Of a stretch of DNA of 64,000 nt, positions 1 to 64,000 are shown piece after piece. Under the pieces are notes generated by a model. The model did no database searches. It worked only from the letters and a program-made list of their open reading frames with translations, and was not told where the DNA came from. The first letter of the stretch is position 1. Every line of letters begins with the position of its first letter. The stretch covers positions 1,054,001 to 1,118,000 of the forward strand of contig CM068588.1 in the NCBI GenBank assembly GCA_035048485.1, written 5' to 3'. The position numbers and the translations under genes are program-made. The DNA comes from Pteria penguin. Its lineage: Eukaryota > Mollusca > Bivalvia > Pterioida > Pteriidae.

Positions 1-505
1 GGCATTAAATACCAAAACTTTATCATCATTTTTACTTGCCCCTCCGGAGATTTCTCGACAATATGTTTTACATCATTGTTAATTTTGTTTCTTAGTTTTT
101 ACAAGTACATCCACAGAATTTTCAAGGTCAACTTTGTCAAAAGATTCTTCTGCAATTACTCGAACACTTTCTCCTCTTGACATAATTTGAACTTTTTTCT
201 GAACCATTGATCTATATATCAGAAAATGTCATTTCATTCAGATAAGCGTCAAAGTTTAGTTGGTCGTCCCCGGCAACATTTTCAAAGCTTATTCTGTAAT
301 GTTTGAACCTTTCAACTTACCCATTGGTTTGTGGATGATCAGCTGATGATGGGAATAAAATACATTTTCTCCTTCGATGTCTTTAATTGACCTTTGGTCT
401 GGTATTGTGGACAAGATTTGACGTATTCAGAAACGGTTTTGTATATAGTTAAAACATTCTTCCGATGCCCACTTGACAGTTTCTTTTCCGAAGATCTCCT
501 ATATT
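1..505 (-). mobile_element. Decayed Ty3/gypsy-type integrase remnant
   Basis: Read on the minus strand, about 391-470 encodes a piece resembling the integrase zinc-binding region (YVKSCPQYQTKGQL). After a gap, 316-354 encodes DHPQTNG, followed by an in-frame stop and then VERF (about 310-330). HPQTNG-VERF is a hallmark of the C-terminal side of the Ty3/gypsy integrase core. The DDE core between the two blocks is missing and the frame is broken by stops, so this is an inactive fragment. No LTR or other pol domain was seen; the element may continue left of the window. Family assignment rests on these short motifs only. Confidence 0.6.
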
Positions 506-1940
506 CTTTTAACCTACAAATTTTAAAATTAAATACTTAATGTTGACCTGATGTTACTTTTATTTTATGCCATTGTAATATATCTATTTATTTATTTTGT
601 TTTTCTATTTCAAAATAGATAAACAGAAAAAAAAAATGACAATGACATAAACGTAAAGAAGGATTTCATCAGGACTGAGGAGTTCTCAACAATACTTATG
701 ACCAGTTAATGTTTGATATGTCACGAGATCGAAACTTGTGGAAACATTTACACTTTTTATTATTACATGAAAAATATAACATTTGCTTACAATCACTGAA
801 GTAATATTAAAGAAATTAAAGACATTTGACTTATTTAAGACCCTACTGAAAAGAGATAAAAGGACTTAACAACACAGATCATAAAATGAAACTTGTGAGT
901 GGTTCTTAAAGCGGAATTGACCGAAAATCAGACAAATGTTTCAAGCACTGTATTGAAAGAAAATAATCGAATTGAATCAAAATCGCAATGATAACACCGT
1001 CATAATCAGTAAATGGAATACATTTATATAGGTGACATAAAAGACAGATAATTCAATATTTGAAATAGAATTTGAGTGAGTGATAAGGCATGTTTTAATT
1101 TCGTAATTTATAATGTTAATTTAAGGAAATTAAAACAAGATAAAAGAAACAAATACCAAGGATTACAGTACGTAAAATGAAATGATATAAGAGACAAATA
1201 CAGTATTAAATGATATTTATATGATTTATGTAACGAGAAAGTTACAAAATAAAGCGTTTGCTTGTAAAACCAAAAATTACGGAAATCATGATGAATTTTT
1301 CAATTTTTTTCTATTTAGGGTAACGAAGAATCCATAAAATGAAAAAGGTGTACAATTAAGAGTTATGCCATCTTCAGGTGGAATTAGAAGTGTTTGGGAG
1401 TTTCCAAAAATATATAAATCTTTACTGATAATTTAATAATTCATAACGTGACACATCTGACTTTATTGACTAATCATAACTCTAAAACATGAAAATGTCT
1501 TTTATTTTAATATCTTCAGTTTTTGATGATTTTAAAAAGGGGCAAAAACTATTTATAATCACAGCAGTTTTACCTTTTAACAAACTTTACATTTTTACAT
1601 TTCCATTCTACGTTCATATTGACAAATTAAAAATTAAATTCAGTATCACAAATATATCGGCTTTACTTTCAATAAAAAGACATTCGTGACTTTGTCCTTT
1701 GTGCACCATAAATAACGTGGAGATAATTCCGTTGAAAAGGGGTGAGTGTGGTGCTGAGAGTAGCTGAAGGGGGACAGACTGCGATGCTTCCAGATAAAGA
1801 GGGTAATAAGTGTTTATCATGTGCAGTATTTTACTCGCGCCACCTCAACACGTGGTCAAGGCGGCACCAATAAATGTTTAAATCAATCCAATGCCATGTG
1901 TAGTATACTTGAATACTATATGACCACGGCACGCGATCAT
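506..1940. other. AT-rich intergenic DNA, no gene seen
   Basis: Low-complexity AT-rich sequence. The short ORFs here show no domain, splice context or codon bias that would support a gene. Confidence 0.5.
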
Positions 1941-1943
1941 GAC

Positions 1944-1950
1944 TATATAA
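1944..1950 (+). promoter_or_regulatory. TATA box of serine protease gene
   Basis: TATATAA lies 48 bp before the first ATG of the protease. Transcription would start near 1975, giving a very short 5' UTR. Confidence 0.6.
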
Positions 1951-1997
1951 AGTCAGTCCTGTCGACATGGGCACAGTACCTAGTGGTCCAGATAAAG

Positions 1998-2822
1998 ATG
2001 ATGCTAGCAGTCTTTGCCTTCATTGTCGCTCTTCAAGGTAAGAGTCAATTTTAATTTTCACCGTCTGTAATCGTGTAAGCCAATTATATCGTAATAAAAA
2101 CATAAACGGTACTCAAGTATTTATTTCATATCTATATTCTTATTCATTTACATTAACAAAGCAGGGGTTTAGGACAGGAAAAAAAAAAGGGGGGGGGGAC
2201 TGGGGACACATGAAGAAATATGCTTAAAATTGTGAATGTTTGTCAAACATAAGGGTGTGTTTTGCTACTCTGCTTTCAATTTAGATTAATGAATATATAT
2301 ATAGCTTCAAGTTTAACTGATTTCATTTGATAGTTACAAATTGTGTCCCCTTTTTCGGTCTCGGCTACGCTCCTGATGTGTATTTACTAGTATACTCATT
2401 TTCATTCCTTTATCTATACTGAATTAAAGATGTTATTGATCTTTTTACGCATTTTCCAGCTATACAAAATATATACAAACAATATACATACTACAAAGTG
2501 GAAGGAATTGATTTTTCAAAATTCAATAAATAAATAAATTACTAAATAAATGAATGAATTAGTCATCAATCGCATAAATATAAATGTCATAAAACTTAAG
2601 TGATAACCACATTCGACTGTCGTAACTAAATTCTGGTGAATGCGTTAACAGTCGGCTGATATAGCTATTTATTTGACAGAAAATGTCCATACTTTAACGT
2701 CATTTCTAATTTTTATGTAGAGTATCAGTGTGTTTCATGGAGAGAAGTTTTACGTGTATTATATAGTATCTCTGTATTTAATACAGAGGTCTCTGTATTC
2801 TATATAGATGATATCTGTATTT

Positions 2823-2859
<37 letters not shown>

Positions 2860-4761
2860 TTGTATCTCATATACATATCTCTGTATCGATCTTATAAAGA
2901 GAAAGTCTGTGTTTTGTAAAGAGAATGTATTTTGTATAGAGAATGTCTTTGTATTTTATGTATAATAACTCTGTGTTTTATAGAATTTCTTTGTATTTTA
3001 TATAATGTCTCTGTATGTAATATAATGTTTCTGTATTTTATATAATGTCTCTATATGTAATATAATGTTTCTGTATTTTATATAGAGAATATTTCAGTGT
3101 CTTATATAGAGGATGTCTGTTTTGTATATAGAGAATGTTTCACCGACAAACATACTGAAGAGGGAAAAGCAATTTTCGTCTGTTTTCTTTTCTTTTGTTA
3201 TTTATTTTTTAATTTTTTAAATTCTGTTGGTCTTCTTTTTGTTTTGATTTTTTCTGTTTTGTGTTTTAATTCTTTTAAATTGAAGTTCCTCCCTTTTTAT
3301 CAAAATATTTATCAATTTAAAAAATCTGATTGTCACTACAAAACATTAAATAAAATATAACAATGAATTCTAGCAGAGGAGTTAATGATGAAATGGATTT
3401 GAATGGTGTTATGTACCTGGCATTAGTTTGTGGTGTTATGTACCAGGCAGTAGTTTGAGATGTAATGTACATGCGCTAGTTTGTGGTGTTATGTACCTGG
3501 CACTAGTTTATGGTTTATGTACCTGGCAGTAGTTTGTTGTTATGTACCTGGCACTAGTTTGTGGTGCTATGTACCTGGCACTAGTTTGTGGTGTAATGTA
3601 CATGCGCTAGTTTGTGGTGTTATGTACCTGGCACTAGTTTGTGGTGTTATGTACCTGGCATTAGTTTGTGGTGTTTTATACCTGGCAATAGATTGTGGTG
3701 TAATGTACATGCGCTAGTTTGTGATGTTATGTACCTGGCACTAGTCTTTGTTGTTAAGTACAAGGCGCTAGTTTGTGATGTTATGTACTTGGCGCTAATT
3801 TGTGGTGTTATGTACTTGGCGCTAGTTTGTGGTGTTATGCACTTGGTACTTGTTTGTGTTGTTATTACCTGGCACTAGTTTGTGGTTTTAAGTACAGGTC
3901 TGACGCTAGTCTGTGGTGTTATGTATCTGGCACTAGTTTGTGTTGAACATTATGTGACACGTTTTATACATTGTAAGTAAGCATTCATATTCTGTGCGAT
4001 GCGGAAATATTTCTTTGTTGAATGTAGGTTTAAGCATCCATAATGGGTGTGGCGATCCCACCAGGTGGCGCTTACTCGTTTCGGGTACCTGGTTCTACCT
4101 CAGAGGTCTACCAAATCAAGTTGTTGTAAGTGTCATGCATGGCATCAATACTTTCCTTATACACTTTCTGAATTATTATGATTTTTTAGCATGTGCTGCT
4201 GCGCCGACCAGTAAGATCGTCGGTGGAACGGAAGCTGTCCGAAATAGTTGGCCATGGCAGCTCTCCCTTCAATTCAATGATGGTACTGGCTTCCGTCACA
4301 TCTGTGGCGCTTCCCTGCTGTCCGAAGGTTACGCACTGACCGCTGCACATTGCGTGTTACATAGGTTAGTTAGTGAATTAGTCATTCTTAAACAAAGAAT
4401 TCTTTAAATAAATAATTCTGAAAATTGCAAAGTGTCGAAAATGAACTATCAGACCAGGGTCCAGCGCCATAAACTGAGGATATACTTAGGTCAAAAATTT
4501 CATTTTAATTTATTCCATTATCAAACGTCCAAATAAACTTTAATGCAGAATGGTTTAATTGTATTTATCAGTCGAATAAAACTAAATAAAATCCAAATCC
4601 CAGTTATTAATTCTTTGATGAACAGAAGAATATGAATTTTTGACTTAAGTATATTCTCAGTTTATGGCGCCGGATCCAGGGCAAATGACCTCTAAAAAAG
4701 GGGAAGAAAAGCCAAAAGATCCTCCATCTGAATTAAGAAATCTCTTGAGAAATTAGTTCTC

Positions 4762-4808
<47 letters not shown>

Positions 4809-7354
4809 ATTATGTTTACATATAAGAATTTGATCGTAAGGGTTTTGGGGGATTTTATGCTTGTGATCAGAATGATATGTATCTGCAATAATGTATCCCG
4901 TTCCCGGTTATTTTCTATTATCACATTCCCTTTTACTAAGAACGTCAAAATAGCGGGGGACGGGGAAACTATAGTAGTTCTATGATATGAGATTTATCCT
5001 TTTTGTCACACTGTATTTAGTCCTCGGTCAGTTGTTGCTTACCGCAGAGGGGAAGGGGGTATTTGTGTTTCACAATCAAAATTTAGACATTTTAAAATTT
5101 GTTATAATTATATTCAATATATCGAAGTAAAATTTAGAAAATTAGGGAAAAAAGTTTTGACAGGGGAATAAGTTCTTTCTGCAAGTTGTAAAACTATTTG
5201 AATATGTGTTTAGTTCTTGATCACATTTTTCTTGCAGCGGTGCAGTCGCTTCCCAATTTAGAGTGGTTGCCGGAGAACATAATTTAGCAGATACAATGGG
5301 CAATGAGCAGACTATCTATGTGTCAACCATTATCGATGTAAGGATCTCTCTCTCTATCCTTCTTTTCTTTTGAAGGTAATCGCACCTCTCTCTCTCTCTC
5401 ATTTTTAAAGTAATCACACGTCTTGCGCTGAATTATTGGAACGCCATACACTATAACATACATTCAGAACATTTATCCTAGCACCCTCAGTACGATGCCA
5501 ACGCTGGAGGATTTCCTAATGACATCGCCCTCTTGAAATTGTCTTCGCTTGCTGTACTTAATGAGTTCGTCAAAGTGGCAAAGTTACCAACAAGTACCAA
5601 TACAAGCTATTATAACGGACTAGAATGTTATATCAGTGGATGGGGCCTAACAGAAGGTAAGTTACCGACTACTATCGGTATTTCCAGGTATATTACATCA
5701 GCAGATGGAGCGTCGCCGAGGGTAAGTCATCGACAAGTATCGGTATCTCCTAGTATAGTGGATTAGAATGTTATATCAGTGGATGTGGCCTACCGAAGGT
5801 AAGTTACCGACAAGTATCGGTATCTCCTGGTATGTTACATCAGTAAATTGGACGTCATCGAGGGTAAGTTACCGACAAGTTTCGGTGTCCTGTAGTATAG
5901 CAGATTAGAATGTTACATCAGTAGATGGTGGCGTCACCGAAGGGAACTTACCGACAAATAACGGTATCTTCTGTTATAAAGGTTTAGAATGTAGAGGGTA
6001 AGTTATCATATCATTACCGAGGGTAAGTTATCATTACCGAGGGTAAGTTATCAGTACCAGAAGCACTAGTACCTCCTTTTATAAAAACCGTTTTCATAAA
6101 CATCTCCTGATGGCTGGCCACCTGTGCAATACATGACATCATAGAAACTAAAGTTTTGTATAATTGCAGGAGGCAATACCAATTCATTGCCGGACAACCT
6201 TCAAGAAGCGCAGACTACCGTGATATCTCATAGTACGTGCCGGAACTCTCTTGGCATTACGGGACTCATATATCTCAACAGTAACTACCACATCTGTATT
6301 CAAACTGGCTACAATGGCGCTTGCAATGTAAGCTGACTTCTCTCTATACAGAGTTGTCGTTCTTTTCTCCCACTTACATCTCTGTCAACGGAAGTTATGC
6401 AATATTCTGCAAAACATTAAGCACTTGGTCTGATTTGATTTCAGTTTTTAAAAATTTTGTCTTAATTCTTCATATGAATAAATAAGATTTTGATGAGGAA
6501 TATTTTTTTATCTCCGCATTCTCATAATTCTGGCATTGGCGTTTTCTACTCCAGAAATTTAAACGAGGAAAACAATTCATACTTGATTCAGCCATATATA
6601 AATTCTTATTCTTGGTGAAGGAAAAGTAAAAATATTCATAACAATGGTATATCTCAGTTTCGTGTACATTTACCATACACTGACATCATCCTATACACCG
6701 ATACTGTACTTCCTCAAAGAGATCAGCAAGATTAAGGAACGACAACTCTGGACACAGAACGATCTCATATTGATGTATATTTTAAAAAATAATAATAATA
6801 GAAATAACCCCCCCCCCCTAAAAACCACCCCAAACAAAACAAAACAAAAACTCATGATGTCTTAAGCATTCAAAGTTATTATTGTTTCTTTTTTCACATA
6901 CCATCTTCCACAATTTACTCTGGTTTAGGTTTTGGACCGTTTGACGCATTTGACCCTTTATTACAAGTTGATGTATACGGAGTAGAGATTTCCATATCAA
7001 CTGCATATTGACGCTGAAAAAAAGTCGATATGTGTTTACCTATGTGTCTTTAGATGGAATTTCCAGCTGATACAATATTATTTCGTTTTATTGTCCTTTA
7101 TATTCCGTTTCCGGCAGGCCAGAGATGATCAAGTTTTATTTAATTTTCATTGAAATTTCAGTGGATTTAATATGATTTGAACTGATTACATTTTGCAGGG
7201 AGATTCAGGTGGCCCCCTTGTCTGTCCCGTTAATAACGAATGGGAGCTGGCTGGCGCCACATCATGGGGATTGCAGAATTGTCCCGTCAATTCACCAACT
7301 GTATATACTCGAGTATCCAACTACCTCACTTGGATCCAAAGCAATATGCAGTAA
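1998..7354 (+). CDS. Secreted chymotrypsin/elastase-like serine protease (S1A), six exons
   Basis: Spliced from 1998-2037, 4190-4364, 5238-5337, 5482-5656, 6170-6327 and 7199-7354. All junctions are GT..AG and in frame, giving 267 aa. Residues 1-14 look like a signal peptide ([13 protein letters not shown]). A short propeptide with one Cys ends at Lys22, before the mature N-terminus IVGG (23-26), so activation by a trypsin-like cut is expected. The catalytic triad is complete: His67 (TAAHC), Asp119 (NDIALL) and Ser219 (GDSGGP). The primary-pocket position equivalent to chymotrypsin 189 is Gly, with Gly at 216 and Thr at 226. Trypsin's Asp189 is therefore absent, and a chymotrypsin- or elastase-like preference is likely. 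The propeptide Cys would bond to the catalytic domain, as in chymotrypsinogen. A digestive or secreted extracellular role is inferred. The start is fixed by the TATA box just upstream; a second Met follows immediately. Confidence 0.9.
2160..2715. other. Protease intron 1, left part: nothing recognised
   Basis: Ordinary AT-rich intron sequence with a short poly-A/poly-G run near 2180-2200. No exon-like segment was seen. Confidence 0.5.
2715..3135. repeat. Degenerate AT-rich tandem array with (GA)n
   Basis: A degenerate unit of roughly 30 bp with the theme 'tctctgtattttatatagag' recurs through protease intron 1, with a (GA)n microsatellite at about 2826-2855. Copies are diverged, and some read 'tataatgtctctgtat'. 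Confidence 0.7.
3398..3945. repeat. 27-bp minisatellite in protease intron 1
   Basis: About 20 imperfect copies of a unit near 'gtgttatgtacctggcacta' plus 'gtttgtg'. Overlapping ORFs of 78 and 88 aa across it are by-products of the 27-bp period (a multiple of three), not genes. Confidence 0.85.
4759..4806. repeat. (ATT)n microsatellite
   Basis: Uninterrupted ATT trinucleotides in protease intron 2. Confidence 0.9.
5657..6060 (+). repeat. Tandem copies of the exon 4 3' end plus donor, in protease intron 4
   Basis: After the exon 4 donor at 5657, the intron holds about four or five diverged copies of the exon 4 terminus ('tagaatgttatatcagtgga' then 'tg-gcctaaccgaag') with the following 'gtaagttaccgac'. 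Clear copies start near 5765 and 5905; shorter remnants ('gagggtaagttatc') follow to 6050. Each keeps a plausible GT donor. Confidence 0.8.
6400..7190. other. Protease intron 5: nothing recognised
   Basis: AT-rich intron with a poly-C tract at about 6808-6818. No exon-like segment or clear repeat was seen. Confidence 0.5.
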
Positions 7355-7511
7355 TGAGCATGGGATATGCCAGTCTGAAACAGTGACAATACTTAAAACT
7401 ATATATATGTGCTTTATGGGCAGTCGATTAGAAAAATGAATATGGAAAAAGAAACCTTGTTAATCATTCTCGATTCATCTCAAGGAAATCTAAGAAAGAT
7501 GTGATTAGTTC

Positions 7512-7517
7512 AATAAA
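7512..7517 (+). terminator. Poly(A) signal of the protease gene
   Basis: AATAAA lies 158 bp after the stop codon and only about 40 bp before the 42-bp minisatellite. Confidence 0.6.
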
Positions 7518-7554
7518 AGATCAAACTGTCATGTATCGACTTTTTCATTATGTA

Positions 7555-9404
7555 TTTATAAGGGGATAAGACAGGGATATGGATCATGTCTATGATTTTA
7601 TAAGGGGATAAGACAGGAATATGGATCATGTCTATGATTTTACAAGGGAAGGAGACAGAAATATGGACCATGTCTATGGTTTTATAAGGGGAGAAAACAG
7701 GAATATGGATCATGTCTATGATTTTATAAGGGAAGGAGACAGGAATATGGATTATGTCTTTGATATTTTAAGGGGAGAAGGCAGGAATATGGACCATGTC
7801 TATGATTTTATAAGGGGAGAAGGCAGGAATATGGATCATGTCTATGGTTTTATAAGGGGAGAAGACGGGAATATGGATTATGTCTATGATTTTACAAGGG
7901 AAGGAGACAAGAATATGGATTATGTCTATGGTTTTATAAGGGGAGAAGACAGGAATATGGATTATGTCTATGGTTTTATAAGGGGAGAAGACAGGAATAT
8001 GGATTATGTCTATGATTTTATAAGGGAAGCAGACAGGAATATGGATTATGTCTATGGTTTTATAAGGGGAGAAGACAGGAATATGGATTATGTCTATGAT
8101 TTTATAAGGGAAGGAGACAGAAATATGGATTATGTCTATGGTTTTATAAGGGGAGAAGACAGGAATATGGATTATGTCTATGGTTTTATAAGGGGAGAAG
8201 ACAGGAATATGGATTATGTCTATGATTTTATAAGGGAAGGAGACAGAAATATGGATTATGTCTATGGTTTTATAAGGGTAGAAGACAGGAATATGGATTA
8301 TGTCTATGATTTTATAAGGGAAGGAGACAGGAATATGGATTATGTCTATGGTTTTATAAGGGGAGAAGGCAGGAATATGGATCATGTCTATGATTTTATA
8401 AGGGGAGAACACAGGAATATGGATTATGTCTATGATTTTATAAGGGGAGAAGGCAGGAATATGGATTATGTCTATGGTTTTATAAGGGGAGAAGACAGGA
8501 ATATGGATTATGTCTATGATTTTATAAGGGGAGAAGGCAGGAATATGGATTATGTCTATGGTTTTATAAGGGGAGAAGACAGGAATATGGATTATGTCTA
8601 TGGTTTTATAAGGGGAGAAGACAGGAATATGGATTATGTCTATGATTTTATAAAGGAAGGAGACAGAAATATGGATTATGTCTATGGTTTTATAAGGGGA
8701 GAAGACAGGAATATGGATTATGTCTATGATTTTATAAGGGAAGGAGACAGGAATATGGATTATGTCTATGGTTTTATAAGGGGAGAAGGCAGGAATATGG
8801 ATCATGTCTATGATTTTATAAGGGGAGAACACAGGAATATGGATTATGTCTTTGATATTTTAAGGGGAGAAGGCATGAATATGGATTATGTCTATGATTT
8901 TATAAGGGGAGAAGGCAGGAATATGGATCATGTCTATGGTTTTATAAGGGGAGAAGACGGGAATATGGATTATGTCTATGATTTTACAAGGGAAGGAGAC
9001 AGGAATATGGATTATGTCTATGGTTTTATATGGGAAGAAGACGGGAATATGGATTATGTCTATGATTTTATAAGGGAAGGAGACAGAAATATGGATTATG
9101 TCTATGATTTTATAAGGGGAGAAGACAGGAATATGGATTATGTCTATGATTTTATAAGGGGAGAAGGCAGGAATATGGATTATGTCTATGGTTTTATAAG
9201 GGGAGAAAACAGGAATATGTATCATGTCTATGATTTTATAAGGAGAGAAAACAGGAATATGGACCATGTCTTTGATTAAGGGGAGAAAACAGGAATATGG
9301 ATCATGTCTATGATTTTATAAGGGGAGAAAACAGGAATATGGATCAGGTTTATGACTTTATAAGGGGAGAAGGCAGGAATATGGATCATGTCTATGATTT
9401 TCAA
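7555..9404. repeat. 42-bp minisatellite, about 43 copies, open on both strands
   Basis: The unit begins 'atggattatgtctatggttt' and continues 'tataaggggagaagacaggaat'. It is exactly 14 codons (MDYVYGFIRGEDRN). The period is a multiple of three and no stop falls in that frame, so a 552-codon ORF (7621-9279, +) and long minus-strand ORFs result. Two unit types (tatGGT and tatGAT; RGED and REGD) are interleaved in repeated blocks, a higher-order pattern. No promoter, signal peptide or splice context supports expression. The array begins directly behind the protease poly(A) signal. Confidence 0.95.
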
Positions 9405-9889
9405 ATGTCAACATGCCAAGAAAAAAATAAGCATATCACAAGAAGTATTCCATTGTAATGCGGGTTACGGTACCGACTTAGGACGGCCACTTCAGGTGAA
9501 AATCTTCACTCAGTGTGGAGGTGGAGATTTAGCCGATTTACAGACCCATTTATCAATAATCTTCTATATAAAGAACAATGATAAACAGACGGAAATGTAA
9601 TAAAAATATGAACACAAATAATGATATGGAATAAAAACTATCAAAACTATAAAATCACATTACCACGTGCAAACGAGATCTGCCCGTTTTAACAGACATG
9701 TATAATGGATTCTTTTACCTAGAAATTCTTCATTGCAATGCCACCACAAGAGCCGCCTTTCCTCTATTGCAAGTTTTACTAACAATACTGAGACAGATTT
9801 GTCCTAAACACGGTATTACATCCAGAAAAGTACGACGTCATTTCAGGCATTTTCTCAACATTATAATGTTGTCCCACATTATTGGTTAT

Positions 9890-10036
9890 ACGCAGTTGTC
9901 ATGACATTATACGTGGTCAAGGCATTTCAATTTTTTTTTTTTGGTGTAGTTGTTATGACATAATATATGGTTGCTATGGCATTAAACGTAGAAGTCATGG
10001 CATTATTCGCGGTGATAATGGCATTACTAGCGGTAG
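9890..10036. repeat. Left part of a 21-bp array
   Basis: Degenerate units of the type 'gtcatgacattatacgtggt'. It is the same family as 10389-10735 and is interrupted by the element at 10037-10388. Confidence 0.7.
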
Positions 10037-10388
10037 TGAATACGACGAAATAGGATCGGCCGAGGTCTTTGAGCGGTAAAGCGGCCCGAGCTTGCGAGGG
10101 CCGCATCCGCTTAAAGACCGAGGGCGGTCATATTTCGTCGTATTCAGTTAATAACTTTTTTTTTTTTACATATTTAACCGTCTATCTACATTTAACTCTA
10201 CAAATCGAAGTATTTTCTTAAATAGTACTGTCCGCCATGTTTGTTTGCGTACGCTATGACGTCAAATAAAAGTATGACGTCACGTAACTGGAAATAGCCC
10301 CTGGGCTAAGATTGCGGGCATTTATGGCTCTTTATCAGCCCGGAAACTTTCTGTATAAACTATTGATAAAATTTTCATATATGTAATA
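10037..10388. mobile_element. Inserted element with palindromic GC-rich head, copy A
   Basis: An imperfect inverted repeat (about 10037-10150, arms 'gaatacgacgaaata' and 'tatttcgtcgtattc') encloses an inner hairpin gcggccc..gggccgc. About 230 bp more follow, up to 'aaaattttcatatatgtaat', which resembles the sequence right of copy B at about 12250-12270. The segment splits a 21-bp array into two parts, so it is most simply read as an insertion. It contains no ORF, so a non-autonomous foldback element is likely. Confidence 0.65.
10258..10282. promoter_or_regulatory. Two perfect CRE palindromes
   Basis: TGACGTCA occurs at 10258-10265 and again at 10275-10282, 17 bp apart, inside the inserted element. 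CREB/ATF binding is possible but no gene start lies nearby. Confidence 0.35.
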
Positions 10389-10735
10389 ATTGTGGTTATG
10401 ACATTATACGTACGGGTCATGGCATAATTTGCAGTGGTCATGGCATTATTTGTGGTGGTCCGGACATTATTTGTGGTTGTCATGACATTAGGGGCCATAG
10501 CACTATTTGCGATAGTCATGGCATTATTCGTAGTAGTCATGACATTATTTGTGGTGGTCATGACATCATGTGTGGTTATCACATTATATGTAAAAGTCAT
10601 GACAGTATCTGCGGTGGTCATGACATTTATCACGGTAGTCATGACATTATCTGTGGTTGTCATGACATTGTTTGTGATGGTCATGACATTATTCGCGGTA
10701 GTTCTGACAATATACGTAGTGGACATTGTATTATA
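10389..10735. repeat. 21-bp array with GTCATGAC palindrome
   Basis: About 16 units of the type 'gtcatgacattatttgtggt'. Most hold the 8-bp palindrome GTCATGAC. ORFs of 109 aa (+) and 173 aa (-) over it are period-three artefacts. Confidence 0.85.
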
Positions 10736-10879
10736 CACACCACTACACCATTCGAAAATGTGAAAATGGTAATATACGCGACACTCTACTCCCAGGACTT
10801 TTGTTTCACAGCCATGATCTCTTGACTTAAAAATACCCTGCAAATTCGTAGTGCAAGCGCTGGAAAAGGCCGCTGAGGC

Positions 10880-11480
10880 ACGACTTAGCGGAGTCTAAAA
10901 CATTCCATACTTCCAGGAATTAATCTCTCTGGCATTGGTGAGTATAGCACTAGCAGTGGACACGATATTAAATTCCTATAACTTTCAGCAGAGTTTTGGA
11001 AATTTGGAATCTTTCACTCTCCATACATAAGTTCTTTGCATCGACAGGTCTGCATCGTATGACCCGATGACGTCACATTTTGCCATGCGTATACCCGTGA
11101 CACATCACAAATGCTTTAGTTGTGGCCATCGAAGGGTGTTAAACGTGAACAGCTTCGTTGACAGTTGTCGTAAACATTTGAATTAAACGTCGTCAGTAAA
11201 AGGTCATCGGGAAACAACATGTCATTGAAAAAAGATCATTAATGAACAAGTTATAGTTTATACCGCTACTGATCATTTAAGCTGTGCCTGGTCCTCTTCG
11301 TTTAGGACCATTTTAGTCTATATCTTTACATTTAATTTGTCGCACATATAATTTTTGCCGCGGAAACCACTTTTTAATCAAAATAAGATGAGCGGAGGTT
11401 TGATTGTATGTGTTTGTAATGCTAAGTAACTCAGCGCGTTCAGGAACTAGTGCGACGTTGACCGGGGACGCCCTGAGGTT
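10880..11480. other. Upstream flank of chitin-binding gene: nothing specific seen
   Basis: Unique-looking sequence between the array and the TATA box. It probably holds distal promoter elements, but none can be named with confidence. Confidence 0.4.
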
Positions 11481-11485
11481 ATCTC

Positions 11486-11493
11486 TATATATA
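11486..11493 (+). promoter_or_regulatory. TATA box of the chitin-binding protein gene
   Basis: TATATATA lies 64 bp before the start codon at 11550, a spacing fitting a 5' UTR of about 30 bp. Confidence 0.6.
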
Positions 11494-11549
11494 GGTGGCG
11501 CACTGCACTGAAAACCACCAATCGTCTGTTGTGTTCCTGGCGGATCACC

Positions 11550-13958
11550 ATGTATAGATTGACTTTCCTCTCCCTCTGTCTCATAGCGGCCCATGTCGCC
11601 GGTAGCAGGCGTAAGTACACGTAAACAGCATTTTAAAGAAAAATGAACTGTAAGAATTGTAGATCGCGATTTTGCAAGTATAAATGTACGAAATGATAAA
11701 TATGTTCCTTTAAACATGTTCACTGAATGGCTTGATTTATAAGTTTATTGACATACTCTGAGACTGGAGGATTCGTTGTGAGAGCTGAAGACTCGCTCAA
11801 TCATTTTCAGTATTGTTAGGCGCCTACTAAAAATGAGACATCTAAGCCAAACGTCAGTGTCTTCTTCACGTGTCAAATTTTGTTTTCTTGCTAGATTCCA
11901 ACCAATGATACGGTCCTTGATGATTAGCATCGAGGTCAGATTTGGTATAAACCTACTAAAAGAAAAAGCTGAAACCTCTGTTTCCGGTGGGTCTATTATG
12001 TACATGTGGAAGCTGTGCAACATCTACAGAGAAGAAGTTGCTAACGCCATATAGGCTAAACTATTCAACATTTATAGGCTATTGACTGAATACGACGAAA
12101 TATGACCGCCCGAGGTCTTTGAGCGGTAAAGCGGCCCGAGCTTGCGAGGGCCGCATTCGCTCAAAGACCGAGGGCGTTCATATTTCGTGGTATTCAGTCA
12201 ATAACCTATAAATATTGAATAGTCTTCAGCTCTCAGAACGAATTGGTAAAATTTTCAAAATATGTAATAAAATGTTAAATAACACTTTTAACTAACACAT
12301 TATGACAAATAAAATGTTTAAAACATGTTTAACATTATGCATTCAAAGTCACTTGTAGCTTAGGTTTTCAATTTTCAACGCAGCATGGTGAGTAGGCAGC
12401 GACACTCTGAACAACATGTTTGTCACACATGTTAAGGACGAGGGAGTCCGAATGTTGTCAGTAAAACACGTGCGCTTGCTTCTGCATCACTATATGAGAC
12501 TCAGGTGTCATAATATTTGTCTTTTAAGATGGGTTTAACACTTGTTGAGCATCAAGATACCTTTGTATGTCATCCTCAGAGGCTTATGGAATAGGGTTGT
12601 TGTTGTTTGCGGATTTCAAGAACAGAATTTTGGTCGGAATAAAATACTGGGTGTGCGATCTTACAGGTTCCAGGTGTAACATGTGGCAGGCCAAACAGGA
12701 GACGCTTGTAACTCCTTGCGAACACGTGATAATGCCTTTTATTCTCAGGAGCCCATGTATGTCCACCGCGGCACATTGCTGTGAATACCTCAGTGATCTA
12801 CATGCAGTTACTTATGTATTTGACTTGTACTTCCTGGTAAATGTCCAGTTTGTAGGGTGAATATGTTGGTTTGTCTGGGATAGTTTTTATCACCACTCCG
12901 AGATGATTTCTTTATACCAAGGCGCCCTCTTTGTTTCTTTGCAATGAAGCAGACCCAAAAAAGTATTGGATAGATCTTTTCCATGCCACGTATTTCGTGA
13001 CAGAGCGTTTCCGTGTACGTTGTCGGGGGATAGACAAATATGAAAACTTGTTGAAAGCCATGTGAAACCGTAACTGATTTGCCAAATACAAAAGATAATT
13101 AGAATAACAATAAGAAGTTACCTTTGTTGTTCAGAGATGACACATGAGCTTGCGTACCTCAATCGGTGAAGTGGTTAGCTTGTGACCATGAGCCCCACTG
13201 GCGGCTCGTGGTACAATTTCGGCTGGGTTCGTAGGGTAGGTCTAAATGTCTGTGGGATGCATCAGGCAGATGCTGTCACCATGGAGATGAAATAACCTTA
13301 GTGTGACGTTAAACAAGAGCTAATCAATCAACAAACACACAAGCAAACAGAAATGACAATTAAAAACTTAATTTAAGAGTCGGCACCTTAGATTAAAGTA
13401 GTTTGTTTTATTTTCGTAAAACCTCGTGTACGAGGCATGAATTTATAAGTATTGTACTTTATCTTTTCAGTGCGCCGACAGATCGCACCAAACTGTATAG
13501 GTTAGTATGTCAAACAACGCGTTATCTCGTTTTATCTCGTCCGTTACGTGGCATTCTTTCATTAATTATTTGTTAAGTGTCTTTTTAAAATTTCAGTTTG
13601 CAAATGCAACTTCATAATGTAAGTAACATTTATAAAAAATGAAATATATCGAGAACTTTTGTATTTGTAAAACTATATTTTACGGTATGTATTCACTTAT
13701 AACAACTTTTATATACTGATTTGGATATTAATGAACCATGTAAATAAAAACATATTACGCTATTCTCCTTCTTGTTCTTCTTCCTCCTCTTCCTTCTTTT
13801 CCTTCTTCGTATTCTTCTTCGTAACGTCTGTTGATGTTACTATTATTATTATTGTTATTATTAGTATTATTATTCGTTGTTGTTGCTGTTATGATGAAGA
13901 TGTTGATGATGATGATAATGATGGTGATGATGATGATGATGATGACAATGGTGATGAC

Positions 13959-14057
<99 letters not shown>

Positions 14058-14200
14058 GATGATGATGACAATGGTGATGATGATGATGATGATGATGATG
14101 GTAAAGAAGATGATGATGATAATGATGATGATGATGATGGTAAAGAAGATGATGATGATAATGATGATGATGATGATGATGATGATGGTGATGACAATGG

Positions 14201-14265
<65 letters not shown>

Positions 14266-14276
14266 GTAAAGAAGAA

Positions 14277-14342
<66 letters not shown>

Positions 14343-17300
14343 GGTGGTTATTGTGATGATGATGGTGATGATGATGATCATTTCTCTTTCTAGATGCGTG
14401 GGTGAACATCCCAAATCCGTGCACTAATAACCCCAGGAATGTTATTTACTTCCCTCATCCAAGGGATACAACAAAATTCATTCAATGTGATCAACTCAAA
14501 CGAATGTACATAATACAGTGTCCAGCAAACACGGTATACAACACTGCTACCCGCTCCTGTACGGCTCCCGTCACAACTCAAACGGTAAGAACGTTGATAC
14601 AGAGTTATCATTCGTTGTTCTGTGATTTTATTTGTACGTTTGGCACCATTTAAAGATTACAGTGACGGCATTTGCTGAATTCATGACGTCTTCCTTGTGC
14701 CCCATGCAGGATTCATAATGTCTTACTTAATGTGACCCATGCAGGATTCATGACGTCTTACTTGTGCCCTATGCTGGATTCATTACGTCTTACTTGTATC
14801 ATATGCTGGATTCATGACGTCTTACTTGTGTCCCATGTTGGACTCATGACGTCTTACTTAATGTGACTCATGCTGGATTCATGACCTCTTGCTCGTGTCC
14901 CACGCTGAATTCATGACGTCTTACTTGTGTCCTATACTGGATTCATGACGTCTTGCTCGTGTCCCATGCTGGATTCATGACGTCTTACTTGTGTCCCATG
15001 CTGGATTGATGACGTCTCGCTTGTGTCCCATGCTGGATTGATGACGTTTTACTTATGACCCATGCAGGATTCATGACGTCTTACTTGTATCCTATGGTGG
15101 ATTCATTACGTCTAACTTGTGTCACATGCTGGATTCATGACGTCTTACTTGTGTCACATGCTGGATTCATGACGTCTTGCTTGTGCCCCATGCAGGATTC
15201 ATAATGTCTTACTTAATGTGACTCATGCTGGATTCATGACCTCTTGCTCGTGTCCCACGCTGAATTCATGACGTCTTACTTGTGTCCTATGCTGGATTCA
15301 TGACGTCTTGCTCGTGTCCCATGCTGGATTCATGACGTCTTACTTGTGTCCCATGCTGGATTGATGACGTCTCGCTTGTGTCCCATGCTGGATTGATGAC
15401 GTTTTACTTATGACCCATGCTGGAGTCATGACGTCTTACTTGTGCCCCATGCTGGATTCATGACGTCTTACTTGTGTCCCATGCTGGATTCATGACGTCT
15501 CGCTTGTGTCCCATGCTGGATTCATGACGTCTTACTTGTGCCCTATGCTGGATTCATGATGTCTCGCTTGTGTCCCATGATGGGTTCATGACGTCTTACT
15601 TGTGCCCTATGCTGGATATCGATATATGACGTCTCGCTTGTGTCCCATGCTGGATTCATGACGTATAACTTGTTACCCATGCTGGATTCCGACGTCTTAC
15701 TTGTGCCCCACGCTGGTTATATGACGTCTTACTTGTAATTAATCTTTTTGAAAAATACTCACTTGTGGTTAATGCTAATATTTACTTTAAATGTGTTTGC
15801 GTTTAAGGCAGTATTTCAGATCTGTTCCTGTCGGTTCTGTCATTCCATTTTCAGTTTTTAGTCTTGTTACTGTCCTCTTTCTCTCATTTTCTTGATAGCC
15901 TATGGGTTTATTATATTTTCAGCCTGTTACGGTCGGGCTTCAATTTTCATTAAATCTTTTACTGTCCAGTGTTTATTACATTTTCATTCTTTACTGTCTG
16001 ATTTTTTGTTACAGTTTAGTCCTTTTACTGCAAAATTTTTATCACGTTTCAGTCTTTTACTGTGGAGTCTTTATTACATTTTCGCCTGTTACTGTGGAGT
16101 CTTTATTACATTTTAGCCTTTTACTGTGGAGTCTTTATTACATTTTAGCCTTTTACTGTGGAGTCTTTATTACGTTTTAGCCTTTTACTGTGGAGTCTTT
16201 ATTACATTTTAGCCTTTTACTGTGGAGTCTTTATTACGTTTTTAGCCTTTTACTGTGGAGTCTTTATTACATTTTAGCCTTTTACTGTGGAGTCTTTATT
16301 ACATTTTAGCCTTTTACTGTGGAGTCTTTATTACATTGGTAGCTTTTTATCGTTGCGTCTTTATTTAATTTTCAGCCTGTTATTTGTATTACATTTTTTT
16401 TACCTTTTACTGTCGAGTTTGTAATACATCTTTAACCTTTTTCGTTCGAGTTTGCAATACATTTTTAGCCTGTCATTATCGAGTTTGTAATACATTTTTA
16501 CCTTTTATTGTCGAGATTGTATTACATTTTAGCTTTTGTAATGTCGAGTTTGCATATCATTCGCAGCCTAATACTGTTTAGTTTGTATTACATTTTCAGC
16601 CTGTCACTGTTGGGTCGTCGAATCCATGTACTACACAGAATCTCGCTCAAGGAAAAATCTACTTCTCCATTCCTGGTGACAACACACACTTCATAGAGTG
16701 CGGACCAGCAGGAGATGCCAATATCTTACCTTGTCCGACCAATCTGGTATGGGAGGAGAGCAAGCTATCCTGTGTTTACCGCTTCCAGGCCGGGCAAACG
16801 GACCCCTCACCCACAGGAGGTGCACAACTGGGCCAAGGAGGTATAATCTGCTCTGGGTAGTACAGTACCATGTTTAACTGTTTCCCAAATCTGAATAAAA
16901 CACTGTTCTCTTTTTGCATAGGCTTTGCGCCAGTAAGTGCAAATCTAGGGCACCTTTGTCATCAAATTGATTATTTCCGGAAGGTTCCCTAGATAAGAAC
17001 TCACTTCTTTGACCACAAATTTACAAAACATGTCGTGTCTACATATCACGATGACGTATATACAGGCGACTGCTACTTCACTGACCATATCTCACCATGG
17101 TCAATTGACCACACAAGCAAGGAAAAATGATTGAATCGACAGAGATTACACAGTTTTTATACCACTCATTTTCGAAATCCGCAGACTACCTTATAAACAA
17201 GGGCATGTAACTCATCTCATAAAACTGCCCTATTCAAGTTAATACTACTGGAAACATAAGTAAACTGTGTACTTCCACGATATACCCGTGGAATCACTGT

Positions 17301-17671
17301 TCTTTTATTCCCATTCTAATGCATCGTTTTACCGTTGGAAATTACCTTCAGTTTCCCCGCTCGGTTGAATGTTGTAGGAATTGTACTCTTTTGAGTTTTG
17401 TTGAATCATAAAACTGTGTACGAATATTGTTTTTCTATATTTTAATCCAAGATTTCGTGAGAACAAAGTCTGTAGTGAATGGTATATGTATCTATTTAGT
17501 CATGTAATTCAGTGGCGGATCCAGGATTTCCGAAGAAAATATGGGGGCCCACAAGTGAAAGTCAGATGTAAGCCAAAATACTTTGGTGCCATCCTGAAAT
17601 TTTACTCATTTTATTGGAGTATTTCCAATCTTATCGTCCCGCCGCCCCTCTAAATCCGATACTGTATATAT

Positions 17672-17722
<51 letters not shown>

Positions 17723-17930
17723 CTTTGCAGTTTCTAACCCCTGCGACAAACAGCATGTAACTGCTGGACACAACCTGTTTTTCTCACACCCCGATCCTAC
17801 CAAGTTTATTCAGTGCGGAATAGCTCATGACGCCTACGTTCTTTCCTGTCCCTCTGGACTAGTGTGGAACGAGTACAGCTCCACGTGCGTTTCCCCGTAC
17901 GCCTCCAACAGCGTTGCACAGGGTAACTAA
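11550..17930 (+). CDS. Secreted protein with three chitin-binding type-2 (peritrophin-A/CBM14-like) domains
   Basis: Spliced from 11550-11610, 13471-13500, 14394-14584, 16600-16840 and 17731-17930, in frame, 240 aa. Residues 1-18 form a signal peptide (MYRLTFLSLCLIAAHVAG). A short segment with one Cys precedes three domains starting at Cys40, Cys104 and Cys179. Each has four Cys with near-identical spacing: C-x21/23-C-x10-C-x12-C. Each also has the family pattern NPC..(I/L)-aromatic-F..(K/H)FI(Q/E)C..CP..(V)Y/W. Each of domains 2 and 3 is encoded by one exon. Classical CBM14 domains carry six Cys; the extra pair is absent here. Chitin binding in mucus, gut lining or shell matrix is inferred from the family. 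Exon 2 is only 30 bp; it is supported by frame continuity and by good acceptor and donor sites. Confidence in exons 3-5 is high, in exons 1-2 somewhat lower. Confidence 0.85.
12060..12223. mobile_element. Foldback element (palindromic MITE), copy B
   Basis: Terminal arms of about 50 bp are near-perfect inverted repeats, starting 'actattcaacatttatagg' and ending with its complement 'cctataaatattgaatagt'. Inside is the same GC-rich hairpin as at 10037-10150. It lies in intron 1 of the chitin-binding gene. No ORF is present. Confidence 0.8.
13145..13340 (+). mobile_element. tRNA-derived SINE copy, intron 1
   Basis: The head 'gcgtacctcaatcggtgaag' resembles a tRNA 5' half. The body and tail ('gcatcaggcagatgctgtca', then 'gacgttaaac' and 'atcaatcaa') match the 3' tails at 41090-41215 and, reversed, at 22740-23015. 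This shared tail defines one SINE family. The B box is poorly preserved. Confidence 0.55.
13899..14388. repeat. (GAT)n microsatellite next to the exon 3 acceptor
   Basis: About 490 bp of GAT/GGT/AAT triplets run to within a few bases of the acceptor at 14393. Reading in six frames gives poly-Asp, poly-Met, poly-His, poly-Ile and poly-Ser ORFs, all spurious. Confidence 0.95.
14660..15740. repeat. 32-bp array carrying TGACGT in most units, intron 3
   Basis: About 33 units of the type 'ttcatgacgtcttacttgtg' followed by 'tcccatgctgga'. A larger block of several units is itself duplicated (about 14690-15060 and 15185-15410 share the same variant order). Confidence 0.9.
15895..16599 (+). repeat. 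Array of copies of the exon 4 acceptor region, intron 3
   Basis: About 20 units of roughly 31 bp, 'ttacattttagccttttact' then 'gtggagtcttta', lead up to and match the real exon 4 junction (ttacattttcag followed by cctgtcactgttgggtcg). Units therefore contain a decoy acceptor AG plus the first codons of exon 4. Confidence 0.8.
16860..17505. other. Intron 4 of chitin-binding gene: nothing recognised
   Basis: Unique-looking intron sequence with no ORF, repeat or exon-like segment that can be supported. Confidence 0.45.
17510..17664. mobile_element. Short MITE with CAGTGGCGGAT-type ends, copy 1
   Basis: Inverted ends 'cagtggcggatccagga' and 'ctctaaatccgatactg' enclose about 120 bp without an ORF. 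The same ends occur at 19070-19257, and one end occurs reversed at about 33063-33104. Confidence 0.6.
17667..17722. repeat. (TTTA)n microsatellite at the exon 5 acceptor
   Basis: Tetranucleotide repeats directly precede 'ctttgcag' at 17730 and appear to supply the pyrimidine-rich tract of the acceptor. Confidence 0.9.
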
Positions 17931-18019
17931 CGATAGAGTGCCAGAGGCATCTCCTGCGATTTGTATTCCTATGTCTCCATTACACATGTATCTTCTTTGT
18001 TGACATCAATTTGCCATGG

Positions 18020-18025
18020 AATAAA
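18020..18025 (+). terminator. Poly(A) signal of the chitin-binding gene
   Basis: AATAAA lies 90 bp after the stop codon. Confidence 0.6.
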
Positions 18026-18189
18026 ATATTTTATGTTATTGGACTGTTCAATTTAAAACCGGAATTCAGATTTTTATCTTGTTTCATCTTTCATATTGTT
18101 TACCACTCTCCTAGTCGGCTTTTTGTCCTCCTATGACATATTTTGACAATCCGATTAAAAGCCAATCAAAAACTCTAAGCAGCGTTAAA

Positions 18190-18425
18190 GTATGTCATTG
18201 ACATCGAGGGTAACCTTAGAGCGTGTCACTGATACTGAGGGCAGTCTTAGTGTGTGTCACTGATATTGAGGGCAGCCTAAGAGTGTGCCTCTGATACTGA
18301 GGGCAGTCTTAGTGTGTGTCACTGATACTGAGGGCAGCCTAAGAGTGTGTCTCTGATACTGAGGGCAGCCTTAGAGCGTGTCACTGATACTGAGGGCAGC
18401 CTTATTGTGTCTCTGATACTGAGGG
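18190..18425. repeat. Short array, about 30-bp unit, 3' flank
   Basis: About eight units of the type 'gtgtcactgatactgagggc' plus 'agccttagag'. Confidence 0.8.
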
Positions 18426-18429
18426 CATT

Positions 18430-19065
18430 ACATACATGAAGACAACAGTTGTTGACGGACCCTAAGGAATCTTTATGCCAGGAGGACAAACAGGAGGACA
18501 AACGCGTTTCGCTGGACTGAATCCCCGAAAGACACAAAGAATACTTATTTCCAGCACCTCTACAAGACCAAAGTAGACTTCTGCACGCCCTCCAATGACT
18601 CTAGGCACCCAATTAGAATATGTAAATGAACATACGACAGCCCATAGGCGTACAAGTTGCAAAACCCGATGTAAAAATCGTTCTGCCTATCTGATGCTCC
18701 CCAGTTCCCTCAGTGTCACCATATACTCACGACACACATTAGTTTCACTAAACAATTCTACTTGTAAATCAACAGAAACAGCACTTCCTCTTCTTCCTCT
18801 TTTCTAACACCTCCACCCCCACCCAAAAAAGAAAAAAAACCCCCAAAACTACACACACACACACACACAAACGCCACGACAACGACAACAAAACAACCAA
18901 ATAAACACACAAACAATCAAACAAACAGTTAAAGGAAACTAGAAGGTATATTTGAAATGGAATAATTTTATAATTATCATAATGCTATTTTTAAACTTTT
19001 GCTCCTTTTCTCGATCTTTTTATACTCTCAAATCCAGTCATAATGACCATGTAAAAGGACGAGTC
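18430..19065. other. Intergenic, CA-rich and low complexity
   Basis: Includes a (CA)n stretch at about 18851-18870 and A/C-rich low-complexity sequence. No gene was seen. Confidence 0.45.
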
Positions 19066-19069
19066 AACC

Positions 19070-19257
19070 CAGTGGGGGATCCAGGATTTCTGAAAGTGGG
19101 GAGGGGGGCACATGTGTAAAACCAAACTATTCGGCCAATTTTGGTGCCAAATCTGGAATTTTACTTGTAAATATGGGGCAAAAAGGGGCGGCCCCCTTCC
19201 CCCCTCTACAATGTAAACCCCCCCCCCCCACTGAAACCCCCTCTAAATCCGCCACTT
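19070..19257. mobile_element. Short MITE with CAGTGGCGGAT-type ends, copy 2
   Basis: Begins 'cagtgggggatccaggattt' and ends 'ctctaaatccgccactt', the same inverted ends as copy 1 at 17510-17664. The interior has poly-G and poly-C tracts and no ORF. Confidence 0.6.
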
Positions 19258-19579
19258 CGTTAGATGGCTCCACTTCTACGCATTTGGAGGAGGCAAATCA
19301 AAATAGGATGGGATGGTAGCCAAAACCTATATTACATGTTTAAATGACCAGTGGATGTTATTTTTTCAGAGCATATCTATGTGATCATCCAAAAAATCCC
19401 CCTTTTTGATTTTTACTTCCTATTTATTGCTCGCTGCTATAGCAACTGAAGCAGAAATCTATTAAAATCATACTCGCGTCTTATTCATATTCACATCATA
19501 GTTTCAAATTAATGTCAAACAAAATAAAAAATTAAAACAGCTTTAAGTTAAAACCCCATTCTTTCTATGTAGTGAGGGC

Positions 19580-19612
19580 GTGACGTAATAATTCTTACCT
19601 GTACACTTCCGG
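19580..19612 (+). promoter_or_regulatory. CRE-like plus ETS-like motifs before a candidate start
   Basis: TGACGTAA near 19581 and CTTCCGGT near 19606 lie within 40 bp upstream of the ATG at 19619. This pairing is common in TATA-less housekeeping promoters. Confidence 0.35.
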
Positions 19613-19618
19613 TTGAAA

Positions 19619-19875
19619 ATGAAAGTTGTTAGCATTACGACAGGTATGTTGATATGAATCATTTCTCTCTTACACATCGCACAAATTACTTTTATCGTGA
19701 TATAGGTCGTGTTTAATTCATTTCCTCTGCAGTGGATCTTTGTTTACTTATGGTGATAACATGCTCGTGGAAATTAAGTAAATTATTTACGAGAAAAGTG
19801 AATGAGCACATTTCCGGGATTCTTCATTATGTACAGCTGTTACATGTAGAGCGGACCACAGCCCCCAGAACTAAG
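19619..19875 (+). CDS. Candidate 5' end of an unidentified gene, two exons
   Basis: A possible exon 1 (19619-19643, MKVVSITT) with donor gtatgt joins in frame to 19733-19875, which has acceptor ctctgcag and donor gtatgtg. The joined 56 residues stay open and contain a hydrophobic stretch (DLCLLMVITCSW, about residues 10-21) followed by a basic segment. I do not recognise the family and could not find later exons in the following 13 kb. If real, it is a small membrane or secretory protein whose 3' exons were missed. It could equally be a chance combination in intergenic DNA. Confidence 0.3.
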
Positions 19876-19999
19876 GTATGTGAGATGTATGTGTGTTGCA
19901 TGAGTGTATGTATGTGTGATGGGGGAGGGGACAGGATACCGTGTAAAAACGAACGAGGGTTTGTTTCTCATGACTGTAGGGAGGAAGACCTTAATTAAG

Positions 20000-22140
20000 A
20001 GATAATAATGATAATAATAATAATAATAATAAATACTTTATTTAAAGAAGGTAACCAGATAAGCTACAGCTTTTCTTCCTCAGGGCCTTCTACGTCTTCA
20101 GTTTACAAGTTACCTTTTTACATGGCATATATATGGAATACAGTACATGGTATATATGCTCACACACCATATCATACTCCCTCACACATAAGCAATGTTC
20201 CCCACACACATACTTTAACTTGTATATAAATCTATACATATTAACATTTACTTACACGAACATACACACACTCATATACATAAACTTATTTATGAATATA
20301 AATACATACATACATCTACATACACACCCAGGCATGCATACCAACCTACATGTGTACCTACCAACAAATCAACCTATATAACTACCTACCTACTTACATA
20401 CATTGAGAATTTATAGCACGACTCACAATAATCAACAATCACAGGAATGATGTTCGTCATGTATGCAAAAAGACTGTATGCTCCCGAAAAGTTCCTTCGG
20501 GTAGAAGGTGTTGATCATGATGTATACATTTTATAAAATTTATATTTTTATGGAAAGCCAATGTGCATTTCAAGTGCTGACTATAAGTCTTTTTAAAATT
20601 GTGGATCCAAAATTGTTAAATTCTACTGAGAACATTAGTGCTTCAATCTCATTTACTTTTCTGTTGGTTTCTCCATTAACATGAGTACATAAATATGCCT
20701 TGATCAATTTTCTTTCAATATGAGAATTGATTTTCATGCTGTTAAGATCTAATTCAAGAATGAATGAAGGTCATTAATTTATTTTATCTACTTTCCCGCT
20801 AAGAATTAAATCCAGGTTTGATCTTTAAAATTAAGTTTCACAAAAGTTTTAAGTCCGTTTTGCATTATTTGTACTTGGGCCTTTAATTTCTAGGTATTAC
20901 AATTTTGGGCCAGTTTATAAGAAAGAAAAAAAAAGGATAGATGAAAATAATAAAACATAAAAATGTAATAAATAAAATGAGTGAGTAAAATATATATAAA
21001 AATAAAGTAAAAAATAAATAGCTAAATGAATGAATAAAAAAGGATACATATGTACTTGATTTTTTAAATGTAATAATTTGCACTTTAATTCAACAAATTT
21101 TTAATCATGTGGTCTAAATCAATGAAGTTGTGTAATGAAAAATGATCACTGTTTGATGGCTTCCATCATACATGTAGTTATTCATGTAAATGGTGTACAT
21201 ATAGGTGGATATTGAAATTTTTGAAAAGGGGGTGTGTGGGTTGCAGCCTAGCTCCCATGACTAATGTTTTGCATTATACAGTCAGGAAAATGGGGCTGCA
21301 GCCCTAAAAAAATGGTCAAAAATGACCTTTTTTCTTGGTAAAGGTTTTGATCAAGGGGATCGTTGCAACCCTTGCACCTTCCCCCCTTCCTGTCTCTGGT
21401 GTGTGGACTTCAGTCTTAGGCAGACTGGATTACTTACTATACATACATTTTTGAGGTCAGTTTCTGTAAACTATATTTTAGAACTGATGTCGTAATAAAT
21501 CAATTGTAGTATTACAATCATTTATTTGTGCAGTTGTTAGTAAATTTTACCCAAGGGCATTAGCATACATGGAGTTGTCACCCTTTGTAACAAATGGAAC
21601 ATATTGAGGTATTCATTAACTTGTATCAAGTCTTTTAAAAATACATTGCTTGTATATAATCATCTTCTTCAGTCATCTTTTCAAATATTCAGTTTCCATA
21701 GTAACAATTTTTCTATGATGTAATTTCTTAGTTTTATTGAAAATCAAAGTGTTAATTTCCAAAGTTCTCGTTCATTAAAATACTTAACTGTAATTTTGGA
21801 ACAATCACCTGATTATGCAGCCATTAGGTGATTAGCTTTTTTGGGATGGTATTATTCTACAAATAGTGAAGCTTTGCCCTTTATAATGTCCAGAGTTAAT
21901 CATAAATTCACAATGAGACATAGCAGCTAGTCTTTAGAATTAGGCCAGTCCCCTACTGGCTGCTACCGGTACTGCAGGGGGGCTAGTATGCTGATGAATC
22001 CGAGCATTCCTTGTGCCATTTTTATGTCAAAATTCTGCACCAGACACAATGAAAAAAAATAAAATGTTGAAATGAGGTAGAACGACAAACAACATGCAAT
22101 TGAAACTGAGTAGAACGAGGTAGTGGCAGCAACGTCGAGC
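20000..22140. other. Intergenic DNA, no gene supported
   Basis: Begins with an (AAT)n tract at 20008-20032, followed by 'actttatttaaagaaggtaa'. Then comes a run of AC/AT-rich 'cacac/catac' sequence to about 20400 and ordinary AT-rich DNA. Only short ORFs without features occur. Confidence 0.45.
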
Positions 22141-22740
22141 GTTGAGGAGGGAAAACTGGGGGGGGGGGGGGGCTTAATTTCTATGTCCTCGACCTCCTCC
22201 TGGATATTGACGATATGCTGGGGTCGTTAACCTCAAGAGAACACTTTTTTAAGTACATGTATGTATATGTGTGAGGTAACAGGTGCGAGCTGCTGCTTTC
22301 TTTCCTCACATACGTATTGTATTGTTTCATTCAATCAGAGAGAGAGAGAGAGAGATACGATCACTCTGTTAGAATTCAGTCGCTCTCATTATTCAGTAAC
22401 TGCCCCTCACCCTTCTCAACGATTTTATATACTTCTATCGTCAGGTCCTCACTTTACCAGCTATAATGTAAGATAATTACCACGGCCATTAACGGCATTC
22501 TGATGCAGACGACTTCATCATTAAATCTGACATTTCGCACCCATTGTTCTCCATATTGCGTCTCATGATAGTATCACCGAGATCATGCTGTGCTAGCCTT
22601 TGCTAGGCTACCCGTGAGTACTATGCAGTAAGATATTCATTTTTATCTACTTGTATATAGTCATCAGTTGTTTAGTACTTTTCAAATATATTGCGACTGT
22701 GCTAGCAATAAAGGGCTGCACTAGTGTAAAACGGTCATGG
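22141..22740. other. Intergenic DNA with poly-G and (GA)n tracts
   Basis: A poly-G tract lies at about 22157-22172 and a (GA)n tract at about 22338-22356. Nothing else was recognised. Confidence 0.45.
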
Positions 22741-23015
22741 CTATGATTGATTGATTATTGTTTTACGTCACTCCTCGATTATTTCACGTATATGGTGACG
22801 GCGTCTGCCTGATGCATTGCATGCAAATTTTGACACAACGGACTCACCCGAAGCAGTGAGGGATCTTTTACGTGCCACGCCTACCGTGACACGGTACCTC
22901 GGTTTTTACTGTTTCATCCGAAAGATAGAACACCGGTGCTTTCAAAGCAGGAGTCGAACCCAGGACCTCTCGATCAGGAGCCGAGCACCTTATCCACTAG
23001 GCCACACCGGCTTCG
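22740..23015 (-). mobile_element. tRNA-derived SINE, full-length-looking copy
   Basis: On the minus strand the element starts 'gccggtgtggcctagtggat', with an A-box-like TGGCCTAGTGG. It continues with a B-box-like GGTTCGACTCC, then a body ending in 'gacgtaaaacaataatcaat'. The tail matches copies at 13145-13340 and 41090-41215. The two internal Pol III boxes and the tail identify it as a tRNA-derived SINE. Confidence 0.8.
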
Positions 23016-23029
23016 GTAGTGGCTATAAG

Positions 23030-24410
23030 GGGCTGTGCTAATGTAATACAGAAATAGCTATGAAGGACTACACTACTAGTGTAAGACGTTAATAGCTATG
23101 AAGGGTTGCGCTAGTGTAAGACAGTAATACATGTAGTTATGAAGGATAAAAAACGAAGAAGTACCGAAAGGCTACGCTAGCGGAAGACAATAATAGCTAT
23201 GAGGTGTTGTGCTAATGTAATACGGCAATATCTATGAAGGGCTACACTAGTGTATGACGGTACTACATGTAGCTATAGAGGGCTACACTAGTGTAAGGCA
23301 GTAAGGCTGTGCTCATGTTAGACGGTAATAGCTATGAAGGGCTATAGCTACGCTAGCGGAAGACAGTAATAGCTATGAAGGGCTGTGATAGTGTAATACG
23401 GCAATAGCTATGAGAGGCTGCGCTTGTGTAATACGGCAATAGCTATGAGAGGCTGCGCTTGTGTAAGACGGTACTAGCTATGAGAGGCTGCACTTGTGTA
23501 AGACGGTAATAGCTGTGAAGGGTTTCGATAGCGGAAGACGGTAAGTAACTATGAAGGGCTGCGCTAGTGTAAGACGGTGCTAGCTATGAGGGGCTGTGCT
23601 ATAGTAAGGCGGTAGTAGCTATTAGGAGCTACGGTAATAGTTATGAAGGGCTGCGCTAGTGTAAGACGGTAATAGCTATGAAGGGCTGCGCTAGTGTAAG
23701 ACGGTAATAGTTATGAAGGGCTGCGCTAGTGTAGGACGGTAATAGCTATGAAGGGCTGCGCTCGTGTAAGACGGTACTAGCTATGAGGGGCTGTGCTAGT
23801 GTAAGACGGTAATAGTTATGAAGGGCTGCGCTAGTGTAAGACGGTACTAGCTATGAGGGGCTGTGCTTGTGTAAGACGGTAATAGCTATGAAGGGCTGCG
23901 CTAGTGTAAGACGGTAATAGCTATGAAGGGCTGCGCTAGTGTAAGACGGTACTAGCTATGAAGGGCTGTGCTAGTGTAAGACGGTAATAGCTATGAAGGG
24001 CTGCGCTAGTGTAAGACGGTACTAGCTATGAGGGGCTGTGCTAGTGTAAGACGGTAATAGCTATGAAGGGCTGCGCTAGTGTAAGACGGTAATAGCTATG
24101 AAGGGCTGCGCTAGTGTAAGACGGTAATAGCTATGAAGGGCTGCGCTAGTGTAAGACGGTAATAGCTATGAAGGGCTGCGCTAGTGTAAGACGGTAATAG
24201 CTATGAAGGGCTGCGCTAGTGTAAGACGGTAATAGCTATGAAGGGCTGCGCTAGTGTAAGACGGTAATAGTTATGAAGGGCTGCGCTAGTGTAAGACGGT
24301 AATAGCTATGAAGGGCTGTGCTAGTGTAAGACGGTAATAGCAATGAAGGGCTGCGCTAGTGTAAGACGGTAATAGCTATGAAGGGCTGTGCTAGTATAAG
24401 ACGATATTAG
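23030..24410. repeat. 35-bp minisatellite, about 39 copies
   Basis: The unit is 'ctatgaagggctgcgctagt' plus 'gtaagacggtaatag'. It is degenerate at the left edge and almost homogeneous from about 23640 to 24380, which suggests recent expansion or gene-conversion-like homogenisation in the centre. Confidence 0.95.
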
Positions 24411-24419
24411 CAATTAAAG

Positions 24420-24985
24420 AGTCATTATTTGTGTAGGACGAAAGGGGGCACATAGGCTTTACTGACTTTGCCAGGTAGAACTAGTTGTGACTAAACGACA
24501 CAAGCTGCAACAGGCCGCACAAGTCATGCAAGTTTGAGCTAGTTGCGACAATTTGACACATGTAAAATGATGCTCGAAAACTAATGACAGTACAAGCTGC
24601 AGCAGACTGCACTAGCTTTTGGGAACCTATACTAGCTGTAAAAGACTGCACTGCTTAGACATCTTAGGAGAAGGAGAGAAGTTATCAATTGGAAATTGTA
24701 GAGCAACTAGGTCACTTTCAACATTTTTTCTCTTCAAGTATTGATAGCATCTGCTTCAGATCACCATTGCTTCCAGTTTAATTTCAATCTCCAAAGCAGA
24801 GTTGTCGTTCCTTTACAATCCGCACACACCTCTGCCAACGTCTCAGGTTTTACAAGATTCTTGTAAAATCAGATTTTGCCTCTAAACGGTATGACTTGGT
24901 CTTCGGTGGCTTTATTAGTTAAATTTAAAGCATTTACCAAGGTACATTGAGTTTTAATCGGGCTTTTACATAAAATCAGCCCGGA
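24420..24985. other. Intergenic DNA with scattered short 'ctagttg/aagctgca' motifs
   Basis: Short motifs such as aagctgcaac, agctgcagcag and gctagtt recur irregularly at 24470-24650, but no clear period. No gene was seen. Confidence 0.35.
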
Positions 24986-24987
24986 AT

Positions 24988-25308
24988 TTATACCGCACTA
25001 TATTTTCTCAGCGTACAAATCAGCGTACTAATATAATAAAGTTTGTCAATAACACTATCATTTGCACCTAACGCGTCATGTAATTTCTGAATGAATCCTT
25101 CATTGTCAAATTTTCGCCCAGATAACTTGAATACGATGACATTTTCCCCAAAACACACAAAACAGTTTATATTTTCTGCCTTCTGACTAGGGACTACTTT
25201 CAGTAGTTGGCAGAGATTAAAGGGAGTGCTAGGACTGTAGCTCTGCTTTGGAGATACATGTAGGCTTAATTTACGTCTCGGGTAGTGACCCCGTGATTTA
25301 GATTCCAA
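24988..25308 (-). CDS. Unidentified ORF, 106 codons, possibly a gene or transposon fragment
   Basis: A minus-strand ORF open from a TTG at 25306-25308 to a TAA at the left end, preceded in frame by a stop. The N-terminal third is basic and Ser/Pro-rich. The C-terminal part is mixed hydrophobic and polar with four Cys (including CFVCF), as in a folded domain. It is not over a tandem repeat, unlike most ORFs of this length here. There is no ATG start, no splice context I can define and no recognised domain, so it may be the last exon of a gene or the relic of a mobile element. Confidence 0.3.
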   Translation of the reverse strand: MESKSRGHYPRRKLSLHVSPKQSYSPSTPFNLCQLLKVVPSQKAENINCFVCFGENVIVFKLSGRKFDNEGFIQKLHDALGANDSVIDKLYYISTLICTLRKYSAV

Positions 25309-25689
25309 CCTTCCTCGGTAGCCACTCAGTCACGATGATGCCCCATTTCCGGTCATTCACTTTAACGGAAGAAGACACCTATTGGTCTGAAGTGTAATGT
25401 TTCGTTTTTTCACTCAAGTTCAGTTGCATTCTGTTTGGTTTTGATAAACAAAATCGTTCTGGCATGTGAAAGCAGTATTACAGTGTATGTGACAGTTGTC
25501 AGTGTAGTAAGTTTAACACCTGAAGGTAGGATTATGGTATTGTTTGAGGGTATTATCAGGAAGTGGTGTACATTGTACGCAACGACATATACCCTGATCC
25601 TCCCAGAGCAATGTCCTGTCGCCCGTATTAGAAGTAGTGCATTACCCCCAGTGTCCGCATTGTCATTCAACGGACTATGACCATAGGTG

Positions 25690-27140
25690 ACCATTGTCTA
25701 GTCATAACCATCCCTATCTGACCATATCTACCATATAGGAGATCCTTGAGATAAGCAACTACTTTTACAGTCAGGTTACTGTGTTCCAACCCAGCACGAT
25801 GCTTTGTCATTCATCTGTTTTGTAGCCTGTGTTAGTAGGTTTTTGTAGCCAGTGCTTTGCTGGTATTGTAGCCAGTGCTCTGTCGGTGACTTGTGGTCAT
25901 CAGCCAGTACCATGTCAGCTAGATGCGTCCATATACTAAAACTTGTATAAAGAAACATATCGCGGGAATAACATGGGAACACAATTACGGATTATATCGA
26001 GGAGCGTCAGCGGTTTTGTTTTTCGTCATATCAGGTCCTTCCCAGTAGAAATTTCATTAATTTTCTCCAAAATTTGTCTAAATTTACCCCAAACATTGAT
26101 CTTTTAACAGGATGCAAATGGGACAAAGTAATCCCAGATCAAAAGGTACCGACTCCTTTGAAATTAAAAAATAATAATAAAAAAAAACCCCACTGAGTGT
26201 ACAAACAAAATGTATACACGCATATCCAGGGGTGGGAACCGGGACAGGGGTCTGTCACGGGAATTCGACAAAATTACTATCTTGACGATTTATTTTAAAC
26301 GTGAAATATGTATAAAATTGGCATATTTACACTTCACAACTTAATTGGAAACCATCCCCCTCCTTTCTCGGAAAATTCTACGAGGTGGTAGCAACATAAG
26401 ATTTGGGTCCATGCTCGATTTTTTTTAGGTGGACATAGAAAGGTAATTCCATGCATCTTTCCTGTATAATTGTGTATTTCTACATTTAGCTTTCTCTTCC
26501 TTTAATGCATATGAAGTGTAGGGATACGATTGGGAGATGATGTGTAGTACGGCAATATTAGATAGAGCAGTGAGTCTCTATTGAAATGAGTTCCGACTCA
26601 AATATTGATTTTTTTTATCTTTACCTTGTTTGATGTGACGCATAAAATGTGAATCAGATGTCGGAAGTTCTATATCCTTTAATTATAGTTCAGTGATTCA
26701 TCTAGAAGGGCACGGTGCTGGGTCACAAAAGGGGTGGGGTGAAAAGGGGGGGGGGGGGAGTTTGACAAACACTGCATTGGCTCACAGGTGGATTGGTTGT
26801 GTCAATTTTTGTTGCCCAACTAACAATGAATGATATAGGGGCAGGCATTTAATTGTAGATAACGTACACGAATTTTTCTCATATTGATGGAAATTTTAAG
26901 GCTCCTTCGCCTAAATATGAGAATATTGTGAGATATTAAACAAGTAATGAAAGATGGCAAGAAGGAAGAGAGACGGGGTTTATAGATATAAATGAACGTC
27001 ACACAATACCCTGCTTACATGAGGTAAAAGTCTTATCGAAGGAGAAGGCCTGCAGTAATATAGTGTGTATAGTGTCATTTAGTGGGCTTCCAGGTGCATA
27101 AGATCAGTAACATGTAAGTCATTTATTAAGACTGAGTTTT
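25690..27140. other. Intergenic DNA, no gene seen
   Basis: AT-rich sequence with a poly-G tract at about 26746-26758. Short ORFs only. Confidence 0.45.
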
Positions 27141-27149
27141 ACGCCCAAG

Positions 27150-27260
27150 ATTGATTGATTGGTGATATATGTCGCTTTCATTAAAGCGATGTAAATCCAG
27201 GAATTGAACCCGGATCGTCTTCTCCGGAATCCAAGCGCTCTTCCTTAACACTGACATGAC
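27150..27260 (-). mobile_element. Truncated tRNA-derived SINE
   Basis: Read on the minus strand, it contains a B-box-like GGTTCAATTCC preceded by a tRNA-like arm, and it ends towards 'caatcaatcaa'. It is shorter than the 22.7-kb copy. Confidence 0.5.
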
Positions 27261-27264
27261 AACA

Positions 27265-27527
27265 TGTTCGAATGGGTACGAAACTGAATAAAGATTCTAA
27301 TAGCAAAGTTAAAGATTCGGAATCTATTTTTCAGTTATGGTACATTCATCCATGGGACTTGCTGTGTTTCTTCCTTTTCAAATTTTGATGATATATGTAC
27401 ATATAGTAGGATCGTAAGCGTACCATTCCGTGTAGACAGATAACAGTGGATAATATTTTCACCTCCTGGTCCTACAATGTAGATAGTACGATGGGATCAT
27501 AGAGTGTAAGTGTCAAAAATAGGAATG

Positions 27528-27558
<31 letters not shown>

Positions 27559-28225
27559 GATCAAAGGAAAAATATTACAAACGTTCCCTATATCAATGCA
27601 AGTCATTTCAAAAATTAAGGTAAAATATAACAGCACAAAAAGTGACAACGACACTAAAACAATAAACGAACTGTCGATGTGAACAGCCCCTTCTTCAAGA
27701 CACAGTTATTACAAACACATAAGAAGTTAAACATAATCCCTCCCTCACTCACCCAAAAAATTAACAACAAAACAAAGAAAAAAAAAAACAAAAAGGAAAG
27801 AGAAAAAACCCCAAAGAAACAGACCCCCCACACACACATATACTTTGTATGATCAGTACCTCTCTCATTATAAACCTGGATTTGCAATAGTGTGAGTAAA
27901 TCGATGAGCGAAGGTTAGTTGTCGGTACATGTACATCTGACTACATTTTGCACTTACATGCCCACGGGAAGTATTACTAAGTCTGATTAGAAATGTGATG
28001 TAATCAAAACAACACCAGATACTGATTTAAACTTTAATCTGCAAAGCCAAAATATATTTGTATCGTCTGTAACTTTTAAATTCATGGCAGATGTGGCTTG
28101 CCAAGCAGGAGTCGCTGACATCCGATCACATCATTTCTCTTTCCTATGTGCATGTGATAATAAAAAAAAAATGAATCCTACATTAAACCTTGACATTCAT
28201 AGAAAATAAAATACTAGCAAACAGT
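27265..28225. other. Intergenic DNA, (TA)n tract, no gene seen
   Basis: A (TA)n microsatellite lies at about 27532-27558, followed by A-rich low-complexity sequence to 27840. No supported ORF. Confidence 0.45.
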
Positions 28226-28229
28226 ATCA

Positions 28230-28410
28230 GTCGTCGATGGTGGTCGAGTCCATGACTTTCCATTCTCGAGTCGATCACGTTAACCTTAGCTCAGTGTTTT
28301 TTTTATTGATATTTGGTCACACTGTGATTATTTTACCTATATAGTGGCAGCCATTGTTAAATGTTGGAGGGTACTAGGTTACCCGGAGAAACCACGGGAT
28401 ATCCATGTGC
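28230..28410 (-). mobile_element. Possible degenerate SINE
   Basis: On the minus strand, tRNA-like blocks ('tgagctaaggttaa', 'ggactcgacca') lie about 40 bp apart, the spacing of A and B boxes. Both are diverged, so the call is weak. Confidence 0.25.
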
Positions 28411-28539
28411 GGATCCAGAGGGGTGGACCAGTGAGGGCGGGTTGATCTACCCTGAAATTCATTGAAAATTAATTCTTATTTTTCAATGTAAAATAAGTAT
28501 TTTACACACAAATACATGGGATGGACCCCCTCTAGACAA

Positions 28540-29520
28540 AATTAAATACCTACAGTAACACGAACAGACCTTCATTCGGCCGTCTGGTGGAGCTTCGAAC
28601 GTAGATCTGGAGGATAGGGAAGAGTTACACTGCGGTCCTACTCAGCATTTTAACAGGACTGACGAGTGTGATCCCTGGCTATGCTACGTTCAAACACATC
28701 TGACATAGTGTTCAGCAGTCTGTGCTTTAACACACGGAGCCTCCTTAAAACTTTCAGGTCTATTTTAAGTAAACAAATCATGCAATAAATGAATTACCCG
28801 TATTTTTACAGTCATAAGAGATGTCAATAATAGGGACTCGCACACATGTAATTGTTTGTCATACCTAATGCTTTGTATATTGTGATCAACACATGGAGAA
28901 GAATGTCCATTCTGAACTCCTTAGCATTTCCCATGCTCTTCGATAACGGAAATAACCGAGTAGTTAGGACTGCGGAATGTCTTGTCCGCTACATTGTCGA
29001 GTGGCATATAAGAAAAGGGAATAAAAAGTTCATTGTTCCCTCAAGAGGAGCATGTCTACATCTTTCCTAATCGGGCGGTACAAGTGGCTGATCAACGCAC
29101 GTGAGGGAACCCGCAGTATTAGCTGGTCTAAATAAGTATTATGTATGAATCCCGTGTGTGTGGTATAAAGAGAAGTAGAGAATGTGTGCCGTATGTCGGG
29201 AAACCGCGCGGAAGGATTTATTGGGAACTTGATGGCGTGGTGTGTACCCGTAGACATCCCTGGGCGTGTGTGGGCGTGGCATATTCGAACTGGAGTAATT
29301 AGTCAGATCAGGTATGTTGGTATGTCCTTTGATGCGAAATCAGATATTTATAACAGATTAAACGGCAAAAAAAAAAAAAATAATAATAACAATAAAAAAA
29401 ATCCTTCGAGATAGTTTGTTGAAAACAGGACTTGAGGAGAGTGAAACCAAGATGACGGGGCAGTGGTGAGAAAATGTGAGGGGAGAAGGACAATGGAGGT
29501 ATAGCCTCAACATCTTTGGC
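28540..29520. other. Intergenic DNA, no gene seen
   Basis: Several 70-80-codon ORFs occur on both strands, but none has a recognisable domain, a repeat-free homologue in the window or splice context. Confidence 0.4.
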
Positions 29521-29525
29521 GTCCC

Positions 29526-29753
29526 GGAGCCAATTGTTCGAAACTAAGCTAACCAATGGTTAAATTTCATTTGACTATACTTTGAAATAAGAAGTCTTTA
29601 AGTCATAGTCTGTGTACTGATTTGCAACATAGGAACAAGTTATGTAATGTAATTTAGATTTTTTATACAGAAATCTTACAAATCAAATAAATTCTCTCAA
29701 ACTTTAACCACTGGTTAGCTTCACCAGTGGTTAAAGTTTCGAACAACTGGTCC
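29526..29753. mobile_element. Foldback MITE, 228 bp
   Basis: Left end 'ggagccaattgttcgaaac' and right end 'gtttcgaacaactggtcc' are imperfect inverted repeats. Inner matches ('aaccaatggttaaa', 'tttaaccactggtt') extend the arms to about 45 bp. There is no ORF. Confidence 0.6.
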
Positions 29754-29879
29754 CTAATGTCATGCATTATCTAGTGATGGTTTTACATTTATGGAGTATG
29801 ATGGAAATAAACCAATGGTACCAAGATCCAAAGCCCATTGTATGCAACTTATTGGATGTCATCATGGAGAACACTGTCA

Positions 29880-30765
29880 GGAGTAACTGTCCCTTGATGG
29901 CCAACAACTCCCACAAATAACCGACACAGAAGAGAGATAATCCAACGTCAGGAGTAACTGTCCTCTGATGGCCAACAACTCCCGCAAATAACCGACACAG
30001 AAGAGATATAGTTCAACGTCAGGAGTAACTGTCCCCAGATGGCCAACAGCTCCCGCAAATAACCGACACAGACGAGATATAATCCAACGTCGGGAGTAAC
30101 TGTCCCCTGATGACCAACAGCTCCCGCAATTAACCGACACAGACGAGATATAATCCATCCAACGTCAGGAGTAACTGTCCCCTGGTGGCCAACAGCACCC
30201 GCAAATAACCGACACAGAAGAGAGATAATCCAACGTCAGGAGTAACTGTCCTGTAATGGCCAACAGCTCCCGCAAATAACCGACACAGAAGAGATATAAT
30301 CCAACATCAGGAGTAACTGTTCCCTGATTGCCAACAGCTCCCGCAAATAACCGACACAGAAGAGATATAATCCAAAGTCAGGTGTAACTGTCCCCTGATT
30401 GCCAACAGCTCCCGCAATTAACCGACACAGAAGAGATATAATCCAACGTCAGAAGTGACTGTCCCCTGATTGCCAACAGCTCCCGCAATTAACCGACACA
30501 GACGAGATATAATCCAACGTCAGGTGTAACTGTCCCTTGATTGCCAACAGCTCCCGCAAATAACCGACACAGAAGAGATATAATCCAACGTCAGGTGTAA
30601 CTGTTCCATGATTGCCAACAGCTCCCGCAATTAACCGACAGAGACGAGATATAATCCAACGTCGGGAGTAACTGTCCCCTGATGGCCAACAGCTCCCGCA
30701 ATTAACCGACACAGACGAGATATAATCCAACGTCAGGAGTAACTGCCCTCTCATGGCCAACAACT
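29880..30765. repeat. 71-bp minisatellite, about 12 copies
   Basis: The unit begins 'caacgtcaggagtaactgtc', continues 'ccctgatggccaacagctcc', and ends near 'gacacagaagagatataatc'. Minus-strand ORFs of 93 and 104 codons over it are artefacts. Confidence 0.9.
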
Positions 30766-30779
30766 AACGCCATTAATGA

Positions 30780-31600
30780 TACGATGTGATCCAACGCAGG
30801 AATATCTCAGTGTCTCAGGCTGGCCGACAACGCCTGCTTTTAAATGACAATGGATAAAAAGATATAATCATTGTTATAGCCATGGGTGGTATCGAAATGA
30901 ATGTCATGCAATTCTTTTTGAAACGAATATGTTTACCATGTTCCTTATGTTTTTACACGGTTTAACTTCCCGGAAATTTACATCCGTCGCGATATAACAA
31001 TTTATATGCCTTCTCATTATAACTTCAAATACTATCCGCTTTGAATTTTACCATCTTCATTTATTTACTATAGGGAAGATATGAGGGATGCCATTTACGA
31101 GTAACTAGTTGCTTTGTTTTTATTCAATAAAAGATCAGCATCATATCATTTTTGCTAGGATAGCACTTAAGATATTGAACGCGCACCAGATGATCATCGT
31201 GTCCGATTTATAATATTAACACATTTTTTTTCTGTTTTTGAGATTTGGTCGAATGTTAATTTCACCTCAGATCACGATTAAGATCGTGTAATATGACGTC
31301 ATCAAAGTGGCGCGGGTAATGAGTCGGTGATGAAGTGATCTCCCTTGATGGATCGACCTACGTCACAAATAACGGTGATGCGACGTCATAAAAATGGCGT
31401 AGGTAACCAGTCGACGATGAAGTGCTCTTCCCTGTGATTGATACCGGTCGTTTCTCTTGATAGAGCAGGTGTCACTACGAGCATACCCAGTCGTCGTGAA
31501 TTTGATTTGAAGGAGTATACTGTTATGATTTATGGATGTATGGATATGTCCGTATAGAGGATGGTCTCAATCATTTCATATTTTAATAATGATTATTTCA
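30780..31600. other. Intergenic DNA with a duplicated CRE-containing block
   Basis: A perfect CRE (TGACGTCA) lies at 31294-31301. The surrounding block ('gacgtcat..aaa.tggcg' to 'gatgaagtg.tct.cccttg') is repeated about 90 bp later, at about 31383-31435, with the CRE changed to cgacgtcata. No gene was seen. Confidence 0.4.
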
Positions 31601-32180
31601 TATTATACATTTGGATTATTTCTTATTCAGTTCTGGATAATGTCATTTTTTAGATTTGGATTATTTCTTATTCAGTTCTGGATAATGTCATTTTTTAGAT
31701 TTGGATTATTTCAGATTTTAGTTTTGTATTATTCCATATTTAGCTTTGGATTATTTCTAGATAATTTCATATTTAGATTTGGATTATTTCGTATTTTAGA
31801 TTTGGATTATTCCATATTTAGATTTGGATTATTTCGTATTTTAGGTTTGGATTATTCCATATTTAGATTTGGATATTTTCGGTGTTTTTGGATTATTTCA
31901 GTTATTGGATTATTTCGTATTTTAGGTTGGGATTATTCCATATTTAGATTTGGATTATTTCGTATTTTAGGTTTGGATTATTCCATATTTAGATTTGGAT
32001 ATTTTCGGGGGTTTTTGGATTATTTCAGTTGTTGGATTATTTCGTATTTAAGGTTTGGACTTTTCGAAATTTAGATTTGGATTATTCCCTTTTTTGTTTT
32101 TCTTTTATTATTTCAGTTGTTGGATTATTTCGTATTTTAGGTTTGGATCATTCCATATTTAAATATTTCGTATTTTAGAT
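31600..32180. repeat. AT-rich degenerate array, about 22-26-bp unit
   Basis: Units of the type 'atttggattatttcgtattt' alternate with 'ttggattattccatatttag'. A 180-codon ORF through it is a by-product. Confidence 0.8.
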
Positions 32181-32770
32181 ATGGATTTTTTCATAGTTAA
32201 GGTGTGTTGATCTTTAAAAGATTAGACCAACGGGCCCATCTAGCACATGTACACAAACAGAATGTTAAATCAGAATTTTTTCAATGCGACACATACTGCA
32301 TGAACGGGAAAAGGATGGATGTACATACTTGGGATCAATCATTCAGTCAATCAGCTAATAAATCCAGCGATCGATCGATCGATAAATTAATCATATGTAA
32401 CATGTATGTCTTATCATTTTATTTGGTAAAAGACATGGCATACTCTATTCTATAATGGCTTTCAATGAATTCATTGCACGCTGCTCATCCACGACGTCGC
32501 GTGATTTGATACTGTCACTTTTTTGTAATTCATAGTCGGATTGCAGTATTTAGCTCCGCCAAATAGATTGGTAATGTGTGTGCGACCGTCACTATTTTGA
32601 TTAAAATTCAGAATTAAGCAAACTTCTAGCAAGGGGAAGTGATACAGAGTTACATTTTGCATGTCAGAAGACATTACAAGTATTTTTGATTCTAGTTGGT
32701 ACCAAGTCAGAGCGACCTATATTTTACGTTTAAGTGGTTTTAAAAAATTCAAGCAGCAATGCGGTCAAGC

Positions 32771-32964
32771 AGCAATCATTGTCAATGCGGTCAAACAATT
32801 TTCTGCGATTTCTTGTGCAGTAGCAGATTCAGAAGATTTTCACCAAAAATTCACAAGGCATATGTAAAGCAATCATTGTCAATGCGGTCAAACAATTTTC
32901 TGCGATTTCTTGTGCAGTAGCAGATTCAGAAGATTTTCACCAAAAATTCACAAGGCATATGTAA
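32771..32964. repeat. 97-bp tandem duplication, apparently identical copies
   Basis: 32771-32867 and 32868-32964 appear identical (both begin 'agcaatcattgtcaatgcgg'). It is a very recent duplication or an assembly artefact. Confidence 0.85.
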
Positions 32965-33255
32965 ATGATAAGGTTGAAAACTTCCAATACTATCAGTAAA
33001 ACTCCAGATATGTCACTCAAAATGGCTGAGTATTTTAGCTAATACGTAACTTTCACATGTGCCCCGCCTCACTTTTTCGGAAATCCTGGATCCGCCACTG
33101 ACATGGACATGTTTCTAATGTTCTTAATGATGACAAATGTCTATATATCATTAATACTTTATTTAATTTAAATGTTTATTTTATCTTGTAGGTCAGTCTA
33201 CTACACACATTTAGATAATAGACAATGGGGTGAAGATCGAACCAGCCCAATGTAC

Positions 33256-33363
33256 CACGTGATCAACTTTCTACTTCCGGATGTTATTTGTGTCACATGA
33301 CTTTATGGACTGGACATACATCACGTGATTTTCAATGGACTGAATGATTTAACGTGTCACGTG
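33256..33363 (+). promoter_or_regulatory. Three CACGTG E-boxes upstream of the receptor kinase gene
   Basis: CACGTG occurs at 33256-33261, 33322-33327 and 33358-33363, the last 24 bp before the TATA box. A TCACATGAC lies between the first two. Such sites bind bHLH-zip factors of the USF/MITF class. Confidence 0.5.
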
Positions 33364-33386
33364 TTTGGTATCAACTTGACCATTCC

Positions 33387-33393
33387 TATAAAA
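33387..33393 (+). promoter_or_regulatory. TATA box of the receptor kinase gene
   Basis: TATAAAA lies 61 bp before the start codon at 33454. Confidence 0.55.
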
Positions 33394-33453
33394 CGCTTGC
33401 TGATGTCGAGGTGTTGATAACACATTGGACAAATTCTAGATACTGCTGTAACT

Positions 33454-34581
33454 ATGTATAAAGTAAATATCATTTGCATACTTTATGGAGTATTGCATAA
33501 CATCCGGGGATCATCGGTGCCTATGACAATCCATGTACCTACAGCAAACGCTCCATTGACCAAAATAGCTTTAGACACCCACAGACTTTTTGTGGGAGGG
33601 AGGAATACACTGTTACAACTCGATCTGAACTTGGGTGTGCAAAATAACATCAGTCTGAAAGCTGATGTAGAGGATGTCACGTGCGCACCGGGAACAAGCA
33701 CCTGTTATGACGTACAAAGTGAAGGAAATGACGTCAGAGTTTTAGAAATAAATTCCGTCACGGGAATTGTGCTTGTGTGTGGCACAGCAAATAACGGACT
33801 TTGCAGTCTGCGCTTGTCTAGCAACATTTCCACAGAACGGATCTTGTCCGCCTCCCATCAAACCAATTACCTGAGTCCCTCCGTAACGAATGCGGCGGCC
33901 GCTTTCTTTGGTACCGCTCCTGAGATGAACAATATGAACAGCGACTTGCTACTTTACGTTGCCATAGCAACCTTTGGGAAACCTTTAAAGTATGTACCAG
34001 CTGCTATATCAACACTTCAGTTAAATACTCGGGACATGAGCTATAGATATTTCATGGACTCTGTCAGCGGAACTCACTCATACATTGACGTAGACCAGAA
34101 AATTAAGGGGAGCTTTCGTGCACTCTACAAATATGGATTTGAGTATAAAGACAAGATATATTTCATATCTGTACAAATGAAAGACCCTCTCAGTAACGGA
34201 ACAAATGTTAAATTTATAACAAAAATATCTCAAATTTGCAAAAATGACTACGCATATAGATCTTATACCGAATTTCCCCTGCAATGCACCAAAGACGGAC
34301 AACACTACGATTTTGCTCTCAGTGCTTACCTTAGCAAGAAACCAAGCGAGGATGCATTGCTACTGGACGATAAATTGTTGGTTACATTTGGCAGAGGGTT
34401 GAATTCCTCCGACATGACTCCGAATCCCCGACAGGGGTCAGTGCTCTGCGTTTACAGCATGGAAGAACTAATCATGAGATTTGATCAACTGCAGCAGGAC
34501 TGTTTTCAACTTGGGCAAGCTACACGGGTAGCGTGGGTGTATGGCAAGAGTATCAACGTGGCCACGAGCTGCAGTAGAGAT
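33454..34581 (+). CDS. Receptor exon 1: signal peptide and most of the Sema domain
   Basis: A single 1128-bp exon encodes residues 1-376. It begins with a hydrophobic N-terminus ([19 protein letters not shown]) and continues with Sema features such as the [14 protein letters not shown] strand and [12 protein letters not shown]. Fusing most of the Sema domain into one large exon resembles vertebrate MET, whose first coding exon is also very large. At the place where vertebrate MET has its furin site (just after a conserved P-L-x-C), this protein reads [13 protein letters not shown]. The basic cleavage motif is missing there. The donor at 34582 is followed by eleven near-copies of itself. Confidence 0.9.
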
Positions 34582-37500
34582 GTAAGTCGATGCTCTTCTA
34601 CGGAAGCTAAGTTTGTCAGTGGTCACGAGCTGCAGTAGAGATGTAAGTCGATGCTTTTCTATTGAAGCTAAGTTTGTCAGTGGTCACGAGCTGCAGTAGA
34701 GATGTAAGTCGATGCTTTTCTATGGAAGCTAAGTTTGTCAGTGGTCACGAGCTGCAGTAGAGATGTAAGTCGATGCTTTTCTGTGGAAGCTAAGTTTGTC
34801 AGTGGTCACGAGCTGCAGTAGAGATGTAAGTCGATGCTCTTCTACGGAAGCTAAGTTTGTCAGTGGTCACGAGCTGCAGTAGAGATGTAAGTCAATGCTT
34901 TTCTATGGAAGCTAAGTTTGTCAGTGGCCACGAGCTGCAGTAGAGATATAAGTCAATGCTTTTCTATTGAAGCTAAGTTTGTCAGTGGTCACGAGCTGCA
35001 GTAGAGATGTAAGTCGATGCTTTTCTGTGGAAGCTAAGTTTGTCAGTGGTCACGAGCTGCGGTAGAGATGTAAGTCAATACTTTTCTGTGGAAGCTAAGT
35101 TTGTCAGTGGTCACGAGCTGCAGTAGAGATGTAAGTCGATGCTTTTCTATGGAAGCTACCGGTAAGTTTGTCAGTGGTCACGAGCTGCAATAGAGATGTA
35201 AGTCGATGCTTTTCTACGGAAGCTTAGTTTGTCAGTTGTCACGAGCAGCAGTAGAGATGTAAGTCGATGCTCTTCTACGGAAGCTAAGTTTGTCAGTGGT
35301 GACACTGGTGTTGATTCTTTATCCGTATAGGCAAGTCCAGCATTCGTGCAGAAGTCTCTGTAGAATTCATGCACGGATCCAGAGGAGTGAACCGGCGTCT
35401 GGGCCCACCTAGAGATTAAGCGACAATTAGTTGTTAGTTTTCGGGGGAGGGGGACACAATTTCTAGACCTGTGCCTGGAATACACGACTAGCTATATTTT
35501 CTTACTTTTATCAAAATTATTCATGAATTAACTCATATTGAGACATTTACTATTTGTTCTACTTGAGACAGATTTGTGGACAAAATTAATAGTCTATGAT
35601 TTATACAGCACCCCGTGAGGGAGGGATAGTGCAATCTCACCCCGATTGCAAACAGTTTGATCAAATCATGACGAGGCTTGCCTGCAGAGCAAAATGGCAT
35701 ATAGGAATAAATTTGTCCGTCTCTCTTTCTGGTAGAAGTGACATTTTAAAATAAAATTTTCCGTCTGTCTGTCCAGTAGTAGTGAAATATAGGAATGAAT
35801 TTAACCATCTGTCTGTCTGTCTAGCATTAGTGACATATCAGAATGAATTTGTCCATCTGTGTGGTAGTTGTGACTTATTGGAATGAATTTGTCTGTCTGG
35901 AATTACTGTTAGTCATTCAATCTTTTGAAAATTGGAAATATGCCGGCGTAGGTCAGTCGTAAGGGTGCTGGGCTTGTTGGCGTAGCTAATTTGGTAGAGT
36001 ACTTGGTTTGTCAGCATAGGTCAGTCGTAAGGGTGCTTGGCTTGTCGGCGTAGCTTCTTTTTTAGGGTTCTTTGCTTGTTGGCGTAGGTCAGTCCGTAGG
36101 GTGCTTGGCTTGTCGGCGTAACTCAGTCGGTAGGGTGTTTGCCCTGTCGGCGTAGCTCAGTCGTTGTGGTGCTTGGCTTGTCAGCGTAGTTCAGTCGGTA
36201 TGGTGCTTGGCTTGTCGGCGTAACTCAGTCGGTATGGTGCTTGGCTTGTCGGCGTAAATCAGTCGGTGTGGTGCTTGATTTTTCGGCGTAACTCAGTCGG
36301 TAAGGTGCATGGCTTTTCGGCGTAGGTCTGTCGGTGTGGTGCTTGCCCTGTCGGCGTAGTTCAGTCGGTAGGGTGCTTGGCTTGTCGGCGTAACTCAGTC
36401 GGTAGGGTGTAAGGCTTGTCGGCGTAACTCAGTCGGTAGGGTGCTTGGCTTGTCGGCGTAACTCCGTCGGTATGGTGCTGGGCTGGTTGGTGTAGCTCAG
36501 TCGGCATGGTGCTCGGCTGGTTGGTGTAGGTCAGTCGGTAAGATGTTTAGCTTGTCGGTGTGGCTCAGTCTGTAGGGTGATTAGCGTGTTGGTGTAGATC
36601 TGTTGGTAAGGTGATTGGCTGGTTTGCGTAGCTCAGTTGATAGTTTGCTTGACTTGTCGGCATAGTTTGGTCGGTAGGGTGGTTGGCGTAGCTCAGTCTT
36701 TAGGGTGCTTGGCTTGTCGGCGTAACTCGATATGATGGTTGGTGTAGATCAGTAGGTAGGGTGCTTGGCTTGTCGGCGTAGGTCAGTCATTGGGGTGCTT
36801 GGTTTTTGACGTAGGTCAGTTAGTAGGGTGCTCGACATTGCACATTTAAGAGGGTGGTTGGAGTGTCGGCGTAGCTAGTTGTGGAGGGTGGTTGAATGTC
36901 GGCGTTGTTTGGTCGGTAGAGTGCTTGGCTTGTCGGCACTGCTCAGTCTGTAGGATGTCTGTTGTCGGCGTTGCTTGTTCGGTAAGATGCTTGGCTTGTC
37001 GGTGTTGTTCCGTCTGTATGTTGTCGGCATTGCTTAGTCTGTAGGTCGCGTGTCTTGTCGGCGTTGTTTGGACGGTAGGATACTTGGTTTGTCGGCGTTG
37101 TTTGGTCAGTAGGTTGTTTGGATTGTCGGCGTTGCTTGGTCGGTAGAGTACTTGGCTTGTAGGCGTTGCTTGGTCGGTAGGGTACGTGGCTTGCCAGTGT
37201 TGTTTGGACGGTAGGATGCTTGGCTTGTCGGCGTTGTTTTTTCGGCAGGGTACTTGGCTTGTAGGCGTTGTTTGGTCGATAGGGTGTTTGACTTATCGGC
37301 ATTTCTCAGTCTATAGGGTGCTAATGCCTCATGACTGAGAGTTCCTGGACCACAGACGTACCGGTGGCTCACCGTTGTCCAATCTTTCGCTGGGAATTTA
37401 AGAGAAAGTAAAACCCATACCAGGGTAGACATGGCATGTGACAGATCTTTCACTGATTCGGGAGGGTCTGTTGCACAGGTCTAAATGCATGTGCAAGCGC

Positions 37501-40500
37501 ATCTGGCAGATCCCTTTCTACTGGAGTGTTTAAGTGGAATAATCATAGCGTCTCTTAACACAATTTAGAATCCAACAAAACATAATATATATTCAAAGGT
37601 AGATTTATGTAATATATATATATATATCATGTTTTTAATCAGCTATTGATGCAGGTATTAAATTGATATTTTTTGGATAGGATTCTTACCAGGGCACTAC
37701 CTTTTGTGGACTTGGTAGTAACATAGGTATACAGGATCTAGTGACGTCTAACAAGCATTTGTACTCTCTAAATGCTTTGTACAGTGTCAAGGACACCCTG
37801 CTCACCACGGTCAAGGCCGTTCATCACAGAAGTACCCATGTGGCAATTCTTGGAACTCAGCAAGGCAAAATGCTCAAGGTATCATTATTTGGCATAATTC
37901 TTTTTATATGAAGGCTGCATCACTGTGTGGCAGATTGACTAGACTACAAGTAGTAAATAGGATGTTGTGTCCAATTCTTTCATTCAAAATTAAAACTCAT
38001 CTGACTATAGATATCAGTGAATGAATTTTTCAAAAGAAGTTTATCTTTATATATATATGTATTTATAGTAATGATATTTTTACTTGTTATAGTAAATGTA
38101 TATCAGTTAATTGATGTGATTTTAATAATTTACACATTGACTTTACAAATTTGATTTGGTTTAAGTCATGTTTATTTTACTATATATGGTTTCCATAAAA
38201 CTGGCTTACTTCACAACTAGTGATTTTACTACAGTATGGTTTCATAAAACTGGTTTACCTCAACAGTTGTTGCACTGTGGTTTCCATAAAACTGGCTTAA
38301 TTACTTCACAACTAGTGATTTTACTATGGTTTCCATAAAACTGGCTTACCTCACAACTAGTGATTTTACTATGGTTTCCATAAAACTGGCTTACCTCACA
38401 ACTAGTGATTTTACTATGGTTTCCATAAAATTGGCTTATCTCACAACTAGTGGTTTTACTATGGTTTCCATAAAACTGACTTATCTCACAGCTAGTGATT
38501 TTACTATGGTTTCCATAAAACTGACTTATCTCACAACTAGTGATTTTACTATGGTTTCCATAAAACTGACTTATCTCACAGCTAGTGATTTTACTATGGT
38601 TTCCATAAAATTGGCTTATCTCACAACTAGTGGTTTTACTATGGTTTCCATAAAACTGACTTATCTCACAGCTAGTGATTTTACTATGGTTTCCATAAAA
38701 CTGACTTATCTCACAACTAGTGATTTTACTATGGTTTCCATAAAACTGACTTATCTCACAACTAGTGATTTTACTATGGTTTCCATAAAACTGGCTTATC
38801 TCACAACTAGTGATTTTACTATGGTTTCCATAAAACTGACTTATCTCACAACTAGTGATTTTACTATGGTTTCCATAAAACTGACTTACCTCACAACTAG
38901 TGATTTTACTATGGTTTCCATTAAACTGACTTACCTCACAACTAGTGATTTTACTATGGTTTCCATAAAACTGGCTTACCTCACAACTAGTGATTTTACT
39001 ATGGTTTCCATAAAACTGACTTATCTCACAACTAGTGATTTTACTATGGTTTCCATAAAACTGACTTATCTCACAGCTAGTGATTTTACTATGGTTTCCA
39101 TAAAACTGACTTATCTCACAGCTAGTGATTTTACTATGGTTTCCATAAAACTGACTTATCTCACAGCTAGTGATTTTACTATGGTTTCCATAAAACTGAC
39201 TTATCTCACAGCTAGTGATTTTACTATGGTTTCCATACGGCTGATTTAAGTCACAGTTTATATCACAGTTATGTTACCTACCAAATGGTAGATAACTCCA
39301 CTATGAAAATACCCAATTGGGAATGACACTGAGTTACAATGAAAGCATTTTGTCCTGATGCTTTTCTGTCATAGCCAAAAATAATTCTGGTTTTGTTTCT
39401 ATTTAAGGTGTTTGCAGACCGACATACTAAATTCCCGATTCTAACTTATGACGTTACGAAAGATTCTTCCATTCCCATCATGTCTGACTCTCAACTCGAT
39501 GTGGAAAAAGAGAATATATATTTACTATCAGCAGACAAGGTATATTATCATGCTATAGATATAGTCGGCCAACAATGTACTATTTATATCAACCATCTGC
39601 TGTTTATTCGCAAAGTATTTTATGACATCAGTGGTCAACTGACAAGATATATTTTCCGAATTTAAGTATATGTTATACATATGTGGTTATCAAACATTTT
39701 TAAAGTATTATGAATATTTATTTCTACCATTAACTGACAACGGACAAGTTATTTAGATGATATATAGTCAACACACAAGCATAATTTTATATATCATCAA
39801 CAATTATGTATATCAACTGTCAAGTATCTACTGACAATTTAAGATATTTGATAATAGGTCCTGCTGACAGTATATTCATAAATGCTGTTAGCTGACAAGG
39901 TAACATAAATGATGTAGATATTTAACTACATGTAAAAAGGTATATATATCTACTGTCAGCTGACAGTGTATTTTATGATGTATATATAGTCAAAAATGTA
40001 TATATATCTACTGTCAACTGACAGTGTATTTTATGATGTATATATAGTCAAAAAGGTATATATATCTACTGTCAACTGACAGTGTATTTTATGATGTATA
40101 TATAGTCAAAAAAGTATATATATCTACTGTCAACTGACAGTGTATTTTATGATGTATATATAGTCAAAAAGGTATATATATCTACTGTCAACTTACAGTG
40201 TATTTTATGATGTATATATAGTCAAAAAGTATATATATCTACTGTCAACTGACAGTGTATTTTATGATGTATATATAGTCAAAAAGGTATATATATTTAC
40301 TGTCAACTGACAGTGTATTTTATGATGTATATATAGTCAAAAAAGTATATATATCTACTGTCAACTGACAGTGTATTTTATGATGTATATATAGTCAAAA
40401 AGGTATATATATCTACTGTCAACTGACAGTGTATTTTATGATGATAGTCAAATTTCAAGATATTATATGTCTCACTTTATGTGCTGTCAGCTGACAAGGT

Positions 40501-43500
40501 ATTATGTATCTACTGTCAGCAGGCAAGACTTTATTTGAAATATGTAATCAGATGTTATGATATGATATGACATTCAGGTGCAGTAAGCTACTCTCTGGGC
40601 CACCACAGTTGGTGCTTTATTTCCCAGGTCATTGCTTTAAACGTCAGACCTCCTAAGATATTCTATATCAAGGTTAACATGTCAGACCTCCTGACTGCTG
40701 AGGTACTCTATTTCAAGGTTAACATGTCAGACCTCCTGACTGCTGAGGTACTCTATGTCAAGGTTAACATGTCAGACCTCCTGACTGCTGAGGTACTCTA
40801 TTTTAAGGTTAACATGTCAGACCTCCTGACTGCTGAGGTACTCTATTTTAAGGTTAACATGTCAGACCTCCTGACTGCTGAGGTACTCTATGTCAAGGTT
40901 AATATGTCAGACCTCCTGACTGCTGAGGTACTCTATTTCAAGGTAAACATGTCAGACCTCCTGACTGCTGAGGTACTCTATTTCAAGGTTAATATGTCAG
41001 ACCTCCTGACTGCTGAGGTACTCTATTTCAAGGTTAACATGTCAGACCTCCTGACTGCTGATGTACTTTATGTCAACTTTAACATGACACTTTAAAGATC
41101 CCTCACTGCTTTGTGTGGGAGAAGTTGCATAGGACTCAATTTCCATGTATTAGGCAGATGATGACACCATTCAAGTGAAAACTGTTGTTGGTGTCATGTA
41201 AAACAAAAAATTGTATATTGTTACTGTGGTGATTATTGTTACCTTGGTGATTATTGTTACTTTGGTGATTATTGTTACCTTGGTAATTATTGTTACATTG
41301 GAAGCTATTGTTACCTTGATAAGTATTGTTAGCCTAGTTTTTTTTTGTAACCATGGTTCATTTTTCATTTTAGGTTCATAAGGTTCCTCTGAAGACATGT
41401 GCCATGCATAGGACGTGTGAAGTTTGTGTGTCAGGGGGGGATCCACTACAGTGTGGATGGTGTCTTGATAGATGTACATTTCAGAGCGAGTGTGTCAAAC
41501 CTACTGCAGAAGGTGGTGTACTGGCTGTGTGGTCCAACGATACCTGTCCACCTGTAATTAACCAGGTATATTACGTTTTACACTTGTTATTAACCAGATA
41601 TCTAACAACAGTTATTGTCTCTATCAGATATATGTAATGTAATTCCTGTAAATCTACCAGGTGTGTTACAAACAACACATGGCATCTACTATGTATGTAA
41701 TAACTCTTGTAATACACCACATGTGTAGCATCACTTGTAATCTGCCAGGTATATGTAACAACACCTTTAAATTACTTAGTATGTAACAAAACCTGTAATC
41801 TACCAGGTGTATAATAACACCTGTAATCTACCAAGTATGTAATAACACCTGTAATCTACCAGCTGTATAACAACACCTGTAATCCACCAGGTGTATAATA
41901 ACACCTGTAATCCACCAGGTTTTCTTTACAATGCCTTTATCTACTGGTGTGTAACAACACCTGTAATCTACCAGGTGTGTAATAACACCTGTAATCTACC
42001 AGGTGTGTAATAACACCTGTAATCTACCAGGGTGTGTAATAACACCTGTAATCTACCAGGTGTGTAATAACACCTGTAATCTACCAGGTGTGTAATAACA
42101 CCTGTAATCTACCAGGGTGTGTAATAACACCTGTAATCTACCAGGTGTGTAATAACACCTGTAATCTACCAGGTGTGTAATAACACCTGTAATCTACCAG
42201 GCTTTTACTATGTCTTTATCTACTGGTGTGTAACAACACCTGTAATCTACCAGGTGTGTAATAACACCTGTAATCTACCAGGTGTGTAATAACACCTGTA
42301 ATCTACCAGGTAATTACTATGCCTTTATCTACTGGTGTGTAACAACACCTGTAATCTAATAATTATGTAGCAGCACCTAGCTGTAATCAACAAGGTATCT
42401 AACAACACCTGCAGTCTGCCAGGTATGTAAACGAAACATTCAATATTGGTAATCTACCTTGATTTAAGGGTCCTGTATATTTGTAGGTGCGGCCTCAAGC
42501 AGGTCCTCTAACAGGTGGAACAGAGCTGGTGGTAGAGGGCCGTAACTTTGGATCTTCTTCAATTAGCAGAGTCACAATAAAGATAGGGGCCAAACTTTGT
42601 AGTATAGTGAAACAGGTCCCAAATAAGTAAGCCACATTTCATGTTAACATAGGGCTATATTTATTTTTAGCTCACTGGGATGAATATCCACAGAGCTATT
42701 GTCATACTCCTGATGTCGTTTTAGTCATCCATAGACAAAAACTTTAAATTGGATCATAACCATTAGAGACAGGTCATTAATATTTCACATGATTGGTTCA
42801 AACATTATTTATTAATTTCATGTACATAAATCAATCAACAATTAAAAACTATCAGGATTTGGCAACAAGATAATGATCTTATAAGCCATCTCCTGGAAAA
42901 CATACATGACTTTTAGGAACAAAAACAAGAAAGCAGACAGTATACATTTAACTGTGATATGTTTAAATCATTTAAGAGTGTACTAGAGAAAGGGTAATGA
43001 AGGGTAGTGAGAAAATTGAATGGGTAAAAATTATACATACATATTTGTATACATAATGATTGGTTGTGTATTCGTTGTGTCAAGATTTTTCATTGGGTAC
43101 CAGATGTTTAACCTTTAGCTTTGGTCATAATTCATGAACAGTAAAAGGTAGAGCGTAAACATTTCATGTGTGTATTCCTGGTGACAAGACCTTTCATCAA
43201 TCATGTATCAAAATCTTTAAGATTGACCTACTTAGACAAAATCTTAAACTCTTCAGAACCATTAGAGACAGGGCTTTAATATTTCACATGTTTATTCACT
43301 GTGCCAAGATGTTTCACGAATTTTCAGCCTCAGTTGATCAGTTGATCAAAAAGATATAAACAGAGAGCATTGTAAAATTCCTTCACTTTACAATGTATGT
43401 CTTGGCATAAAACATTTTACTCTCATTATTTATATTTCATATCTATTTATAAAGCTAGGTTGTGTCTTAACTGGTCTTAAGTACTTGTATCTTATAGGAG

Positions 43501-46500
43501 ATAAATTTAGGGATGCTGAAAGTGCTCCATAATTCTCGAATGATGTATATTTTTTTCATAGTTTGACGTGCACAACACCCATCTCGGATGTTGCCAAGTC
43601 GGAACAAATTTCTGTTCAAGTTTATGATGATTCCAAGTCGTCTGCTGGTTACAAAATCAACGGTGTGGCCACAGGGCTTAACTTCAGCTATAAGGTTTGT
43701 ATAATTCATGATATCCACATCTCTTTATATCTGAATATCATTGAAAGTTTTCGGAAAGCCTTGGAATGTCTGTAAGTTTAGTTTTGATTAATACTATTGT
43801 TTTTATTCCCCCAGCATTAAGAGCTGGGTTATACCTCAGTGAGTGAAGCGTTTATCAGAAATGCACTGTATGAACCATGGTATATTAGCCGATTTTATTC
43901 CCAACATTGTCATATTTCTCAAGCTAGCGTGTATTTATTTCAGGTTCCATTCCTCTCTGACTTCACTCCAAAATTAGGTCCCTTGTCTGGTGGTACATTA
44001 CTGACTCTTCAAGGAGAAAATCTAGACATAGGCTCACGTCACAGCGTCACTGTGGCAGGTGTCGCCTGTGATATCATCCAGTAAGTGGAGATAACTCTGT
44101 ATCTAATAGTATTAAAAAATCAAATAAGGTGTATTATGTAACATATTCCCGTAATTATTTATATGTAGGATAATATTGATTTTTAATCATAAAGGTTATA
44201 ATAATAATTAATTACCATTATAAAACTACAGCCCCCTCCAATCCACATTGATCAAATGTAAAACACAGAGAGGACCATCCGCACAGCGTCGTAGAAGGGC
44301 AGTAGAGAGTGATGTAGTTAGCTCAGGAAATGTAACCCTGATGATTGATGGCCAAAGCTACAGTAGCCAGAAGCAATATGAATACCACAAGGATTCTACC
44401 ATCATTAACATTAGCCCTCGAAAATCTATCCAGAGGTATGTATTCCTAAATCTATCCAGAGTTCTGTACTCCTTAAAAATCCATATAGAGATTATAATGC
44501 ATTGCTCAATTAATTAAACATTCTGTACTTATAAATCCATCCACATGATTGTATTTTTCATAAATCCATCCAGAGGTTTGTAACCCTTTTAAATTCATCC
44601 AGAGATCTGTACTCCTTGTATATCCATTTATAAATCTGTATTCCTAAAAAATCCATCCAGAGATTTGTACTCTTCATAAATTCATTCAGAGATTTGTTAC
44701 TCCTTGTGAATTCATCGGCAGATTACTGCACACTCCTTATAAATCCATCCAGAGGTCTGTATTCCTTATGAATCCATCCAGAGGTCTGTATTCCTTATAA
44801 ATCCATCCAGAGGTCTGTATACTCCTTATAAATCCATTCAGAGGTCTGTATTCCTTATGAATCCATCCAGAGGTCTGTATTCCTTATAATCCATCCAGAG
44901 GTCTGTATTCCTTATAACTCCATCCAGAGGTAGTGTGCTCTTTATAAATCCATTCAGAGATCTGTATTCCTTATTAATACATCCAGAGATGATAGTATTC
45001 CTTATTATCCTGATTACAGAGATTTGTTACTCCTTATGAATTCTTCCAGATATCTGTACTCTTTAATTATATCATAAAGTGTTGAAGTTGTGTATTTCTT
45101 TTATATACTAAATATCTTATGTTCTGCTGTCAGACATTCTTGATTTGAGATTTGATTCTAGAGAGCACCTGATTGGATCCCATTAGTACATGTAGTCTCT
45201 GGTTGGATCCCATTAGTCTCTGGTTGGATCCCATTAGTACATGTAGTGTCTGATTGGATCCCATTAGTACATGTAGTCTCTGATTGGATCCCATTAGTAC
45301 ATGTAGTCTCAGGTTGGATCCCATTAGTACATGTAGTCTCTGATTGGATCCCATTAGTACATGTAGTCTCTGATTGGATCCCATTAGTACATGTAGTCTC
45401 TGATTGGATCCCATTAGTACATGTAGTGTCTGATTGGATCCCATTAGTACATGTAGTCTCTGATTAGATCCCATTAGTACATGTAGTCTCTGATTGGATC
45501 CCATTAGTACATATAGTCTCTGGTTGGATCCCATTAGTACATGTAGTCTCTGATTGGATTAGTACATGTAGTCTCTGATTGGATCCCATTAGTACATGTA
45601 GTCTTTGATTGGATCCCATTAGTACATGTAGTCTCTGGTTGGATCCCATTAGTACATGTAGTCTCTGATTGGATTAGTGCATGTAGTCTCTGGTTGGATT
45701 AGTACATGTAGTCTTTGATTGGATCCCATTAGTACATGTAGTCTCTGGTTGGATCCCATTAGTACATGTAGTCTCTGGTTGTATCCCATTAGTACATGTA
45801 GTCTCTGATTGGATTAGTGCATGTAGTCTCTGATTGGATTAGTACATGTAGTCTTTGATTGGATCCCATTAGTACATGTAGTCTCTGGTTGGATCCCATT
45901 AGTACATGTAATCTCTGATTGGATCCCATTAGTACATGTAATCTCTGATTGGATCCCATTAGTCTCTGATTGGATCCCATTAGTACATGTAGTCTCTGAT
46001 TGGATTAGTACATGTAGTCTCTGATTGGATCCCATCAGTACATGTAGTCTTTGATTGGATCCCATTAGTACATGTAGTCTCTGGTTGGATCCCATTAGTC
46101 TCTGATTGGATCCCATTAGTACATGTAGTCTCTGATTGGATCCCATTAGTACATGTAGTCTCTGATTGGATCCCATTAGTACATGTAGTCTCTGATTGGA
46201 TTAGTACATGTAGTCTCTGATTGGATCCCATTAGTACATGTAGTCTCTGATTGGATCCCATTAGTACATGTAGTCTCTGATTGGATCCCATTAGTACATG
46301 TAATCTCTGATTGGATCCCATTAGTACATGTAGTCTCTGATTGGATTAGTGCATGTAGTCTCTGGTTGGATTAGTACATGTAGTCTTTGATTGGATCCCA
46401 TTAGTACATGTAGTCTCTGATTGGATCCCATTAGTACATGTAATCTCTGATTGGATCCCATTAGTACATGTAGTCTCTGATTGGATTAGTACAAGTAGTC

Positions 46501-49500
46501 TCTGGTTGGATCCCATTAGTCTCTGATTGGATCCCATTAGTACATGTAGTCTCTGATTGGATCCCATTAGTACATGTAGTCTCTGATTGGATTAGTACAT
46601 GTAGTCTCTGATTGGATCCCATTAGTACATGTAGTCTCTGATTGGATCCCATTAGTACATGTAATCTCTGATTGGATCCCATTAGTACATGTAGTCTCTG
46701 ATTGGATCCCATTAGTACATGTAGTCTCTGATTGGATCAGGGAATTTTATCTGTCCTTCTGTGAAATGGAAAATCATCGTTATTGATATCTCATGAAGGG
46801 AACCTCTGTGTATCTTCAGTTTTAATGATAAGTATTTTTCGTAGGAAATCTGACATTAAGATTCATCATTGTTATTGTATTTGGCAAATTTTTAAATTTT
46901 ACAAGTCACTTTATGTAATTATATTGTTTACAGTGGGTCAATAAATCTAACAATCACTGGTACCAATCTACACATCATTGCCAACCCTCAGATTGGTGCA
47001 CGAATCAGCAATAAAGATCTTCTTCAAACATGGGTATGTATTTACATTTCATAATTTAAGGCTCAAATTCCTTTGGAACCTCGGTTACATAATTTATACA
47101 TAATAGACTCAACCTGTCGGGAGTATGTCAGTTAATTATATGCTACAAAACTTAGGTAAGTACATGTTTCTCATACACATCTTGTATTATTTTGAGGTTA
47201 TCTCTTTCTGCTTATTTCTAAATGATAAAACTTATAATTTGCTATCTTAGAACAGTGTGCCTGGGCAATGAGTGACACTTTAAGTTCAAGTCAGGATAGT
47301 GATTCATTCATGTTCTGTCTTTCCATTGAGACAGTAAAAACTGCATGAGGTCCTGAGTGTGTCACGGTAGAATTATTATGTTTGCTGACATAAAAAATCT
47401 CTCGTGGCTTCGAATGAGTCGATTTGTTAAATAAGACGTAGTTGAAATGTATTTATAATGCATGTCATCCAGATGCTGTCACTGTTTAAATGAAAAATAT
47501 TTGACCTAACAACAAAATGTGCATGTCATGCAATATCAAGTTTATTCCTAAATAAATTTATCATAAAAAGTATTTATGGAGTTGGGAATAACATAAATCA
47601 TGTATCCTATACATTGACACTTGCCATCGATGACGCCAGCTGTTTTGCCGGGTTCGATTCCCGGAATGCATGGCCAGTATGTACTATGATTGAGAGGTTG
47701 GTTACTTCCTGCTTCCATGTCCTGATATAACTGAAAAATTGTTGAAAAAGAAGTAATTAAAACACGAATCAAAGTTAATCAACCAACCCTTAAGCTTTTT
47801 TGTAATTTCAGAGTTGTAATGCCACAGCAGATGGTCGCACAATGTACTGTCCGTCTCCAGACATACTGTCGGCCATACCAGATCCCATCAACCCGGCCAA
47901 ACCAGAAATCGTGTCCATCTGGTTCCAGATGGACAACATCCAGTATCTCCGCAAGCTGTACGAGAACAAATTTAGTATTGCCCGCTTCACCTACTACCCA
48001 GATCCGGAGTTCAACAAGTTCTCCGGCAACAGTCACGTCCGGCAGTTCCTGGAAACAGAAGACTTACTAGATATATATGTTAGTACTGTAATTAGCATTG
48101 CAATAATAGGAACAGCTGTCTAGGATGATAGCATATTTTCTAACATCTTAACTATAGCTGTTAATTAAGTACCAATTATATATATATATAGATTTATATA
48201 TATAAATATGCATTCACTTTGTCATTTAGTTGCTCTAGAACTAGTGAAAAGATAGTGCAAAGAGTGGATGTATATGCCCAATGATTTTATAGACGTGTTC
48301 TTTTAAATTTTTGGATAGATTTTCTGTAAGTATTTAAAGAAGTTAAATCCTTTTCTAAGCCATGTAACTTTATATTAGACCGAACATAATATCCCAGTTT
48401 TAGTGAAGTAACACGGCAAATAGGAATCCCATTGTCCAATGTCAATCTTTCTGTCTTAATGGCAGGAGTTACACTGAATAGCAGGCAACATGTGTGGTTT
48501 TCCCCCCCCCCCCCACCCCCACCGGGTATAGCAGGGGGGCATCAAGTGTTTGCTTTGTGCATAGTTCCTTCCTTTCCTCCTTCTGTCCTTCCGTCATACA
48601 TTGGTTTTAGGATGATAACTCAAGTACTTTTCAACATATTCAAACCAAATTTGAATATATGCTTTCTAATCAAGAGAGAAAGAACCCTGTCGATTTTGGG
48701 GTCAAAATGTCAGAGGTTAAGGTCACAGCTGACAAATGTAGACTGTTATTATTGGTTTCTGGATGATTACTCAAGTACCTTTCATTATATTGAAATGAAA
48801 TCTGGATGTATATTTACTTATAAATCAGACAAAGAACCCTATTGATTTTGGGGTCAAATGGACAAATGTCAAGGTCACATCTGATAGAAAAAACAGTAAG
48901 TACATGTATTGGTTTCTGCCTTTTCATATATTTTCGTATACATCATTAATTGCTCATGAGAATTTAATCATATTTCACATATTTTACAGGTCAAATTCTT
49001 TTAATGTAATAGAGATAATTTAAATTATATCAAAAGGGAAGGGTGCCTACAGGTTTGAGGGTCAATGTCAGAAGGCAATACTACACTAATGGTAATATTT
49101 ATAGGAGTTATGGCTCATGACACTTATAATGTAGGAAAGCTTTGTTGCTGCTATGAAATAAGCACACATATGGGAGTAGCTTTGTTGCTGCTATGAATTA
49201 AGCCCACACAGGGGCATATGTTTTACAAACACTCTAGTTGTTTTGCTTTAACCTAAGCTGAAGTTTCTAATGATAATGAGGGGCAGAAGTGGTGTAGTGG
49301 TTAAACACTTGGCTTGCGGCGCCGACGATCCGGGTTCGATTCCCGGGTTGCACCACTATGTTTAAGAGGTTGGTTAACCTCCTGCTTCCATGTCGCAATA
49401 TTACTGAAATATTGTTGAAAGCGACGTAAAACACCAATCAACCAACTAACCAACTAATGATAATGAGGATGATACATGAATAATTATAGCAAAAATAAAT

Positions 49501-52500
49501 ATTGTCTATCAGTGTTTTTTATTATCAAACACAAAACATAGCAACATTAGTAAGGACAATTTCCTGCATTATGTCTGTCTGTATGTCTGTACATATGTAT
49601 TGATGAGGAACCTCAGATTTATTAGAACAAAAAGTCATCTGTGTCTCTGGTGGTAACATATTTTCTAAGATCTTAACTAGTTGTCTAATCCATTATAAAA
49701 CTGATACAAAGTCATGGATTACCTTAGGGAGAGAACATTGAATTCGGTGTGACAGATAAGGACATATATATTGTCATTGGAAACTCTGGCTGTAGTGTGA
49801 CCTTGGTCAAGGAGACAGTGGTATATTGTAAACCAATGAACCGACCAGACCCTGTCAGTGAGAATGAGCCAAGACGCAAAGTGGAGGTAAGAAAATGAAA
49901 CAGAGTTTTCATATATTATGTGGTATATAGGTAATTGCTGCAATCTATACTATGCTGATAAACAGCAAAATATTTTTAATGCCTTAGGAAAGTCAGGTGT
50001 GGTAAAATTAGGTTGTTTCTATCTGTCTGCCCATCTGTAAGTCTGTGCGACAGATTATCAACCCTTGGTCTTGCTGTCTTACAAGTATTTGTCTTATTTG
50101 GGCATTTTGGTACTGCCATGAGCATTTTGGTACTGCCATGAGCATTATTGTGTCTTACAAATGCCTTTATTTATTCATATTTGTCTTTATGCTCCTTTGA
50201 AATGTCAGGACTCCTAATCATACATTCTATGTCATTAGAAGTCGCTCGAACCAGATAGCTAACAGTTGGTACTAATGGTTTGTAAAACCGAGGGGTTCTG
50301 GGATTGAGTCGAACAAGCGGACAGTTTGTCTCTGTCTTGTTTTTTTGATGGGACGGTAAAATCTAATGATCATGATAGACACGGTACATAGATAATATTT
50401 TTGCTGATTTGGGACGTTGGTCCTTTGCCTTAATATCTCATTTGTGGTGCATTGAATCAGAGGCAGAGCAGCAGCCATTACAATGTAAGTGAAATAATTT
50501 TGGTTTTATGTAAAACAAACTGTATAAACATTTTTCTTCATACCCTTTGTATTCAAAGAATCAGTTATTATTATATTGATTACTTGTTGCTAGGTAACGG
50601 TAGGTCGATTGACCTTTGACATTGGTGAGCTGGTTTACATAGGAACTGTCAGTTCGGGAAATGTAACAATCATCGTATTGGGAGTGATCATTGCTGTGGT
50701 CGTCATAGGAATTATCTTACTTCTCATCTTGATGAAGATGAGAGGTTTGGCGTGCTTCAGTAAGAAGAATTTAGACTACGGTGTGGAATATCGTGCTGGT
50801 CAAGAAGTTCAGTTTCAAGGTTTGGACTCGGGTGGTCAACAAAGAATGTTTGATTTCCAGAATAGAGAAAATGGTGAGTGTTAATCTTAGCTATGGTACA
50901 TGTATCTACATGTAAACACTTATAAGGACTTTCTGAATCCTTTGGGTTTTGGCTGAGAGACTGAATGATTTGATATCTTGAGGTCAAGGTCATTTGAAGT
51001 ACTGTCACTGAGAAAATTTTGTTTTTATAAGCATAATCTGTGACAAACTCCTATGAATTAAAATCATAAAACATTTTGATTCTTTTTCTTTGTTTTTTTG
51101 TCAGTCTAAGAGTGAGATCTAGATCTGTAAATAGGAAAATTATGAACAATTTAATTATGAAAATCCAGGAAGAAGGAAAGAGAAATGTTTCAATTAAATG
51201 TGTCAGTCACCAGTTAAAATATTTGAATTTTATATTATTATTTAATATTATTTACAATATATGAATATTATATTACAGTTACCTTAGTGCATTATCTTAG
51301 TGATATTTAATATTATATTTTATATGAATATTATATTATCATTACCTTCGTACATAATCTTCGTGACATTTTATTTAATGACATATACCAGTATTATATT
51401 ATTGTTACCATAGTGCATATTCTTGGTAATATTTTTAAATATGACTATTATATTACCCTTACCTTAGTGGTATTTAATATGATTGCAGCATATCAGGAGC
51501 AGCGTCTGTCTGAGAGTGGAGCAAATGGTGCAGCCGGGGGGATTCCCCCGATCATGCTGGATGATGATACATTACTAGTGCTCAAAGATGCCAACTTACT
51601 AATAGAAAGGGAGTGGCTAGCACTGGGCGAAATCCTTGGCAGAGGTAAAAGACAGTTATAATGTATAGTAGGCAGGGGTTAACTTAATACAATGTAATCA
51701 ATGGAGAGTGGCTAGCTGTAGGGGAAATACTTGGCAGAGGTAAAAGACAGTCATATAGTAGGCAGGGGTTAACTTACAATGTAATCAGTGGGGAGTGGCT
51801 AGCACGGGATGCTAGTGCTCAAAGATATGCGAACTTACTAATAGAAAGGGAGTGGCTAGCACTGAGCAAAATCCTTGGCAGAGGTAAAAGACAGTTATAG
51901 TATATAGTAGGCAGGAGTTCACTTACAATGTAATCAGTGGGGAGTGGCCAGCCCTGAGCGAAATCCTTGGCAGAGGTAAAAGACAGTTAAGATATATAGT
52001 AGGCAGGGGTTCTGTAACTTACAATGTAATCAGTGGGGAGTGGCTAGCACTGGGCAAAATCCTTGGCAGAGGTAAAAGACAGTTATAACATAATAGTAGG
52101 CAGGGGTTCACTTACAATGTAATCAGTGGGGAGTGGCCAGCCCTGGGCAAAATCCTTGGCAGAGGTAAAAGAGTTATAGTATATAGTAGGCAGGGGTTCA
52201 CTTACAATGTAATCAGTGGAGAGTGGCTAGTTCTGGGCGAAATCCTTGGCAGAGGTAAAAAACAGTTATAATACATAGTAGGCAGGGGTTAACTTACAAT
52301 GTAATCAGTGGAGAGTGGCTAGCACTCGGCGAAATCCTTTGCAGAGGTAAAAGACAGTTATAATATATAGTACCAGGGGTTAACTTACAATATAATCAGT
52401 GGGGAGTAGCTAGCAAGGGGGGAAATCCTTGGCAGAGGTAATAGACATTTATATAGTAGGAAGCTCCGAGGGAAATCGTAATGGCAGAAGTAAAAGAGGG

Positions 52501-55500
52501 TTATTTAGTCATGAATTAATATATTAATCAATAGAGAGTGGCTAGCCCTGGATGTAATTCTTGGCAGGTAAAAAAATGTCATGATATCTACCTGTCCAGT
52601 AGGTTGAAAAGAAAAAACAAATCTTAAGGTTGTATCACAAAATATAATTCTTCAAAAATTTAAACATGTGTAAAATCATGTTCTGTATTTAGATAATTTG
52701 TGTAGAAACATTTACTTCTGTTATTGATAGGTCATTTTGGATGTGTGTATAAAGGCTTCGTAACCATTCCTGACACCAAAGGAGAGACGCTCGTCGCAGT
52801 CAAAACGCTTCATCGTAAGTGCAAACCCAGATTATAGTTATATACCACAGAAATTTATCGTACGAAGTCAGATGCAGGTTAATTAACTAAATTTAAATAA
52901 TTGTCTTTTTTTATTAGTTGCAAAATATCTTTTGGCTTGCAAAATAAGGCTCACAGGGATACTGAGAAGGTACATAATTGCCCGTTTGTTTTGGAAACAT
53001 TTCGTTTATAATTTCTTACAGAAAACAATCCCCGTGATATTGACATACAGCAGTTTATCGATGAGGCGTTACGCATGAAGGACTTCCATCACCCCAACGT
53101 GTTGACCTTGACTGGTATCTGCTTCGGCATGGATGAGATGCCCCTAGTTATACTGCCGTACATGAAACATGGGGACCTTCTCTCCTATATCAGGAATGAG
53201 GAAAATGTAAGGGTGTTTTATTAAGAATTTGTTTGTTGTTTTATGCAATGTGATTTTTATGCCCTTGTTTGAAAAATATAGGGGCATTTGTATTGTCAGT
53301 CTGTCTGTCTGTTTGTCTGTCTTTTTTTATGTCCATCTGATTGTCCATCCGTCTATATGTAATTCCGTCCCTCTTGAAGATAGATACAATACATTCTTTA
53401 TCTTGAACACTAAACTGACCAAAATTCAATAGTTGTGTGTGTATCTTGGACTTTCTCACATTTTGAAAGCATTCCCAGACCAAGGACTTTGGAGATTGGG
53501 TAGGGTCAGTATTTAAACATGGTGAAATTTTATACAAAAAGCTACATACAATGTCATGTTCTTTAATTAGGGCCCACATTGTGGTGCCTGTAGACAAATT
53601 TGTAGGGCATCATTGTGTTACAAACACATCTTACTCTTATAGTGGTGGTGTTTGTCAGATACATGGCATAGATATTTTGACCTATGCAACGTACCCGCCA
53701 AGGGCATGCAGTGAGGCTCTGAAGTTTTAATGTAAAAGGTAACACAGGACTTGCATGAGTATTTACAGGATTTCGGTATTTACAGGACCTCAGTATTTAC
53801 AGAACCTCGATCAGTATTACAGGTCCTCAGTATTACTGGACCTCTGTATTTACAGCTAGGACCTCAGTGTTACAGGACCTCAATATTTATAGGACCTCAG
53901 TATTTACTGTCTCATCTGATAGACAGATCACTCAGTCTGATGCATTGCTTCATAATAAAACTCTTCCCATCAATCTCTAAGTCACCCGTAGTCAAGCCAA
54001 TTCAGATAAATGTTGACCAGCTTCTACTAATAGACATCAAACCCTCGGCAGATTGTCTGAAATGCTCTTTTAAATCCCCCAAACTGATACAGACAGTGTA
54101 TGTGTTTTTCATTGTAATTTATATGTATTTAGACTGTAATTGATTTGTAACATACATACTAGCTGAATCTGTAGTGGTTAAGTACTGGACTTGCTGTGCA
54201 CACTTAATATGATGGGATTAAATGCTGTACTTGTAATGTTCCAGAGCCTGAACTGAACATCAGGTGTAATGGTTAAGTGCTTAACTTGCTGGTGCAAGCT
54301 GAAACATTGTTTAATTCCTTATAAATTGTGCCAGTATATTATAGAATTTGGTACCAATCTCTATTTCCATGTCAAGATATGACTGAAACATTGTTAAAAA
54401 CGTTATAAAAGCATTAGAAAACATTTACAATGTATTCGTATTAAAGTATTAAGAATTTTAGGGTTTTGACTGATTACGATTAATTTTCTTGTTCAGAATC
54501 CTACCATAAAGGATCTGATTATGTATGGAATCGATGTTGCCAAGGGGATGGAATATTTATCACATCTCAAGGTTGTTCATCGTGACCTTGCAGCTAGGAA
54601 CTGCATGTAAGTGTTAAAAATGTAAGGATAAGAATGGAATTATACAAAGTATTATTGGTTTATTATCTGCATGCTGAAAAATCTTTGAAAATCACCAATT
54701 ATAAAACTTGTTCAAGAAATTTAGTCATGTTTGGTGCTCTTCATTCTTATATGCTGTTATTATATATAATCAGTGGTATTTTACAAGTATTCTCTTCTTC
54801 AAAAAATATTTACCCAAAATCAAAATATATAATTTGTGTTTCAAGGGCACAGAGGTTTTTATACCCTAGTTTTTTTCTGTTTGACCTAGTGTATAGAGTT
54901 TGTATGTCTGTATTTATCTCCATCCACTCTTTAATCACACTTTCATGAATTCTGCCTCTTTTAGGCAATTTGCTGCTACCACCAAGGGAGCATTTGTGTC
55001 TTGGAAACATATGTTCAGATCTATAGAAATTGGGGAAGAGGGAATGGGGGTGCTGCCCTCCTTTTTTGGTCGATTATAAATTGATTATATATTACAATAC
55101 GAATAGAAACATGATTCAAGCCCCCACCTTCATTTTTGAAATGTTTCCTATTGTCTTGATGAAATTGTTTTATGATTTTCTTTGTGTCTTGATTGTTATA
55201 TAGTGTGACTGTCACAATAAACTAACAATAACCTAGTTAATTAGGAGTACGGTGACTTACACTGAATATTGTGACTTACACTGAGTATTGTGACTTACTC
55301 TGAGTATTGTGACTTACTCTGAGTATTGTGATTTACTCTGAGTATTGTGACTTACACTGAGTATTGTGACTTACTCTGAGTATTGTGATTTACTCTGAGT
55401 ATTGTGATTTACACAGGGTATTGTGACTTTCAGAATATTGTGACTTACACAGAATATTGTAACTTACACTGAGTATTGTGACTTACACAGAGTATGAGTA

Positions 55501-58500
55501 TTGTGACTTACACAGAGGATTGTAAGTTACTCTGATTATTGTGACTTACTCTGAGTATTGTAACTTACACTTAATATAATGACTTACACATAGTATTGTG
55601 AGTTACACTGAGTATTGTGACTTACACTTAGTATTGTGACTTACACTTAGTATTGTGACTAATACACTGAGTATTGTGACTTTCACTGAGTATTGTAACT
55701 TACACTGAGTATTATGACGACAGGTTAGATGAAGATTTCAATGTGACAGTAGCAGACTTTGGGCTGTCAAGGGATATATACGAACGAGATTATTACAGCA
55801 GCGATAACAAAAAAAGCAAACTTCCTGTGAAGTGGATGGCTCCAGAGAGTCTGGAGAAAGGAACATACAGTTCGAAGTCTGATGTGGTGAGAGATCAAAT
55901 TTGGTCAAAACTTCTGAGCAAATTAGTATTGTACTTAGTTTAATTTTAACTACAGTTATCTTTCTTTGAAGTTAATTTCAGAAAGGAGGAATTGATATTT
56001 AAAAATATATCTACTGAATCAGAGCTAGATGTTTTGTTTTGTTAATTCTTGTTTAATGATATGGTGATGGCATCTGCCTGATGCAATTCACAGAAATTTA
56101 TACTTTTGCAATGGATCCAACCAAAGCAGTGAGGGGATCTTTTATCAGACATGACGAGTTTTTACTGTCTCATATGAAATACATGACACAGATAAGCCAC
56201 AGAATTTGGACCTCTTTGTAATGTGCTAAGCACCAAACACATTGAGGTATAGGCCGGCTCAATCAGTGCTAGTTACCATGGTGATGTCTACTGGAAATCA
56301 TACTTACTCGCTCTACTGTGTTAAATTACAGTAAGCAGCAAAACGTGGACCGATTTTGATAATACGGCCATAATATTCTTTACATTATTGTGTAAACTTG
56401 CACTTTTGATTAGTCTTTTCTGCAGCTTGTGTCAAATTTGCCAGTTTGTGTATTATGTAATCTGAATCATTCTCATATTTGGTATGATTCAGATTTCATA
56501 TATTAGTAACTTAAACTGGCAACTTAAAACATTCACTATATATATAGAAAAGTCTGTGTATTGCCATCCAGTGACAAATTGGACATGAAGTAATATCAAT
56601 ATGGCCGTTTGATTAATGTTTATCCATGTATATATGTATATGATATTTGTTCCATTTGAATATGCAGTGAATCTTGCTGGCACATTAGTTAAGATAGTGC
56701 AATTTAGTCTTTAATTGTTCAAGTATGCACAGTGACACCGAGTAAGACTGAATGGCTAAAGCTCGTCCAAACTCGATCGAGACAGGATTATCCCTTGTGA
56801 TTCCAGGTCAATGTTCAGTTGACTTTCAGATTTTGTATCTAGCTATCTCCTACCTAGTGCTATTAAGCATACACATATTATATGACAGGGTTTATTATAA
56901 AGTGGTCTGTGCTTTAATCTGGTTTTCTTGAAGTTTCAGCAGGTACTCTCCCTAATTTTTTATCTCAGTTGTAGTATACATGGATGTCCTTTATCTTCTC
57001 TTGTAATGATCTCCATTTTAGTGGTCATATGGTGTAGTTCTTTGGGAGCTTATGACAAGGGGAGTGAATCCATATCCTGAAGTCGATAACTGGGACGTCC
57101 TCAGATTTATCAAGAAAAACAGACGAATGCCTCAGCCTCCATTCTGTCCAGATCACTTGTAAGTATACTTGTTGCTATGGCAACAAGAACACAAATTTTA
57201 ATTCGAATGATAGATTTTGACGGAGAGAGAACTTGATTGACTGATTGACACTGGTCTCATGCCTTAGATATAATTACAGACAGAGAGTTTTATTTGAAGC
57301 ATATTGATGGACCTCAGGTCAGAGTCACAGTCATTCTACTCTTTTAATGTTAAGCCTATGTCATCCTTCTTATCTGATGACTGGTGATTGTAGAGCTGGC
57401 TATTGACAATTTTTTTTAACTTACTGATTGGGAAGATAACTGGACTCGAGTTAAATCCAGATGTTTTATTAAAATCATATTAAATGAACAGATTTTTAAA
57501 TGTGCATTGGCACACAGCTTAAAACTATGTTACTCTTTCAAGTTGTGCAGTTAAAATTACATGTACTTGAAATTATGATCAAGAAATAACAAAAATAGCC
57601 ATTGTCCAGATATACCACACATCCAGATTTATCTTCCTGACCAGTATATCTGTCTTATTCCACCTATGTATATACAGGGCAGGAGTTGCCACAATGTTTG
57701 CCTTTAGTAATTGTAGTGTGAAACAGTAAACAAATAAAACAAAACGTTATGTGACACATCACACGTGATATGTTATGCATCCACAATCGCTGAGTTAATC
57801 ACTTTGACCCTATTCTCAATGCATCAGGTGTCAAAATGACTTGATTTAGCACATATCTGCTATTCATGTCGAGGCATTGTTGCAGTTAGTTTTTGTGAAT
57901 TTTTGTGTACTCAGTATTGGCCCAGTTGTAATTGGTTAGCACACTTGTACCGGTAAAATATGAAATCAAAATTAGCACAGTACAGTATTAGAAAGAAAGT
58001 ATTGTGTCAGACTGATAATGTATTATATGTTTAATCAAACATTTACCAATTTAGTAAACATTCAATCCTATTTCAGACTGACAAACAATTTTTTTTTCCC
58101 TCAAAATAATTGCCAGTCACATTCACAAAGAAGTTAATAACTTGAATTATGACAGAAAAATGACAGTTGATCAGTGATGGCTTACTTTTTTTGTGTATAC
58201 TCCATATCAATTCAGCCTCTACTCAAATTAACACTTGTATTGATTCAAGTTAAAAAAAATAATTGATTCTTGAACATCTCTTTACATTTCAAGTATATTT
58301 AATAGTCCACATACTAGTAATTTGAAGGCATTTGAATGATTTTTCATTTCATTTATGCCATACAAACTAAAGTTTTAGATTTGTTGTATTAAAGTTTATT
58401 GTGTATTTAGGTACAAGATGATGACGAAGTGCTGGCAGTTCAATCCCAGTGATCGCCCACCATTTTCTGAAATTGTGATAGAAATTACGGATATGATTTC

Positions 58501-58819
58501 CATTCTGGAGCAGCAAATGAGGCAAGGTCAGCATCGCAGTAACATTCAGAGTACCTATGTAAATGTGGACAAGTGCACAGACTATCACTATGGTGATGTG
58601 GAGGGTGATTCCTCACCAAAAGCTTCACCTAAAACATCATCAAAGTCTTCTCAAGGAACTTCAAAATCGCTTCCAAGAGCATCAACAAGCTCATCACCAA
58701 GGTCATCTCAAGAAGCTTCAAGGTCACTTCCAAGAACATCAAGTTCATCTCCAAAGATGTCTCCAAGGTCTACTCAAGGTGTTCCAGGACATATAGATAC
58801 TTTACAGACAGATGTTTAA
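33454..58819 (+). CDS. MET: MET/RON-family receptor tyrosine kinase, complete, 19 exons
   Basis: Exons: 33454-34581, 37681-37878, 39408-39539, 41374-41565, 42487-42626, 43562-43694, 43944-44080, 44232-44435, 46934-47033, 47812-48078, 49728-49886, 50594-50873, 51489-51644, 52731-52814, 53022-53206, 54497-54606, 55724-55886, 57022-57158 and 58411-58819. All have GT..AG introns and join in frame to 1437 aa, close to the length of vertebrate MET and RON. Domain order: signal peptide (1 to about 20), Sema (to about 486), PSI (487-550), four IPT/TIG domains (551 to about 950), transmembrane helix (about 954-976), juxtamembrane, kinase (about 1064-1332), tail. This order is found only in the MET/RON family, which in vertebrates binds HGF/MSP-type ligands. 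The ligand here is unknown. All catalytic motifs are intact, so an active cell-surface receptor is expected. Whether it is orthologous to MET, RON or the ancestor of both cannot be decided here. Confidence 0.95.
34560..35300 (+). repeat. 61-bp array of exon 1 end plus donor, intron 1
   Basis: Counting the exon itself, about 12 copies of 'cacgagctgcagtagagat' followed by 'gtaagtcgatgcttttct' repeat every 61 bp. Each copy keeps the strong donor gtaagt. Because 61 is not a multiple of three, transcripts using any later donor would meet the TAG in 'gagctgcagtag' of the second copy. Confidence 0.95.
35310..35690. other. Receptor intron 1: MITE-like fragment
   Basis: Contains 'gcacggatccagaggagtga', similar to 28406-28425, perhaps one end of a second small MITE family. 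Otherwise nothing was recognised. Confidence 0.35.
35690..35900. repeat. Degenerate CTGT-rich array
   Basis: Three or four units of about 60 bp of the type 'aggaatgaattt..ccatctgtctgtctgtc..agtgacat'. Confidence 0.6.
35940..37320 (+). repeat. About 33-bp array of tRNA-A-box-like units
   Basis: About 40 units read 'ggcgtagctcagtcggtagg' then 'gtgcttggcttgtc'. The core TAGCTCAGTCGG matches the Pol III A-box pattern and the 5' half of a tRNA (acceptor start plus D-arm). No B-box occurs in the units. The right edge runs into a SINE-like body at 37320-37560, suggesting the head of a SINE was amplified. Minus-strand ORFs of 119 and 115 codons are artefacts. Confidence 0.85.
37320..37560 (+). mobile_element. 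SINE body at the end of the tRNA-like array
   Basis: 'ggtctaaatgcatgtgcaag' followed by 'gcatctggcagat' and 'tcttaacac' resembles the body and tail of the 13.1-kb SINE. No B-box is clear. Confidence 0.45.
37681..39539 (+). CDS. Receptor exons 2-3: end of the Sema domain
   Basis: Exons 37681-37878 (66 codons) and 39408-39539 (44 codons), both phase 0, finish the seven-bladed Sema propeller (residues 377-486). Recognisable blade strands are [13 protein letters not shown] and NIYLLSADK, the latter just before the PSI domain, as in MET and plexins. Confidence 0.85.
38185..39245. repeat. 45-bp minisatellite, about 23 copies, intron 2
   Basis: The unit is 'atggtttccataaaactgac' plus 'ttatctcacaactagtgattttact', exactly 15 codons. 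A 307-codon ORF results and is spurious. Unlike other arrays in this gene, it shows no match to exon ends. Confidence 0.95.
39790..40545 (+). repeat. About 58-bp array derived from the exon 3 end plus donor, intron 3
   Basis: Exon 3 ends 'ctatcagcagacaag' with intron start 'gtatattatcatgctatag'. The array unit reads 'ctactgtcaactgacagtgt' then 'attttatgatgtatatatagtc'. Flanking, less changed copies keep 'gctgacaaggta' (39893, 40487). About ten copies. Confidence 0.8.
40630..41090. repeat. 45-bp array, about ten copies, intron 3
   Basis: The unit is 'atgtcagacctcctgactgc' plus 'tgaggtactctatttcaaggttaac', 15 codons, making a spurious 138-codon ORF. No convincing match to exon 4 was found. Confidence 0.9.
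41090..41215 (+). mobile_element. SINE 3' fragment, intron 3
   Basis: 'gatccctcactgctttgtgt' to 'ggtgtcatgtaaaac' matches the 3' half of the minus-strand SINE at 22740-23015. The tRNA head is absent. Confidence 0.55.
41215..41335. repeat. Short array, about 17-bp unit
   Basis: About seven units of 'attgttaccttggtgatt', just upstream of the PSI exon. Confidence 0.75.
41374..41565 (+). CDS. Receptor exon 4: PSI domain
   Basis: 64 codons, residues 487-550. The Cys-rich PSI pattern is clear: [14 protein letters not shown], then QCGWC, then C..C (DRCTFQSEC) and a final Cys before the linker. QCGWC is characteristic of PSI domains of MET, plexins and semaphorins. PSI positions the Sema propeller on the IPT stalk. 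Confidence 0.95.
41566..42425 (+). repeat. About 28-bp array derived from the exon 4 end plus donor, intron 4
   Basis: Exon 4 ends 'cctgtaattaaccag' with intron start 'gtatatta'. About 25 units read 'cctgtaatctaccaggtgtg' then 'taataaca', each with a GT at the homologous place. A larger block ('tatctactggtgtgtaacaa') recurs three times. Confidence 0.9.
42487..49886 (+). CDS. Receptor exons 5-11: IPT/TIG domains 1-4 (start)
   Basis: Exon pairs 5-6 (IPT1, residues 551-641), 7-8 (IPT2, 642-755), 9-10 (IPT3, 755-877) and 11 with the start of 12 (IPT4) form the Ig-like stalk. The IPT signature P-x-x-G-P-L-(T/S)-G-G-T is present in IPT1 and IPT2. The segment FTYYPDPEF in exon 10 parallels the end of IPT3 in MET. 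Exon 8 encodes four consecutive Arg (44287-44298, residues 706-709, [10 protein letters not shown]), a possible proprotein-convertase site not known at this position in vertebrate MET. Confidence 0.9.
42640..43560. other. Receptor intron 5: nothing recognised
   Basis: AT-rich intron with a loosely repeated motif ('accattagagacagg..taatatttcacatg' near 42760 and 43258). No exon-like segment. Confidence 0.45.
44400..45060 (+). repeat. About 30-bp array derived from the exon 8 end plus donor, intron 8
   Basis: Exon 8 ends 'aaatctatccagag' with intron start 'gtatgtattcct'. About 17 units read 'aaatccatccagaggtctgt' then 'attccttat'. The exon part is nearly unchanged, while the donor has drifted from gtatgt to gtctgt in most units. 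Confidence 0.9.
45150..46735. repeat. 30-bp minisatellite with GGATCC and TACATGTA, intron 8
   Basis: About 53 units of 'ggatcccattagtacatgta' plus 'gtctctgatt'. Shorter variants lack 'ccc' or the 'acatgta' part. Larger blocks with the same variant order recur, showing multi-unit duplication. Minus-strand ORFs are artefacts. Confidence 0.95.
47400..47530 (+). mobile_element. Possible SINE 3' fragment, intron 9
   Basis: 'gcatgtcatccagatgctgt' then 'cactgtttaaatgaaaaat' resembles the SINE tail at 13.2 kb. Weak. Confidence 0.3.
47620..47790 (+). mobile_element. Truncated tRNA-derived SINE, second family
   Basis: Starts near a B-box GGTTCGATTCC and continues with 'gaggttggttacttcctgct' and a tail ending 'aatcaaccaacc'. 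It is the same family as 49279-49460, missing the A-box part. It ends about 20 bp before the exon 10 acceptor. Confidence 0.65.
48425..49235. repeat. Dispersed repeat, copy 1, intron 10
   Basis: Shares several blocks with 60690-61330: 'ggtcacagctgacaaa', 'gatgattactcaagtacctt', 'attgattttggggtcaaa' and the end 'ggggcatatgttttacaaac'. The 'gatgataactcaagtacttt..ggtcacagctgac' module is tandemly repeated within it. No coding capacity was seen; type unknown. Confidence 0.7.
49279..49460 (+). mobile_element. tRNA-derived SINE, second family, full-length-looking
   Basis: The head 'agtggtgtagtggttaaaca' has an A-box, followed by a good B-box GGTTCGATTCC in a T-arm-like stem (ccggg..cccgg). The body is 'gaggttggttaacctcctgc' and the tail is 'gacgtaaaacaccaatcaac'. 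The acceptor stem does not pair, so it is not a functional tRNA gene. Confidence 0.8.
49900..50590. other. Receptor intron 11: nothing recognised
   Basis: Ordinary intron apart from a 22-bp-scale repeat of 'gcattttggtactgccatga' at about 50100-50140. Confidence 0.45.
50594..50873 (+). CDS. Receptor exon 12: end of IPT4, transmembrane helix, juxtamembrane start
   Basis: 93 codons plus one base. After [11 protein letters not shown] (last IPT strand) comes a hydrophobic run of about 23 residues (954-976), ending in a basic stop-transfer MKMR. The juxtamembrane part contains [15 protein letters not shown] do not see a clear counterpart of the MET juxtamembrane DYR c-CBL docking motif. The donor is gtgagt. 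Confidence 0.92.
51489..57158 (+). CDS. Receptor exons 13-18: tyrosine kinase domain
   Basis: Exons 51489-51644, 52731-52814, 53022-53206, 54497-54606, 55724-55886 and 57022-57158. Motifs: glycine loop [12 protein letters not shown] (1073-1084), VAVK Lys1100, helix-C Glu1118, hinge [17 protein letters not shown] (1193-1200), DFG (1213-1215) and activation-loop Tyr1221, Tyr1225 and Tyr1226 (DIYERDYY). The substrate-site motif [11 protein letters not shown] follows, then [13 protein letters not shown]. The Y-x3-YY pattern and PYMKHGDL are diagnostic of MET/RON. All residues needed for catalysis are present. The glycine loop is split by intron 13. Confidence 0.95.
51600..52570 (+). repeat. About 90-bp array of exon 13 end (glycine-loop codons) plus donor, intron 13
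   Basis: About ten copies of 'gagtggctagcactgggcga' + 'aatccttggcagag' + 'gtaaaagacagttata', with a spacer 'gtaggcaggggttaacttac'. One copy (about 51808-51890) extends further into the exon ('gctagtgctcaaagat'). Most units keep the GT donor but have no acceptor. Confidence 0.92.
53255..53600. repeat. Dispersed repeat fragment with CTGT tract, intron 15
   Basis: 'tgcccttgtttgaaaaatat' then 'aggggcatttgtattgtcag' and (CTGT)n resembles the low-complexity start of a dispersed element. Boundaries and type are unclear. Confidence 0.4.
53755..53910. repeat. Short degenerate array, about 18-bp unit
   Basis: Units of 'cagtatttacaggacctc' recur about eight times in intron 15. Confidence 0.75.
54155..54420 (+). 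mobile_element. Degenerate second-family SINE, intron 15
   Basis: Contains 'tgtagtggttaagtactgga' and 'taatggttaagtgcttaact' (two A-box-like heads). A tail 'ccatgtcaagatatgactga' then 'aacattgttaaaaacg' matches the body at 49379-49430. The B-box has decayed. Confidence 0.55.
54620..55245. other. Receptor intron 16, left part: nothing recognised
   Basis: AT-rich sequence; no exon-like segment was seen. Confidence 0.45.
55250..55722 (+). repeat. 19-bp array running into the exon 17 acceptor, intron 16
   Basis: About 24 units of 'gtattgtgacttacactga'. The last unit reads 'gtattatgacgacag' and ends at the exon 17 acceptor, so the acceptor itself sits in a mutated repeat unit. There is little pyrimidine tract. 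Confidence 0.9.
56055..56265 (-). mobile_element. Degenerate first-family SINE, intron 17
   Basis: 'ggtgatggcatctgcctgat' to 'gcagtgaggggatcttttat' matches the 22.7-kb SINE in the same orientation. The tRNA head is badly decayed. Confidence 0.55.
56270..57000. other. Receptor intron 17, right part: nothing recognised
   Basis: AT-rich intron; no repeat or exon-like segment was supported. Confidence 0.45.
57165..58405. other. Receptor intron 18: nothing recognised
   Basis: AT-rich intron without a clear repeat or coding segment. Confidence 0.45.
58411..58819 (+). CDS. Receptor exon 19: end of the kinase domain and C-terminal tail
   Basis: 136 codons including the stop. The kinase ends with [14 protein letters not shown]. 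The tail has STYVNVDKC, with Tyr1351 at 58556-58558. YVNV followed by a Cys shortly after parallels the second docking tyrosine of vertebrate MET (YVNV, a GRB2-type pYxN site). The first MET docking motif (YVHV) is not present. The last 70 residues are Ser/Pro-rich with a loose repeat of the type SSPRSSQ-A-S-SLPR. Confidence 0.92.
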
Positions 58820-60685
58820 TATCAAAATGAAGCAGGGAATGTATCAAAAGTGAGAAAAGTCATTGCATTAGAAAATTATGGATAAAATACATAGAAATTC
58901 CCTTTCCAAAATTTCAGAAAGTATATCACAGGTTAGATAAAACTGAGGTTGTGGAGAATTTAGGTACCAAAAATATTTCTTGATTGCTGAGGGATACTTA
59001 CAAAAGTGTCGGTCAGTCTTTGATAGGGGATGGTATCAAGAGTATTTTCTTGATAGATGAGAGTTTCTTAATAAAAATGTTAAGGGTCAACTGATTGGGG
59101 AAGATATCAAGGGTTGTTTTCAGTTGGATTTATCAAGCCTAAGTCCATATACGTGCCTAGGTTATAAATGAATGCCATGACAAATTTTTCATACTATTAA
59201 CCTGATATTTGTTTTTATATTTTTACATAGATTGTAGAATGTGTTGCATACTACAAATCAGTTTTGGCAACTGAAAATTGTTTGTTGTTTAATATATATG
59301 TACTTACATGTGTAGACAACTGGAGTTGTGTCCCTTTTTACCTTTTGTTTCTCATTTTAATACTTCTATAAAAGAAAACCATTTCTTCATCTCGGTTTGC
59401 AAGTATTGATTTTACATTGGTTACTATATATTTTCATTTAACTTGTCATGTAGTTGAAAATGAACAAATTTGTAAGCATGAAACATTCCCCGTAAATTGT
59501 TGCCATGGTTACATCCTTCATGAATTCCTTCCTTAGTATTTATTCTACAAAGTACATATGGTTATCAAAGTTTATTTGGAGAACAAATCTAATTAGTTAA
59601 TTCTTCTGAAATCGGCTAAGCACCTTACTTCTCATTTTTCTTGGCTTTCATTCTATAAAATGGACATCATTGATACATGCATTTTTAACTGAGTGCTTAG
59701 ACAGCATTTGTGAGTCTGTAACTTTGTTTAAAATCACTGCTTAGGATAAGAAAATTATTATTGGGTTTATGTGGCCTCTTTCTGAGAAAAAAATGGCAAA
59801 TATTTTCACATGCTCAAAAGATAAAATAGGAAGTTACCTTTGATGTCACTACAGAATAATCTCACTCCTTTCTCTGTAATACTGTCGAAAGATGTTGTAA
59901 ATGCTACTTCCAGGTTGAACCTGAGGGACAAATGTTTAGGTTTGATGAAATGATTTACTACGCTATTTTAGATTGCTGTAAAACAAGATCTTATGAATAG
60001 TTTTTATTCATTCCTTGTTAAACAGGATGTAATATTATTCATGAGGCATTTCCATTTTAGAAAATTAAACTTTTCCCCCATTTGACCTCATTTTACACAA
60101 ATTATTGCCTTTTGATGAAATTCAGTATTCTGCAAAGATTTCAGCCCTTTAAGAATTGAAGTGAAATTCTTTGTATATCCTTTGCATGAGGTCCTACCTC
60201 TTTGTTTGGTCCTGGTTGCACTTTGTTTTCTGGAGCCTGAGTCGATACAAATGCTTATTGTCCCAAAGTTAAAAGCTTATAATTGTTAAGATTTTGTAGC
60301 ATTCATGTATATCTCTTAATGTTGGGCATCATTCTAACCTTAGTGGTAAGAACTTGTACTTTAATGTGTACTTGATACATCTCTGCACACGATGTTGCAC
60401 TTTTTTTTCTTTGTATTGTAGACATCTGTTGTACATATAAATCTGCTCGTGTACTCAGGTTAGCCTCTAAGGCATAGATGACACTCTTGTTACTTTATAA
60501 TCTTTGTGTCCATTCTTATTTCTTGATATCTATAAATGTTTATTTGCTGATTTGAATTCTTATAAGATTTGTACCACCTGATATGTAATTAATGTCACCT
60601 CTCTCACCTGTGCTTGAATGTTCCTAGTATGTACAGTTTACTGTCATCCCTTATGTGTTACTGAGAGTTAACAGGTAGGGGAGTC
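58820..60685. other. 3' UTR and 3' flank of the receptor gene
   Basis: AT-rich sequence without ORFs. An AATAAA at 59070-59075 is the first good poly(A) signal. The true 3' end cannot be fixed from sequence alone. Confidence 0.5.
59070..59075 (+). terminator. Possible poly(A) signal of the receptor gene
   Basis: AATAAA, 251 bp after the stop codon. Confidence 0.35.
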
Positions 60686-60689
60686 AGTA

Positions 60690-61330
60690 AACTGCACGGC
60701 CTGGGTAAAAAAGTCAAAGGTCACGGTCACAGCTGACAAAATTAGACTGTAATTATTGGTTTCCGGATGATAATTCAAGTAGTTTTCATCATATTCAAAT
60801 CAAATTTTGTTATACGCTTACTTATCAAGAGAGAAAAAACACTATTGATTTTGAGGTCAAAAGTTTCGTAGGTCAGGGTCACAGCTGACAAAAATAGACT
60901 GTAATCATTAGTTTCTGAATGATTACTCAAGTACCTTTAAAATCAAACATGGATATATGCTAACTAATCAAAAGAGGTGATACCCAATTGATTTTGGGGT
61001 CAAAAGGTCAAAAGTCAAGGTCACACCTGATAGAAAAGATTGAAATTATTGGTTTTCAGGCTATTATCATATATTATTAACTGCTCATCAGAATTTGATC
61101 CTATTTCACATATTTACAGGTCAATTTCCTTTAAACAGAGATAAGTTAAAATCTTATGAAAAGGAAAGAATGCCTATAAATTTGAGGATCAATATGTCAA
61201 AAGGCAAGGTCACTACTGGTAATATTTTTAAGTGTTATGGCCCATGAACTTTAGATTTGGGAAAGGTTTTTTGCTGCCATGAGTAAAGCCTACATCGGGG
61301 GCATATGTTTTACAAACATGCTCTGATTGG
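60690..61330. repeat. Dispersed repeat, copy 2
   Basis: The same block order as 48425-49235, including 'ggtcacagctgacaaa', 'ttgattttggggtcaaaagg' and the end 'gggggcatatgttttacaaa'. About 80 percent alike by eye in matching blocks. Confidence 0.7.
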
Positions 61331-61334
61331 TCTG

Positions 61335-62315
61335 AATTTTGAATGCACATTTGCATCCATTGTAGGAATTCATTTCAATTTTGAAGTGTATATATAAAAA
61401 TTCCAATTGTTCAGACAAAGAGATTTTCAAAAAGTTTGTATCTAGCCTGAAATAGACAAATAAGACTAACATTGTCCATGTAGATATTATGCTGTTATTG
61501 GTGGCTAATGAAGTCAGAACAATTAAAATTATGTACACACAAGTATGTGTATGATCCACTATGTGATTTTTTTTTCAAATTCAAAAGTAGGAATAAGAAA
61601 CAAAACGATTGTGTTGGACGGTTGCTTGAGATATTGTATGTTTTTAATAATTTTTCAGACAGGGACGTAATTTAATAACCAGTTTTATTTACAATAAGTG
61701 GGTATCTCAGTATAGTACTTCAGAATTAGGTCAAGAGAAGTAGAAAGTGCTCGTTGTTATTTTTGTGAGATTTCATCTGATATATATCCAGTGCTTAAAA
61801 TTTCCTGCATGCAGCATCCTCCTCAAGTGTCACTGGAAACCTGACATCAGATGTCCTAGTACGAGTCTATCACTGCCGCCATGTTTTTATGTTGAATAAG
61901 GTCACTGGGTGAATTCATTTTTATGTCGTCTGCAAAGCTGCGTGACATACAGGAATAAATTTGTCTGGCGCCAATCTTGTAGGAGGTTTCTGGTATGCTT
62001 TTTTTTTCTCGTTCTTTAATTTTTTTTGTTTTACGGAAGTTTTTTTTGTTTTTGTTTATTGTGTTTTTTTGTTATTTTTTCACATCTTTTCCACCATTGG
62101 TAATAGGCCTGTAATATTTCTCACTTTTGTTACTTGTGGTCAAACCTATATAATAATAAAAAAATAGGTTTTTTTACTTTATATGTCTATAGCAGAAGCA
62201 GTTGTTCGAATGATTCTAGTGATAAGGGGGTATAAAATGAGGCATATATCTTTGCTGTAAAAACCTTCAAATAAAGGTCACAAGAGGAAAGATTTATTTG
62301 TGACCTTTATACAGC
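61335..62315. other. Intergenic DNA, no gene seen
   Basis: AT-rich with T-rich tracts near 62000-62090; only short ORFs. Confidence 0.45.
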
Positions 62316-62319
62316 GGTG

Positions 62320-62465
62320 ACCTTAATGCAGAGGTGACCTTTATTCAGAGGTGACATGTATACAGAGGTAATCTTTATACAAAGATGAGCCTCATACATA
62401 AGTGACCTTTATATAGAGATGACCTTTATACACAAGTGACCTTTATACAGAGGTGACCTTTATAT
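62320..62465. repeat. Short array, about 17-bp unit
   Basis: Units of 'gtgacctttatacagag' recur about nine times. Confidence 0.8.
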
Positions 62466-62592
62466 TAAGGTTTTTTTGCAAGAAAACCTAGAAAATAGAA
62501 ATTTTTAAAACCAACCTTTATAAGCAGTGACCTTTTATCACAGGTAGTCGTTAGGACAGTTTGTGTTGTTAATAGTGTTATAGATAGGGTTA

Positions 62593-63052
62593 CTGTCCGC
62601 GCCACTCACTTTGTAAACCGGAAAATCTGGATTTTCACTTATTTATCTTTAAAATAGTTTTACAAAATTAATATCAATCGACAGATCTTGTTTAGTCGTA
62701 ACTTTTGGTGTATGGTATATTTTTGTACGAAGAAGCATTCATATTTTATAGGGAAAAATCATTTTAGATAGGGCGTTTTCTATGTTAATTTTGACGTGAC
62801 TTCGCCGATGTTTAACATTGAGTCTATGGGAAACTTGGCGACGTCACGTCAAAATTTAACATGAAAATCGCCCTATCTAAAATTGATTTTTTTCTATAGA
62901 ATATGAACGCTTCTTCATACAAACATATAGCATACACCAAAAGTTACGACTAAACAAGATCTATCGAATGGTGTTGCCTTTTTGAAATTATTCTGAAGAT
63001 GAATAACTGAAAATCCAGATTTTCCAGTTTCCAGAGTTAGTGGCGCGGACAG
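62593..63052. mobile_element. 460-bp foldback element with TA target-site duplication
   Basis: Left end 'ctgtccgcgccactcacttt' and right end 'gagttagtggcgcggacag' are inverted copies. Complementarity runs through arms of roughly 210 bp to a centre near 62815-62830. TA flanks both ends (62591-62592, 63053-63054), as for Tc1/mariner-type MITEs. There is no ORF. Confidence 0.85.
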
Positions 63053-63054
63053 TA

Positions 63055-64000
63055 GGAATATACCTATGATCATTTTGGCTTGATTATAGACTTCATTTTC
63101 ATTTCTTTTGGGTGATTCAAGTTGAGCTCGTTGTACTGAAATAGAGGATATTTAAGTTTCTTTAAGATATAACCTAGCGTATTGTGAAGATGAATTTTTA
63201 AAAGTAGATTATGTTTATTAAAACATATGTATATTTTGGAAGATAATTATAAATTATGTTATTACATCTTAAAAATTATATAATGGTCAAATATGAATAC
63301 ATATGCCATTTAACAATATATTTATACATTGTACTTAATTTTGATGTAATATATTTCGGGAAATTTTGATTATATGTCATAAGTTTCATAATATATTCTT
63401 GTGTTATGATGAAAATGCTATAAAACTAAGATACACACACGTGCACACAATCACACACACATACATACTGCTGTCTGGAGCACTAATCCCGTTTGCCCTT
63501 AAAATCACGGATATTTCTGACGTTATCACCTCAGACCCTATACATGTCTGTCAGGTTCTTCTTGTCGTAAGCAATGCTACCAGTTTTGGGGTTTTTTGGG
63601 GCAGAATTTGTAATAGAATAAAAGTACCATGGCAAATGCAAAATTTTAAAGGGAAATTTATATAGATGTAGCTTCCCCCTCCCAACCCCAAATCCAAATG
63701 GTATATCTATTAGGAATGCTGCCAGAACCCTTTTCATATTTGGTGATGACATTTCTATCCTTGTATGGCAAAACTTTTCACTCTCACATGAGTTCTACTT
63801 TTTGTCCTACTCTGCCCTGCCTGAATTTTCCCAGATGAAATGCCCTATTCTAATTGAACTTGATTAAAATTAATAGATTACTTCGCCGATGTATTAAGTA
63901 AAGTTATTTTTAGTTAGACCTAAGTTGCTCTGATTATCTTTGTTTTCATGTCGACAAATTTATTCCGGTTATCGCGATATTTTCGGGTACGGGGAATTAG
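63055..64000. other. Intergenic DNA, no gene supported
   Basis: AT-rich sequence with a (CA)-rich tract at about 63433-63463. A 99-codon ORF at 63366-63665 has no recognisable feature. Confidence 0.4.

Follow-up and report, generated by a model that had tools for sequence, protein, structure and literature searches.

Why do so many introns of this bivalve locus carry tandem repeats whose units include the edge of the neighbouring exon, and do such repeats start preferentially at exon–intron borders or are they simply tolerated there? The window, a stretch of 64,000 nucleotides (contig C9:1054001-1118000), was analysed together with genome-wide searches of the 838-Mb assembly (49 contigs). Three plus-strand genes with GT-AG introns and open frames were recovered by splicing, with 27 introns in total (Table 1); a model of the chitin-binding gene with a tiny additional exon did not stay in frame and was rejected in favour of the one used here. 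The introns of the three genes sum to 31.3 kb, less than the "about 50 kb" of the preliminary description of this stretch. Tandem arrays, defined by TRF with a period of at least 8 and a length of at least 60 and then merged, numbered 29, of which 20 were intronic, and they occupied 37% of intron sequence. Within window 1998-58819 this is approximately five times the share found in stretches around symporter genes of the SNF family, where exons and flanks are included.

Arrays that contain their own splice junctions

The repeat unit of each array was aligned to 60-nt junctions, with the junctions of other introns and 200 shuffles per array serving as controls. Seven of the 20 intronic arrays held a junction of their own intron (six donors and one acceptor), with scores of 49 for the donor of protease exon 4, 48, 29, 18, 32 and 56 for the donors of receptor exons 1, 3, 4, 8 and 13, and 34 for the chitin-binding acceptor at 16600, whereas the best scores of the same seven arrays against other introns' junctions were 11–16 and the shuffle maximum was 14–17. 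Receptor exon 4 is the weakest of the seven and receptor exon 3 the diverged case; an acceptor match in receptor intron 12 (score 18, 5 exon nt) was marginal and was left out of the count, and the remaining 13 intronic arrays are without counted exon sequence. Units of the junction-containing arrays range from 28 to 143 bp. In an ungapped scan, 6 of 54 junction 30-mers were copied (at least 22 of 30 positions) within their own intron, with 0 of 54 copied elsewhere in the window and 0 of 54 in antisense. Exon sequence alone, searched by BLAST, gave intronic copies for 4 of 30 exons, all in the downstream intron, with 32 of the 35 matches ending no more than 2 nt from the exon 3' end. Junction-spanning arrays in the window introns are real, and the preliminary observation that repeat units in three unrelated genes hold exon–intron junctions is upheld, the own junction outscoring the controls. 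An eighth array, said to run into the acceptor of receptor exon 17, does adjoin that acceptor (score 21) but stops approximately 5 nt before it and holds zero exon nucleotides.

Table 1. Gene models, source exons and junction-associated tandem arrays, in window coordinates
Feature	Position	Strand	Description	Basis
Trypsin-like protease gene		+	6 exons	Splicing, Pfam support
Protease exon 4	5491..5656	+	Array source	Splicing; exon-only BLAST copies of exon nt 78-166
Protease exon 4 array	5607..6053	+	TRF periods 79 and 142; exon end and GTAAGT donor	
Chitin-binding protein gene		+	5 exons	Splicing
Chitin-binding fourth coding exon	16600..16840	+	Source of acceptor-side array	Splicing
Chitin-binding array	15909..16610	+	Unit of ~32-33 bp; acceptor TTTTCAG and exon start	
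Sema/PSI/TIG receptor tyrosine kinase gene		+	19 exons, 1437 aa	Splicing, Pfam support
Receptor exon 1	33454..34581	+		Splicing, Pfam
Receptor exon 1 array	34558..35300	+	61-bp unit x12; last 24 nt of exon 1 and first 37 nt of intron	
Receptor exon 3	39408..39539	+		Splicing
Receptor exon 3 array	39934..40443	+	58-bp unit with diverged copy of exon end	
Receptor exon 4	41374..41565	+		Splicing
Receptor exon 4 array	41645..42358	+	28-bp unit CCTGTAATCTACCAG/GTGTGTAATAACA from exon end	
Receptor exon 8	44232..44435	+		Splicing
Receptor exon 8 array	44422..45065	+	29-bp unit from exon end; TRF rows 44422-44473 and 44528-45065	
Receptor exon 13	51489..51644	+	Start of kinase domain	Splicing, orthologue alignment
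Receptor exon 13 array	51848..52453	+	92-bp unit; ~34 nt of exon end, GTAAAA donor and intron	
Receptor exon 17 array	55252..55718	+	19-bp unit; adjoins acceptor, exon start 55724	

The arrays differ in how much exon they took up and in how well the splice signal has been kept. Up to the last 89 nt of protease exon 4 were taken into copies (exon-only BLAST), and the AG of the chitin-binding array is kept in 13 of 15 recognisable copies. Within the receptor gene, GTAAGT is kept, with donor strength equal to that of the real site, in 10 of the 11 intronic copies of the exon 1 array; the donor in the exon 3 unit is much weaker than the real donor, and the common donor of the exon 4 unit, of which up to 25 intronic copies are recognisable, is also weaker than the real one. 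The exon 8 array retains GT in 7 of 13 recognisable intronic copies, again weaker than the real donor, and the exon 13 array has GT in 9 of 9 copies. Intron 13 has an additional donor-bearing copy at 51740, closer to the exon, and a copy at 51812-51883 that includes 70 nt of exon, compared with 34–36 nt in the other matches shown; at least two duplications, differing in their end points, therefore took place.

The direction of copying is clear from comparison with other bivalve sequences. The closest receptor protein is that of Pinctada imbricata (64% identity over 89%), followed by Ylistrum balloti (53% over 57%), in which the stretch around joins 3 and 4 is missing, and the copied receptor exon ends encode residues conserved in the P. 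imbricata orthologue (P0001), for example at the start of the kinase domain. The genome most probably belongs to a bivalve that is a relative of P. imbricata and not that species itself. None of the 18 receptor exon joins shows an array-sized insertion when aligned to the Pinctada protein, an indirect hint that splicing is undisturbed. On these sequence grounds the array copies derive from the exon, because the copied residues are kept in Pinctada and the BLAST matches lie downstream and end at the exon 3' end.

Occurrence elsewhere in the genome and relation to amphioxus mirages

As an independent sample, 20 stretches totalling 170 kb around exons of SNF-family symporters, with 114 exon cores, yielded 38 array calls, counted as 37 arrays because one array was cut in two. 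Two of the 37 were junction-spanning (one donor and one acceptor). At L032 (7081-8042), a 68-bp unit ends in CCCCAAGG/GTGAGT, with GT in 12 of 15 recognisable donor copies, and at L036/L037 a unit of approximately 91 bp comprises TTTCAG/GTTGCC and about 70 nt of exon, with AG in 6 of 6 copies, the genuine junction being counted in both cases. Exon-only BLAST of the 114 cores gave matches for four (L032, L036/L037, L040 and L046), of which L046 was rejected as a low-complexity match and L040, with one partial additional copy of the exon start, was classed as a two-copy duplication rather than an array. That copy lies on the minus strand at 3960-3780, directly upstream of the acceptor, and possibly represents the first step of an array. 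A third, acceptor-scored candidate (L048) was dropped, the exon most likely beginning about 75 nt further on, and the arrays at L010 and L023 were judged by eye to sit just within the intron without exon sequence. At 30 kinase loci, with 22 arrays, exon-containing units were not found at the two edges of the matched exon, which were the edges tested; at many of the 30 the whole domain lies in one frame.

The preliminary description knew of no named system for this pattern, yet one exists in the 'mirages' of amphioxus, which were reportedly first described by Canestro in 2002. According to a later account, mirages are minisatellite-like tandem duplications across an exon–intron boundary that occur in several genes per genome, including amphioxus Adh3 and the globins BflGb6 and BflGb9 (PMC3087553). 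The same text places them at 5' or 3' boundaries with units of 10–160 bp and AG/GT in many, not all, copies, reports allelic and somatic instability together with normal splicing, considers mirages possibly general in cephalochordates and proposes them as a route to new introns (PMC3087553). In structure the window arrays agree with this portrait: units span the boundary in seven of the 20 intronic arrays, 5' as well as 3' boundaries are involved (six donors and one acceptor in the window, one of each in the SNF genes), units measure 28–143 bp compared with 10–160 bp (PMC3087553), and many but not all copies keep AG/GT. The differences are that the reported range is cephalochordate, which is not strictly defining, whereas the nearest receptor protein here is that of a pearl oyster, and that up to 25 recognisable intronic copies and five such arrays within one gene occur here. 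Judged by these structural features, the window arrays belong with the mirages, as a new instance, in another phylum, of a phenomenon already known.

Two other systems resemble the arrays in part. Intron gain by tandem genomic duplication of AGGT-containing segments (compare PMC4974935) likewise duplicates exon sequence with splice signals, whereas the arrays here sit within existing introns and no new intron was seen. Ordinary intronic minisatellites share the unit length, divergence and copy-number range, and 13 of the 20 intronic arrays of the window are without counted exon sequence, but in the seven others the unit includes coding sequence from the adjoining exon together with its splice signals. 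No bivalve precedent was found among publications judged by title and the start of the abstract, mollusc, oyster and bivalve topics included. The portion of text covered for earthworm metallothionein introns describes minisatellites and no junction units (PMC12783039), and that for amphioxus huntingtin mentions tandem repeats alone (PMC2206037). Mirage-type arrays in five genes of four families of a bivalve would mean that minisatellites spanning exon borders originate in animals only distantly related to one another. Such arrays offer a test bed for how the spliceosome settles on the copy next to the exon when a dozen are equally strong and for whether such repeats feed new introns, and they are a trap for gene predictors and tandem-repeat annotation.

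Tolerated or preferred starting points

We consider it probable that these arrays are junction-spanning minisatellites of the mirage kind, produced by ordinary birth and turnover, with borders tolerated since the exon-proximal site still works. Slippage or unequal exchange would give rise to minisatellites all along the gene, and a duplication would by chance take in an exon end with its splice site, or an acceptor with the exon start. Additional copies would land on the intron side, leaving the exon-proximal copy as the splice site. Seeds within exons would be removed by selection, whereas intronic seeds would survive, as would border seeds because the exon-proximal site still works. The arrays may then expand and homogenise like any minisatellite into rows of decoy splice sites, which are probably ignored or yield transcripts with premature stops. 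Borders would on this account be tolerated, not preferred, starting points.

The main challenge to tolerance is a true enrichment, in which tandem duplication starts preferentially at exon–intron borders, for instance by way of R-loops coupled to transcription or splicing. Under a random-seed model conditioned on how many arrays there are, on their unit lengths and on their host introns, with arrays stripped from the introns, 2.1 junction units were expected in the window and 7 of 20 observed (P=0.0018); with full intron length in the model the expectation fell to 1.05 (P=9e-6), and on the donor side there were 6 against 1.07 (P=0.00027). All three values are post hoc, the window having been picked for the pattern. 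In the SNF sample, 2 of 37 units were seen against 2.5 expected and the sample therefore fits random seeding; pooling gave 9 of 57 against 4.7 (P=0.03), a figure that includes the post hoc window.

Array placement was compared with predicted splice sites at four distances (10, 30, 60 and 100 bp). In the window, 4 array ends lay within 10 bp of a splice site against 1.0 expected (P=0.009), with no excess near predicted splice sites at 30, 60 or 100 bp. Array ends from the 38 SNF calls exceeded expectation at 10 bp (4 against 1.8, P=0.035), 60 bp (11 against 5.2, P=0.0035, the strongest signal of the four distances tried) and 100 bp (12 against 7.6, P=0.037), with 5 against 3.1 at 30 bp (P=0.15). 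This clustering speaks for border preference and, with the window excess, against tolerance. Donor-like sites in the 57 units, 6 in sense and 3 in antisense (shuffled mean 2.0, sd 1.75), are a weak contrast that tells against preference.

An annotation-free genome-wide test counted the consensus donor octamer AGGTAAGT in triplicate against three composition-matched octamers. The donor octamer gave 1121 triplicate matches and 31,549 single occurrences (3.55 per 100), the reversed octamer 676 and 43,061, and two further controls 1453 and 2026 triplicates with single counts of 25,221 and 28,192. The three controls thus ran at 1.57, 5.76 and 7.19 triplicates per 100 singles, with the donor inside their range. 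Hand-clustering of the matches listed for C1 and C2:1-33.7 Mb had given 24 donor arrays against 10 reversed-octamer arrays (binomial P=0.0008, given the single counts), and among the matches listed for C1:1-72.9 Mb there were 11 arrays of GAGTAATG, 8 of the donor and 4 of TGAATGGA. The donor excess over the reversed octamer was rejected as support for seeding because the rates of the two further controls were higher.

The suggestion that junctions are hit more often than random placement allows thus stands for the window, post hoc, and not for the SNF unit count, while preferential initiation at borders finds agreement in the SNF array ends and none in the SNF unit count or the octamer rates. 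Biased seeding at borders is possible but unproven, and as the main explanation for these arrays we regard it as unlikely. Its wider form would have duplications in this bivalve lineage begin preferentially at the splice sites of transcribed genes or right next to them, would tie intron growth to splicing or transcription and would make amphioxus mirages an outcome of the same process; it is doubtful and, if anything, a little less likely still.

That multiplied splice sites are themselves selected, for U1 binding, for the steering of splicing or for regulated unproductive transcripts, is improbable. Every decoy tested would bring a premature stop (64 of 64 GT-bearing donors and 13 of 13 AG-bearing acceptors), with the stop inside the added sequence for 75 of the 77. 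This is the pattern of poison sites, and the decoys of real strength in the exon 1 array and the intact GT of the exon 13 array would also suit selection. In four of six arrays (exon 13, exon 4, L032 and L036) GT or AG is mismatched less often than the remaining unit positions, which tolerance alone does not predict, but GT shows no such advantage in the other two (exon 1 and exon 8), and in the arrays of exons 3, 4 and 8 the donor common in the unit falls short of the real one in strength. The full protein would be obtainable only via the exon-proximal copy, which is probably the site used because all 77 tested decoys bring a premature stop.

Receptor paralogues on the same contig also tell against selection and favour the mirage account. 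Introns 13 and 16, which measure 1086 and 1117 bp in the window gene, are approximately 100 bp and approximately 200 bp with a GA microsatellite in two paralogues, and neither intron holds a minisatellite in either. In the region corresponding to intron 15, both paralogues have an array, though a different one. The two paralogues match each other at 97.6% over 3.9 kb and share 48–77% protein identity with the window gene in most exons compared (29–41% in one HSP), a distance that sets only a loose limit on the age of the arrays. Downstream of the window, at C9:1136226-1260391, there are apparently three tandem receptor paralogues, of which two (L051 and L052) match each other at about 98% over 3.9 kb of the sequence compared, with identities to the window gene of 27–28% in the first exon and 74–75% in two kinase exons.

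Chance in an array-rich spot, where unusually many arrays would put several on junctions, is more improbable again as a full account. Arrays fill 37% of window intron compared with 6.9% across the SNF stretches, where exons and flanks count too, and approximately two of the seven junction arrays are expected from random seeding, but the model already conditioned on array number, unit length and host introns still gave P=0.0018, in a window picked post hoc. Tandem arrays are error-prone to assemble, yet copy numbers or placement made by the assembler are a negligible prospect here, the units differing by substitutions and partial copies and similar arrays being present on other contigs.

Other repeats in the window

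Receptor intron 1 also contains, at 35944-37322, an array of about 1.4 kb with a 34-bp unit, CGGCGTAGCTCAGTCGGTAGGGTGCTTGGCTTGT, which by eye resembles the first half of a tRNA and has no Rfam or ARAGORN match at that position. A tRNA-like element at 49283-49356 (Rfam tRNA, 32.8 bits; ARAGORN tRNA-Arg), perhaps the head of a SINE, has only a short stretch in common with this array (local score 12). A long inverted-repeat, MITE-like element occupies 62591-63054, with arms of 175 nt that are 85% complementary and 114 nt apart, and a palindromic repeat is present in two copies at 10037-10146 and 12060-12223, with arms of 40 and 66 nt and TGAATACGACGAAATA common to both. Shortly upstream of the receptor gene, at 32771-32965, there is a perfect two-copy tandem duplication of 97 bp, which is either a very recent duplication or an effect of assembly.
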